Assembly (NCBI GenBank): GCA_948144175.1
Contig: CANXME010000532.1
Location: 2,173,001-2,237,000, forward strand
From: Closterium sp. NIES-65
Lineage: Eukaryota; Streptophyta; Zygnematophyceae; Desmidiales; Closteriaceae
Direction: 5' to 3'
DNA length: 64,000 bases
The notes under the pieces are model-generated. The model worked only from the letters and a program-made list of their open reading frames with translations. It searched no databases and was not told where the DNA came from. How positions within the stretch are numbered: the first letter of the stretch is position 1; every line of letters starts with the position of its first letter. Of this stretch, positions 1-64,000 are shown one piece after another. The position numbers were made by a program, and so were the translations under genes.

Positions 1-540
1 AAGGGGGGGGAAACGAGACAGGGGTAGGGGGAGGATACGCGACCGGCGCAGGAGGAGAATACGAGACAAGGGAAGGGGATGGGTACGAGGGCGAGGAAAG
101 GGGCGAGGACGGAGGAGAGGAAGGGGGAGAAGACGAGGGAGAGGAATGGGGGGAAGAAGAGGGTGAGGAATGGGGAGAAGACGGGACAGGGGAACAAGGT
201 GCATACGCGTCGGGGGAAGGGGGAGTACACGCGACAGTGCAAGGGGGAGGATACGTGACAGATGAAGGGGGAGGATACGGGACAGTGCGAGGCGGAGAAG
301 ACGAGGGAGACGAATGGGGAGAAGGCGGGACAGGGGAACAAGGTGCATACGTGGCAGGGGAAGGGGGAGTACACGCGACAGTGCAAGGGGGAGGATACGA
401 GGGAGAGGAAGGGGGAGAAAATGGGACAGGGGAAGGGGGAGGATACGCGGCAGGGGAAGGGGGCAGATACGTCGTAAGGGGGGGGGAAGTCTATGAGGAA
501 CAGGAAGGGGGGGAGTTTGCGGCGCAGAGTGAGGGAGGAT
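1..540 (+). repeat. Purine-rich coding minisatellite in exon 1 of gene A
   Basis: Degenerate units of roughly 18 to 30 bp, rich in GGGGGAGGATACG and GGAAGGGGGAG, run from the window edge to about position 540. In the open frame they encode repeats of the type EGGGY, spaced by variable Glu, Ala and Thr residues. The frame has no stop, which suggests coding constraint rather than random GA-rich DNA. Strand asymmetry is extreme: almost no pyrimidine runs on the plus strand. Confidence 0.7.
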
Positions 541-3500
541 ACGAGGAAGAGGAGGGGGGGAGAGTCATGGCCGAAGGCGGGGAAGACGGTCGGGCGAGAG
601 ATCCTGCCGAAGGCGATGGTGCGCTGAACGCAGCGGTGCGACAGGAGGCACATGAAGGTGGGGAGGACGACGCTGAGGATGATGATGTTGAACGTATGCT
701 GTACCCTGTCAGGCCGGTTGCGGAAGCAAGCCGTGGCTCCACGATGGATGAAAGTGCGGAGGAGGCAGCCGCGATCATGCGGGGCAAGGCCAAGTGCATG
801 GCGACCCTAAACATGGATCAGGGCGTGCGGAATGACGTGCCGTGCAATGTCAAGAAGGCTGCAAGGAAACGTGGGCGCGATGAAGCAGTTATTGAGCAAT
901 TGGCGCCTGGAGACGGGCGCGGCAAAGCACGGGGCAGAGGGCGGGGAGAAGGGCGAGGTGGGCGAGCAGGGCGGGGCGGAGGGAGAGGAGGGCGAGGCAG
1001 AGGACAGGATGATGGAGAGGGGGAAGGGCGTGGAGGGCGAGGCAGCGGCCGAGCAGGGCAGGGCGGAGGGAGAGGAGGGCGACGCAGAGGACAGGATGAA
1101 CAAGAGGGAGAAGGGAGTGGAGGGCGGGGCGTCGGGCGTGGAGGGCGCGGCGGAAATCGTGGAGCGGGTCAACTTGGCCGCGGGGCTGGAGGTAGAGGAA
1201 GGGGCGAAGGAATGGGACGAGGAAGAGGAAGGGGTGCCACAGGTAGGAGTGACGTCAGTCCCTCTCTTTACCATCTTTCCGCCCTTGCCTCCCTGCCATT
1301 GACAGGAGATGCACGGAGAAGGAGGGAGGGAGAGGCGGGGGTGTGCATGGTCCTCTCTGCTCCTTTCCTATTGGGTTATTTACAGCCCCACTGTTCTCAC
1401 CCAGCCCGCTCTCTGCCATCTTTCCACCCTTGCCTCCCTGCCATTGACAGGAGATGCACGGTGGAGGAGGGAGGGAGAGGCGGGGGTGTGCATGGTCCTC
1501 TCTGCTCCTTTCCTATTGGGTTATTTTCAGCCCCGATGTTCTCACCCAGCCCGCTCTCTGCCATCTTTCCACCCTTGCCTCCCTGCCATTGACAGGAGAT
1601 GCACGGAGGAGGAGGGAAGGAGAGGCGGGGGTGTGCATGGTCCTCTCTGCTCCTTTCCTATTGGGTTATTTACAGCCCCACTGTTCTCACCCAGCCCGCT
1701 CTCTGCCATCTTTCCACCCTTGCCTCCCTGCCATTGACAGGAGATGCACGGTGGAGGAGGGAGGGAGAGGCGGGGGTGTGCATGGTCCTCTCTGCTCCTT
1801 TCCTATTGGGTTATTTTCAGCCCCGATGTTCTCACCCAGCCCGCTCTCTGCCATCTTTCCGCCCTTGCCTCCCTGCCATTGACAGGAGATGCACGGAGGA
1901 GGAGGGAGGGAGAGGCGGGGGTGTGCATGGTCCTCTCTGCTCCTTTCCTATTGGGCTATTTTCAGCCCCGATGTTCTCACCCAGCCCGCTCTCTGCCATC
2001 TTTCCGCCCTTGCCTCCCTGCCATTGACAGGAGATGCACGGAGGAGGAGGGAGGGAGAGGCGGGGGTGTGCATGGTCCTCTCTGCTCCTTTCCTATTGGG
2101 TTATTTTCAGCCCCGCTATTCTCACCCAGCCCGCTCTCTGCCATCTTTCCACCCTTGCCTCCCTGCCATTGACAGGAGATGCACGGAGGAGGAGGGAGGG
2201 AGAGGCGGGGGTGTGCATGGTCCTCTCTGCTCCTTTCCTATTGGGCTATTTTCAGCCCCGCTGTTCTCACCCAGCCCGCTCTCTGCCATCTTTCCACCCT
2301 TGCCTCCCTGCCATTGACAGGAGATGCACGGAGGAGGATGGAGGGAGAGGCGGGGGTGTGCATGGTCCTCTCTGCTCCTTTCCTATTGGGTTATTTTCAG
2401 CCCCGATGTTCTCACCCAGCCCGCTCTCTGCCATCTTTCCACCCTTGCCTCCCTGCCATTGACAGGAGATGCACGGAGGAGGGAGGGAGAGGCGGGGGTG
2501 TGCATGGTCCTCTCTGCTCCTTTCCTATTGGGCTATTTTCAGCCCCGCTGTTCTCACCCAGCCCGCTCTCTGCCATCTTTCCACCCTTGCCTCCCTGCCA
2601 TTGACTGGAGATGCACAGAGGAGGAGGGAGGGAGAGGCGGGGGTGTGCATGGTCCTCTCTGCTCCTTTCCTATTGGGCTATTTTCAGCCCCGATGTTCTC
2701 ACCCAGCCCGCTCTCTGCCATCTTTCCACCCTTGCCTCCCTGCCATTGACAGGAGATGCACGGAGGAGGAGGGAGGGAGAGGCGGGGGTGTGCATGGTCC
2801 TCTCTGCTCCTTTCCTATTGGGTAATTTTCAGCCCCACTGTTCTCACCCAGCCCGCTCTCTGCCATCTTTCCACCCTTGCCTCCCTGCCACTGACAGGAG
2901 ATGCACGGAGGAGGAGGGAGGGAGAGGCGGGGGTGTGCATGGTCCTCTCTGCTCCTTTCCTATTGGGCTATTTTCAGCCCCGCTGTTCTCACCCAGCCCG
3001 CTCTCTGCCATCTTTCCACCCTTGCCTCCCTGCCATTGACAGGAGATGCACGGAGGAGGAGGGAGGGAGAGGCGGGGGTGTGCATGGTCCTCTCTGCTCC
3101 TTTCCTATTGGGCTATTTTCAGCCCCGCTGTTCTCACCCAGCCCGCTCTCTGCCATCTTTCCGCCCTTGCCTCCCTGCCATTGACAGGAGATGCACGGAG
3201 GAGGAGGGAGGGAGAGGCGGGGGTGTGCATGGTCCTCTCTGCTCCTTTCCTATTGGGTTATTTTCAGCCCCGATGTTCTCACCCAGCCCGCTCTCTGCCA
3301 TCTTTCCGCCCTTGCCTCCCTGCCATTGACAGGAGATGCACAGAGGAGGAGGGAGGGAGAGGCGGGGGTGTGCATGGTCCTCTCTGCTCCTTACCTATTG
3401 GGTTATTTTCAGCCCCGCTGTTCTCACCCAGCCCGCTCTCTGCCATCTTTCCACCCTTGCCTCCCTGCCATTGACAGGAGATGCACGGAGGAGGAGGGAG

Positions 3501-6500
3501 GGAGAGGCGGGGGTGTGCATGGTCCTCTCTGCTCCTTTCCTATTGGGTTATTTTCAGCCCCGCTGTTCTCACCCAGCCCGCTCTCTGCCATCTTTCCACC
3601 CTTGCCTCCCTGCCATTGACAGGAGATGCACGGAGGAGGAGGGAGGGAGAGGCGGGGGTGTGCATGGTCCTCTCTGCTCCTTTCCTATTGGGTTATTTAC
3701 AGCCCCACTGTTCTCACCCAGCCCGCTCTCTGCCATCTTTCCACCCTTGCCTCCCTGCCATTGACAGGAGATGCACGGAGGAGGAGGGAGGGAGAGGCGG
3801 GGGTGTGCATGGTCCTCTCTGCTCCTTTCCTATTGGGTTATTTACAGCCCCACTGTTCTCACCCAGCCCGCTCTCTGCCATCTTTCCACCCTTGCCTCCC
3901 TGCCATTGACAGGAGATGCACGGAGGACGAGGGAGGGAGAGGCGGGGGTGTGCATGGTCCTCTCTGCTCCTTTCCTATTGGGTTATTTACAGCCCCGCTG
4001 TTCTCACCCAGCCCGCTCTCTGCCATCTTTCCACCCTTGCCTCCCTGCCATTGACAGGAGATGCACGGAGGAGGAGGGAGGGAGAGGCGGGGGTGTGCAT
4101 GGTCCTCTCTGCTCCTTTCCTATTGGGTTATTTTCAGCCCCACTGTTCTCACCCAGCCCGCTCTCTGCCATCTTTCCACCCTTGCCTCCCTGCCATTGAC
4201 AGGAGATGCACGGAGGAGGAGGGAGGGAGAGGCGGGGGTGTGCATGGTCCTCTCTTCTCCTTTCCTATTGGGTTATTTACAGCCCCACTGTTCTCACTCA
4301 GCCCGCTCTCTGCCATCTTTCCACCCTTGCCTCCCTGCCATTGACAGGAGATGCACGGAGGAGGAGGGAGGGAGAGGCGGGGGTGTGCATGGTCCTCTCT
4401 GCTCCTTTCCTATTGGGTTATTTACAGCCCCACTGTTCTCACCCAGCCCGCTCTCTGCCATCTTTCCACCCTTGCCTCCCTGCCATTGACAGGAGATGCA
4501 CGGAGGAGGAGGGAGGGAGAGGCGGGGGTGTGCATGGTCCTCTCTGCTCCTTTCCTATTGGGTTATTTACAGCCCCGCTGTTCTCACCCAGCCCGCTCTC
4601 TGCCATCTTTCCACCCTTGCCTCCCTGCCATTGACAGGAGATGCACGGAGGAGGAGGGAGGGAGAGGCGGGGGTGTGCATGGTCCTCTCTGCTCCTTTCC
4701 TATTGGGTTATTTTCAGCCCCACTTTTCTCACCCAGCCCGCTCTCTGCCATCTTTCCACCCTTGCCTCCCTGCCATTGACAGGAGATGCACGGAGGAGGA
4801 GGGAGGGAGAGGCGGGGGTGTGCATGGTCCTCTCTGCTCCTTTCCTATTGGGTTATTTTCAGCCCCACTGTTCTCACCCAGCCCGCTCTCTGCCATCTTT
4901 CCACCCTTGCCTCCCTGCCATTGACAGGAGATGCACGGAGGAGGAGGGAGGGAGAGGCAGGGGTGAAATCGATATGCCTTCGTAATGTCCAACTCACACT
5001 TGCACAAAGTCGTTGTATATGTGTCATCGCTGGGTGGGGTGTTGGTTATGACCCTGGCAGGTCCTATCGCGAACACTGGGATTGGGCCACCCATGGCGAT
5101 TTGTCGCTTCGAACTTGCTCCACAAGTACACTCGCGACCTGCCTTTCAGATGCTGCAGCCACAACATGCGCCAGCTGTAGCCAGTGCTCGGCCGACCGTG
5201 GGCAGATCTGGGGGACAGGGGCAAGTACCTACAGCCGCACCGTGCAACTCGGGCTGGCAAAACGCTGGAGAGACGGGGACTGCACCAGCTCCGCTACTGG
5301 CACATTCGTTAAACTCTGGCCGGTTGGGCGGTGCATCTGGTGAGTACAGCCAGGGCCAGAACCGTGTGAACCCGGGTGCTGCCAGCGCATCACGTCCTGC
5401 AAGCCCGAGCCCAGCCCATATCAACGGTTTCCCGGCTGCTTCCCAGCGAGCAGCCATCCCGAATGCCAGTGGTGCTAGGTCCGGCGCAGCAGCTTCACAC
5501 AGATCAACATCTTTTGGGGGGCAGCCTCCCCCTAGCATGATGCCTGGTAGAGGGGTCCACGTGCCTATAGCTGATGCGCACACTCCCCACCTTGGTTCCC
5601 CTGCCTCAGTAGGTCATGTACCGGGCGGCTCCTCAAGAAACCCCCCTGGGAGTGGAAATCTCGCGAGGCCAGGTGTCTCCTCTGGACACGGCTATGGTTC
5701 TCGTGGGGGCATGCATCAACCCACCTCCTCCCCAGGTCATGCGGCTGCTTATTCAGGCCATTCCAACCATGAGTTGGGCGCCATCCCCAATGGAATAGGT
5801 GGGCGTATCAGCGGCGGTGCACGCGCAGCAGCATCAGCACCAGCGTCTCCTGCGAGTATGGGACGTGCTCCAGTGGCACATGGACCGTCCGTCTCGCATC
5901 CGCTGAACCAGTCGGCCTCGGCCGGTAGTCGGAGGCCATTGGCTGCACCGAGGCCAAGACTCGGCATCCCCCTTGACCCGGGCCCTCGCCCAGTCGCATC
6001 GGTGGCAAAGAAAGCTGCGATGAATAAGTATGCAACGAAGGGGGATTTGGCTGCACTGCGAACGGAGTTTCTACAAGCTTTACAAGCTCACACTTGCCAG
6101 TGTGGAGCATCTGGAAGCCTGGGTGCTGCAGCAGATGGAGGCGAGAACAATGGAGGTGGTGCGGGGGTTCAATATAAACCAAAACCTCGCACGAGATCTG
6201 TGGTGGCCATTGCGTTGGATGCGGTGTTGGCCGAGCAAAAGGATTGGCGAGTAAGTTCAAACGCTTCCATCCTGTTATATTGCGTGTGTATCGGTGCATA
6301 ATACATCATTCCATCGTACACTATGAACAACTTACCTGCCTTCATGCTTTCTTGTCCCGATACACAATACTTTCGTGTCATGGCAGGGGGCGTGCAGTCA
6401 AGTGGTGACTTGCCTCTTCTGGACCGATGATGCAGTGGAGATTCAGTTTTACCCCAACACCGACGAGGCGCTTGGAGAATTCGCGAAATTACTATCCCCT

Positions 6501-8600
6501 AATGCTATGACCCATCTAAAGCTTCTTTGGAACCTAACAGTTGAATTCATCGTGGGGACTTTCAACAAGATGTGCAACACCAACAGAAGCAACGTCGCGA
6601 AGAAGCTACGAGCTGTTGTTTGGACAGCCCTGGGGAGCGTAAAGAAGCAACACAAGGTGGCAGCGCTTCCCATGGGAGTAAAAAGCCCTGAGGCCTTCTA
6701 TGAACACAAGGAACTCGCCCAATATTACATGGACGGTACGTCGCATGGTGAGGGAGAGGGTGAGGTGTGCGTGGGCCCGTAGCTACTCTCATCCCTTCCT
6801 CTCTCTCTGTCCTTATCTCCCCACCATTGGCAGGACACGCACAGAGGAGGAGGGAGGGAGAGGGTGAGGAATTTCCTTACCCGTAGCTACTCTCATCCCT
6901 TCCTATCTCTCTGTCCTTATCTCCCCGCCATGGGTAGGACACGCACAGAGGAGGAGGGAGGGAGAGGGTGAGGTGTGGGTGGGCCCGTAGCTACTCTCAT
7001 CCCTTCCTCTCTCTCTGTCCTTATCTCCCTGCCATTGGCAGGACACGCACAGAGGAGGAGGGAGGGAGAGGGTGAGGAGTGCGTGGGCCCGTAGCTACTC
7101 TCATCCCTTCCTCTCTCTCTGTCTCCTTATCTCCCCGCCATTGGCAGGACACGCACAGAGGAGGAGGGAAGGAGAGGCCGTGGTGTGTGTGAGCCTCCAT
7201 GCTGCTTGTATTGGGTTTGATTCATACCCCGCTGCTCCCCTCATCCTTTCCTCTCTAACTGTCCTTATCTCCCTGCAATGGGCAGGAAATGCACAGAGGA
7301 GTAGGGAAGGAGGCCGTGGTGTGTGTGAGCCTCCATGCTGCTTGTATTGGGTTTGATTCATACCCCGCTGCTCCCCTCATCCTTTCCTCTCTAACTGTCC
7401 TTATCTCCCTGCAATGGGCAGGAAATGCACAGAGGAGTAGGGAAGGAGGCCGTGGTGTGTGTGAGCCTCCATGCTGCTTGTATTGGGTTTGATTCATACC
7501 CTGCTACTCCTCTCATCCTTTCCTCTGTATCTGTCCTTATCTCCCTGCCGTTGGCAGGAAATGCACAGAGGTGGAGGGAGGGAGAGGCTGAGGTGTGCAT
7601 GGGTCTACATGCTGCTCATATTGGGTTTAATTCAACCATGGTATTGCTCTCATCCTTTCCCACTTATGTGCTTATCTCCCTGCCTTGGCAGGAAATGCAT
7701 GAAAGCAGATGGAGGGAGTGGCTGATGTGTGTGTGGGCCTCCATGCTGCAACTATTGAGATTGGTTTTATCTCATCCTTCCTCTCTCTGTCCCTATCCCC
7801 CGTCCACTGTCAGGAAATGCGCAGAGGATGAGGGAGAGATAGGCTGAGGTTTGCGTGGGCCTCAGAGCTGCTCACGCAGCCTTCTCTATCCTTATCTCCC
7901 TGCCATTGGCAGGAAATGCAGAGGAGGGAGGGGGAGGCAAAGGTGTGCGTGGGCCTATATATTGCTCCTCTGTGCATTGCCCTCGTCTCCCTGACGTTGC
8001 TCGAGATTGAACAGATCAGTGAAGAGCTTTGAAGATGTGTACATGGCTTTATTTTGCTCTTGATGGTGTAAACTCTACCCTCCTGCTCTCACCCTAAACC
8101 CTCGCTGTGCTCCTTTACCCACTCTACAGAAGAGATGGGAGGTTTACGTATCCATGTGGATACAGAAGACACGCAGTTGCCATTCTCCAGCAAAGCCTTT
8201 GCAGTGGGGATAAGACATGCATTCACACGGACCAATGTGACACTGGGGGCGTTCAAGACCCGTCAGATCGCGTATGCTGTTCTCGTGGTAAGAACAAGTA
8301 GACAGATAATGCGCAAGCATATTTATCGGCATCTAGCGGAGCTTAATTAAAATAATCGTTGTTTCCTTGCAGCTGGAATGTCCTCTATTGGAGGAAGAGG
8401 GCAGGATGACAAACAATCCTGAAGTCAACCGGGAAAAGTACGAGAGTACTGTGGTTAAGTGCAGGAAATGGGTGGAGCTAGCTGTCACCACCATGGGCGT
8501 GCGCTATGATTCACGCAAGAACGCATTCCTGTTCGGCAATGGTGTTTGTATCGACGCGAGCGACTACCCGGCATCGCTGAAGAAAAACATCACTGGGTAG
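1..8600 (+). CDS. Gene A: large protein of unknown function (5' end outside window), five visible exons
   Basis: I do not recognise this protein. Exons read as <1-1242, 5061-6250, 6387-6735, 8130-8287 and 8373-8600, with introns in phases 1, 0, 1 and 0. All junctions are GT-AG, the phases agree, and about 1054 residues are visible. Exon 1 is open from the first base: Gly/Glu/Tyr repeats, an acidic stretch (about 660-700), a basic KKAARKRGR cluster (about 850-880), then an RGG/RG-rich tract (about 920-1240) of the kind seen in RNA-binding proteins. Exon 2 is Ser/Pro/Gly/Ala-rich and probably disordered, ending in a short predicted helix. The last three exons have ordinary composition and look like the folded, conserved part. 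Gene D (49789-51192) shares the exon 6387-6735 in length, phase and key residues. The link of exon 1 to exon 2 rests only on phase. Introns 1 and 3 carry minisatellites. A simpler gene starting at the ATG at 4985 is possible. Confidence 0.6.
1260..4965 (+). repeat. 145-bp tandem array (about 25 units) filling intron 1 of gene A
   Basis: The motif GAGATGCACGG recurs from 1309 to 4931 every 145 bp, with a single 142-bp step at 2469-2611. This gives 25 full units plus partial units at both ends. Each unit holds a pyrimidine-rich stretch ending in CCATTGACAG|G and a second one ending in TTATTTTCAG|C or TTATTTACAG|C. Both resemble 3' splice sites. Because 145 is one more than a multiple of three, each unit opens a 142-codon ORF across three units; these overlapping ORFs are artefacts. 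Units at the left end alternate between two subtypes, while units at about 3690-4600 are nearly uniform, as expected from unequal exchange. Confidence 0.95.
6785..7970 (+). repeat. Degenerate tandem array in intron 3 of gene A
   Basis: A core with CCATTGGCAGGA followed by GCACAGAGGAGGAGGGAGG recurs near 6836, 6940, 7043, 7150, 7287, 7423, 7560, 7695, 7815 and 7914. The first units are about 105 bp apart and the next about 136 bp; later ones decay. The core is nearly the same as in the 145-bp array of intron 1, so both introns were expanded from related sequence. The intron (6736-8129) is otherwise free of coding signal. Confidence 0.85.
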
Positions 8601-9078
8601 AAAGTTTCCCTCAATGTTGGTAGTTTAGTGCGTAGTAATTTGGGATTAATAGTAGTTATTGTAGGTTCTCAATACGGTAAGATTCTGTAGTGTTTTTAAA
8701 AATACTATTTATTGTATTGAATGCTTATAACGAATATATGAAATAGCCATAAATAAGTATAAATAGTAGTTGTGATAATTTAAGTGCTACGGTCTATCAT
8801 GTAGCGAATAGTAAACGGGACATGTGAAATAATTGTTTTTTAGGTCCCGCGGATTCGGGCGAGCTGCGACGGAAATCTGACGGAAAACTCAAGGAATGCT
8901 CGAGCGAAATCTGTTGGTAAGCATCTGTCTGAAATCTGACTAGAAATCAGTTGGAAACATCATCGATCCAGTAGTGTGATTTCTGACGGAAGAATTTCAC
9001 AGTTTTCTGTCAGATTTCCGAGGGTCAAACAGAATTCCGGCCGAACGCGTCCAGTTTTCCGACTCTGCTTTTTGTGAT
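8601..9078. other. AT-rich intergenic stretch with an inverted repeat
   Basis: No gene is seen. The first 230 bases are AT-rich and follow the stop codon of gene A, so they may hold its 3' UTR. The rest contains several short copies of a GAAATCTGA-like motif in both orientations and the 151-bp inverted repeat listed separately. Confidence 0.6.
8870..9020. repeat. 151-bp foldback with 20-bp imperfect inverted ends
   Basis: The 20 bases at 8870-8889 (CGGAAATCTGACGGAAAACT) match the reverse complement of 9001-9020 at 19 of 20 positions. The interior repeats the same AAATCTGA motif several times. It could be a MITE-like foldback element. No clear target duplication was found beside the arms, so the class is open. 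Confidence 0.6.
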
Positions 9079-9962
9079 GCACGTTCCTGGACGTCGGATA
9101 CAACGCCCTCTCTGGCTCCTTCCCGTCCTCGCTACTCAGTCTCCCGCGTCTCATCGAAGCGCGCTTGCGCCACAACTCCCTAGCGGGAAGCTTCCCGACA
9201 GGCGCGGCCTCAACCAAGCTGACCCTCCTGGACATTTCCTGGAACGAATTGCGCGGCTCGCTGCCGACGCTCATAGCCAGCAGCACGAAATTATCGCACC
9301 TCAACCTGAGCCACAACCAGTTCACAGGGACCATCCGTCCCGAGTGGAGCTCGCTGGTCAGTCTCCGCTACATCGACCTGGGCTTTAACGACCTGACTGG
9401 ATTGATCCCCACAGCGTTCCAGGCGCTCACGAACCTCGATGCGTTCTACACGCCGCACAACCGCCTGTCCGGACCGGCTGTTGGCGCGTTCGCGTCGCGT
9501 GGCGACCACGATACGCGCTTCTTCCTGGACCTGAGCTACAACCGCCTGAGCACCGACAACCTGCGGCCGTTCGCCACGCTCTTCGACTTCATGGACGTCA
9601 ACTTGTCGCACAACGAACTGCGCGGCTCTGTTCCACGCCGCATGTTCCAGAACGCGTCCACGCTCGTGCTGGAAATGAGCTACAACAACCTGCAAGGCGG
9701 CTTGGATGAATTCATGGCACTCACAGGCCTCTGCAGCTTGATCCTCGCCGGGAATCATCTGTGCGGCAAGATTCCCGCAAAGATAAGCGACCTCTCGCGC
9801 GTGCAGCGGCTAGTGCTAGCGTGGAATGCGCTGTCTGGGAGCATGCCAGAGGCGGTGACGGCGAGCACGGCATCGCGAAATTCCGAGTTTGCACAAAATG
9901 TACACGGTAGCTTTCCTACGGGAAACCTTCGGAAAAGCTTCGGCGCGCACATTTACAGCTGA
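9079..9962 (+). pseudogene. Leucine-rich-repeat gene fragment, plant type
   Basis: The frame opens after an in-frame stop just before 9079 and runs to a stop at 9962, about 293 codons. It encodes roughly ten repeats matching the plant extracellular LRR consensus LxxLxLxxNxLxGxIP, for example LSHLNLSHNQFTGTI and LCSLILAGNHLCGKIP. In plants such repeats form the ligand-binding ectodomain of receptor kinases and receptor-like proteins. Here there is no start codon with a signal peptide, no membrane segment and no kinase, so the copy looks like an isolated ectodomain fragment. The final 30 residues leave the LRR pattern. It lies between gene A and the 3' end of the minus-strand transposase. It could be an exon of a larger gene whose other exons I cannot see. 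The LRR call is secure; the pseudogene call is an inference. Confidence 0.7.
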
Positions 9963-10096
9963 GTGGCCAAAGTGACATTGCAGCAACAACACTGAAGTGT
10001 CTCCAACGCTACTTTGCAGTTACAATTGTGACTTCAATTTATCAAATTCACCAGTGATCCCGGCCATATTCCACTTCCGTAATGCGTTCAAATCCA

Positions 10097-13000
10097 TCAG
10101 TCGATGAGTGCAAACCTATTGAGTAGCCTGACTCTAGGATTAGTAAAGGACTTGCACACGTGGACAATGCGCTCGATCGATGCAACTTCAATGATCCCGT
10201 GCGTGGCCTCCTTCCGCCCGGCACTAGTTGGGGGCAAAGTGTCTGGGGACACACCCCCTCCTCCTCGTAATACTTCACGAATACATATGCACCTTCCTCC
10301 CCGCTGTAGTTCACCGCCCTGAAAATACAGAGACACCACGCATACCACCACTCCTCCTCCTCCTCCTCCTCCTCCTTCTCCCTCTCTCCTGGTATTGCAA
10401 TGTCGGTGAACCAGTTCTCCTTCGGGCTTGCTTTCACGAACATCGCCTTCGGAACCAAGTACCCCCCTTTCGTGCTAGGGATGGCCACTGCGGTGTGCAC
10501 CTGCCAGGTATGGGTGGGTTTGCATGAGGACCAACGATGACGCCTCTTCACGTACGTGTCCAACACACAACGGCCCAACCTCTTTACAACCGAAGCCAAC
10601 AGCTTGATTACCGCGTTACTAACATGACACTGCATCTCACCAACACACGTGAAGTCTGAAGGCCTTCCACGGCCATGAGTGTCGCCATGTTGTCAAACTC
10701 GCTGCCCACCGTCTCCCTGTACATCATCCGCAGTGGATCGTCTGCCGTCATGAGACACATGGCCTTGCTGGTGCGGGTCAGCGCGGGCTTCATGTCAGAA
10801 TCCCAACCACTAGACCATTGGGATAAAAGGGCTTGTTTCAGTAGCGAGTCAGTGCGCCCATAACCCCCCAGGCAAATGCGCCTGTAACCCCCCCTAGGAT
10901 CGATCGGGGATCTCACAGTGTAGCTCTACTGACACCCCCTCACACTGGGAGGCCCAGGACTGAGCACAGTGGCAACGGCCAACAGTGGCGTTGTGTACCT
11001 CTCGCAAGGCGGTGTAGTAAGTTCTCCCTCCTCCTGACAGCGCTACAATCTCCCGAGTGATCTCGCGTTGCGTCTCCTCCTCGACAATCCTCCTTGGTAT
11101 GTCTTTCCAGTTGCTTCCGCGCACGGGGCCCTTCACGGTGCCCTTGTGGGTATGCTCCCACAGCTCCGTGGAATACTCGTGCGGCAAACCCCTCATGGAT
11201 ATGACGTTGATGAGGTGTACAACTTCGTGGAGCTTCACGAAGTTCCACTTCGACTTCTGCCTCAGGAAAGCCGCCTGCAGTGCAGCCACCAGTCTACACG
11301 GAGGTGTATGCACATTGTAATGCGAACATTGAAAGAATCACCACAGTGTACAACATGGCCAATGGTAGCAACGAAACACGTGGCCATCATGTTCACTCAC
11401 GAGATGCCATGCTGCCTCGCGATGGCGATTGTGAGCCGCGTGTGCTTTGTCACAGCCAGCAGGGACTTGTAGAAGACCGCATAGTAGCGGAAGGCACGAA
11501 CCTCCTTATCCCTCTGGTCCCTTTCCTCCGCAGAGCGCCCCACACACAGGTCGGAAATGACAATAGGGAAAACCTGCATCATGCCACGATACTCGAACGC
11601 CGCGTAATTCGCCCCGCTGCGAAAAAAGGTGGAGCCACCCGGGATGCGCACCAAGACACTCCTTGTCTCGCCCTTCACGCCAAACTTGCGGCTGTTCCAC
11701 GCACCAATCACACACAAGCAACGAGATTGAATTGTTCCCGTTGTGAGCTCCGCCACGTACGCACTACCGCATACAAAACAGTTCACGGAATCTATGTGTA
11801 CTCACTGATCAAACCCCCGAATCTCGGCCTTCGTCTTCCCCTCCATGAAACAGGTGGCCATATGCACCAGCACCCCGGAATCCAGCACATGCAATATGTC
11901 GCCAACAACCGCCAGGAAGACGTTACCCCACTTCGTCTCAGAGAAGTTCCAGCGCTCCAGGACGCTCTGCACGTTGGATGGTGCTGTCAAACTCATCATA
12001 AAAAGCAACATCAAGCCGCTACAATCATGGCCGCGGCCATGTGAGTTGCCACACACAAACATCGAACGCACACCATGATCGGATGCGTAGACCACCTGGC
12101 CTAGATCGCTGAAGCGCCTTCCACCATCGTAACGCTCCGTATCTTCGCCGCCGCGTGCCGCTCTCCCTTCACAGTGCGCACTATTGACTGGTTTGACAGG
12201 TCATGTAGGTGCGCCCTCTTGATGTAGCAGCTCGAGCACGGTCTGTGCGATGCCTGCTGCATCGTTGCTGTGGCCCGGCACCCTTCCGGATAGTCGCCAA
12301 CAAATGCATAAAGGCATGGATATGCCTTGACCACACCTCCCCGGCCGTCTGACACATCGAAGACTCGAAGAGGACCACTGCATGCACCACGTACATGTTT
12401 GATGGGTCTCAGAAACCGACAATGATCCCGTTCGCCTCCATCGGCCTAGAGCATGCATTCGTGTCAAACATTATATATGTTGTGTTAGTTTAGGCTATAG
12501 TGGGTTAGCGTATAGGGGGTACACAATTCTAGGGTTAGGTACTTGTACTCATTTCACTGCTAGTTCATTCATTCCTGTTCAGTGATTTCAACATGGTATA
12601 GAGCAGGTCCTTCCTAGGACCGAAATTTTCTAAGGGCCCACCACTACGTAACTACCTACCTACCTACCTACCTGTGCCCTAGGGCGCCTCGGCGTGTCAC
12701 GCCCCTAGAGGCCCCTCTTGACGGCCCCGCGCTAGCCCCGTTCAGGCCCCGTTGGCCCCACGCCCGCTCTCCCTAGCGGCCCCGTTCAGGCCCCGTCGGC
12801 CCCTTTAAGGCCCCGTTCAGGCCCCGCGCTAGCCCCGTTCAGGCCCCGTCGGCCCCGTTTCAGGCCCCGTCGGCCCCGCGCTAGCCCCTCTCAGGCCCCG
12901 TCGGCCCGCGCTAGCCCCGTTTCAGGCCCCGTCGGCCCCGTTTCAGGCCCCGTCGGCCCCGCGCTAGCCCCTCTCAGGCCCCGTCGGCCCGCGCTAGCCC

Positions 13001-16000
13001 CGTTTCAGGCCCCGTTGGCCCCGTTTCAGGCCCCGTCGGCCCCGCGCTAGCCCCTCTCAGGCCCCGTCGGCCCGCGCTAGCCCCGTTTCAGGCCCCGTCG
13101 GCCCCGCGCTAGCCCCTCTCAGGCCCCGTCGGCCCCGCGCTAGCCCCATTCAGGCCCCGATCGGGCCCGCGCTAGCCCCGTTTCAGGCCCCATCAGCCCT
13201 GTTCAGGCCCCGTCGGCCCCTTGCTAGCCCCGTCAAGGCCCTGTTTGGCCCCGCGCTAGCCCCGCTCAGGCCCCGATCGGCCCCGCGCTCGCCCCTCTAG
13301 GGCCCCAACCGGCCCCGTGCCGACCTCGCCGACCCGTGCCCACCACCTAGAGGCCCCCGGCGGCCCGTTCCCGCCGCAGCACACGAGGGAGAGCGGGCGG
13401 CCCGTCCACGCCGTGACCCGAGCCGCGCGACCCGAGCCGCGCGCCCCGAGCCGAGCAGCGCGCCCCGAGCCGAGCCGCGCGCCCTGAACCGAGCCGCGCC
13501 ACCCAGCCGAGCCGCGACCCGACCTGAACCGAGCCGCGCCGCCCTGCCCTACCTGGTTCGTCCTACCTGCTTCTTCTACTGCTACTGCTGCTATTTCTAC
13601 TGTTCCTATGGCTAGCCCACAGGTTCTCGTGTTCAATGCTGAGGGCCGCCCTGTGAAGTTTGACACCTGGCTCGATGACCTGCACCTCTACCTACAGCTC
13701 ACAGCCAAGGATGACATCTCACTGTACGATTACGCCCTAGGCCATGTCACTGCCCCTGCTGCTACTGCTGACAGCACTGCTCGCTCACACTGACAGACTC
13801 GTGATGCCCACGCTCGCTTCGCCATTCGCAACTCCCTGCCGATAGACGAACGCGAGCACTTTGGTCAGCACAAGACTGCACAGGCACTGTACACAGCTGT
13901 AGTTGCTCGCTACTCCTCACCTGCCTCTGCCGCACTAGGCCGTCTCTCCCTCCCCTACCTGTTTCCCGACCTGGCCTCCTTTCACACAGTCGCTGACCTC
14001 ATCACGCACCTCCGTACTAGTGAGGCCCGCTTCCGTGCCGCCATGCCTGCTGAGTTTCTTGCCACGCACCCCCCTCCACTCTGGCTCACTCTCTACCACC
14101 TAGTCACCCGCCTCCCTGACACTCTGCGTGCTGTCAGGGACCACTTCCTAGCTCGTTGCCCCACTGAGCTCACCATTGCCCTCCTCGAGAAGGAGCTACT
14201 TGCAGCTGAGACTAGCATAGTCGCTTTGGTGCCTCTCGTGGTGACCCCCGTACCCCGTTCTTTGAGGGGTGTTCTCCTTCCCCCCTTCTTCCCTCTATCG
14301 CCTCTGCTGCTGCTGTCGACCTTCTTGGTACTGAGAAGGTCGGCGCTGCGTCTGCCTCGAGCGGACGCCGCAGCGGTAAGGGCAAAGGGGGCAAGGGTGG
14401 TGGCGGTGACGGCGGGGGAGGCGGCGGTGGGGGCGGTGGAGGCAGTGGGGGTGGTGGCTCGGCTGGAGGGGCGAGTGGTAGCGGTGGGGGTGGTGGCGGC
14501 AGCGGCGGGGGAGGTGGCAGGAGTGGAGGCGGCGGTTGGGGTGGCGGTGGACGAGGCGGCGGCAGGGGTTGGGGTGGTCGAGGAGGTGGCAGCGGTGGTG
14601 GTGGCCGTGGAGGCACTGGCGGTGGCCAGGGCCAGCAGCACACTCCCTCGCCCCAGGAGGTCTGTGAGTGGTACTCTCAGCACGGGGGTGGGGGTGGTCT
14701 TAGCTGCACGTACGTCATTCGCACTGGTGACCGCACTGGTCAGCAGTGTGGACGACCGCACGCCACACAGCGCTGCTTCTCTCGTCTCGACGACGCTTGG
14801 CATGTTCAGTTCCCTCATGCCAGTGAGCTGCCCCGCTGGCTTGATCTCCTGAAGAAGGGGATTGATATCTATGCTCTAGACTTTGATGCTATTCTATCTG
14901 CCATGTATGTGATGTCTACTAGTGGAGAGGGTGCTGAGTACTTGTGTGTGCCGCCCGACCCGGGCATTAGGGCCAGTGCGTCTGCCGCTCCAGGTACTCG
15001 CGTGTCGGCTACCCCAGGTGCTGGTGAGGCTGCTGCTCTAGGTGCTCGTGTGTCTCCCCCCCTTGGTACTGCGTCGACTGCCGCACTGCACACCTTCACA
15101 CTGGACTCAGGTGCTTCTCGCTGCTTCTTTCGTGACCGCACTGCCCTTGACCCGCTTGCTCGGCCAGTTGCTGTCTCCCTTGCTGACCCCTCTGGGGGTC
15201 CGGTCATTGCGACCTCTTCCACTGTCCTTCCCTGCCCTGCGGTCCCGTCGGGCACACTGTCAGGTCTCCACCTCCCCTCGTTCTCTACGAACTTGGTGGC
15301 AGGATGTGCACTTCAGGACGGGGGTGTTCACCAGTTCACCCCTGCCTACGAGCGCGTGACACACTGCACGTGTGCTCGTACGGGCCGTCACTTGGCTACC
15401 TTCACTCGGCAGCCGGGGTCGGACCTGTACACACTGACTACTAAGTCCCCTCAGGTTGCTGCGACTGCGTCCGCGTCCGCGTCAGGTCAGCTGTCCGCCC
15501 CCTGCTCGTGTCGCTCTTTGGCACACGAGACTGTCCTCTGGCACCACTGCCTTGGCCACCCGTCTGTGCAGCGGCTTCGTGCCATGCACTCCCGGTACCT
15601 TGTCTCTGGCCTGCCCAGGGTCCTTCCTGCCCTCCCACCCTCGCCTGCTCCTACCTGTCTCCCCTGTGTCGAGGGACGGCAGCGCGCCGCTCCTCACTCC
15701 TCCTCGTTCCCCCCGACGAGTGCTCCCTTGCAGACACTCCACATGGACGTGTGGGGCCCAGCCCGCGTCCGTGGTCAGGGCCAGGAGAGGTACTTCCTGA
15801 TAGTTGTTGACGACTACTCGCGCTACACCTCGGTCTTCCCCTTGCGCACCAAGGGTGAGGTCCCTGATGTCTTGATCCCTTGGATCCGCAGAGCCCGTCT
15901 CCAGCTCAGCGAGCGTTTTCACTTGGACTTTCCTGTCCTGCGCTTGCACTCTGATAGAGGTGGTGAGTTCTCCTCTGACCTCTTGGCAGCCTACTGTGCT

Positions 16001-19000
16001 GAGCACAGCATTGAGCAGCCGATCACGCTTCCGGCTTCTCCACAGCAGAATGGGGTTGCGGAGCGCCGCATTGGCCTGGTCATGGAGGTCGCCCGTACCT
16101 CCTTGATCCATGCGGCTGCCCCCCACTTTCTGTGGCCGTTTGCGGTCCGGTACGCTGCGCATCAGCTCAACCTCTGGCCCCGTGTCTCCTTGCCGGAGAC
16201 CTCGCCCACGCTGCTGTGGACGGGGGAGGTTGGCGATGCGTCGCGTTTCCAGGTCTGGGGGTCTCGAGCTTTTGTCCGCGATACGTCTGCGGACAAGCTC
16301 TCCTCCCGTGCTGTTCCCTGCGTCTTCCTCGGCTTTGTCCCGGACGCGTCTGGTTGGCAATTTTACCACGCCACCTCGCGCCGAGTCTTGCCCTCCCAGG
16401 ACGTCACTTTTGACGAGTCCGTCCCCTACTACCGCCTCTTCCCCTACCGGACTGCCCCGCTCCCCTTTCCCGCCTCTCTTCCTCGTGCCAGGTGCTGCTG
16501 TTGCAGACCCCCTCCCCCCTCAGAGTGCCGCTCCCTCAGGTGTGTCTCAGGTAGACCCGGTTGAGCCTGTTGAGGTAGCTGTCGACTCTCGTCCTGCTGG
16601 GGGTGCTGAGCCTGGGGGTGCTGAGCCTGGGAGTGTGGAGCCTGGGGGTGTGGAGCCTGGGGGTGTGGAGCCTGGGGGTGTGGAGCCTGGGGGTGTGGAG
16701 CTTGAGGGTGCTGAGCTTGGGGGTGTGGAGCCTCGTGGTGCTGAGCTGCGGAGTCCGGAGTCTGGGGGTTCTGAGTCTGGAGGTACTAGGCCTGGGAGTC
16801 CTGCACCTGGAGGAGCCCTCTCCTCGGAGCAGCTGCGTTCGTGGTACTTAGAGTACTGCAGCCTCCGGAGAGGTACCGCTCGAGCCGGACATACTACTGG
16901 GACTGGTGCTAGTGCTTCTTCTCCCGTTCGGGAGCTCCCCTCCCGCGAGCGGATCCGTGAGTGGTACGAGCGGCGCTGCACTCTTCGAAGTGGCGTGCCT
17001 CGTGTTACGGACCCCGCTGCTGTTGGAGCTGCTGCTGGTGCTGAGGACCCGGGCGTTGGAGCTGCTGCTGGTGCTGAGGACCCGGGCGTTGGAGCTGCTG
17101 CTGGTGCTGAGGACCCGGGCGTTGGAGCCGCTGCTGGTGCTGAGGACCCGGGCGTTGGAGCTGCTGCTGGTGCTGAGGACCCAGGCGTTGGAGCTGCCGC
17201 TGGTGCTGCGGACCCGGGCGTTGGAGCTGCTACTGGTGCTGAGGACCCAGGCATTGGAGCTGCCGCTGGTGCTGAGGACGTGGGCGCTGGAGCTGCTGCT
17301 GGTGCTGCGGACCCTGGTGTGGGTGTCCCTGCTGGCTTTGGTGTCGCTGCTTGGTCTCGGCCGTACTTTGTTCCGCTCCTTCAGCAGGTTCTTGGTCAGC
17401 TTCCTCCTCCTTTTCCTCCTCCCTCCTTAGCGTGTCCTACGCCTGTCCAGCTGCAGTCGGCGTTACCGTCTGCCTCCTCTCTCCCTGGTCCTGCTCCTTA
17501 CACAGGTCCGACTGGAGGTCTTACTGAGCGGCGTGAGCCTGCGTCTCGTCCTGCGTCGCCTGAGTCTCGTCCTGAGTCGCCTGTCCGCACTGCTCTCTCT
17601 AGTAGTCGAGTCCAGCGTCAGCGTCTTCCTGCTGTCCCAGGCACTCACCGGATGGCGCTTCGTCCCTCCACTGCTCCACAGCGTGTCCCACTGCCGTCTC
17701 CTCCTGCTTCCTCTCTTCCTGCTCTTGCTGACCCTGGGTCAGACTCTCTTCGTGCTACCAGTCCTACTGTCACGCGTCTCCTCGCTACTGTTGTCACTGA
17801 CCCTTCCTTTGAGTCTGCTGCTGCGTCCGCCTTAGTTGCTGAGCTTGTCGACTTTGCTGCTCGCTGTCGTCTAGACTACGCTGCTAGCCTAGTTGCTGAG
17901 TCTGAGTCTGTCTGTCCTCCGTCCGTCGGGGGTGAGTGTGCTCTTGGCACTGACGTCCTTGAGGACAGGCAGAAGGAGTTTGAGTGCTTTGCTGCCGCTT
18001 TTCCCCATCTCGTGTCCATGCTTGTTGCCCCTGAGGGAGACCCGGATGCACCAGACATCCCGACCCCACGCTCTTACGCAGAGGCGATGGCCGGTCCCTA
18101 CTCCTCTTAGTGGCAGTCAGCCATGGACACAGAGATGGCTTCCTGGAAGTCCACAGGCACCTACGTCGACGAGGTTCCCCCACCTGGGGCGAACATCGTC
18201 AGTGGCATGTGGATTTTCAGGGTGAAGCGGCCGCCGGGCTCTCCGCCTGTCTTCAAGGCGCGTTACGTTGCACGAGGCTTCAGTCAGCGAGAGGGAGTTG
18301 ACTTCTTCCAGACCTTCTCCCCGACCCCGAAGATGACCACTCTTCGGGTTCTGCTGCACGTCGCCGCTCAGCGTGACTACGAGCTCCACTCGCTTGACTT
18401 CAGCACTGCTTTCCTGCAGGGCAGCCTGCACGAGGAGATCTGGCTGCGCCGTCCACCTGGCTTCACTGGGTCGTTCCCTCTTGGTACCCAGTGGAGCCTC
18501 CGACGGCCAGTCTACGGTCTCCGCTAGGCGCCTCGTGAGTGGCACGACACACTGAGGACTACGCTCGCGGCTCTTGGGTGAACTGACAAGCTATCTTGGC
18601 TTGCGGATCACCCGGGACAGAGCACGCCGCACCATCACCTTGACTCAGTCACACATGGTGCAGCAGGTCCTTCAGCGCTTCCGCTTCACGTACTCCTCGC
18701 CTCAGCCCACTCCTCTGCCTACCGGTCACTCGCTCTCAGCTCTGCCTTCGGATGAGTCCGTAGAGCCGAGTGGCCCGTATCCAGAGCTTGTGGGTTGCCT
18801 CATGTACCTGATGACCTGCACTCGACCAGACCTTGCATACCCTCTCAGCATTCTTGCACGCTATGTCGCTCCCGGCCGTCACCGAAAGGAGCACATGGAT
18901 GCAGCTAAGAGGGTGTTGCGCTACTTGTGCAGTACGTCGCGCATGGGGCTAGTGCTTGGAGGGCGAGTCCCAGTTGTTCTCACTGGGCACTCAGACGCTT

Positions 19001-20983
19001 CTTGGGCAGACGACCAGGCTACTCAGCGGTCGTCTTAGGGTTACTCCTTCAGTCTTGGCTCTGGTTCTATTTCTTGGCGTTCTACTCGCTCTTCTTCAGT
19101 TCTCAGCTCCAGTTGTGAGGCTGAGATCTACGCCACAGCCATGGCGGCCCAGGAGCTACGCTGGCTCACCTACTTGCTGACCGACCTTGGAGAGCAGCCT
19201 CGTTCTCCTCCAGTGCTGTACGTCGACAACAAGGCAGCCATTGCCTTGTGTGAGGAGCACAGACTGGAGCACAGAACGAAGCACATTGCTCTGCGTTACT
19301 TCCTTGCTCGAGAGCTGCAGCAGCGTGGTCAGCTTCGCTTGCGTTACGTGGCCTCTGAGGCCAACACTGCTGATGTGTTCACCAAGGCGCTTCAGCCTTG
19401 TGACCATCAGCGCTTTTGCACTCTTCTAGGCCTTGTGCCTACTGGACCTCACTTGCTTACTTCTTGAGTCTGTTTGTACTGTGATCTCTATATATATACC
19501 TGCATGTTTACTCTTGTTAGGTTGTGATCATTGTACCTTTTGCTCTATTATAAACCTGCATGTGAACTGGTCTTGTGACCACTTGCTTGTGCTCGGAATT
19601 TGTGTGGTATCCTTGAGATCCACCCTGAGCTTGTTTTGCCTTGCTTTGCCTTGACTGGTCTTGTGACCCCTAGTTCTCCCCCACTTTGCCTATGGGGGTG
19701 TGTCAAACATTATATATGTTGTGTTAGTTTAGGCTACAGTGGGTTAGCCTATAGGGGGTACACACTTCTAGGGTTAGGTACTTGTACTCATTTCACTGCT
19801 AGTTCATTCATTCCTGTTCAGTGATTCCAACAATTCGGACCACTTACTCGCGGCTTTCACGCATGAGCGGACCCATCACGATGCGATACGTCTCCTGATA
19901 CACCCGCGTCTTCTCCGTCGCCGATGCCCACTTTGGCGGAAAAGGGAGCACACCCACTAGCGCGTGCCCAGGCTCACGCCACCGTAACTCCTCCGGGACA
20001 TTGACCAAACCTATCAACATTGGCCATGCCTGTAGGCGTCCGTTCCCCGACGCGTAAGTGCTGTCGCTGTACGAGATGACACCCAGCACCATAGAATCCT
20101 CCTCCGGCAGTTCCGCCTGACAACGACACAAGGCGACCAAAAGAGTCAGACCAACTCACATCAGAGCCCCATGTGACGCTTGGGAACATTTGCCTCTACT
20201 TGCCTGCACCTCTTCCAGCCAAGTCCCTGTGTCGGGCGTACTGAAATGTCTTGTGTCCGCCGTATCTTCCGGATCTCGCCGCGGCCGTTTCACAAATCCC
20301 CTTACATTCACGAATGTCTTCACCATCTTCTGCGCAATCTGTCCACAAGGAGGCGCGGGAAGCCTGTGTATAGACGGTGCATAAACAGACATACACTCGC
20401 CGACTCCGTGCAGCACCAACCATCAATCGCTCACCAGCTTGGTGTACTTGTACAGCAGTTCCAGCATCTGAGACCTTCCTCCGGGGCCCCGCACCTCAAT
20501 CTCTGCCTTGAGCCACGGCACCATGTCGTCCGGCACGTGTTCCTCCCCAAACCGCCTCACGTCAGCGACGTTCTGCCAGCGCCGAACCGCTACAGGATCG
20601 TATCCCGGGTGGTTGAATATGTGCAACACTCTATTTATTTCTTTGTCCGACAAATCAGCGTCCTTGAAGAACAGGAACAGCTCGTTCAGGGTGTTGAACA
20701 GGTCGCCAACTGTGGATACAGATCCATCGTCCAACGTCGACACGTACCCGCGCACAAAATCCGCGTGCTCGGGAAACTCTCTCAAATATCTAAACAGCGA
20801 GTCGGCGGAGTGGGGGCTGCCCGGGACTGACTCACTGTCCGAATGATGCGGGCTATTTCTCACCTCGGCCAAAGCCTCCGCCAACGCCTCCACCGCCCTA
20901 CTCTCGAGCCTCTCGAGCAGCGTGTCCCTGCACGTATCATTGCGATAAAGATGGATTCTCAGTAGGTTGTCTGACTCCAGCTC
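10097..20983 (-). CDS. Plavaka/KDZ-like DNA transposase, multi-exon, carrying a copia element in one intron
   Basis: Minus-strand exons read as 20983-20435, 20338-20204, 20116-19848, then, beyond the copia element, 12377 to about 12130, about 12040-11806, 11691-11401, 11260 to about 11000, about 10800-10660 and about 10640-10097. Recognisable blocks in order: a segment with LHIFNHPGYDP; FSTPDTGTWLEEVQ; ISYSDSTYASGNGRLQAWP (candidate first catalytic Asp); AYPCLYAFVGDYPEGC; GDILHVLDSGVLVHM (candidate second Asp); EYRGMMQVFPIVISDLC; KWNFVKLHEVVHLI with ELWEHTHK (candidate Glu); and a C-terminal block with IIEVASIERIVHVC. This order matches Plavaka-type cut-and-paste transposases of the KDZ group. 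The C-terminal exon changes frame once near 10300, through a short intron or a lesion. A (GAG)n run near 10345-10380 encodes polyglutamate. The N-terminus is probably beyond 33.6 kb. Confidence 0.62.
12462..12593 (+). repeat. 5' LTR of element 1
   Basis: 132 bp, begins TGTCAAACATTA and ends GATTTCAACA, followed directly by the primer site. It shares the family core near AGTGGGTTAGCGTATAGGGG. Confidence 0.95.
12713..13330 (+). repeat. GC-rich tandem repeats in the leader of element 1
   Basis: Units of about 17 to 40 bp built from GGCCCCGTTCAGGCCCCGTC and CGGCCCCGCGCTAGCCCC, between primer site and gag start. No coding frame is seen. Confidence 0.85.
19701..19832 (+). repeat. 3' LTR of element 1
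   Basis: 132 bp and about 97 percent identical to the 5' copy. It is preceded by the purine tract TATGGGGGTG, which forms the right arm of a CCCCCA/TGGGGG hairpin. Confidence 0.95.
19848..20983 (-). CDS. Transposase 5' block: three exons with a GC-AG intron
   Basis: Exon 20983-20435 is 549 nt, exon 20338-20204 is 135 nt and exon 20116-19848 is 269 nt; the first two end in phase 0 and the third in phase 2. The first intron (96 bp) is GT-AG. The second begins CAG|GCAAGT, a textbook GC donor, and ends TTGTCAG. The third begins GTAAGT at 19847 and is the intron holding the copia element. The first exon starts just after an acceptor-like GGGCAG only 15 bp from the edge of another copia element, so an upstream exon is expected on the far side of it. 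Confidence 0.6.
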
Positions 20984-20998
20984 CTGCCCGCACGCCCC

Positions 20999-21129
20999 TG
21001 TGAAACAGTGAACGCAAATGAATCAACTATGAATGAAGTGGGTAAAAGTACTAACCCTAATTGGGTTGTACCCCCTATGGGATACCCCACTATAGCCTAC
21101 ACAAAAGCATAAGCTATAATGTTCTGACA
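20999..21129 (-). repeat. 3' LTR of element 2
   Basis: 131 bp, reading TGTGAAACAG...TTCTGACA on the plus strand. It is flanked by GCCCC on its outer side and by the conserved CCCCCA/TGGGGG hairpin on its inner side. Confidence 0.95.
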
Positions 21130-24100
21130 CACCCCCATAGGCAAAGTGGGGGAGAACAAGGGGTCACAAGACCAGTCAAGCAAAGCAAAGCAAAGCAAAC
21201 TCAGGGTGGATCACAACGTCACCACACAGTCTGAGCACAAGGTCAAGGCCACAAGGCCAATTCACATGCAGGAGGAGACATATATATATATAAGTCTAAA
21301 CAAGCAAGAGTAGGTATATCTATATGCAAGAGTACAAGTAAGGTCAAGAGGTGAGCAAGTGAGGCAAGACTGGGACCAGTCCCAGCTGAGTGCAGAAACG
21401 CTGATGATCACACGGCAGAAGTGCCTTGGTGAAAACATCAGCAGTGTTGGCCTCAGAGGCCACGTGCGCAAGTCGCAACTGACCACGCTGCTGTAGCTCA
21501 CGAGCAAGAAAGTAGCGGAGAGCAATGTGCTTCGTTCTGTGCTCCAGGCGCTGCTCTCGACACAAGGCCAGCATGGCCTTGTTGTCTACGTACAGCACTG
21601 GAGGAGAACGAGGCGGCTCTCCAAGGTCAGTCAGCAGGTAGGTGAGCCAGCGAAGCTCCTGAGCAGCCATGGCCCCGGCGTAGATCTCAGCCTCACAACT
21701 GGAGCCGAGAACAGAAGACGAGCGAGTAGCCTGCCACGAAACAGAGCCGGAACCAAGACCGAAGGTGTAACCCTGCGACGACCGCTGAGTAGCCTGGTCG
21801 TCAGCCCAAGAAGCGTCCGCGTGCCCAGTGAGGACCACTGGACTCCGCCCTCCAAGCACTAGCCCCATGCCCGACGTACTGCACAAGTAGCGCAACACCC
21901 TCTTCGCTGCAGCCATGTGCTCTGGTCGGTGTCTCCTAGGAGCAACATAGCGTGCCAAGATGCTAAGAGGGTATGCAAGGTCAGGTCGTGTGCAGGTCAT
22001 CAGGTACATGAGGCAGCCAACAAGCTCTGGGTACGGGCCACTCGACTCTACGGACTCATCCGAAGGCAGAGCTGAGAGCGAGTGGCGAGTAGACAGAGGA
22101 GTGGCCTGAGGCGAGGAGTACGTGAAGCCAAAGCGCTGAAGGACCTGCTGCACCATGTGTGACTGAGTCAAGGTAATGGTGCGGCGTGCTCTGTCCCGAG
22201 TGATCTGCAAGCCAAGGTAGCTGCGCAGTTCACCCAGGTCTGTGCACGTGTGTCTCTTCTGCAGCTCGGACTTCACGTAGGCGAGTCCAGCAGTGTCCGC
22301 TGTGGCAAAGACCAAGTCGTCGACGTACACGAGGATGTAGAACGGCGGCAGAGAAGTGTCGGTGCGCAGAAACAACGACGGGTCAGCAGTAGAGGGAGCA
22401 AACCCAAGAGCCGCAAGCGTAGTCCTCAGTGTGTCGTGCCACTCACGCGGTGCCTGGCGGAGAGCGTAGACTGGCCGTCGGAGGCTCCACTGGGTGCCAG
22501 GAGGGAAAGTCCCAGTGAAGCCAGGTGGACGGCGCAGCCAGATCTCCTCGTGCAGGCTACCCTGCAAGAAAGCAGTGCTGAAGTCAAGAGAGTGGAGCTC
22601 GTAGTCGCGCTGAGCGGCTATGTGCAGCAGCACCCGAAGAGTGGTCATCTTCGGGGTGGGAGAGAAGGTCTGAAAGTAGTCAACTCCCTGCCGCTGACTG
22701 AAGCCATGAGCCACGTACCGCGCCTTGAAGACAGATGGAGAGCCCGGCGGCCGCTTCACCCTGAAGATCCACATGCCACTGACGATGTTCGCCCCAGGAG
22801 GGGGAACCGCGTCAACGTAGGTGCCTGTGGACTTCCAGGAAGCCATCTCTGCATCCATAGCTGCCTGCCACTGAGACGAGTAGGGACCCTCTACGGCCTC
22901 CGCGTAAGAGCGCGGAGTCGGGATGTCTAGTGCATCCGGGTCTCCCTCAGGGGCAAGCAGTACAGACGCGAAATGAGGTGAAGCAGCAGCCAGACACTGA
23001 AACTCCTCCTGCCTGTCCTCAAGGACGTCCGTGCCAAGAGCACACTCACCCCCGACGAACGGAGGACAGACAGACGCAGACTGAGTAACAAGACTAGCAG
23101 CGTAGTCTAGACGTCAGCGAGCAGCAAAGTCGACGAGCTCAACAACAAGAGCAGACGCAGCAGTGGACTCAAAAGAGGGGTCAGTGACGACAGTAGCAAG
23201 GAGACGCGTGACAATAGGACTGGCAGCACGAAGAGAGTCCGACTCAGGGTCGGCAAGAGCAGGAAGAGAGGACTCAGGAGGAGAGGGCAAAGGGGCACGC
23301 AGAGGAGCAGTGGACGGACGCGGAGACATCCGGTGCGTGCCAGGAACAGGACGAGGACGCTGACGCGAACTGTGACCACTAGTGCGAGCAGCACGAACAG
23401 GCGACGCAGGACGAGACGCAGGCTCACGACGCTCAGCAAGACCTCCAGTAGGACCAGTGTACGGAGAAGGAGAAAGTAGTGGGGAGGCCGGCGGTAACTG
23501 TGACTGCGACTGGACAGGCGCTGGACACTCTAAGAGAGGAGGAAGACCAAGAACCTGCTGAAGGAGCGGAACAAAGTACGGCCGAGGCTGCGCGGCCGCA
23601 CCAGACACAGCAGGGACAGCACCAGCACCCTCAGCACCTCCGGCAGCACCAGCGCCGACAGCACCTCCAGCGGCAGGACCTCCAGCAGCACCAGCAGCAC
23701 CCGCAGCAAGACCACCACCAGGACGGACAGTAGTAGTCTCAGAACCAACACCCTCAGCAGCTCCAGCTCCAGGCGGACCCGCAGGCCCAGCAGCTCCGGG
23801 ACCAGCGGCACCAGCACCCTCAGCGGCCGAAGAAGCGCCAGCTCCAGCAGTACGCCTCCAGCGGCGAGCAAACCACTCACGCAGCTCCTGTGGAGAGAGT
23901 GGCTCCCGCCGAGACGAAACACCCGAAGAACCTCCTGGCCCAGCACCGCCAGACGCCACAAGGGGAGGTCCAGTGGCCGCAGGCTCCACACCTCCAGGCT
24001 CAGCAGCTCCAGACGCAGCACCCCCAGGCTCAGCACCCCCAGGCTCAGCACCCACGCGCGCAGCACCCCCAGAGTCAGCACCCCCAGGCTCAGCATCCCC

Positions 24101-26813
24101 AGGCTCAGAACCCCCAGAGGCAGCACCCCCAGGCTCAGCACCCCCAGACTCAGCACCCCCAGAGTCAGCACCCCCAGGCTCAGCACCCCCAGGCTCAGCA
24201 CCCCCAGCAGTACCTGAGTCACCAGCAACCTCGACCGGCTCGACTGCATCTACCTGGTACACACCTGAAGGGGCAGGACCCTGAGGGGGAAGAGGGTCTA
24301 CCGGGGGGGGACCTGGCACAAGGAAGTGCGGTGGCGGGGGGAGGGAAGGAGTGCGGTAGGGGAAGAGGCGGTAGAAGGGGACGGACTTGTCGAACGTGAC
24401 GTCCTGGGAGGACAAAACACGACGAGTGGAGGGGTGGTAGAACTGCCACCCTGGGGCGTCAGGGGGGAAGCCTAGGAAGACACAGGGAGCAGCACGAGGG
24501 GACAGCTTGTCCGCAGACAAGTCACGGACAAACGCCCGAGATCCCCAGACACGGAACGCAGACGCATCGCCGACCTTCCCCGTCCACAGCAGAGCTGGGG
24601 AGGTCTCCGGCCGGGAGACCCTGAGGTGGAGGTTGAGCTGATGCGCCGCGTACTGAACCGCAAACGGCCACAGAAAATGGGGGGCAGCCGCATGCATCAT
24701 GGACGTACGAGCGACGTCCATGACCATGCCAATGCGGCGCTCAGCAATCCCATTTTGCTGTGGAGAGTCCGGAAGCGTGAAGGTCTGGCGGATGCCTCGT
24801 GTACGACAGTAGGCTCGCAGAAGGCCAGAGGAAAACTCTCCGCCTCGGTCAGAGTGCAGACGCAGAACAGGAAAGTCCGAGCCGAAGACGAGCTGCGCGG
24901 ATCCAGTCGATCAACACCTCAGTGACATCACCCTTGCTGCGCAAGGGGAAGACCGTGGTGTAACGCGAGTAGTCGTCAACCACCAGCAGGAAGTAGCGCT
25001 CGTGACCCTGTCCACGGACGCGGGCCGGGCCCCACACGTCCATGTGAAGCGTCTGCAGAGGAGCCTCTGTCGGGGGAAACTGGGAGGAGTGAGGGGCAGC
25101 CCGGAGCCGCCCCTCGACACAGGGGACACAGGAAGGTCCTGGCCCCGAAGGAAGGGGAGGGAGAGACCGGGGGAGACCAGAGACAAAGACACGGGAAGCC
25201 ATGCCCCGAAGACGAGGCAAGGAGGGGTGGCCAAGACGGTGGTGCCACAAGAGATTCTCGTGAGACAGGAGGCGACACGAGCAGGGGGCAGACTCAGGAC
25301 CAGACCTGGACGCAGCAGCAACCACCTGACCCGACGCAGCTACCTGGCCAGACGCAGGGACTGGAGGAGACTCAGTGGTCAGGGTGTAGAGACTCGACCC
25401 GGGCCGACGCGAAAACGTGGCTAGGTGTCGGCCTGTGCGGGCGTCCGAGCAGTGGGTCCCCCGCTGACTCGCAGGAGTAAACTGGTGAACCCCCGCATCC
25501 TGCAGGTCAGCACCACTCACCAAGTTCGTCTAGAACGAGGGGAGGTACAGACCCGACAGGGTGCCCGAGGGGGCAGCCGGACACGGGAGGACAGTGGAGA
25601 AGTGAGCGAGGACAGGACCCCCAGAGGGGTCAGCCAGGGAGACTGCAACCGGCCGACCAAGCGGCGTGAGTGTGGTGCGGTCTCGAAAGAAGGAGCGAGA
25701 AGCCCCTGAGTCAAGTGTGAAGGTGAGGGAGGCCGAAGCCGACGCAGTACCTGAGAGCGCAGCCTCACCAGTACCTGAGAGTGTAGACGCACTGGCACCT
25801 AGAGCAGTAGCCTCACAAGCACCTAGCGCAGCAGTACCAATGCCCGGGTCGGGCGGGAAACACCGGTAACAGTCACCCTCATCACTAATAGTCACAGCAT
25901 ACATGGCAGCAAGGATAGCATCAAAGTCAAGATCAAAGATCGCTACGCCAGCCCTAGACAGCTCTCCCCAGCGGGGAATCTCACTAGCCTCGGGGAACTG
26001 CTGACGCCAAGCGTCCGTCAGGCGGCCAAAGCAGCGCTGAGTGGAGTGGGCACCCCCACACTGCTCACCCGCGCGGTCCTTGGAACGAAGAACGTAGGTG
26101 CACGGGCCAAGACCCCCACCACGCTGACGCTGCGTGTACCACTCACGGAGCTGCTGAGGCGGGGGGATGTCCCGAGAACGCTGCTGCTGCTGCTGCTGCT
26201 GGCGCTGACCACTACCAGAGCCGCTCTGCTGCGGGGCACTGCCCCGACCGGCTCCACCTCCTCCGCCACCGCCGCCTCCACCTCCGCCATCACCGCCGCC
26301 TCCGCTCCCACCGCCGCCGCCGCCACCGCCGCCGCCTCCGCTGCCGCCACCACCACCACCACCCCCACCACCACTCCCACCGCCACCCCCACTCCCTCCG
26401 CCACCGCCATTGCCACCTCCACCGCCCCCGCCAGCTCCACCCGCGCCCTTGCCCCCCTTGCCCTTGCCAGGGCGGCGTCTCCCGCTAGGGGCAGACGCCG
26501 CGCCGACTGACTCAAGACCAAGCAGGTCGGCAGCAGCAGCAGAGGCAACAGAGGGCAGCAGGGGGGAAGGAGAACACCCCTCAAAGATGGGGGTGCGCGG
26601 GTCACCACGAGAGGCTCCTACAGCGACTATGCTCTTCTCCGCCGCTAGGAGGGCCTTCTCGAGGAGGTCGACAGTGAGGGTGGTGGGACAGACTGAGAGG
26701 AAGTGGTCCCTGACCACGCGAAGGGAGTCAGGGAGGCGAGGGACTATGTAATAGAGAGCGATGTACATGGGGGGGGGGTTCCTCGCGCAGAACTCAGCAG
26801 GAAGTGCGGCGCG

Positions 26814-27687
26814 TGTTGTGTGATGCAATCATATGCATTCACGTCTGTCTGCCTCCCATCATATGTTCGTGCGTTGCATGCGTGGTGTGAGCGTGTGCAA
26901 GAATTTGTGTTTGATGTGGTTTGATTTTTCTGAGTGTGTGTGAATGTTATTTGGCTTGAGCAGATATCTGAAGTGACTCCTCTGCTCAAGAGCTTTCCGA
27001 CGAACCAAGTATCGCTTCAAACGGAGCACGAACAAGAAAGTTACGAACGTTGGAGTTCGTATGCTTTTGATATTTGGTTGTGGTGACTATGGGGAGTTGT
27101 GGGGTTGACTCAATATGGGGTACAGACTTTTGGGGGTTGGGAATTCGAACCCATCACTGTAGAATGCTGCCATGTGGTTGGGTGAAGCCAAACCAGGTTG
27201 GCAAGTGTGGCCAAGTGGGTTGAGGTGGATGGCATGAGTTGGGAAAGTGACAAATGTGAAAGTGGGGTTGCCTATGGGGAAGGGAATTGTGTGGCATGGG
27301 GTTTCCTTGGTTGGGGAATCTCTTGGGACCTTCCCTCTCGTCCTCCTCTTCCCTCCTACCTGGTTTAGTGCTACCCTAACTCTCTTGTGTGTAACTTTGT
27401 GGAACTTGTGAGAACCATTGTGATTAAGTTAAGCATGTGGCAGCATACCCCATAGTGCGCCGAAAATCATAACTCGAGATTTACTCCACTTTTCGATACG
27501 ATTCAAATTGGGAATGATAGCCACAAACAAGGGCTATAACATAATCGAGTTTGAGACGATTCTAACGGTGAACTTTTTGTCGACAACGTTTCTTGTGAAG
27601 TCGCGGTTTCTGTCCAGAATTTCAAGCCAACGATTTTGAGAAATTTAGGCTCCTAATCTTCACAGACTCGATCCTTAGTCTCTAACA
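26814..27687 (+). repeat. 5' LTR of element 3 (family II)
   Basis: 874 bp, begins TGTTGTGTGATGC and ends TCTCTAACA. A related LTR of about 879 bp opens at 62186. Confidence 0.95.
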
Positions 27688-27923
27688 AGTGGTATCAGAG
27701 CTGATTAAGGACCTTGTGGGGAGTCTACTGAAGTGCAAAGACCCTCTTAGACCCACCATGGCCTGTGGGCGTGCCTAAGTGGAGTTCTGGAGGTTGGATG
27801 TGACTTCCGCTAAGGGGAAACTCTGCCAAAATTTCGTTGGCGCCGACAGTTGTGAAGATTGTGTGGATCTACATATTGACCAGCAAAAGGGGGAGCTGAA
27901 ACCTCTGATTGGGAGCAGAGGAG

Positions 27924-30568
27924 ATGAGTGGAGAAGCAGCTGAGAAGAAGAGTGAACCGCCATCGTCCAAGATCGAGGCTTTGGACGGCTCCAACTACGA
28001 GGAATGGAGCGGGCGGATGCGGAGCGCTTTCAAGCGCTACAAGCTGCTGAAACTTGCGATGGGAGAAGAGAAGATGCCGGAGGAAGGTGATGCCCGCGAC
28101 AAATGGATTGAGAAGAGCGCGGTGCTGTACGACCTAATCCTTCAATCGGTCAACAATGATATGTTCCAGCATATCAAGGACCTAGTGGAGCTGGACGACT
28201 TCGGGCCTAACGCGTGGAAGCTGCTACGCGATGTGGTACAACCCAACACGCTGCCGATGGTGATCGTAATGGAGAAGGAGCTGGCTGCTCTCTCCATGAA
28301 GGCGGGAGACGATGTGAAACCGGTCCTTGACAAGATCAAGGACACCTATGCGAGGATGGCAGCGGCGGGCAGCAAGGTGTCGGAGATGCAGCAGTGCACC
28401 AAGATCATCTCGGTGCTCGACAACTCGTGGGACAACCTCATCCCCACCCTCAACGTTCAGCAGGACAAGTGGACGCCTGAGTGGCTACGGCAGCAGATCC
28501 TGCAGGAGGACTTCCGCAGGCGCCACATGGGAGGTGGTGCTGCCAACAAAACTGCTGAGGTGTATGGAGCTGCAGGAGGCAGCAGAGGAAGAGGGGGAGG
28601 GAGAGGCCGAGGCCGTGGGAGAGGCTTTGGCAAAGGAAGAGGCCGAGGTGACTACAACGAGGGGCATGGGAGCTCTGGTGGCAAAGGGAGTACCCGAATG
28701 GAGGGTGCGTGCTGGTACTGCAAGAAGGCTGGACACCCATGGTTCAAGTGTTTCAGCCGGCCTGAAGGATGGGTGCCTCCAGGCATGAAGCCGCCAAGTG
28801 GTGAACGTGCACGAGGTGGTGCTGTGCAAGGTTCAGGTGCACAAGGTGATGGTGCACAAGGTAAAGCCGACCCTGGTATGTTCCTCATGGTTGAGAACGT
28901 GCAAGGGAGTGGGGATGATGTGGGTTCAGTTGGGAAGGTTGTGATGCACCCCCTCACTCACTGGGTGATCGATTCAGGTTGCACGAGTCACATGACTCCA
29001 CGGGCAGATTTGCTTGATGAGGTGAAGCCCCCTGGGAAGATAAAGTTTGTGGCTGCCGCTTCAGGTGCCTTGCTCCCTGTGATTGGTGTTGGGAATGCCA
29101 AGGTTATGGGAGCTAATGGGGGGCTTGTGGGGCTGGGAAATGTGCTGTTGGTTGAAGGTTTATCCGCTAACCTCCTCTCTGTGCGCCGGCTGCAGAAAAG
29201 CAAGGCCAAAGTTACGTTCGGCCCAACCTGCTGCCGTGCAAAGCTTGGGAAGTTGCTGCTGTGGAATTTGGAGGAGAAGAGCAGCTGCATCAAGGACTTG
29301 TGGCAGCTGCCCATCATCCCTTGGAAGGGGAAACCACCAGCAACGGCAAAGGCAGCGGCAGCGGCTAAAGCAACTGCGGGAGGAGAGGAGACTGCACCAA
29401 CTGCTGGGGCCCTGGATGCAGTCAAGAAGGTGCAGCAGCCACAGCAATCACATGGTGAGGTGCTTGCTGGTGTGGATGCAACGGCTGCATGGGCAAAGGC
29501 TTCTTCTGGGAGTGGTGAGGCCGATTGGGAGACGTGGCACGAGAGGTTGTGCCACATCAACATTCCGATGCTGCAGAAATTGGTGAAGGATGGGAACCTG
29601 AAGGGATTGGAGGTGAAGGGGGCAGCAAGGGAGATTGGGAGCTGCCCTACATGCCTTGAGACCAAGTTCACAAAGTTTCCCTTCAGCAGCAGCACGGGAC
29701 CAGCGAAGGCTCCACTTGCACTTGTGCACATGGATGTGGTGGGCCCCACGAGGGCCCCTTCTCTCTCGGGCAGCCGCTATTTCCTGACCATTGTGGATGA
29801 CCACACACGTGCGGTGTGGGTCTACCCTCTCAAGACTAAGGGGGAGGTGGCAGCGGCTGTTCTCAAGGAGTGGATGCCGAGAGCACAAAGGGAGAGCGGA
29901 CACAAAGTGAAGGTGATCCGCACCGACAATGGGGGAGAGTTTATTGGCGCTGTTTTTGAGGCGGTGCTGAAGAAGAAGAAGGGGATCCAGCATCAGCTCA
30001 CGGTGCCCTACAACCCTCAGCAGAACGGCGTGGCTGAGCGGTTCAACCGGACCCTGCAGGAAGGTGCTCGCACTCTCCTTGGGCGTGCAGGGCTGCCGGA
30101 TCCGTTTTGGGTGACTGCACTACGGCAGGTCGTTGTGGTGAAGAACAGGGTGCTGGCGACTGTGGGGGACAAGCAGTGGGTCCCCTACACCAAGTGGTAT
30201 GGGAGTGCACCAGCAGTGAACATGCTGAGAGCCTTTGGGTGCATGGTGGTGTTTCATGTGCCTAAGGAGAAAAGGGGAAAGCTGGAAGCTTCTGGGAGAT
30301 GGGGTGTGCACTTGGGGCTTGCTAAGGATCACAAAGGCTGGCTGATTTGGGACTTGACCAGCCAGCAGCTGACTGTGTCGAGGGATGTGAAGTTCCTCGA
30401 GTCGTTATACTACAAGGAGTGGAAGCAGCAGCAGCAGAAGCTTCCTACTACACCGCTGATCATTGAGGCTGATGAGGTGCAGCGGCCTTCGAGGCAAGTG
30501 CAGGTCACTGTCTCAGAGGAGGAGATTTCTGGGGTGACTGAGGATGGGGGAGAACCTGAGGTGGAGGA

Positions 30569-30605
<37 letters not shown>

Positions 30606-30791
30606 GATGCTCCACAAGGTGCCGCGCGTCCGGCTGACCGTCCAAGGAGGGATGTGCGCCCTCCTAACCGGCTGACCTATCCGAGCTTTGGGAAGCCAAG
30701 TGTGGTACCGGCTGGAAGTGTGGCTGAACAGATGGATGAGGATGAGATAGCATATTGCTATGGAGCTGCAATGAGATGGTTTGGTGGATAG
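27924..30791 (+). CDS. Gag-protease-integrase polyprotein of element 3
   Basis: The first ATG in the frame is at 27924 and gives 955 residues. Order of parts: copia-type gag (about residues 1-230), an RG-rich stretch, a canonical knuckle CWYCKKAGHPWFKC (CX2CX4HX4C), protease with WVIDSGCTSHMT, a GAG-pre-integrase segment, and an integrase core with MDVVGP, DDHTR and NGVAERFNR. A glutamine run encoded by (CAG)n at about 30568-30605 follows, and the frame ends shortly after a DRPRRDVRPPNRL segment. In other copia elements a reverse transcriptase would come next; here a stop, the purine tract and the 3' LTR follow. This is a fossil element component, not a host gene. Confidence 0.9.
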
Positions 30792-30989
30792 TGTTTTGAA
30801 ACAGAGGCTGCAGAGGGTGCTGCAGATTTGAGCAAAGAGGAGATGTTGGAAGTGGGATGTTGGAAGGAGATAGTTGTCCATTGGGATGAGTGTTGGAAGT
30901 GAATGGAACTTGCTGGGATAAGTGTGCATTGAGGGTGCATGATTGAGCTATGGCATGTGGGATGATGGTTGGCAGCCAGAGGGGGAGTT

Positions 30990-31863
30990 TGTTGTGTGAT
31001 GCAATCATATGCATTCACGTCTGTCTGCCTCCCATCATATGTTCGTGCGTTGCATGCGTGGTGTGAGCGTGTGCAAGAACTTGTGTTTGATGTGGTTTGA
31101 TTTTTCTGAGTGTGTGTGAATGTTATTTGGCTTGAGCAGATATCTGAAGTGACTCCTCTGCTCAAGAGCTTTCCGACGAACCAAGTATCGCTTCAAACGG
31201 AGCACGAACAAGAAAGTTACGAACGTTGGAGTTCGTATGCTTTTGATATTTGGTTGTGGTGACTATGGGGAGTTGTGGGGTTGACTCAATATGGGGTACA
31301 GACTTTTGGGGGTTGGGAATTCGAACCCATCACTGTATAATGCTGCCATGTGGTTGGGTGAAGCCAAACCAGGTTGGCAAGTGTGGCCAAGTGGGTTGAG
31401 GTGGATGGCATGAGTTGGGAAAGTGACAAATGTGAAAGTGGGGTTGCCTATGGGGAAGGGAATTGTGTGGCATGGGGTTTCCTTGGTTGGGGAATCTCTT
31501 GGGACCTTCCCTCTCGTCCTCCTCTTCCCTCCTACCTGGTTTAGTGCTACCCTAACTCTCTTGTGTGTAACTTTGTGGAACTTGTGAGAACCATTGTGAT
31601 TGAGTTAAGCATGTGGCAGCATACCCCATAGTGCGCCGAAAATCATAACTCGAGATTTACTCCACTTTTCGATACGATTCAAATTGGGAATGATAGCCAC
31701 AAACAAGGGCTATAACATAATCGAGTTTGAGACGATTCTAACAGTGCACTTTTCGTCGACAACGTTTCTTGTGAAGTCGCGGTTTCTGTCCAGAATTTCA
31801 AGCCAACGATTTTGAGAAATTTAGGCTCCTAATCTTCACAGACTCGATCCTTAGTCTCTAACA
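30990..31863 (+). repeat. 3' LTR of element 3 (family II)
   Basis: 874 bp and about 99 percent identical to 26814-27687. It is preceded by a purine tract ending in GGGGGAGTT. Confidence 0.95.
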
Positions 31864-32113
31864 GCGCGGTAGCGAGTGTCAGAAGTGCGGAGGTGCGTGA
31901 TGAGGTCAGCGACTGTAGGAAAGGCAGCAAGGTCAGGAAAGAGGTACGGTAGCATGAGGCGGCTCAGTGCAGCAGTGGCAGGGGAAGAGTAGCGCGCAAC
32001 TACAGCGTCGTACAAGGTCTGAGCACTCTTGTACTGACTAAAGTGCGCGCGCTCGGTGGTAGGCAGGTGGCGACGCACAGCAAGACGTGCAGCAGCATCG
32101 CGGGTGGCCCACT

Positions 32114-32243
32114 TGACAAAATTAGAAGAAATAAAGGGGGTTGAACTAGCAGGAATGAGGATACAAATAGCAAAACCCTAGAAGGGTTGTACTCGCTATA
32201 GAGCACCCCACTACAGGCTAGAGCATAAGATAATATTCTTACA
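32114..32243 (-). repeat. Solo copia LTR inside element 2
   Basis: 130 bp, reading TGACAAAATT...TTCTTACA on the plus strand, with the family I core GTTGTACTCGC...CACCCCACTA. The target duplication CCACT is at 32109-32113 and 32244-32248. The same gag stretch is uninterrupted in the elements at 39837 and 53952, which confirms the insertion. Confidence 0.88.
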
Positions 32244-32504
32244 CCACTGAGAGCGAACACTGGGGTCAGCATCAGCAGCAGGAGCAGGGGAGGCGCAAGA
32301 GGTGAGGTCAAAGAGAGAAAGACCGTCCGCCCTATCGGACTGTAAAAAACAGCTGCAGGTCGTCTTCCCAGACCTCAAAGTCAATGGCTCGACCCTCAGC
32401 GTCAAAAGCGAGGACACTAGGGGAAGCCATGACGACAGACTAGCAGTGCAAGCAGTGGGGGAAGGGCACGCAGTAGCAGTGGGGCTGTGCTCACCAGACA
32501 GGGC

Positions 32505-33430
32505 AGGTCGGGCGGCTCGGCAGTAGTGCGGCTCGGCTGCGGGGCGGCTCGGCGGTACTGCGGCTCGGCGGCCCGGCGGCTCGGCGGCGGCTGTTGGGCG
32601 GCTCGGCTGTACTGCGGCTCGGCGGCCCGGCGGCTCGGCGGCTGCTGCTGGGCGGCTCGGCTGAACTGCGGCTCGGCGGCCAGGCGGCCCGGCGGCTGCT
32701 GCTGGGCGGCTCGGCTGCTCCAGTACCGGGCGGCGTGGCGGGCGGCTGCTCGGGCGGCTTGGTAGGAGGGGAGACCGGCGGGGCCGCGAAGGTGTGGGCG
32801 GCGGGGCCGCGTAGGTGAGGGCGGCGGGGCCGCGAAGGTGAGGCGGCGGGGCCGCTACGTGAGGGCGGCGGGGCCGCGAGGGTGAGGCGGCGGGGCCGCT
32901 ATGTGAGGGCGGCGGGGCCGCGACGTAAGGGCGGCGGGGCCACGTAGGTAAGGGCGGCGGGGCCGCGTAGGTAAGGGCGACGGGGCCGCGTAGGTAAGGG
33001 CGGCGGGGCCGCGAAGGTGAGGGCGGCGGGGCCGCGAAGGTGAGGGCGGCGAGGCCGCGAAGGTGAGGCGGCGGGGCCGCGACGTGAGGGCGGCGGGGCC
33101 GCGACGTAAGGGCGGCGGGGCCGCAACGTGAGGGCGGCGAGGCCTCGACGTGAGGGCGGCGGGGCCGCGACGTGAGGGCGGCGGGGCCGCGACGTGAGGG
33201 CGGCGAGGCCGCGACGTGAGGGCAGCGGGGCCGCGACGTGAGGGCGGCGGGGCCGCGACGTGAGGGCGGCGGGGCCGCGACGTGAGGGCGGCGGGGCCGC
33301 GACGTGAGGGCGGCGGGGCCGCGACGTGAGGGCGGCGGGGCCGCGAAGGTAAGGGCGGCGGGGCCGCGTAGGTAAGGGCGGCGGGGCCGCGTAGGTAAGG
33401 GCGGCGTAACGGGCCGCTAGGGGCGACACG
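32505..33430 (-). repeat. GC-rich tandem repeats in the leader of element 2
   Basis: Two arrays. One of GGCGGCTCGGCTG-type units lies at about 32505-32770. One of roughly 18 to 25 bp units built on GCGGCGGGGCCGCGACGTGA lies at about 32780-33410. Long open frames across it are by-products of the repeat and GC bias. Confidence 0.85.
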
Positions 33431-33520
33431 GAGGGTCGCTAAAAAAAGGAACGCGCGCCTCGGGGCGCGCTTCGGTGGGCCCTGGGAACAGTCCCTAGGA
33501 GGGGACCTGCTCTGATTCCA

Positions 33521-33651
33521 TGTGAAACAGTGAACGCGAATGAATCAACTATGAATGAAGTGGGTACAAGTACTAACCCTAATTGGGTTGTACCCCCTAT
33601 GGGATACCCCACTATAGCCTACACAAAAGCATAAGCTATAATGTTCTGACA
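33521..33651 (-). repeat. 5' LTR of element 2
   Basis: 131 bp and about 98 percent identical to the copy at 20999. On the minus strand it is followed by the primer site TGGAATCAGAGCAGG. Confidence 0.95.
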
Positions 33652-33656
33652 GCCCC

Positions 33657-34430
33657 GCACCTTTTCCCTGCCATGTGTCTTAATCTGCGCACACACCCAA
33701 TGGCCGTTCCCTGACTTCCCCTCTAATTCCTGTTAGCTAACCATTACCGTCATGCATGTTCTCCACTACACGCAGTACCACCTATGCTGTTTTTGAGCCG
33801 CGCACGCCCTGCATCCTACCACCGAAACTCCGTACACCACGTTTCGCGCACCGCAGACCGTTCTATTTCTCCAGTTACTAATACTGCATGTTCGGAACAT
33901 GGGTCCTCCGCCTACGTCACCCCATTATCACAGCTGCTATAATGGCTCGTCAAATACATCGTGCACGCACAAAAGGGCGGAGAGTCCGGGCGGGCGGCCT
34001 TATCCGTAACGAGAAACCCTAACCGGCTGAAATACATGCGGTAAGAAATCCCTTCGTGAAGTATGCACTTGCTTTGTTCAGGCGCGGTGGTTACACCACG
34101 AGGTGGGAATATACTCGATACAGCAAAACATAGAAGATCAATGTTCAAACACCGTCTGTCATTTCCGATGGACTATCTCCCATCCTTACCAGACATAAAC
34201 GGTGAATTATTACAACAATTGTCCTCACCCCTACGAAACCTATGCCAATGCATTTTTCCACATGTGTCACACAAAATCACAATGGCATACTTAAGCGGGT
34301 TCAGGGCAACTACATGCATTCCAAGTACAGCATGCTTTACCTTCCGGCCATATGGGGGTAAGCTTATCACTAATAGCTGCCACGGTGGTCACGCCGACTA
34401 CGACGTCGCCGCATGAGACGATCAAGTACA
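33657..34430. other. No gene seen
   Basis: Mixed-composition DNA directly beyond the target duplication of element 2. On the minus strand it should be intron or upstream exon sequence of the transposase gene, but no frame resembling the family was recognised. Confidence 0.4.
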
Positions 34431-34548
34431 TCTAACAGGAGCAACGCTCCATCAATATTGGTGGTCCTGGTACCATCTCCCATAAGGGCACAAAGACAAG
34501 TCGTGAGGCAATGTGAAGCATCGGCCACGGCAAATAACAGGACGGCCC

Positions 34549-35521
34549 TTACCTCCGGGGTCCTCGACGTGCGTACGCCTCCGCCTCTCGCGGCGCCGCC
34601 CATACTCGTGTGTACGTTCATCCGGGCATCCTATGGGACATGTGCGCAACGCAGCGCAGTGTGAGGTAAATAACGTGCAACAGGGCTCCCACAAGTGGCA
34701 GCACGCAGTCAAGCAATTCATGTTGTTTGGTACTCACCTGTCTGTGACCAGACGTGCCTCGTAGGAGTAGCGGCGCTAGACACGCAAGTACCCGGGGCCC
34801 TGTACGCCGAGCTAGACCTGGACGGGTTTGGAGGGTCTGACTCTCCCGTCTCAACGGGCACATTATTCGCGTCGCCCCTGTTGCCAGGGAAGAAGTCGAA
34901 GAGATCATTCACGCGGGTAGAACCTTCGCGTGAATTGGCCGGTGGATCTTCGCGCTCCGCACTCGCGGCTATTTCCTCAATCTGCATCCTCTCCCAGCTA
35001 CTAGGTACCGAGTGTGCAGCATCTACATTCCCCCCTGCTGATATCGTGGGCTGTTCGTGGTTCACAGGTCCCGTAATTGACTGCATAGCCCCCGCGACTC
35101 CATCCTCCGTTTCGTCATCAGATGAGTCTACCACCGGCTATCGGCCATTACCGGTGTGTGGCTCGGGTGTAACAATCACAATGACGGTTTTATCTCGACT
35201 GATGTCGGCACCCGCGTTTATATCACCACACGCTGGCGGTCCCTGCATACGAGTGCCATCTCGATCAAAGCTACCACCCTGTAGCTTGTTGATGTGACGC
35301 GCCGCTACCTCTGTGTCGTTGCTGCTAGGGGAGGCCATACCGGGAATAAGGTTAGGGTTTGAACAAATAGCCACACAGTGCTGAATGACTCCTTGTATCT
35401 GCCTCCCAAACACCGAAGCCACTTCGGAAGCTATTTCCGTCCGCGATATCGCCGCCAAAATCTCGCCGTTTGACGTTGTACACCCGATTGATTTACGGTG
35501 TGTGTTACACGACATGTACAA
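34549..35521 (-). CDS. Possible N-terminal exons of the transposase gene, or a separate acidic protein
   Basis: Two minus-strand stretches have coding character. The stretch at about 35139-34733 encodes an acidic, Ser/Pro/Glu-rich protein starting near DSSDDETEDG, and ends at a clean donor after VWSQT (CAG|GTGAGT). A short Arg-rich exon follows at about 34632-34549, between a CCCATAG acceptor and a GTAAGG donor. Upstream, 35521-35138 is open for 127 codons and contains the ATG-led MASPSSNDTEVAARHINKLQ, but its join to the next piece is unclear. No family is recognised. Disordered acidic N-termini are common in Plavaka-type transposases, and orientation and position fit a gene running on through element 2 to 20983. 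That link is an inference. A separate host gene is equally possible. Confidence 0.35.
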
Positions 35522-36232
35522 AGAAGCTCGATAGTGTGAACGGCCCTTAAAACTTTTAAGGTTTGATGTTTACATGATACATCAAATCTCAAACTGGCTA
35601 CATCTGCAAGTATTTCAACGTTTCCACGGCACAGTCTAATCCCGTTCCGCAACAACCTATGCCCACGCGCCGATAAGTCAAAAGGCCTTGTCTACCGGGT
35701 GGCGTTATACTTTACTAGGCGAACGTAGGCACAATCGATAGTCTTGGATGAGGTGCCCGTCATGGACTCTTCTTGCATGGGCTTAGTAGATACCTTGGAC
35801 CACCAAGGTATCATCCCCAGAGCACGACTGAGATCCCCGATGCACACTCCTTCGTCCATGTCCTTCCACTCCTTGGGCCTGTGCACCTGAAACATGCTTC
35901 ATCTGGGTTTAGCGTAGGACATGCAGGCACCACAACACACACCGTCCTTTGTAAGGGCATCAACGGAGCAACATATACGGCTTACAATGGATGAGGTGCC
36001 ACCTCCCGTGCATATGTCTCTTGAGTGAGGTGCCGAAATCCTGGACCCATCGGACCGATGTCTCTCCTCCTGCACACCAGATAAACATCCCACACCTTTC
36101 AATGGCCATCGGAAACACACCCAGTCGGCACGCCAACGATCCTCACCTCATATCCCATCGCCCTTGCCTCGGCCATTAGAACGACTCTGTAGTCAAATGT
36201 CGGTAACTCCAACCGCTCGACATCCTCGAGGC
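35522..36232 (-). other. Weak minus-strand coding signal, no confident gene
   Basis: Minus-strand frames of 67 and 73 codons lie at 35895-35692 and 36120-35899. They have plausible composition (for example SKTIDCAYVRLVKYN) but no clear splice sites linking them. They could be decayed exons. Confidence 0.25.
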
Positions 36233-36368
36233 TGTCAGAACATATATGTAGCTTATGCTGTTGTGTAGGCTACAGTGGGGTATCCCATAGGGGGTACAAC
36301 CCAATTAGGGTTTTGCTATTTGTACCCAACTCTTTCATAGTGCATTCATTCTCGTTCTATTTTCCACA
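36233..36368 (+). repeat. Solo copia LTR, family I
   Basis: 136 bp, beginning TGTCAGAACATATATG and ending TTTTCCACA, with the core AGTGGGGTATCCCATAGGGG. The target duplication GAGGC is at 36228-36232 and 36369-36373. No internal region is present, as expected after LTR-LTR recombination. Confidence 0.92.
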
Positions 36369-37138
36369 GAGGCTTGTTGCGCTGTGATTTACGAGTCTGT
36401 AATCCGCTATTGACGTCATAAACCGTCGACCTTTGGCACGTGTAATGCTCGACTACGACTCGTCCGGATACGTGGCGTATATGAGCCTCAGGTACATGAA
36501 CGGTGTGGGTGCATCGGGTGTTATTGCAAGAGACGCACGGGCTTCTGAAATCGCGCGCGCCCTGTGCTGTCTAGTACTGCGCCTTCCACTACCCAGGAAT
36601 GGGTCCAGAGACCTCAGAATCGTGGCCGCGCTAAGGGTCTCACCTCGTTGTGACATTATGGCACCCTGCACATGCATTATGGCGTAGGCTATAGTGGGCT
36701 TAGACCGTATGAAATAACCTCGGGTGTTGCGCCGACGAGGCTCCAGCACGTCGCGCGCTTTACAGCGCGTTGCGCTCATCATGCCACTACCAACTAAAAT
36801 CAGTAACATTAGGCGGACGTTAGGGTTTTGTAAGTGTCCGTCCTACAGGAATCAAGGAACGGGCTGCTGGGACGATAGGAAGCGGTGTGGAGTGGTTTGT
36901 GGAGTGTTGGCACGCTTTCATGGTCAACTGGGTGTACCGAGCACAAACTGCAAAATTAGTTCGCGCTTTCTTCAGATTGTGCCATATCGGGGAGGTGAAC
37001 ATCATACTCGCTCTCGGATTGAGCGTGGAAATCCCTATATCCCCAACGTGAACAATCTCATTACGTACACAATGATTGACGATGTGCGTATTATTCGACA
37101 AATACAACGGTTATTGAGATCAATACAACCATCAGTTA
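36369..37138. other. No gene seen
   Basis: About 770 bases with no supported gene. A minus-strand frame at 36809-36453 lacks family resemblance or splice context. A 20-bp match to the copia LTR core near 36685-36705 may be a relic or chance. Confidence 0.4.
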
Positions 37139-38484
37139 CTACATCCCATACTCAATATCCCCATGCACGCTAGACAGGGATGCCGTTGGGGAGTTGAAGC
37201 ATATCTCCTCGCTGGCCGTGGAAGACATGGACGAGGAAGGCGCGTATGAATGCCTCCTCACCTTCTTCTCTGGTGTGCGCAGCAGTCGGTCAACGAGGTC
37301 CGGGTTCCCCAAGCGCTTAAGCGTAACGACGACACTCGGAGCTACTCCCATCGCGCTAGCAAGCCTTGTGTACGCATCAGATGCCATACGCATGAACCGG
37401 CGGCGAGTCCTGACGTCCCATGAGACGCGGCCGACACTGCTTGAATCATCAATCCGACGGATGACCGGCTCAGGAACACGTTCGGCCGTATCCTCGTCCA
37501 TGGTGTCATCCCAAGTTATGTAGTCCAATGCTTCCATCACGCAGTCGGGGATGTCCAACTGGTCCAGCCTCCTCTGCAGGCCCGTGAGGCTAGCGACGAG
37601 CTGCTCCACAACCTCGACATGCAGGTCGCGGTTGATCCCGTGAAGCCGAGGCAGCCACTCGTCCGGGACGCACCCAGTGCGCCAAAACGCGAGCTGAATG
37701 TGAGATGTCGCCACCCCCCACAGTGCCTGGTATGTCCACTGCAACGTGTTCGCGGCCGATGGAGAGTTGCTGGTCCACACCCAAGCTGGAGGCACGCGCC
37801 TCATGAAGCGAGTCTGGTGGTCCACCCACATTGTGCGGAATTCGGACCTGAAGAACGTGACAATGCCCTGCACGACGGGGTTCCCCACGTCTGTTACAGT
37901 ATCATGAAGCTGCACAATGCGAGTATGGGTTAGGTGGTGCACCATGAAGGGCCCACTCGGCTCTCGCTTGCCCTCTCCCCAAGTGAGCTTGTGCCTACGC
38001 GAGGACACAAGGAAGACGATGTCACGGTCCTCTACAAATTTCGCAGCGTTGAGGCCTAGCATGAACTACGTGAAAAGCTGCACGTAACAACATAGAGTAT
38101 CACAGAGACATATATTGAGCACCAACGTCTTGAGTCGATATATAGGAGACATTTTTGCGTGTCATCTCTAGTACATTTCGCCATTACCTGGGGGGTTATG
38201 CGGCCAGACCGAGTACGGCGGATATATGCCCACTCGTCGCCACTGACATCGTGGCCCAGCCTCAGTGGCTCCCGATTGGGGCTCACTACAATGGGTCTGA
38301 AGCAATGCGCGCCGTCTGCGGAATAGAGAAGGCCGATAGACAGCCTCTTCATATCATTCCCATTGCGCCCGACGAACGGATGCAGGTATGGCTGCAGAGC
38401 AGGTAGGAGAGAAACCTCTACAAATATGTAGACGTCGCTGGGAGGTGCGCCAAGGCGCGACAAGAGATCCTTTAGAGCGGCCAT
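37139..38484 (-). CDS. Two-exon orphan protein of about 407 residues, function unknown
   Basis: Exon 1 is 38484-38188 (99 codons) and exon 2 is 38065-37139 (308 codons plus stop). They are joined in phase 0 by a 122-bp GT-AG intron (donor CAG|GTAATG, acceptor TTCACGTAG). An in-frame start 27 bases upstream (38511) is possible. I recognise no domain. Exon 1 holds a hydrophobic segment with VYIFVEVSLLPALQPYL. Exon 2 is Trp/His-rich in its first half (about residues 120-210), then has an acidic stretch (DDTMDEDTAE) and a Ser-rich tail. There is no signal peptide or clear membrane helix. It is divergent from the Ulp1-AP2 gene, with start codons 924 bp apart, so the two may share a control region. 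It could be an accessory gene of the DNA transposon proposed here, or a host gene. Confidence 0.6.
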
Positions 38485-39407
38485 GGAAGTAAAGTGGCGT
38501 CTGCTACACATGGCGGCATATGATATAGCCGGTAGGTTTGGCGGGTATAGCGTCCAATGTAGCTGCTAATTGACAATGAGTGGGTCTAGCTTCTTAAAAG
38601 CATCGGCGCCAGCTGGCCACTCCCTCTTTGCCCTGACAGGCGTGGATTGGCCACAGAAGCTACTGATTGCGCAATGACGTGGGTACACCTCATAGGCTAC
38701 CACGGTTGTGCACGCTTGAAACCACATGTTTGTGCCCTAAAAGCTAATCTGTTAGTGACCTTTCCGTACCCTGTATAGTATATGCCCGGGTCAGTTGAGG
38801 TTCCGAGATATTGTGCGCATGAATGCGTACGTCGGTACACTGTTACATTGGCTGGTATAGTTCTACTATTTAGGAACTTTCACGCCGCATCGCCCTAAAC
38901 ATCAATCTACATCATTTATTTTGGATGCTCCACTCATCGTCGGTACGTTCAGTGTTCGACAATAATTCAATGGTGTAACTGAAACGAAGTCGAAATAAAT
39001 CCATCCGCGTCAAGGTGAGTGGCCGAAATGTTACATCGCTGTTAATCGCATTCGGTTATGTTCATAACGGGACATATGTCGTCCCGATAAGGGCAGCACA
39101 ATTGAGTGTATAAAGGTTCCGCATAGTCTCGGCTGTGCATGCTGACAAGGGTACAGTAATCTCAGCTCATTTGCATTGTGACAAGTGTCAAATATGGCAG
39201 GAACCCACTTCCAATCACGAACCGCCATGGTGGTATCCACATTCTAGAATCGCGCTCTGACCCTGGGTCTCCGTCGTCTGAGCAAATCCAATATTTGTAC
39301 CCAAAGGTGCCTGGTGGAGTGTATTAACGCTTCAGTCGCACTACAGCCCAACAATTAAGTTCTTGCCACACTAGGGTTTCGGCCTCTCTCACGAACTCGT
39401 AGTAGCC
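38485..39407. promoter_or_regulatory. Divergent intergenic region, presumed two-way promoter
   Basis: 923 bases of lower GC content between the start codons of the minus-strand orphan gene and the plus-strand Ulp1-AP2 gene. No repeat or ORF of note. No TATA box or other element can be assigned with confidence; the promoter role is inferred only from the head-to-head arrangement. Confidence 0.35.
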
Positions 39408-42400
39408 ATGGTACCGCGAACCAAATCCCAGGCCTCTAAACGCGGCCTCCATAGTTCACAAGCCATGACATCGCGTAGGCCACCGGCAGCGGTGCGGCGG
39501 GATAACACCACGATCCCGGAATTCCTGAGCAACAAGCGGCTGCGCTCGCGTGAACTCCAGCAGGGGGATACAAATACGGAGGCCGCAGTGGCCGCGTCGG
39601 TTTCCGCATGGGGCTCGCGGCTACCATGCGTCAAAGATGAGCCCGCGCCGAATGACGCGCTGACTGCTCTACTGAACGCACCATCTTCAATGACTTTTAA
39701 GACGGTGTCTCTGTATAACCACATGGGTGTGGGCTCTCAAGTGAATGCGCACGACGCCTTGACGCTTGCCGACAAGAAATATCTGGAGGACGCGGTCGTC
39801 GATTTCCATAACATGTACGTTTTTGGATGGCGATACTGAGAAAGGTTGAACGAGAATAGTGATGACTAAGTGAAAGTTGGGTACAAATGCAAACCCTAGA
39901 AAGCTGTACCCCATATGTGCTACCCCACTATAGCCTACAATAGCTATGTCATCTATATCTGACACACCCCCATAGGCAAAGTGGGGGAGAACAAGGGGTC
40001 ACAAGACCAGTCAAGCAAAGCAAAGCAAAGCAAGCTCAGGGTGGATCACAAAGTCACCACACAGTCCGAGCACAAGGTCAAGGCCACAAGGCCAGTTCAC
40101 ATGCAGGAGTGCACATATATATATAACACTAAACAAGCAAGAGCAGGTATATATATATATGCAAGAGTACAATTAAGATCAAGAGGTGAGCAAGTGAGGT
40201 AAGACAGGTACAAGTCCCAGCTGAGTGCAGAAGCGCTGATGATCACAAGGCGGAAGTGCCTTGGTGAAAACATCAGCAGTGTTGGCCTCAGAGGCCACGT
40301 ACGCAAGTCGCAACTGACCACGCTGCTGCAGCTCACGAGCAAGAAAGTAGCGGAGAGCAATGTGCTTCGTTCTGTGCTCCAGGCGCTGCTCTCGACACAA
40401 GGCCAGCATGGCCTTGTTGTCTACGTACAGCACTAGAGGAGAACGAGGCCGCTCTCCAAGGTCAGTCAGCAGGTAGGTGAGCCAGCGAAGCTCCTGAGCA
40501 GCCATGGCCCCGGCGTAGATCTCAGCCTCACAACTGGAGCCGAGAACAGAAGACGAGCGAGTAGCCCGCCACGAAACACAGCCCGAACCAAGACTGAAGG
40601 TGTAACCCTGTGACGACCGCTGAGTAGCCTGGTCGTCAGCCCAAGAAGCGTCCGCGTGCCCAGTGAGGACCACTGGACTCCGCCCTCCAAGCACTAGCCC
40701 CATGCCCGACGTACTGCACAAGTAGCGCAACACCCTCTTCGCTGCAGCCATGTGCTCTGGTCGGTGTCTCCCAGGAGCAACATAGCGTGCAAGAATGCTA
40801 AGAGGGTATGTAAGGTCAGGTCGTGTGCAGGTCATCAGGTACATGAGGCAGCCAACAAGCTCTGGGTACGGGCCACTCGACTCTATGGACTCATCCGAAG
40901 GCAGAGCTGAGAGCGAGTGGCGAGTAGACAGAGGAGTGGCCTGAGGCGAGGAGTACGTGAAGCCGAAGCGCTGAAGGACCTGCTGCACCATGTGTGACTG
41001 AGTCAAGGTAATGGTGCGTCGTGCTCTGTCCCGAGTGATCTGCAAGCCAAGGTAGCTGCGCAGTTCACCCAGGTCTGTGCACGTGTGTCTCTTCTGCAGC
41101 TCGGACTTCACGTAGGCGAGTCCAGCAGTGTCCGCTGTGGCAAAGACCAAGTCCTCAACGTACACGAGGATGTAGAACGGCGGCAGAGAAGTGTCGGTGC
41201 GCAGAAACAACGACGGGTCAGTAGTAGAGGGAGCAAACCCAAGAGCCGCAAGCGTGGTCCTCAGTGTGTCGTGCCACTCACGCGGTGCCTAGCGGAGACC
41301 GTGGACTGGTCGTCGGAGGCTCCACTGGGTGCCAGGAGGGAAAGTCCCAGTGAAGCCAGGTGGACGGCGCAGCCAGATCTCCTCGTGCAGGCTAACCTGC
41401 AAGAAAGCTGTGCTGAAGTCAAGAGAGTGGAGCTCGTAGTCGCGCTGAGCGGCTATGTGCAGCAGCACCCGAAGAGTGGTCATCTTCGGGGTGGGACAGA
41501 AGGTCTGAAAGTAGTCAACTCCCTGCCGCTGACTGAAGCCACGAGCAACGTACCGCGCCTTGAAGACAGGTGGAGAGCCTGGCGTCCGCTTCACCCTGAA
41601 GATCCACATGCCAGTGACGATGTTCGCCCCAGGAGGGGGAACCGCGTCAACGTAGGTGCCTGTGGACTTCCATGAAGCCATCTCTGCATCCATAGCTGCC
41701 TGCCACTGAGACGAGTAGGGACCCTCTACGGCCTCCGCATAAGAGCGCGGAGTCGGGATGTCTAGTGCATCCGGGTCTCCCTCAGGGGCAAGTAGTACGG
41801 ACGCGAGATGAGGTGAAGCAGCAGCCAGACACTGGAACTCCTCCTGCCTGTCCTCAAGGACGTCCGTGCCAAGAGCACACTCACCCCCGACGGACGGAGG
41901 ACAGACAGACGCAGACTCTGCAACAAGACTGGCAGCGTAGTCTAGACGACAGCGAGCAGCAAAGTCGACGAGCTCAACAACAAGCGCAGACGCAGCAGTG
42001 GACTCAAAAGAGGGGTCAGTGAAGACAGTAGCAAGGAGACGCGTGACAGTAGGACTGGCAGTACGGAGAGAGTCTGACTCTGGGTCGGCAAGTGCAGGAA
42101 GAGAGGACTCAGGAGGAGAAGGCAAAGGGGCACGCAGAGGAGCAGTGGACGGACGCAGAGACATCTGGTGGGTGCCAGGGACAGGAGGAGGACGCTGACG
42201 CGAACCGCGACCACTAGCGCGAGCAGCACGAACAGGCGACGCGGGACGAGACGCAGGCTCACGACGCTCAGCAAGACCTCCAGTAGGACCAGTGTAAAGA
42301 GAGGGAGCAGGAAGTGGGGAGGCGGGCTCTAACTATGACTGTAACGGGACAGGCGGTGGACACTCTACAGGAGGAGAAAGACCAAGAACCTGCTGCAAGA

Positions 42401-45400
42401 GCGGAACGAAGTACGGTCGAGGCCGCGCGGCAACTCCACACACAGCAGGGACAGCACCAGCACCCTCAGCGGCAGCACCAGCGCCAACAGCACCTCCAGC
42501 TGCAGGACCTCCAGCAGCACCAGCAGCACCCGCAGCAGGACCACCGCCAGGAAGGACAGCAGCAGTCTCAGCACCAACACCCTCAGTAGCACCAGCGCCA
42601 GGCGGACCCGAAGGCCCAGGAGCCCCGGGACCGGCAGCACAAGTACCCTCAGCGGCCGAAGAAGCTCCAGCTCCAGCAGTACGCCTCCAGCGGCGAGCAA
42701 ACCACTCGCGCAGCTCCTGTGGAGAGAGTGGCTCCCGCCGAGACCAAGCACCCGGAGAGCCTCCAGGCCCCGCACCGCCAGACGCCAGAAGGGGAGGTCC
42801 AGTGGCCGCAGGCTCCGCAACTCCAGGCTCAGCAGCACCCCCTGGCTCAGCAGCTCCTGACGTAGCACCCCCAGGCTCAGCACCCCCAGTCGCAGCACCC
42901 CCAGGCTCAGCACCCCCAGACTCAGCACTCCCAGGCTCAGCACCCCCAAGCTCAGCACCCCCAGGCTCAGCGCCCACGCGCGCAGCACCCCCAGAGTCAG
43001 CACCCCCAGGCTCAGCACCCGCAGAAGTACCAGAGTCACCAGCAACCTCGACCGGCTCGACTGCGTCTACCTGGGACACACCTGAAGGGGCAAGACCCTG
43101 AGGGGGAAGGGGGTCTACCTGGGGGGGACCTGGCACAAGGAAGTGCGGTGGCGGGGGGAGGGAAGGAGTGCGGTAGGGGAAGAGGCGGTAGAAGGGGACT
43201 GACTCGTCGAACGTGACGTCCTGGGAGGACAGAACACGACGAGAGGAGGGGTGGTAGAACTGCCACCCTGGGGCGTCAGGGGGGAAGCCTAGGAAGACAC
43301 AGGGAGCAGCACGAGGGGACAGCTTGTCCGCAGACAAGTCGCGGACAAACGCCCGAGATCCCCAGACACGGAACGCAGACGCATCGCCGACCTTCCCCGT
43401 CCACAGCAGAGCTGGGGAGGTCTCCGGCCGGGAGACCCTGGGGTGAAGGTTGATCTGATGCGCCGCGTACCGAACCGCAAACGGCCACAGAAAATGGGGG
43501 GCAGCCGCATGCATCATGGACGTACGAGCGACGTCCATGACCATGCCAATGCGGCGCTCAGCAATCCCATTTTGCTGTGGAGAGTCCGGAAGCGTAAAGG
43601 TCTGGCGGATGCCTCGTGCACGACAGTAGGCTCGCAGAAGGCCAGAGGAGAACTCTCCACCTCGGTCAGAGTGCAGACGCAGGACAGGAAAGTCCGAGCC
43701 GAAGCTCCTCCTGAGCTGGAGACGAGCTGCGCGGATCCAATCGATCAACACCTCAGTGACATCACCCTTGCTGCGCAAGGGGAAGACTGTGGTGTAACGC
43801 GAGTAGTCGTCAACCACCAGCAGGAAGTAGCGCTCGTGACCCTGTCCACGGACGCGGGCCGGGCCCCACACGTCCATGTGAAGCGTCTGCAGAGGAGCCT
43901 CTGTCGGGGGAAACTGGGAGGAGTGAGGGGCAGCCCGGAGCCGCCCCTCGACACAGGGGACACAGGAAGGTCTTGGCCCCGAAGGAAGGGGAGGGAGAGA
44001 CCGGGGGAGACCAGAGACAAAGACACGGGAAGCCATGCCCCGAAGACGAGGCAAGGAGGGGTGGCCAAGACGGTGGTGCCACAGGAGAGTCTCGTGAGAC
44101 AGGAGGCGACACGAGCAGGGGGCAGACTCAGGACCAGACCTGGACGCTGCAGCAAACACCTGACCGGACGCAGCTACCTGGCCAGATGTAGGGATAGGAG
44201 GAGACTCAGTGGTAAGGGTGTAGAGACTCGACCCCGGCCGACGCGAAAACGTGGCCAGGTGTCGGCCTGTGCGGGCGTCCGAGCAGTGGGTCACCCGCTG
44301 ACTCGCAGGAGTAAACTGGTGAACCCCCCCATCCTGCAGGTCAGCACCACTCACCAAGGTTGTCGAGAACGAGGGGAGGTACAGACCAGACAGGGTGCCC
44401 GAGGGGGTAGCCGGACACGGGAGGACAGTGGAGAAGTGAGAGAGGACAGGGCCCCCAGAGGGGTTAGCCAGGGAGACTGCAACCGGCCGACCAAGCGGCG
44501 TGAGTGTGGTGCGGTCTCGAAAGAAGGAGCGAGAAGCCCCTGAGTCAAGTGTGAAGGTGAGGGAGGCCGAAGCCGACGCAGTACCTGAGAGCGCAGCCTT
44601 ACCAGCACCTGAGAGCGCAAACGCACTGGCACCTAGAGCAGCAGCCTCACAAGCACCTAGCGCAGCAGTACCAATGCCTGGGTCGGGCGGGAAACACCGG
44701 TATCAGTCACCCTCATCACTAATAGTCACAGCATACATGGCAGCAAGGATAGCATCAAAGTCAAGATCAAAGATAGCTACGCCAGCCCTAGACAGCTCTC
44801 CCCAGCGGGGAATCTCACTAGCCTCGGGGAACTGCTGACGCCAAGCGTCCGTCAGGCGGCCAAAGCAGCGCTGGGTGGAGTGGGCACCCCCACACTGCTC
44901 ACCCGCGCGGTCGCCGGAACGAAGGACGTAGGTGCACGGACCAAAACCCCCACCACGCTGACGTTGCGCGTACCACTCACGGAGCTGCTGAGGCGGGGGG
45001 ATGTCCCGAGAACGCAGATGCTGCTGCTGTTGCTGGCGCTGACCACCACCAGAGCCGCTCCGCTGCGGGGCACCACCCCGACCAGCTCCACCCCCTCCGT
45101 CACCGCCGCCTCCACCTCCGCCACCACCGCCGCCTCCGCTCCCACCGCTGCCGCCGCCACCGCCTCCGCCTCCGCTGCCGCCACCACCACCACCACCCCC
45201 GCCACCACTCCCACCGCCACCCCCACTCCCTCCGCCGCCTCCACCGCCACCTCCACCGCCCCCGCCAGCTCCACCCGTGCCCTTGCCCCCCTTGCCCTTG
45301 CCAGGTCGGCGTCTCCCGCTAGGGGCAGACGCCGCGCCGACCGACTCAAGACCAAGCAGGTCGGCAGCAGCAGCAGAGGCAACAGAGGGCAGCAGGGGGG

Positions 45401-48400
45401 AAGGAGAACACCCCTCAAAGATGGGGGTGCGAGGGTCACCCCGAGAGGCTCCTACAGCAACGATGCTCTTCTCCGCCGCAAGGAGGGCCTTCTAGAGGAG
45501 GTCAACAGTGAGAGTGGTAGGACAGACTGAGAGAAAGTGGTCCTTGACTACGCGAAGGGAGTCAGGGAGGCGTGTGACTATGTAATAGAGAGTGATGTAC
45601 ATGGGAGGAGGGTTCTTGGCGCAGAACTCAGCAGAAAGTGCGGCGCGGTAGCGAGCGTCACTAGTGAGGAGGTGCGTAATGAGGTCGGCGACTGTGGGAA
45701 AGGCAGCAAGGTCAGGAAAGAGGTACAGTAGCATGAGGCGGCTCAGTGCAGCAGTGGCAGGAGAAGATTAGCGCGCAACTACAACGTCGTACAAGGTCTG
45801 AGCACTCTTGTACTGACTAAAGTGCGCGCGCTCAGTGGTAGGCAGGTGGCGACGCACAGCAAGACGTGCAGCAGCATCGCGGGTGGCCCACTAAGAGCGA
45901 ACAGTGGGGTCAGCGTCAGTAGCAGGGGCAGGAGAGGCGCCAGAGGTGAGGTCAAAGAGAGAAAGACCGTCCGCCCTATCGCACTGTAAAAACAGCTGCA
46001 GGTCGTCGACCCTGACCTCAAAGTCAATGGCTCGACCCTCAGCGTCAAAAGTGAGGACATTAGGGGTAGCCATGACGACGATAGGCTAGCAGTGCAAGCA
46101 GTAGGAGAAGGGCACGCTGTGACAGTGGGGCTGCGCTCACTGGACAGGGCAGGTCGGGCGGCTCGGTAGTAGGGCGGCTCGGCTGCTGGGCGGCTCGGCG
46201 GCTGGGCGGCTCGGCGGCTCGGCGCTCGGCTGCTGGCCGGCTCGGCTGCACAGCGTCTCGGCGGCTGGGCGGTCGGCTGCTGGGCGGCTCGGCTGCACAG
46301 CGGCTCGGCTGCTGGGCGGCTCTGCTGGTGGGCGGCCGGGCGGCTCTGCAGCTGGGCGGCCCGGCTCCTCCGGTACTCGGCGGCGCGGCGGTCGGCTGCT
46401 CGGGTGCACGCTGCTCAGGAGAGTGGCAGGGCCGCAGCAGACGGGCGGCGGGGCCCCAGGTGCAGGGCGGCGGGGCCGCAACAGAAGGGCGACGGGGCCG
46501 GTAGAGTCGGGCGGCGGGGCCGCGAAAGCAGGGCGGCGGGGCCGCTAAAGCAGGGCGGCGGGGCCGCGAAATGAAGGGCGGTGGGGCCGCGAGGTGTTGG
46601 GCGGCAGGGCCGCTAAAGCAGGGCGGCGGGGCCGCGAAGTGTAGGGCGGCGGGGCCACTGAAGCAGGGCGGCGGGGCCGCTAAAGCAGGGCGACGGGGCC
46701 GGGCGGCGGGGCCGCTAAAGCAGGGCGGCGGGGCCGCGAAATGAAGGGCGGCGGGGCCGAGAAAGCAGGGCGGCGGGGCCGCGAAGTGTAGGGCGACGGG
46801 GCCGCTAAAGCAGGGCGGCGGGTCCGCGAGGTGTAGGGCGACGGGTCCGCTAAAGCAGGGCGGCGGGGCCGGGAAAGCAGGGCGGCGAGGCCGCGAATCA
46901 GGGGCGGCGGGGCCGCGACAGTAGGGCGGTAGGGCCGCTAGGGGAGGGAAGGCCGCTAGGGCGGCTCGTCGAGTTAACAGCCCGAGGCGCGACTCGGGAT
47001 GAGCGCGCTTCGGGCAGTAAAAAAAAGTCGAAGTGGTGGGCCCTAGGCGCAGTTCCCACAGGGGAACCTGCTCGATACCATGAGAAAGGTTGAACGAGAA
47101 TGGTGATGACTAAGTGAAAGTTGGGTACAAATGCAAACCCTAGAAAGCTGTACCCCATATGTGCTACCCCACTATAGCCTACAATAGCTATGTCATATAT
47201 ATCTGACAGATACTCCTACAGGTTGCTTTGTCGCCACCCTACGGTATGCCGACTTTAACGTTTAAACTTTCATCGTGCGTTGTCCCTTCGCACCCGTGCA
47301 GCCTCCTGAACATTAGGTACCCAAGGTGTCCGAACGGGAAATCATGGGTGGTCCCTGACAGCAAGGCGTGTGCGTATGCCAAGATTAACGGGAAGTCGAT
47401 TGGGAGGTGCATGGGCCCGTCTGTGTTCGAGTACAATTACATCGCTGTTCCGGTATTTGCTGGGTAAGTATGTCTTTTGCCCGCCGCTGTTATAAGCCCA
47501 TCTGTCGCCTCAGCCTAACAAAGACCCCTCAATTGTGCAGGGAACACTATTCTTTGATGGTGGTAACCAACCCGAGCGGGATTGTAAGCCAGACGGCCGC
47601 ACCTGAGGAGTTCATTCTATTCGACAGTGACGGCCTCCACGCCAAGAATACTGATGCCTTTGACGGGAGTAAAGCGTGAGAGTCGCTATATACCACCGTG
47701 CAACCCCCTTTCAACGGTGACGTCCTGCGACCTCATCTGACCTGTTGGCTATATCGTCGTGCAGGTTATTGCACCTCATGTGCAAACGCGATCATCCGGA
47801 GGTGGACCAGGAGGCGTCTAGGCAAGCGCTCATCAAGGCCGAAACGATAATCATGGAGGTGAGATGTTGCAAAGACAGTATGGCTCATTCTATCCCACTT
47901 GCTTGCTAATACGGGAGCGCGTTCTGATGAACGGAAACATCGTGTCTCGATGGTGCGCAGGGTCACCAGATCCCCAAACAACCTAACAGCTGGGACTACG
48001 GAGTGTACATGTGCCAGTATCTCGAAGCTCTGGTGACATCTGGGTTCATAATCGTGAGAGAGTACATATCGTTCAAGGGCGTGAGCGCTGAGAGGTACCG
48101 CCACAAGATGCGTGGGGATCTTTGTTCTCATGCTGAGGGAACGCTGATTCCCGAGCTGCAGCGCCAGGGTCTCCGCATACCTCTGCAGCCTGTTCCCGTT
48201 ATCGACGACAACGGATACATATGCGTCGACCCTCCTGTGGACATCCAAAGAGAGCTGCTAGACCACAAGGAGAAGTTCGCTGTGATTGAGCACGGCATAC
48301 AGGTTCTAACGGCCAAGATCGAGTATCTAGCCATCCGCAAAGGCGTGACGTCGGACGAGCTAGACGCAGGGGCGCGCCAACACCTGGGTGCCGTGGTCGA

Positions 48401-49253
48401 CACGTTGGTGCCGACGGCAACTCCACGCAAGCACGCCAAAGCAGAACCTACCGCGGACGGAAGTGGCCAGATGGAGGTCGCGCGGACTCCTTTGACGCGT
48501 GCACTGGCGGCAGTGCCATCAATCTCTCCCTGTCCTGCACCTCACACACCTGCCGTGAAAGATAGCCAAGTTACTGCCGGCGACGCGACACCAGCTGTGG
48601 TCAGGCAACAACAGCGCGGCCATCTTGCACTGGCTTTGCGCAGCCGCGCTACGACTCCCGTGCCCGCAGCTCCAGGTAACCCCGGAAGGGTCGCAAGCAG
48701 CGGCCGAACGGGAGTTATGTGGAACGCAGCGAAGCAGAGGTACTACGTCCGGATCATATCTGCTCGCCGTCAGCAGGTTCGTTTGGGTTCGTACGAGGAC
48801 AAGGACGAAGCGTCATACGCGTATGCTGCGGGAGCCGTTGTACTTCGCCCGAACTCACGCATCAGCTGCACGGTGGAGCTGTCCGACGGTGACAGGCAGG
48901 CTTTAGCCGGCTGCACCGAGGAGATCCTAAGGCTACTCGTGAAGTACAGGCGCTGGAACAGATGGAGGGAGTGGAGAGCCGCAATGGCTGGCCTGGACGA
49001 TGCACAGCCGGTCGAGACCGGTTCGCGGCGAAAGGGCAGAGTGTCCCGGGCCATTAGTGACGTTGAGGAGGTGGAGGCGACCACGCAGACTACAGAGGAC
49101 CAGCCTATGGCTGAAGAGCCAGAGGATCCACCAGAGGACTACACGGATGACGATGAGTCCGTTGACGATGATGCTGTGTATGAACCGGGAAACGATGATT
49201 TCGACGAAGAAGATGACTGGGAGGATGTCAACCGTGCAGAGGGTGATGCCTGA
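39408..49253 (+). CDS. Ulp1-type SUMO protease-like protein with Tyr at the nucleophile site, fused to an AP2-like domain
   Basis: Exons are 39408-39814, 47302-47463, 47541-47675, 47765-47858 and 47961-49253. Intron phases are 2, 2, 2 and 0 and total 2091 nt (696 residues). The start ATG sits in AGCCATGG. Ulp1/SENP enzymes are cysteine proteases that process or remove SUMO with a His-Asp-Gln-Cys set. Here the set reads His192 in GEHYSLMVV, Asp218 in FILFDSDG, Gln273 in IPKQPNS, and Tyr279 in WDYGVYMC where the family has Cys (codon TAC). The domain is therefore probably inactive or binding-only. Residues about 513-565 (nt 48699-48857) match the AP2/ERF pattern: SGRTGVMWN, YYVRI, VRLGSYEDKDEASYAYAAGA. 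The C-terminus is very acidic. Intron 1 holds the copia element 39837-47208; without it the intron would be 110 bp. Ulp1 domains also occur in KDZ and other DNA transposons. Confidence 0.75.
39837..39964 (-). repeat. 3' LTR of element 4
   Basis: 128 bp, reading TGAGAAAGGT...ATATCTGACA on the plus strand. The conserved CCCCCA/TGGGGG hairpin borders its inner end. Confidence 0.95.
46140..46960 (-). repeat. GC-rich tandem repeats in the leader of element 4
   Basis: GGCGGCTCGGCTGCTGG-type units at about 46140-46380, then units of about 20 bp of the type GGGCGGCGGGGCCGCTAAAGCA to about 46960. Noncoding leader. Confidence 0.85.
47081..47208 (-). repeat. 5' LTR of element 4
   Basis: 128 bp and about 98 percent identical to 39837-39964. 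The primer site adjoins it and GATAC flanks it. Confidence 0.95.
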
Positions 49254-49788
49254 AGCCATGAACAGGGTGGCCATTGGACCACGGGATATTCTAGTTCTAT
49301 GCTCATATTGATAGGACTTAGAGCTGGTGGCGGGTAGGTGGATCTGGAAATGTAAGCATCGCATGTATCACGCTATTGAACTGTCTATTTCGAGGAGATG
49401 TAAATATACGACAAATAACACTTAAACTTTGCACATGTAGAAACTGTAACCACAGTTGGGGCTAGTGGCAAATGCTGAAATAAGGGGGTGTATAAGTGGA
49501 GTATCGCATCTGACAGAAACGAGGACGAGCATCGACGATGTGACAATCGTGGCACGGCGACATTTTACATGTGGAAAGTGTGGCTGACATTTGACTGTAA
49601 TCAAACTGGCCACTCTAACCGTGACATGTGTAGAATTGTGCACGTGGCCAAGAGCTTGAGGCAACTAGTGCGGTGAGAAACTCCGGTATCGGGCATTGCG
49701 ATATCCACGAGAGTGGTAAGGGGACTGTTGCGAGCGAGGGTAGAACCCCGGGGTGGTTTAGAGCTACGCCATTTCGACCCCGCTGTGT
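49254..49788. other. Intergenic region between the Ulp1-AP2 gene and gene D
   Basis: 535 bases, AT-richer than the flanking exons, with no ORF of note. It should contain the 3' end of the upstream gene and the promoter of the downstream one, which lie in the same direction. Confidence 0.45.
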
Positions 49789-51192
49789 ATGCGGTCTGAG
49801 ATGCTATCTCCGCTAGAGGTCGATATGACTCCCACCGACGGCGGTCGTTCCAAGCGGGCGAAGACTGTGCCGTCATGGTTAGCTGATTCATATGAATACG
49901 GGGAGCGGAAGAAGAAAGGACGACGCCTACCGGAACCCAAGAGGCATAAAACAAGCACAGAAAAATGTGGCGCGGAGGATATGAACGCGGGGCATGACGA
50001 AGGTAACATGTGTGACGTGACAAGTACGTTGCATTTCATGTACCAGTGCTAATGCATGACTATGGTGAGATATGCCGTATGCGCACGCAAACTTAACACC
50101 CTTCTACCTACCACGCACCTGGTCACAGAGACTCGAGAAGTGCCGCTGCAGATATGCAGCACCAAGGCTGTCGGGGCCGTCGACGCGGAGGCAGCCTGCA
50201 CGCCCATTGTCGCCAGCGCACCACAAGGGGACTTATACACCGAGGCCGTGAAGGAACGCCTGATAGACGAGTTAATGAAAGGCGAAGATGAGGACGACGA
50301 GGAGGGAAACGGTGGTGGTCAGTCGTCAAGCAACGATCCGTGTGGCGAGAACGGATCAGAGGAGGAGCAGGCCACAAAAGCGCCACATTCGAGGAAGCGG
50401 ATAGAAGCAGCCGATGGCCAAGTCACACGCGAGGAATTTGATGCGTTGCGTGATTCCCATAATGATACTGCGAAGACACTGGCTCGTCTGGAGTCACACG
50501 TACTAACCATCATCCGCCTTGGCGAAGGGCGTAAGCGCAAGCGGGCGTCCACAAGTGCCGCAGCCTCGCTCGGCCGGGAAGCTTCGACGCAGAAACGCCA
50601 GTCAGATGATGACGAAGAATCCACGTGCGATGAGGACGAGTTGCCGGCGAAAGTGGCACGGCACGCGCGTCACGACAAGTCGCTAGTGCTCCAAACCGCC
50701 CTTGACATCCTTCCAGCGGAGAAGGCTTGGAAGGTGAGGCCTCGCATAGTGTGTTCTGCTCACCTCGTGGCACAGTTGTTGGATGCACTACATATCTCGT
50801 CACCGTGTTCCCCCCCCCCGCACAACTATTTTCATTGTCGCAGGGTGTTTGCGACATGGTTAAGGATCATCTGTTTCTAGAAGCCCCGAACGAGAAGATG
50901 GACTTCTATCCGAGTCGCGACGCCAAAAACGCCGGCCTATGCCATGTCGTGTCCACCATTTCTCCCAAAACTGCGACTCTGGCGTTAGACGCGGATAAGG
51001 CTCGACGGCAGGATCTGAACAAGACCTTGTCCGAGTACAAAACAGGGTTGGCCGGTCGCGCTCGCGGAGTTTTTCTTCCACGAATTGGTCTTTTCCGTGA
51101 CGACGAGGACAGGGCAAGTCCTTGGGCACGTAAGACGGAGCGCACTGGGGAGCGTGCCCGAAAGAGATATTGCGTCCCCGTCCCAGACGATG
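49789..51192 (+). CDS. Gene D: paralogue of gene A, unknown function, 3' end beyond the window
   Basis: Exons are 49789-50002, 50129-50733 and 50844-51192, with phases 1, 0 and 1 at their ends; 389 residues are visible. The N-terminal half is charged and probably nuclear: basic clusters (SKRAK, GERKKKGRR, GRKRKRAS), long acidic runs and a helical segment REEFDALRDSHNDTAKTLARL. The join at 50733/50844 reads ALDILPAEKAWK|GVCDMV. In gene A the matching join is ALDAVLAEQKDWR|GACSQV, also phase 0, and the following exon is exactly 349 nt in both genes and ends in phase 1 after an Asp codon. Both exons carry an FYP motif about 20 residues in. After the donor (ATG|GTGCGT at 51193) the intron is interrupted by a copia element from 51309, so the remaining exons lie outside the window. 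Reading on without splicing gives a stop at 51275. Confidence 0.65.
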
Positions 51193-51308
51193 GTGCGTGT
51201 TCGCATGTTATATGGCCGGAGCAATTATGGCCGCAACTCCTGTGTCGTGCCATAGTGGACCAGATATGTCTTTGAACCCTCCCCTTTTTTCGTACGCGGT
51301 ATCATTGT

Positions 51309-51432
51309 TGTCAAACTTATATCATATAGCTTGTCTAGGCTATAGTGGGGTAGACACTATGGGGTACAATTTCCTAGGGTTTCCTACTTGTACCCAACCT
51401 TGTGCTAGTTCATTCATTCCTCATTCTTCACA
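51309..51432 (+). repeat. 5' LTR of element 6
   Basis: 124 bp, begins TGTCAAACTTATATC and ends CATTCTTCACA. It has the family core AGTGGGGTAGACACTATGGG. The partner LTR is outside the window, so no target duplication can be checked. Confidence 0.88.
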
Positions 51433-51519
51433 TGGTATAGAGCAGGTTCCCTCGTGGGAACGCTTCTCTGGGCCCACCACCTAACTCGATCTTTTATTTC
51501 CTGCCCGAGACGTGCCCCG

Positions 51520-52440
51520 TAGGCCGCCCTCACGTCGCGCCCTCCTAGAGGCCCCTCGCGCCACCCTTAGCGGCCCCGTCGCCGTCCTTAGCGACCTTGT
51601 TGCCGCCCCTCTAGGCCCCTCGTGGCCCCTTCAAGGCCCCGTCGCCGCCGCTCTAGGCCCCGTCGCCGCCACTCTAGGCCCCTCGCGGCCCCTTCACGGC
51701 CCCGTCGCTGCCGCTCTAGGCCCCGTCGCTGCCGCTCTAGGCCCCGTCGCCGCCGCTCTAGGCCCCTCGCGGCCCCTTCACGGCCCCGTCGCCGCCGCTC
51801 TAGGCCCCGTCGCCGCCCCTATAGGCCCCTCGCGGCCCCTTCACAGCCCCGTCGCCGCCCCTAGCGGCCCCGTCGCCGCCCCTCTAGGCCCCTCGCGGCC
51901 CCGTCGCCACCACTTGCGGCCCCGTCGCCGCCCCCTCTAGGCCCCTTACGGCCCCTTCGCGGCCTCGTCGCCGCCCCTCTAGGCCCCTTGCGGCCCCTCT
52001 GCGGCCCCGTCGCCGCCCCTAGCGGCCCCGTCGCCGCCCCTTCGCGGCCACCTTGCCGCCCTTAGCGGCCCCGTCGCCGCACCTAGCGACCCCATCGCCG
52101 CCTCTACCGGCCCCGTCGCCGCCTCTACCGGCCCCATCGCTGCCTCTACCGGCCCCTTCACCGCTGAGCCGCCCAGCAGCTGAGCACCCGAACCACCCAG
52201 CAGCCGAGCTGCCCAGCAGCCGAGCCGCCCAACAGCCGAGCCGCCGAGCCGCCCAGCATCCGAGCCGCCGAGCCGCCCAGCAACCGAGCCGCCGAGCCGC
52301 CCAGAAGCCGAGCCGCCAAACAGCCGAGCCACCGAGCCGCCCAGCAGCCGAGCCGCCGAGCCGCCGAGCCGCCCAGCAACCGAGCCGCCGAGCCGCCCAG
52401 CAGCCGAGCTGCCAAGCCGCCCTGTCGTCGAGCCACTACT
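51520..52440 (+). repeat. GC-rich tandem repeats in the leader of element 6
   Basis: Units such as GCCCCGTCGCCGCCGCTCTAG (about 51560-52140) pass into AGCCGAGCCGCCGAGCCGCCC units (about 52160-52440). Noncoding, between primer site and gag. Confidence 0.85.
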
Positions 52441-53951
52441 GCTCCTACCGGCGCGCCCCGGCCCTACTTACTCGGACTGGTGAGATCACTCCTTGCTAGG
52501 CCACTGCATTCATGGCTACCCCCTGTGTCCTTACCTTTGATGCTGAGGGTCCTGCTGTTGACTTTGAGGTCTGGGTCGATGACCTCCAGCTGTTCCTACA
52601 GTGCGATAGGGCAGACGGACTCTCCCTGTTCGATCTCACCTCTGGTGTCTCTCCTGCCCCGCCTTCTACAGCTGACAGCACTGTTCGCTCACAGTGGGCC
52701 ACACGCGATGCTGCTGCCCGCCTAGCTGTGCGTCGCCACTTACCGACCACTGAGCGTGCGCACTTTAGCCAGTACAAGAGTGCTAAGACCTTGTACGACG
52801 CTGTAGTTGCACGCTACTCCTCCCCTGCCACTGCTGCGCTTAGCCGCCTCATGCTGCCGTACCTGTTCCCTGACCTTGCTGCCTTTCCCACAGTCGCTGA
52901 CCTCATTACGCACCTTCGCACTAGTGACACTCGCTACCGCGCTGCGCTTCCTGCTGAGTTCTGTGCCAAGAACCCCCCCCCATGTACATCACCCTCTACT
53001 ACATAGTCACCCGGCTCCTTGACTCCCTTCGCTTAGTCAGGGACCACTTCCTCTCAGTTTGCCCAACCACACTCACCATTGACCTCCTCGAGGAGCGCCT
53101 CCTAGCAGCAGAGAAGAGCATAGTCGCTGTAGGAGCCCTATCGTGGTGACCCTCGCACCCCCGTCTTTGAGGGGTGTTCCCCCTCCCCCCTCTTGCCCTC
53201 TGTTGCTTCTGCTCCTGCGGCCAACCTCGTTGGTTTCGAGTCGGTCGGCGCTGCGTCTGCCCCTAGCGGGAGACGCCGCACCGGCAAGGGCAAGGGGGGC
53301 AAGGGTGCTCGAGGGGCTGGCGGGGGAGGTGGAGGTGGTGGTGGAGGCAGTGGAGGGGGTGGGGGTGGTGGTGGGAGTGGTGGCGGGGGTGGAGGTGTCG
53401 GTGGCAGCAGTGGAGGCGGTGGAGGCGGCGGCAGTGGCGGAGGGAGCGGAGGCGGCGGAGGTGGCGGAGGCGGCGGAGGTGGCGGAGGCGGCGGCGGCAG
53501 CGGTGAAGCTGGTCGCGGCTCTGCGCAGAGGAGTGGGTCCGGTGGTGGTCCGCGCCAGCAGCAGCAGCGCAGTAGTGAGACCCTGTCCCCTCAGCAGCTT
53601 CGTGAGTGGTACGCTACGCGTCAGCGCGGTGGGGGTACTGGTCCCTGCACCTACGTCCTCCGTACCGGCGACCGCGCTGGTGAGCAGTGCGAGGGCCCGC
53701 ACTCCACCCAGCGCTGCTTCGGCCGCCTGACGAACGCGTGGCGTCACCAGCTGGGGAGAGCTGTCTAGGGCGGGGGTTGCTATCTTTGATCTTGATTATG
53801 ATGCTATTCTTGCTGCCATGTATGCTGTGTCTGATAGTGTTGAGGGTGACTGTTACCTGTGTGTTCCGCCTGACCTGGGCATTGAGGTTGCTGCTCTAGG
53901 TGCTGGTGAGGCTGCTGCTCTAGGTGCTAGTGCGTCTGCTGCCCCAGATGC

Positions 53952-54082
53952 TGAGAAGAAGTGAACGAGAATGAAATGACTATGAACGAAGTGAGTACAA
54001 ATAGGAAACCCTAATTGGGTTATACCCCCTATGGGATACCCCACTATAGCCTACACAAATAAGTAAGCTATATGTTCTGACA
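53952..54082 (-). repeat. 3' LTR of element 5
   Basis: 131 bp, reading TGAGAAGAAG...GTTCTGACA on the plus strand, with GATGC on its outer side. Confidence 0.95.
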
Positions 54083-54294
54083 CACCCCCATAGGCAAAGT
54101 GGGGGAGAACAAGGGGTCACAAGACCAGTCAAGCAAAGCAAAGCAAAGCTCAGGGTGGATCACAAAGTCACCACACATTCCGAGCACAAGTTCAAAGGCC
54201 ACAAAGCCAGTTCACATGCAAGATCATATATACAGATATACAAGAGTCAAGCAAGCAAGAGCAAGAGTATATATAGGTGAAGGTACAAGCAAGG

Positions 54295-57200
54295 TTAAGA
54301 AGTGAGTAAGTGAGGCAAGACAGGCACAAGACCCAGCTGCGTGCAACAACGCTGATGATCACAAGACGAAAGTGCCTTGGTGAAGACATCAGCAGTGTTG
54401 GCCTCAGAGGCCACGTACGCAAGTCGCAACTGTCCACGCTGCTGTAGCTCACGAGCAAGAAAGTAGCGGAGAGCAATGTGCTTTGTCCTGTGCTCCAGTC
54501 GCTGCTCTCGACACAAGGCCAGCATGGCCTTGTTGTCTACGTACAGGACTGGAGGAGAACGAGGCGGCTCTCCAAGGTCGGTCAGCAGGTAGGTGAGCCA
54601 GCGAAGCTCCTGAGCAGCCATAGCCCCGGCGTAGATCTCAGCCTCACAACTGGAGCCGAGAACAGAAGACGAGCGAGTAGCCCGCCACGAAACAGAGCCG
54701 GAACCAAGGCCGAAGGTGTAACCCTGTGACGACCGCTGCGTAGCCTGGTCGTCAGCCCAAGAAGCGTCCGCGTGCCCAGTGAGGACCACTGGACTGCGCC
54801 CTCCAAGCACTAGCCCCATGCCCGACGTACTGCACAAGTAGCGCAACACCCTCTTCGCTGCAGCCATGTGCTCTGGTCGGTGTCTCCTAGGAGCAACATA
54901 GCGTGCGAGAATGCTAAGAGGGTATGCAAGGTCAGGTCGAGTGCAGGTCATCAGGTACATGAAGCAGCCAACAAGCTCTGCATACGGGCCACTCGACTCT
55001 ACGGACTCATCCGAAGGCAGAGCTGAGAGCGAGTGGCGAGTAGGCAGAGGAGTGGCCTGAGGCGAGGAGTACGTGAAGCCGAAGCGCTGAAGGACCTGCT
55101 GCACCATGTGTGACTGAGTCAGGGTAATGGTGCGGCGTGCTCTGTCCCGGGTGATCTGCAAGCCAAGGTAGCTGCGCAGTTCACCCAGGTCAGTGCACGT
55201 GTGTCTCTTCTGCAGCTCGGACTTCACGTAGGCGAGTCCAGCAGTGTCAGCTGTGGCAAAGACCAAGTCGTCGACGTACACGAGGATGTAGAACGGCGGC
55301 AGAGAGGTGTCGGTGCGCAGAAACAGCGACGGGTCGGCAATAGAAGGAGCAAACCCAAGTGCCGCAAGCGTAGTCCTCAGTGTGTCGTGCCACTCACGTG
55401 GCGCCTGGCGGAGACCGTAGACTGGACGCCGGAGACTCCACTGGGTACCAGGAGGGAAAGACCCAGTGAAGCCAGGTGGGCGACGCAGCCAGATCTCCTC
55501 GTGCAGGCTGCCGTGCAAGAAAGCAGTGCTGAAGTCGAGAGAGTGCAGCTCGTAGTTACGGTGAGCAGCAACGTGCAGCAGTACCTGAAGAGTGGTCATC
55601 TTCGGGGTGGGGGAGAAGGTCTGAATGTAGTCAACTCCCTGCCGCTGACTGAAGCCACGAGCCACGTAACGCGCCTTGAAGACAGGCGGAGAACCCGGCG
55701 GCCGCTTCACCCTGAAGATCCACATGCCACTGACGATGTTCGCCCCAGGAGGGGGAACAGCGTCAACGTAGGTGCCTGTGGACTTCCAGGAAGCCATCTC
55801 TGCATCCATAGCTGCCTGCCACTGAGAGGAGTAGGGACCCTCTATCGCCTCCGCGTAAGAGCGCGGAGTCGGGATGTCTAGTGCATCCGGGTCTCCCTCA
55901 GGGGCGAGCAGAACAGACGCGAGATGAGGTGAAGCGGCGGCCAGACACTGGAACTCCTCCTGCCTGTCCTCAAGGACGTCCGTGCCTAGGGCACACTCAC
56001 CCCCGACGGACGGAGGACAGGCAGACTCAGACTCAGTGACAAGACTAGCAGCGTAGTCTAGACGACAGCGCGCAGCAAAGTCGACAAGCTCAGTGACAAG
56101 GGCAGACGCAGCAGAAGACTCGAAGGAAGGGTCAGTGACAGCAGTAGCGAGGAGACGCGTGACAGTGGGCCTGGCAGCACGAAGAGAGTCCGACTCCGGG
56201 TCGGCAAGAGCAGGAAGAGAGGACTCAGGAGGAGAAGGCAAAGGGGCACGCAGAGGAGCAGTGGACGGACGCAGAGACATCCGGTGCGTGCCAGGGACAG
56301 GAGGAGGACGCTGATGCGAACTGCGACCACTAGTGCGTGCAGGACGAACAGGCGACGCAGGACGAGACGCAGGCTCACGACGCTCCGTAAGTCCTCCAGT
56401 CGGACCAGCGTAGGGAGAAGGAGCAGGCAAAGGGGAGGCAGGCTGTAGCTGTGACTGGGACCGGACAGGTTGTGGACCCTCTAAGGGAGGCGGAGGAGGA
56501 CCAGGAGAAGGTGTAAGACCAAGAACCTGCTGCAGGAGCGGAACGAAGTACGGTCGAGGCCGCGTGGCGACGCCAGAAACAGCAGGGACAGCACCAGTAC
56601 CCCCAGCAGGAGTACCCGCTCCAGCAGCACCTCCAGCAGCACCTCCAGCAGCACCAGGAGCTCTGCCAGTCGGACCGCCAACAGTAGTCTCAACGCCAAC
56701 ACCCTCAGCAGCACCAGCTCCAGGAGAACCCTCAGGCCCAGCAGCTCCAGCACCCACAGCACGAGCACCTCCGGGACGCGCGGCAGCAGCACCCTCTACA
56801 GCCGAAGAACCTCCAGCACCAGCAGCACGCCTCCAGCGCCGGGCAAACCACTCACGCAGCTCCTGTGGGGAGAGTGGCTCTCGGCGAGACAAAGCACCTC
56901 CAGGCGGAGAACCTCCAGGCGAAGAACCTCCAGGCGCAGCACCCTCAGGCAAAGCACCTCCAGGCGGAGCACCCCCAGTCTCAGCACCCCCAGGCTGAGC
57001 ACCCCCAGACTCAGCACCCCCAGGCTCAGCACCCCCAGACTCAGTACCCCCAGGCTCAGCACCCCCAGGCCCAGCACCCCCAGGCTCAGCACCCCCAGAC
57101 TCCGCACCCCCAGGCTCAGCACCCCCAGGCTCAGCTCCCGCAGCAGCACCAGAGTCACCAGTGACCTCGACAGGCTCGACCGCGTCTACCTGGGACACAC

Positions 57201-59131
57201 CTGAAGGGGCAGGACCCTGAGGGGGAAGGGGGTCTACCGGGGGGGGACCTGGTACCAAGAAGAGCGGGGGCGGGGGAAGGGAAGGAGTGCGGTAGGGGAA
57301 GAGGCGGTAGTAGGGTACCGACTCGTCGAACGTGACGTCCTGGGAGGACAGAACACGTCGAGAGGTGGGGTGGTAGAACTGCCACCCAGGGGCGTCGGGG
57401 GGGAACCCTAGGAAGACGCAGGGAGCAGCGCGAGGGGACAGCTTGTCCGCAGACAAGTCTCGGACAAACGCCCGAGATCCCCAGACCCGGAACGCCGACG
57501 CATCGCCAACCTTCCCCGTCCACAGCAGGACTGGGGAGGTCTCCGGCCTGGAGACCCTGGGGTGGAGGTTGATCTGATGCGCCGCGTACCTGACCGCAAA
57601 CGGCCACAGAAAATGGGGGGCAGCCGCATGCATCATAGACGTACGAGCGACGTCCATGACCATGCCAATGCGGCGCTCTGCAATCCCATTTTGCTGCGGT
57701 GAGTCCGGAAGCGTGAAGGTCTGGCGGATGCCTCGCGCACGACAGTAGGCACGCAGAAGGCCAGAGGAGAACTCTCCGCCTCTGTCCGAGTGCAGACGCA
57801 ACACAGGAAAGTCCGAGCCAAAGCTCTGCCTGAGCTGGAGACGAGCTGCGCGGATCCAGTCGATCAGCACCTCAGTGACATCACCCTTGCTGCGCAAGGG
57901 GAAGACTGTGGTGTAACGCGAGTAGTCGTCAACCACCAACAGGAAGTAGCGCTCGTGACTGAGTCCACGGACGCGGGCAGGGCCCCAGACGTCCATGTGA
58001 AGCGTCTGCAACGGAGCCTCTGTCGGAGGAAACTGGGAGGAGTGAGGGGCAGCACGCTGGCGCCCCTCGACACAGGGGACACAGGCAGGGCAAGGGCCCT
58101 GAGGAAGGGGAGTGAGGGACCGGGGGAGACCAGAAACAAGAAGACGGGAGGCCATGCCTCTGAGCCAAAGCAGAGAGGGGTGGCCAAGGCGGTGGTGCCA
58201 GAGGAGAGTCTCGTGAGACAGACGGCGACACGAACAGGGGGCAGACTCAGGACCAGACCTGGACGCTGCAGCAAACACCTGACCAGACGAAGGGACTCTA
58301 CCAGACTCAGCACCGGGAGGAGAAGCAGTGGTCAGTGTGTACAGGCTCGACCTTGGCTGACGTGTAAACGTAGCCAGGTGGCGACCTGTGCTAGCCTCTG
58401 TGCAGTGTGTCACCCGCTGACGAGCAGGAGTGAACTGGTGGACATCCACATCCTGTAGGTCAGCACCACTCACCAGGTTCGTAGAGAACGAGGGGAGGTA
58501 AAGACCAGTCAGGGTGCCAGAGGGAGCCGTCGGACACGGGAGGACTGTGGAGAAACGAGACAGGACAGGACCCCCAGAGGGGTCAGCCAGGGAAACCGCA
58601 ACAGGCCGACTAAGCGGCGTGAGAGTGGTGCGGTCCCGAAAGAAGGAGCGAGACGCCCCAGAGTCAAGGGTGAAGGTGTGAGAGGCAGAAGCCGACACAG
58701 TACCTGAGAGGGCAGACTCACTAGCACCTGAGAGCACAGACGCACTGGCACCTAGAGCAGCAGCCTCACTGGCACCTGACACTGCAGTACCAATGCCCGG
58801 GTCGGGCGGGAAACACCGGTAAATGTCACCATCATCACTAACAGTCACAGCATACATGGCAGCAAGGATAGCATCAAAGTCAAGATCAAACACAGCTACA
58901 CCAGCCCTAGACAGCTCTCCCCAGCGGGGGATCTCAGAGGCCTCCGGAAACTGCTGGCGCCAAGCGTCGGTCAAGCGGGCAAAGCAGCGGCGAGCGGTGT
59001 GGGTGCCCCCACACTGCTCACCCGCGCGGTCGCCGGTGCGAAGGACGTAGGTGCAGGGACCGAACGCCCCACCACGCTGACGCTGCGAGTACCACTCACG
59101 GAGCTGCTGAGGGGCAGGGACGTCGCGAGAG

Positions 59132-59178
<47 letters not shown>

Positions 59179-60225
59179 CTGACCATTCCCAGTGCTGCTC
59201 CTCTGGGACGAGCCACTCCGACCACCTCCACCACCGCCACCCCCGCCTCCGCCGCCACCGCCACCCTCGCCCCCGCCGTTCCCACTGCCTCCTCCGCCAC
59301 CACCTCCGCCGCCACCTCCGCCTCCACCGCCGCCACCAGTACCTCCACTCCCACCTCCACCCCCACCGCCACCCCCACTCCCCCCGCCGCCCCCACCTCC
59401 TCCGCCACCGCCCCCGCTAACTCCACCCGCTCCCTTGCCCCCCTTGCTCCTGCCAGAGCGGCGCCTACCGCTGGGGGCAGACGCCGCACCGACCGACTCT
59501 AAACCAACGAGGTCGGCCGCAGCAGCAGAGGCGACAGAGGGGAGCAGGGGGGAAGGAGAACACCCCTCAAAGATGGGGGTGCGCGGGTCACCACGAGAGG
59601 CCCCTACAGCGACTATGCTCTTCTCGGCCGCTAGCAGGGACTTCTCGAGGAGGTCGACAGTGAGGGTGGTGGGACAGACAGAGAGAAACTGGTCCCTAAC
59701 AGCACGAAGGGACTCAGGGAGACGGGTGATTAGAAAGTAGAGGGTGATGTACATGGGAGGGGGGTTTTCGGCGAGGAAGGCAGCAGGAAGCGCAGCTCGG
59801 TAGCAAGTGTCGCTAGCGTGAAGGTGGGTAAAGAGGTCAGTGACTGTGGGAAAGGCAGCAAGGTCAGGGAAGAGGTACGGTAGCATGAGGCGGCTCAGTG
59901 TAGCAGTGGAAGGGGAGGAGTAGCGTGCAACTACAGCGTCGTACAAGGCCTGAGCGGTCTTGCACTGACTAAAGTGTGCACGCTCGGAGGAAGGGAGGTG
60001 GCGACGCACAGCAAGACGTACAGCAGCATCGCGTGTGGCCCACTTGGAGCGAACAGTGGGGTCAGCATCAGCAGGAGGGGCAGGGACAGCGCCAGAGACA
60101 AAGTCAAAGAGAGAAACCTCATCGATCGCATCGCACAGTAAGTACAGCTGCAGGTCCTCAATCCAGACTGCAAAGTCAATGGCGCGACCCTCAGCGTCAA
60201 AAGCCAGGACACTGGGGGTGGCCAT
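54295..60225 (-). CDS. Gag-Pol polyprotein of element 5
   Basis: One frame of 1976 residues from the ATG that begins MATPSVLAFDAEG; the frame stays open 23 codons further upstream. Parts from N to C: gag with LPYLFPDLAAFPTV (about 60200-59600), a polyglycine tract (about 59430-59220), a glutamine run (about 59175-59130), an atypical knuckle CX13CX3HX4C (about 59060-58985), protease FTLDSGASRSFFRD (about 58670-58630), integrase with DVWGPARV, DDYSRY and NGIAERR (about 58200-57560), a Gly/Pro/Ala/Glu-rich linker (about 57200-56400), reverse transcriptase with YVDDLVFA (about 55830-55150) and RNase H with DASWADD and YVDNKAMLA (about 54780-54340). The domain order, integrase before reverse transcriptase, defines Ty1/copia. 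This is an element component, not a host gene. Confidence 0.95.
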
Positions 60226-60349
60226 TGTAGTAGCTGACAATCTCACCGGGCAGGAAGAGTCGGGAAGCACAGCGGCACAGCAACACGGCAGCACAACAGC
60301 TGCGCCGGCCCAGGAGCAGCAGCAGTCCCACAGGAGCAGAAGCTCGGCA

Positions 60350-61110
60350 CCTTAGGTTGCTCGGGCGGCTCGGGCGGCTCGAGCGGTTGGGGCGGCGCGG
60401 GCGGCTCGGGCGGCTCGGGCGGCTCGGGCGGCTCGGGCGGCTCGGGCGGCACAGGCGGCTCGGGCGGGTCTGCTGCACGGGCGGCTCGGGCGGCTCTGCT
60501 GCACGGGCGGCCCGTTCGGCGAGGGTGACGCGGGTGGCACGGGTGGCGCGGGCGTCGCGACGGGCGGCTCGCTGGCGGCTCGCGGGCGGCTGCACGGGCG
60601 GCTCACGGGCGGCTGCGGGCGGCTGCACGGGCGGCTCACGGGCGGCTGCGGGCGGCTGCACGGGCGGTTCACTGGCGGTTGAGGGCGGCTGCACGGGCGG
60701 CTCACGGACGGCGGCCTGGGCGGTCGCGGGCGGCTCACGCTGGGCGGCTGCACGGGCGGCTGCACGGGCGGCTGCACGGGCGGTTCGTCGGGCGGCGCAC
60801 AGGCAGCTCACAGGCGGCTGCACGGGCGGCGCGTCGAGCTGCTGAGGGCGACGCACGGGCGGCGCACGGGCGGTGCGACGGGCGGCTCGCGGGCGTCGCG
60901 CGCTAGGGCGCTAGGGCGACGACGGGCGGCGCTTAGGCCCTAGGGCGGGCGGCCGTCAGGCTCTAGGGCGGGCCGCGCTCGTGCGCTAGGGTGGGCGGCG
61001 CTCAGGCTCTAGGGCGGGCGGCCGTCAGGCTCTAGGGTGGGCCGCGCTCAGGCTCTAGGGCGGGCAGCGCGCGGGCATTAGGGCAGGCGGCGCGCGGGCG
61101 TCTAGGGGCC
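60350..61110 (-). repeat. GC-rich tandem repeats in the leader of element 5
   Basis: CGGGCGGCTCGGGCGGCT-type units near 60360-60470, then GCTGCACGGGCGGCTCACGG units to about 60800, then GGCTCTAGGGCGGGC units to about 61110. Long proline- or arginine-rich frames here are by-products. Confidence 0.85.
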
Positions 61111-61238
61111 GCTAGGGCAGATCGAAAAAAAAGGAAGTAAGAGGGCCCGGAGCGCGCTCCGGGCAGAAAAAAAAAAGTTACGAGGTAGCGGAGGTGGGCC
61201 CTGAGAACGGTTCCCACAGGGGAACCTGCTCGATACCA

Positions 61239-61370
61239 TGAGAAGAAGTGAACGAGAATGAAATGACTATGAACGAAGTGAGTACAAATTCGGAAACCCT
61301 AATTGGGTTGTACCCCCTATGGGATACCCCACTATAGCCTACTCTAATAAGTAAGCTATATGTTCTGACA
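61239..61370 (-). repeat. 5' LTR of element 5
   Basis: 132 bp and about 95-96 percent identical to 53952-54082. The primer site lies on its inner side and GATGC on its outer side. Confidence 0.95.
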
Positions 61371-62185
61371 GATGCTGGTGAGTCTGCTCTCTCAGGTACT
61401 ACGTCGGCTCAGGCCTTACACACCTTCATCCTTGACTCGGGTGCTTCCCGCTCCTTCTTTCGAGACCGCACCACGCTTATGCTGCTTAGTCGGCCGGTTG
61501 CAATCTCCCTGGCGGACCCCTCTGGGGGTCCTGTCCTTGCTACCTTCTCCACTGTCTTACCGTGCCCGGCAGCCCCCTCTGGCACCCTGTCAGGTCCCTA
61601 CCTCCCCTCGTTCTCTACGAACTTGGTGAGTGGAGCTAATCTATAGGATAGGGGGGTTGACCAGTTCACTCCTGCGAGTTAGCGGGTGACCCAATGCACG
61701 TGTGCTCGGACAGGCCGACACTTGGCCACGTTCACCCGTCGGCCGGGGTTGAGCCTGTACACACTTAATACTGAGTCTCCTTCGGCTGTTGAGTCTGGTC
61801 AGGTAGCTGCGTCGAGTTAGGTGTTTGCTGCAGCGTCCAGGTCTGGTCCTGAGTCTGCTCCCTGCTCGTGTCGTCTCCTGTCTCCTTTGGCACCACCGCC
61901 TTGGTCACCCCTCCCTGCCTCGTCTCCGAGGCATGGCCTCCCGTATCCTTGTCTGTGGTCTCCCCCGGTCTCTCCCTCCCCTACCTCCGGGGCGTGCCCC
62001 TACATGCGTCCCCTGCGTCGAGGGGCGACAGCGCGCCGCCCCTCACTCCTCCGAGTTTCCTCCGACAGAGGCTCCGTTGCAAACTCTTCACAAGGACGTG
62101 TGGGGCCCCGCCCGCGTCCTTGGCCAGGGGCACGAGCGTTACTTCCTGTTGGTGGTTGACGACTACTCGCGTTACACCACGGTCT

Positions 62186-63064
62186 TGTTATGTGATGCTA
62201 TCATTTGCATTCACGTCTGTCTGCCTCCCATAATGTGTTCGTGCGTTGCATGTGTGAAATGAGCGTGCGCAAGAATTTGTGTTTTTCTGTGGTTTGGATT
62301 TCCTGAGTGTGTGTGGATGATATTTGGCTTGGGCGGATATCTGAAGTGACAGCTCTACTCAATAGCTCACCGACGAACCAAGAATCGTCGCGATCGGAGC
62401 ACAACCAAGTAAGTTACGAACATTGGAGTTCGTATGCTTATATATTTTGGTTGCAGCTACTTTGGGGAGTTGTGGCATTGACTCAATATGGGGTACAGAC
62501 TTGTGGGGGTTGGGAAATTCGAACCCATCACTGTAGATGCTGCCAATTGGTTGGGAGAAACCAAACCAGGTTGGCAAGTGTGGCCAAGTTGGGTTGAGGT
62601 GGATTGTGGAGGTTGGGAAAGTGACAAATGTGAAAGTGGGGTTGCCTATGGGAAAGGAAATTGTGTGGCATGGGGTTTCCTTGGGTTGGGGACTCCTTGG
62701 GACCTTCCCTCTCGTCCTCCTCTACTCTCTCACCTGGTTTAGTGCAACTCCAACTCTCTTGTGTGCAACTCTTGTGAACTTGTGAAACTATTGTGAGTGA
62801 ATTTAATTTCTATGTGGCAGCATACCCCCTGGTGCGGCGAGAAGCATAACTCGAGATTTACTCCACCTTTCGATACGATTCAAATTGGGAATGATAGCCA
62901 CAAACACGGGCTATAACATACTCGAGTTTGAGACGATTCTAACAGTGCACTTTTCGTCGACAACGTTTCTTGTGAAGTCGCGGTTTCTGTCCAGAATTTC
63001 AAGCCAACGATTTTGAGAAATTTAGGCTCCTAATCTTCATAGACTCAGTCATTAGTCTCTAACA
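62186..63064 (+). repeat. 5' LTR of element 7 (family II)
   Basis: About 879 bp, alignable over its whole length to 26814-27687 but visibly more diverged from it than the two LTRs of element 3 are from each other. Confidence 0.9.
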
Positions 63065-63300
63065 AGTGGTATCAGAGCTGATTAAAGACTTTGTGGAGAG
63101 TCTACTGAAGTGTGAAGACCCTCCTAGACCCACCATGGCCTGTGGGCGTGCCTAAGTGGAGTTCTGGAGGTTGAATGTGACTTCCGCTAAGGGGAAACTC
63201 TGCCGAAATTTCGTTGGCGCCGAAAGTTGTGAAGATTGTGTGAATCTACATATTGACCAGCAAAAGGGGGAGCTGAAACCTCTGATTGGGAGAAGAGGAG

Positions 63301-64000
63301 ATGAATCAAGGGAGTGGAGATGCAGCTGAGAAGAGGAGTAAGCCGCCACCATCCAAGATTGAAGCTTTGGATGGCTCCAACTATGAGGAATGGAACGGGC
63401 GGATGAGGAGCGCCTTCAAGCGCTACAAGCTGCTGAAATTGGCTATTGGAGAAGAGAAGATGCCGGAGGAAGGAGATGCCCGCGATCGGTGGATTGAGCG
63501 GAGCGCGGTGCTGTACGACTTGATTCTTCAGTCGGTCAACAACGACATGTTCCAGCATATCAAGGATTTGGTGGAGCTCGATGACTCGGGACCGAACGCG
63601 TGGAAGCTGCTACGCGACGTGGTTCAACCCAACACGCTGCCGATGGTGATCGTATTGGAGAAGGAGTTGGCTGCCCTCTCCATGCGGCCGGGAGATGATG
63701 TGAAGCCGGTCCTTGACAAGATCAAGGACACCTATGCGAGGATGGCAGCGGCGGGCAGCAAAGTGTCGCAGATGCAACAGTGCACCAAGATCATCTCGGT
63801 GCTCGACAACTCGTGGGACAACCTCATCCCCACCCTCAACGTTCAGCAGGACAAATGGACGCCTGAGTGGCTACGGCAGCAGATCCTGCATGAGGACTTC
63901 CGCAGGCGCCACACTGGAGGTGGTGCTGCCAACAAAACTGCTGAGGGGTATGGAGCTGTAGGAGGCAGCAGGGGGAGAGGGGGAGGGAGAGGCCGAGGCC
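63301..64000 (+). CDS. Gag of element 7, partial at window end
   Basis: 233 codons are visible without a stop, starting MNQGSGDAAEKRSK. They parallel the gag at 27924-28640 with scattered substitutions, ending in the RG-rich stretch before the knuckle. Element component. Confidence 0.85.
   Translation, partial: MNQGSGDAAEKRSKPPPSKIEALDGSNYEEWNGRMRSAFKRYKLLKLAIGEEKMPEEGDARDRWIERSAVLYDLILQSVNNDMFQHIKDLVELDDSGPNAWKLLRDVVQPNTLPMVIVLEKELAALSMRPGDDVKPVLDKIKDTYARMAAAGSKVSQMQQCTKIISVLDNSWDNLIPTLNVQQDKWTPEWLRQQILHEDFRRRHTGGGAANKTAEGYGAVGGSRGRGGGRGRG

Follow-up and report, generated by a model that had tools for sequence, protein, structure and literature searches.

Two predicted genes in a 64,000-nucleotide stretch of DNA (the window), genes A and D, each contain an exon of 349 nt, and the original prediction read them as paralogues, an old family held together by gene structure and with no known domain. 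The locus raises the questions of whether A and D are related, whether gene structure or sequence ties them together, and to what kind of genetic unit they belong.

Genes A and D share sequence similarity around a common predicted intron

The features of the locus are collected in Table 1, in which all splice sites of A and D are predictions from sequence. The proposed gene structure was borne out: both exons measure 349 nt and are open in the proposed frame, and each follows a phase 0 intron and ends in an Asp codon plus one G. The residues after the junction read GACSQV in A and GVCDMV in D, as had been quoted, and FYP, placed near residue 20, occupies residues 21-23 of both exons. The large exon of A has a low-complexity N-terminal part, and the start of the gene is placed there only tentatively. 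Gene D is interrupted downstream of its 349-nt exon by a copia-like LTR that begins at 51309; the window yielded no second end for this LTR. Upstream of A lies a long open frame with Gly/Arg/Glu-rich repeats (3-1242, plus strand; no Pfam match for 3-1241); an intron linking this Gly/Arg-rich frame to gene A was considered and is not proposed, as the obvious donor is out of phase.

Table 1. Coordinates of predicted genes, tandem arrays and insertions in the window
Feature	Position	Strand	Remarks
Tandem array, 25.6 copies of 145-bp unit	1260-4965	.	Upstream of gene A's first large exon
Gene A, large exon	5150-6250	+	Open frame; phase 0 end in ...ALDAVLAEQKDWR
Gene A, 349-nt exon	6387-6735	+	Phase 0 in, phase 1 out
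Gene A, intron 2	6736-8129	+	Mostly 104- and 136-bp tandem arrays (6750-7749)
Gene A, next predicted exon, 158 nt	8130-8287	+	Phase 1 in, phase 0 out; acceptor and donor located
Gene A, last predicted exon	8373-8600	+	Stop codon at end
Plavaka-type transposase, additional piece on the far side of another copia insertion	12101-12445	-	PF18759
Copia insertion	12462-19832		Target duplication ATTCG
Plavaka-type transposase, N-terminal half, several predicted exons	19836-20998	-	PF18759
Copia insertion	20999-33651		Target duplication GCCCC
Copia insertion nested in 20999-33651	26814-31863	+	Target duplication GCGCG
Insertion	36233-36368		Target duplication GAGGC
Ulp1/C48-like gene, predicted first exon	39408-39814	+	Frame and donor reading
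Copia insertion	39837-47208		Target duplication GATAC
Ulp1/C48-like gene, further predicted exons	47302-49253	+	PF02902 (Peptidase_C48)
Gene D, predicted first exon	49789-50002	+	Frame reading; within ORF 49762-50052
Gene D, exon before the 349-nt exon	50129-50733	+	Phase 0 end in ...ALDILPAEKAWK
Gene D, 349-nt exon	50844-51192	+	Phase 0 in, phase 1 out

We compared spliced queries made up of the final stretch of the upstream exon and the 349-nt exon (A, 152 aa; D, 159 aa). BLASTP aligned them at 31.6 bits, with E=1e-6 for this single comparison and 29 of 113 residues identical. The Smith-Waterman score was 72, whereas 10,000 shuffles of D averaged 27.0 (sd 4.4) and peaked at 56, with a fitted Gumbel p of 9e-7; A against reversed D scored 24. 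Among the six-frame ORFs of the window (at least 25 aa, omitting those that overlap the query's own exons), no other ORF reached 72 with either query. The best of 1404 scored 46 with query A; with query D, the top score among 1418 was 56, from A's own unspliced exon, and the best unrelated ORFs, from copia-region frames, scored 52 and 51, so that a score of 72 stands out less against the window as a whole than against shuffles. In the alignment, the predicted introns of the two genes sit at the same residue. A and D are thus related, as judged from sequence, around a common predicted intron, and the proposed paralogy with a conserved intron position stands.

The signal comes from a stretch of some 62 residues that spans the junction. 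Global alignment of the full 349-nt exons exceeded chance (z 5.58 and 5.16, with 0 of 5000 shuffles as high in each case), and the local score of the two exons alone was 43, equalled in 5 of 2000 shuffles. The part after the SP dipeptide was not significant by itself, either globally (z 1.74; 273 of 5000 shuffles as high) or locally (z 1.47, 502 of 5000; with a softer gap cost, z 1.04, 819 of 5000), and the upstream coiled-coil-like segment showed no similarity between A and D (z 0.21). An ungapped comparison finds identity at 12 of 116 positions (permutation p 0.033), and to its total score of -33 the first 30 residues contribute +36 and the remainder -69; this indicates that the equal exon length conceals compensating gaps. 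No third copy was found among the six-frame ORFs of the window, from which an intron-split copy could escape (best other BLASTP E 0.89, profile E 1.4).

Donor sites were scored with a matrix of textbook frequencies, on which all donor scores depend. The 349-nt donor of D ranks first of 26 GT sites (7.31, followed by 7.27 for an exon of 286 nt), and that of A ranks second of 17 (7.31), below a site scoring 8.27 that would give a 361-nt exon ending in a minisatellite. Among donors scoring at least 4 (five in A, two in D), 349 nt is the sole length in common. We infer that the two exon lengths would agree by chance in a few per cent of cases, which is supporting but not decisive; equal length alone is weak evidence because A has rival donors, one of them with a higher score. 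Of the description as an old family held together by gene structure, the old paralogy is supported, but gene structure as the main tie was overstated, since the case is carried more by the sequence spanning the junction than by the equal exon lengths, which add only a little information.

It could still be argued that the similarity is a chance match picked out of a large number of exon pairs, with the equal length a coincidence of splice choice, given the lack of significance of the second half of the exon, the few identities in the ungapped comparison, the competing donors of A and the scores of unrelated ORFs with query D. The E value of the spliced pair, the failure of every other ORF to reach 72 with either query and the coincidence of the intron position in the alignment make this explanation highly improbable.

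Domain, homologue and structure searches

Pfam-A gave no match for either 349-nt exon, for the 611-aa predicted protein of A or for A's last two exons, and a sub-threshold match to BMFP only for the predicted protein of D, in its upstream part (E=0.014; 16.3 bits compared with 37.2). Gene A had no match in PDB or IMG/VR, and its 349-nt exon (exon 2) had none in GTDB genomes or phages; the alignment of the A and D exons found no relative in IMG/VR. PHROGs returned nothing for the 349-nt exon of A or D or for the larger exon of gene C. As a single query, D was run against Pfam and PHROGs only. The claim that no known domain is present accordingly holds for A (Pfam-A, PDB and PHROGs) and for D (Pfam-A and PHROGs), apart from the sub-threshold BMFP match in D. 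The AlphaFold2 model that paired exon 2 of A with that of D had a mean pLDDT of 42.9, too poor to use.

We found no member of the A/D family in the libraries searched, where algal proteins are few beyond the coverage of Pfam-A. IMG/VR, GTDB, the phage set, PDB and PHROGs comprise viral, prokaryotic or solved-structure entries, and the pattern scans catch mainly close relatives, so the misses tell little about algae.

The sequence around A and D

Much of the window consists of copia-type retrotransposon sequence and LTRs. RVT_2 was found in pieces of three insertions (E=2e-23; 1.2e-49; and 1.4e-16 and 2.5e-21 in two pieces of one insertion), a fourth was labelled copia by gag and integrase matches, and the remaining copies were assigned by repeat similarity and by eye. 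The nested copia insertion has long LTRs, gag and integrase, and its long ORF gave no reverse transcriptase match. Target duplications of 5 bp flank all five insertions checked (four bounded by LTRs and one solo LTR), which suggests that the non-copia sequence they split was once contiguous. The copia insertions came after the sequence that carries the Plavaka transposase, the Ulp1-like gene, A and D. For the non-copia part we infer the order A (+), an LRR fragment (+), a Plavaka transposase (-), coding pieces (-), gene C (-), the Ulp1-like gene (+) and D (+).

Gene A is convergent with the transposase, which is itself split by copia insertions and whose first codons apparently lie at 33674-33652, across one of them. 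A 90-aa piece at about 20.1-19.8 kb matched PF18759 above the gathering threshold (E=1.4e-6; 28.2 bits compared with 26.3) at profile positions 105-187, and the piece at about 12.4-12.1 kb, below that threshold when taken alone (E=6e-5; 22.9 bits), matched positions 205-263. The two pieces are thus colinear on the profile, and joining the first half to its upstream exons gave E=1.5e-12. Other pieces ascribed to the transposase (four and a further two) gave no Plavaka match, and one of the four matched WKF at E=0.2. Plavaka/EnSpm elements end in TGT..ACA or CATCA..TGATG and make a target duplication of 2-3 bp, according to the portion of PMC12730594 drawn on here. Among 77 exact 11-base seeds in the seven non-copia stretches, we recognised no terminal pair of inverted repeats, a search judged by eye with no shuffled control and in a window beyond which the ends of the element may lie.

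The predicted first exon of the Ulp1-like gene gave no Pfam match alone, and a copia insertion would sit in the intron that follows it. The exons from 47302 matched PF02902 at E=1.9e-7 (31.6 bits; cut-off 20.7), and the gene ends about 0.5 kb upstream of gene D on the same strand. Its best sequence match in PDB was SENP7 (E=0.015), whose SSDCGVY aligns with SWDYGVY here. A Tyr codon (47997-47999, plus strand) replaces the catalytic Cys of the D-C-G motif, and to judge from this substitution the protein has probably lost its protease activity. The segment 48696-48974 (plus strand) in the C-terminal part resembles an AP2 domain by eye; the label was dropped, as Pfam gave no AP2 match and the structure model of this part reached a mean pLDDT of only 40.8.

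Several other pieces lie among these genes. An LRR fragment with no obvious start (9078-9959, plus strand; LRR_8, E=7e-19) stands between A and the transposase, directly preceded by a 20-nt inverted repeat (8870-8889 and 9001-9020; 95%). Upstream of the transposase, 33652-36232 (minus strand) holds open pieces of at least one gene, and all four that were searched lacked a Pfam match. Gene C (37139-38565, minus strand) has two predicted exons encoding 407 aa and gave no Pfam match.

The tandem repeats are tied to gene A. The 104- and 136-bp units of its second intron are related to the 145-bp unit upstream (70-80% identity over the aligned parts). Outside the two arrays, BLASTN found no match to the units in the window at E<=1e-3, and with up to two mismatches all 35 matches of one core motif and all 32 of another fell within the arrays; no such array was found beside gene D. 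The units of both arrays (1260-4965 and 6750-7749) contain an acceptor-like CAG behind a pyrimidine-rich stretch.

A viral source for these genes, whether an endogenised giant virus or some other insertion, has a parallel in Amoebidium, where Plavaka clusters and giant viral insertions share one genome (PMC11244446). Scans of IMG/VR, a kind of scan that picks up chiefly close relatives, gave none for A, the A/D alignment, the larger exon of gene C or the Ulp1-like gene. Introns are predicted in the genes, and the non-copia pieces given to Pfam included no viral hallmark domain. We regard a viral origin as scarcely credible.

Candidate roles of A and D and comparison with known systems

With a Plavaka transposase beside A and an Ulp1-type gene beside D, both missed in the original prediction, the likely meaning of the pair changes. 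We give even chances to the reading that A and D are diverged members of a single gene family that serves a Plavaka/CACTA-type DNA transposon in an accessory role; pieces of this transposon would, as part of the same reading, form much of the non-copia sequence of the window. It is suggested by PF18759 in two colinear pieces, together with PF02902, between the copia insertions, and by precedents in the portions of the literature drawn on here: CACTA elements with ULP1 regions, described as common in plants and not found in Arabidopsis or Medicago (PMC2528002); Plavaka and EnSpm elements of fungi that carry an accessory TET/JBP gene (PMC12730594); and VANC genes, which have tandem repeats in their introns (PMC5735166) and in some cases Ulp1 (PMC5735166, PMC13317346). 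EnSpm-Plavaka elements are also reported in the green alga Auxenochlorella, in the part of PMC12633428 used here. Several observations argue against the transposon reading: no terminal repeats were recognised, and the co-mobility of A and D with the transposase is hypothetical; the tandem unit occurs only at gene A, with no such array by D; the LRR fragment intervenes between A and the transposase; only two copies of A/D are known; and the structure models of the paired A and D exons and of the C-terminal part of the Ulp1-like gene are too poor to use (mean pLDDT 42.9 and 40.8, respectively).

If A and D are such accessory genes, their protein would be a helper that associates with DNA; as judged from sequence, its N-terminal part would be disordered or basic and its domain mainly helical. 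By binding repeats within its own element, the protein would aid transposition or shield the element from silencing. The Ulp1-like protein, its protease activity probably lost, may only bind.

A and D could instead be an ordinary lineage-specific host gene family, with the transposase and the Ulp1-like gene as chance neighbours in a repeat-rich region. The four predicted exons of A are open and have usable splice sites, the 77 seeds judged by eye yielded no recognised terminal repeats that would tie A to the transposase, a fragment of an LRR gene lies nearby, and Ulp1 genes also occur as ordinary host genes. Set against this, the non-copia neighbours that can be named are a Plavaka transposase and an Ulp1-like gene, both with precedents in mobile elements, and one fragment; A and D lack an above-threshold Pfam-A match, though many orphan host genes also lack one. 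We consider a host family possible but somewhat doubtful.

Should the family travel with Plavaka elements, it would be an accessory gene family for which Pfam has no model. It would then also be a candidate for a second example of transposon-encoded helpers whose introns are laden with repeats, one from outside the flowering plants should the source be an alga. If it is not borne by a transposon, A and D would make up a small family of orphan genes within a region rich in repeats.

The transposon reading invites comparison with three known systems. The locus resembles Plavaka/EnSpm (CACTA) elements in its PF18759 transposase, convergent with gene A, and differs in that no termini or target duplication of such an element were recognised here. 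A and D are not among the accessory genes named in the portion of PMC12730594 drawn on, and the pieces searched against Pfam gave no TET/JBP match. It shares with the CACTA-ULP elements of grapevine and rice, as the part of PMC2528002 used here presents them, an Ulp1-like region near a CACTA-side transposase; in contrast, Ulp1 here stands as a gene of its own, has Tyr in place of Cys, and is only putatively part of the same element as the transposase.

The likeness to VANC of VANDAL (MULE) elements is organisational only: as far as the VANC literature drawn on describes them, these accessory genes have variable regions, introns that hold tandem repeats and, in some cases, Ulp1. In contrast to VANC, A and D gave no DUF1985 or DUF287 match in Pfam-A, and the transposase here is Plavaka rather than MULE. 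It is conceivable, though we think it unlikely, that A and D represent a new family of sequence-specific anti-silencing or DNA-binding proteins from Plavaka transposons that would be analogous to VANC and non-homologous to it, with the arrays within and next to gene A (145-, 136- and 104-bp units) as its putative targets and the Cys-less Ulp1 as a putative partner. In the part of that literature used here, the Arabidopsis VANC anti-silencing genes carry large tandem arrays, and gene A does likewise.
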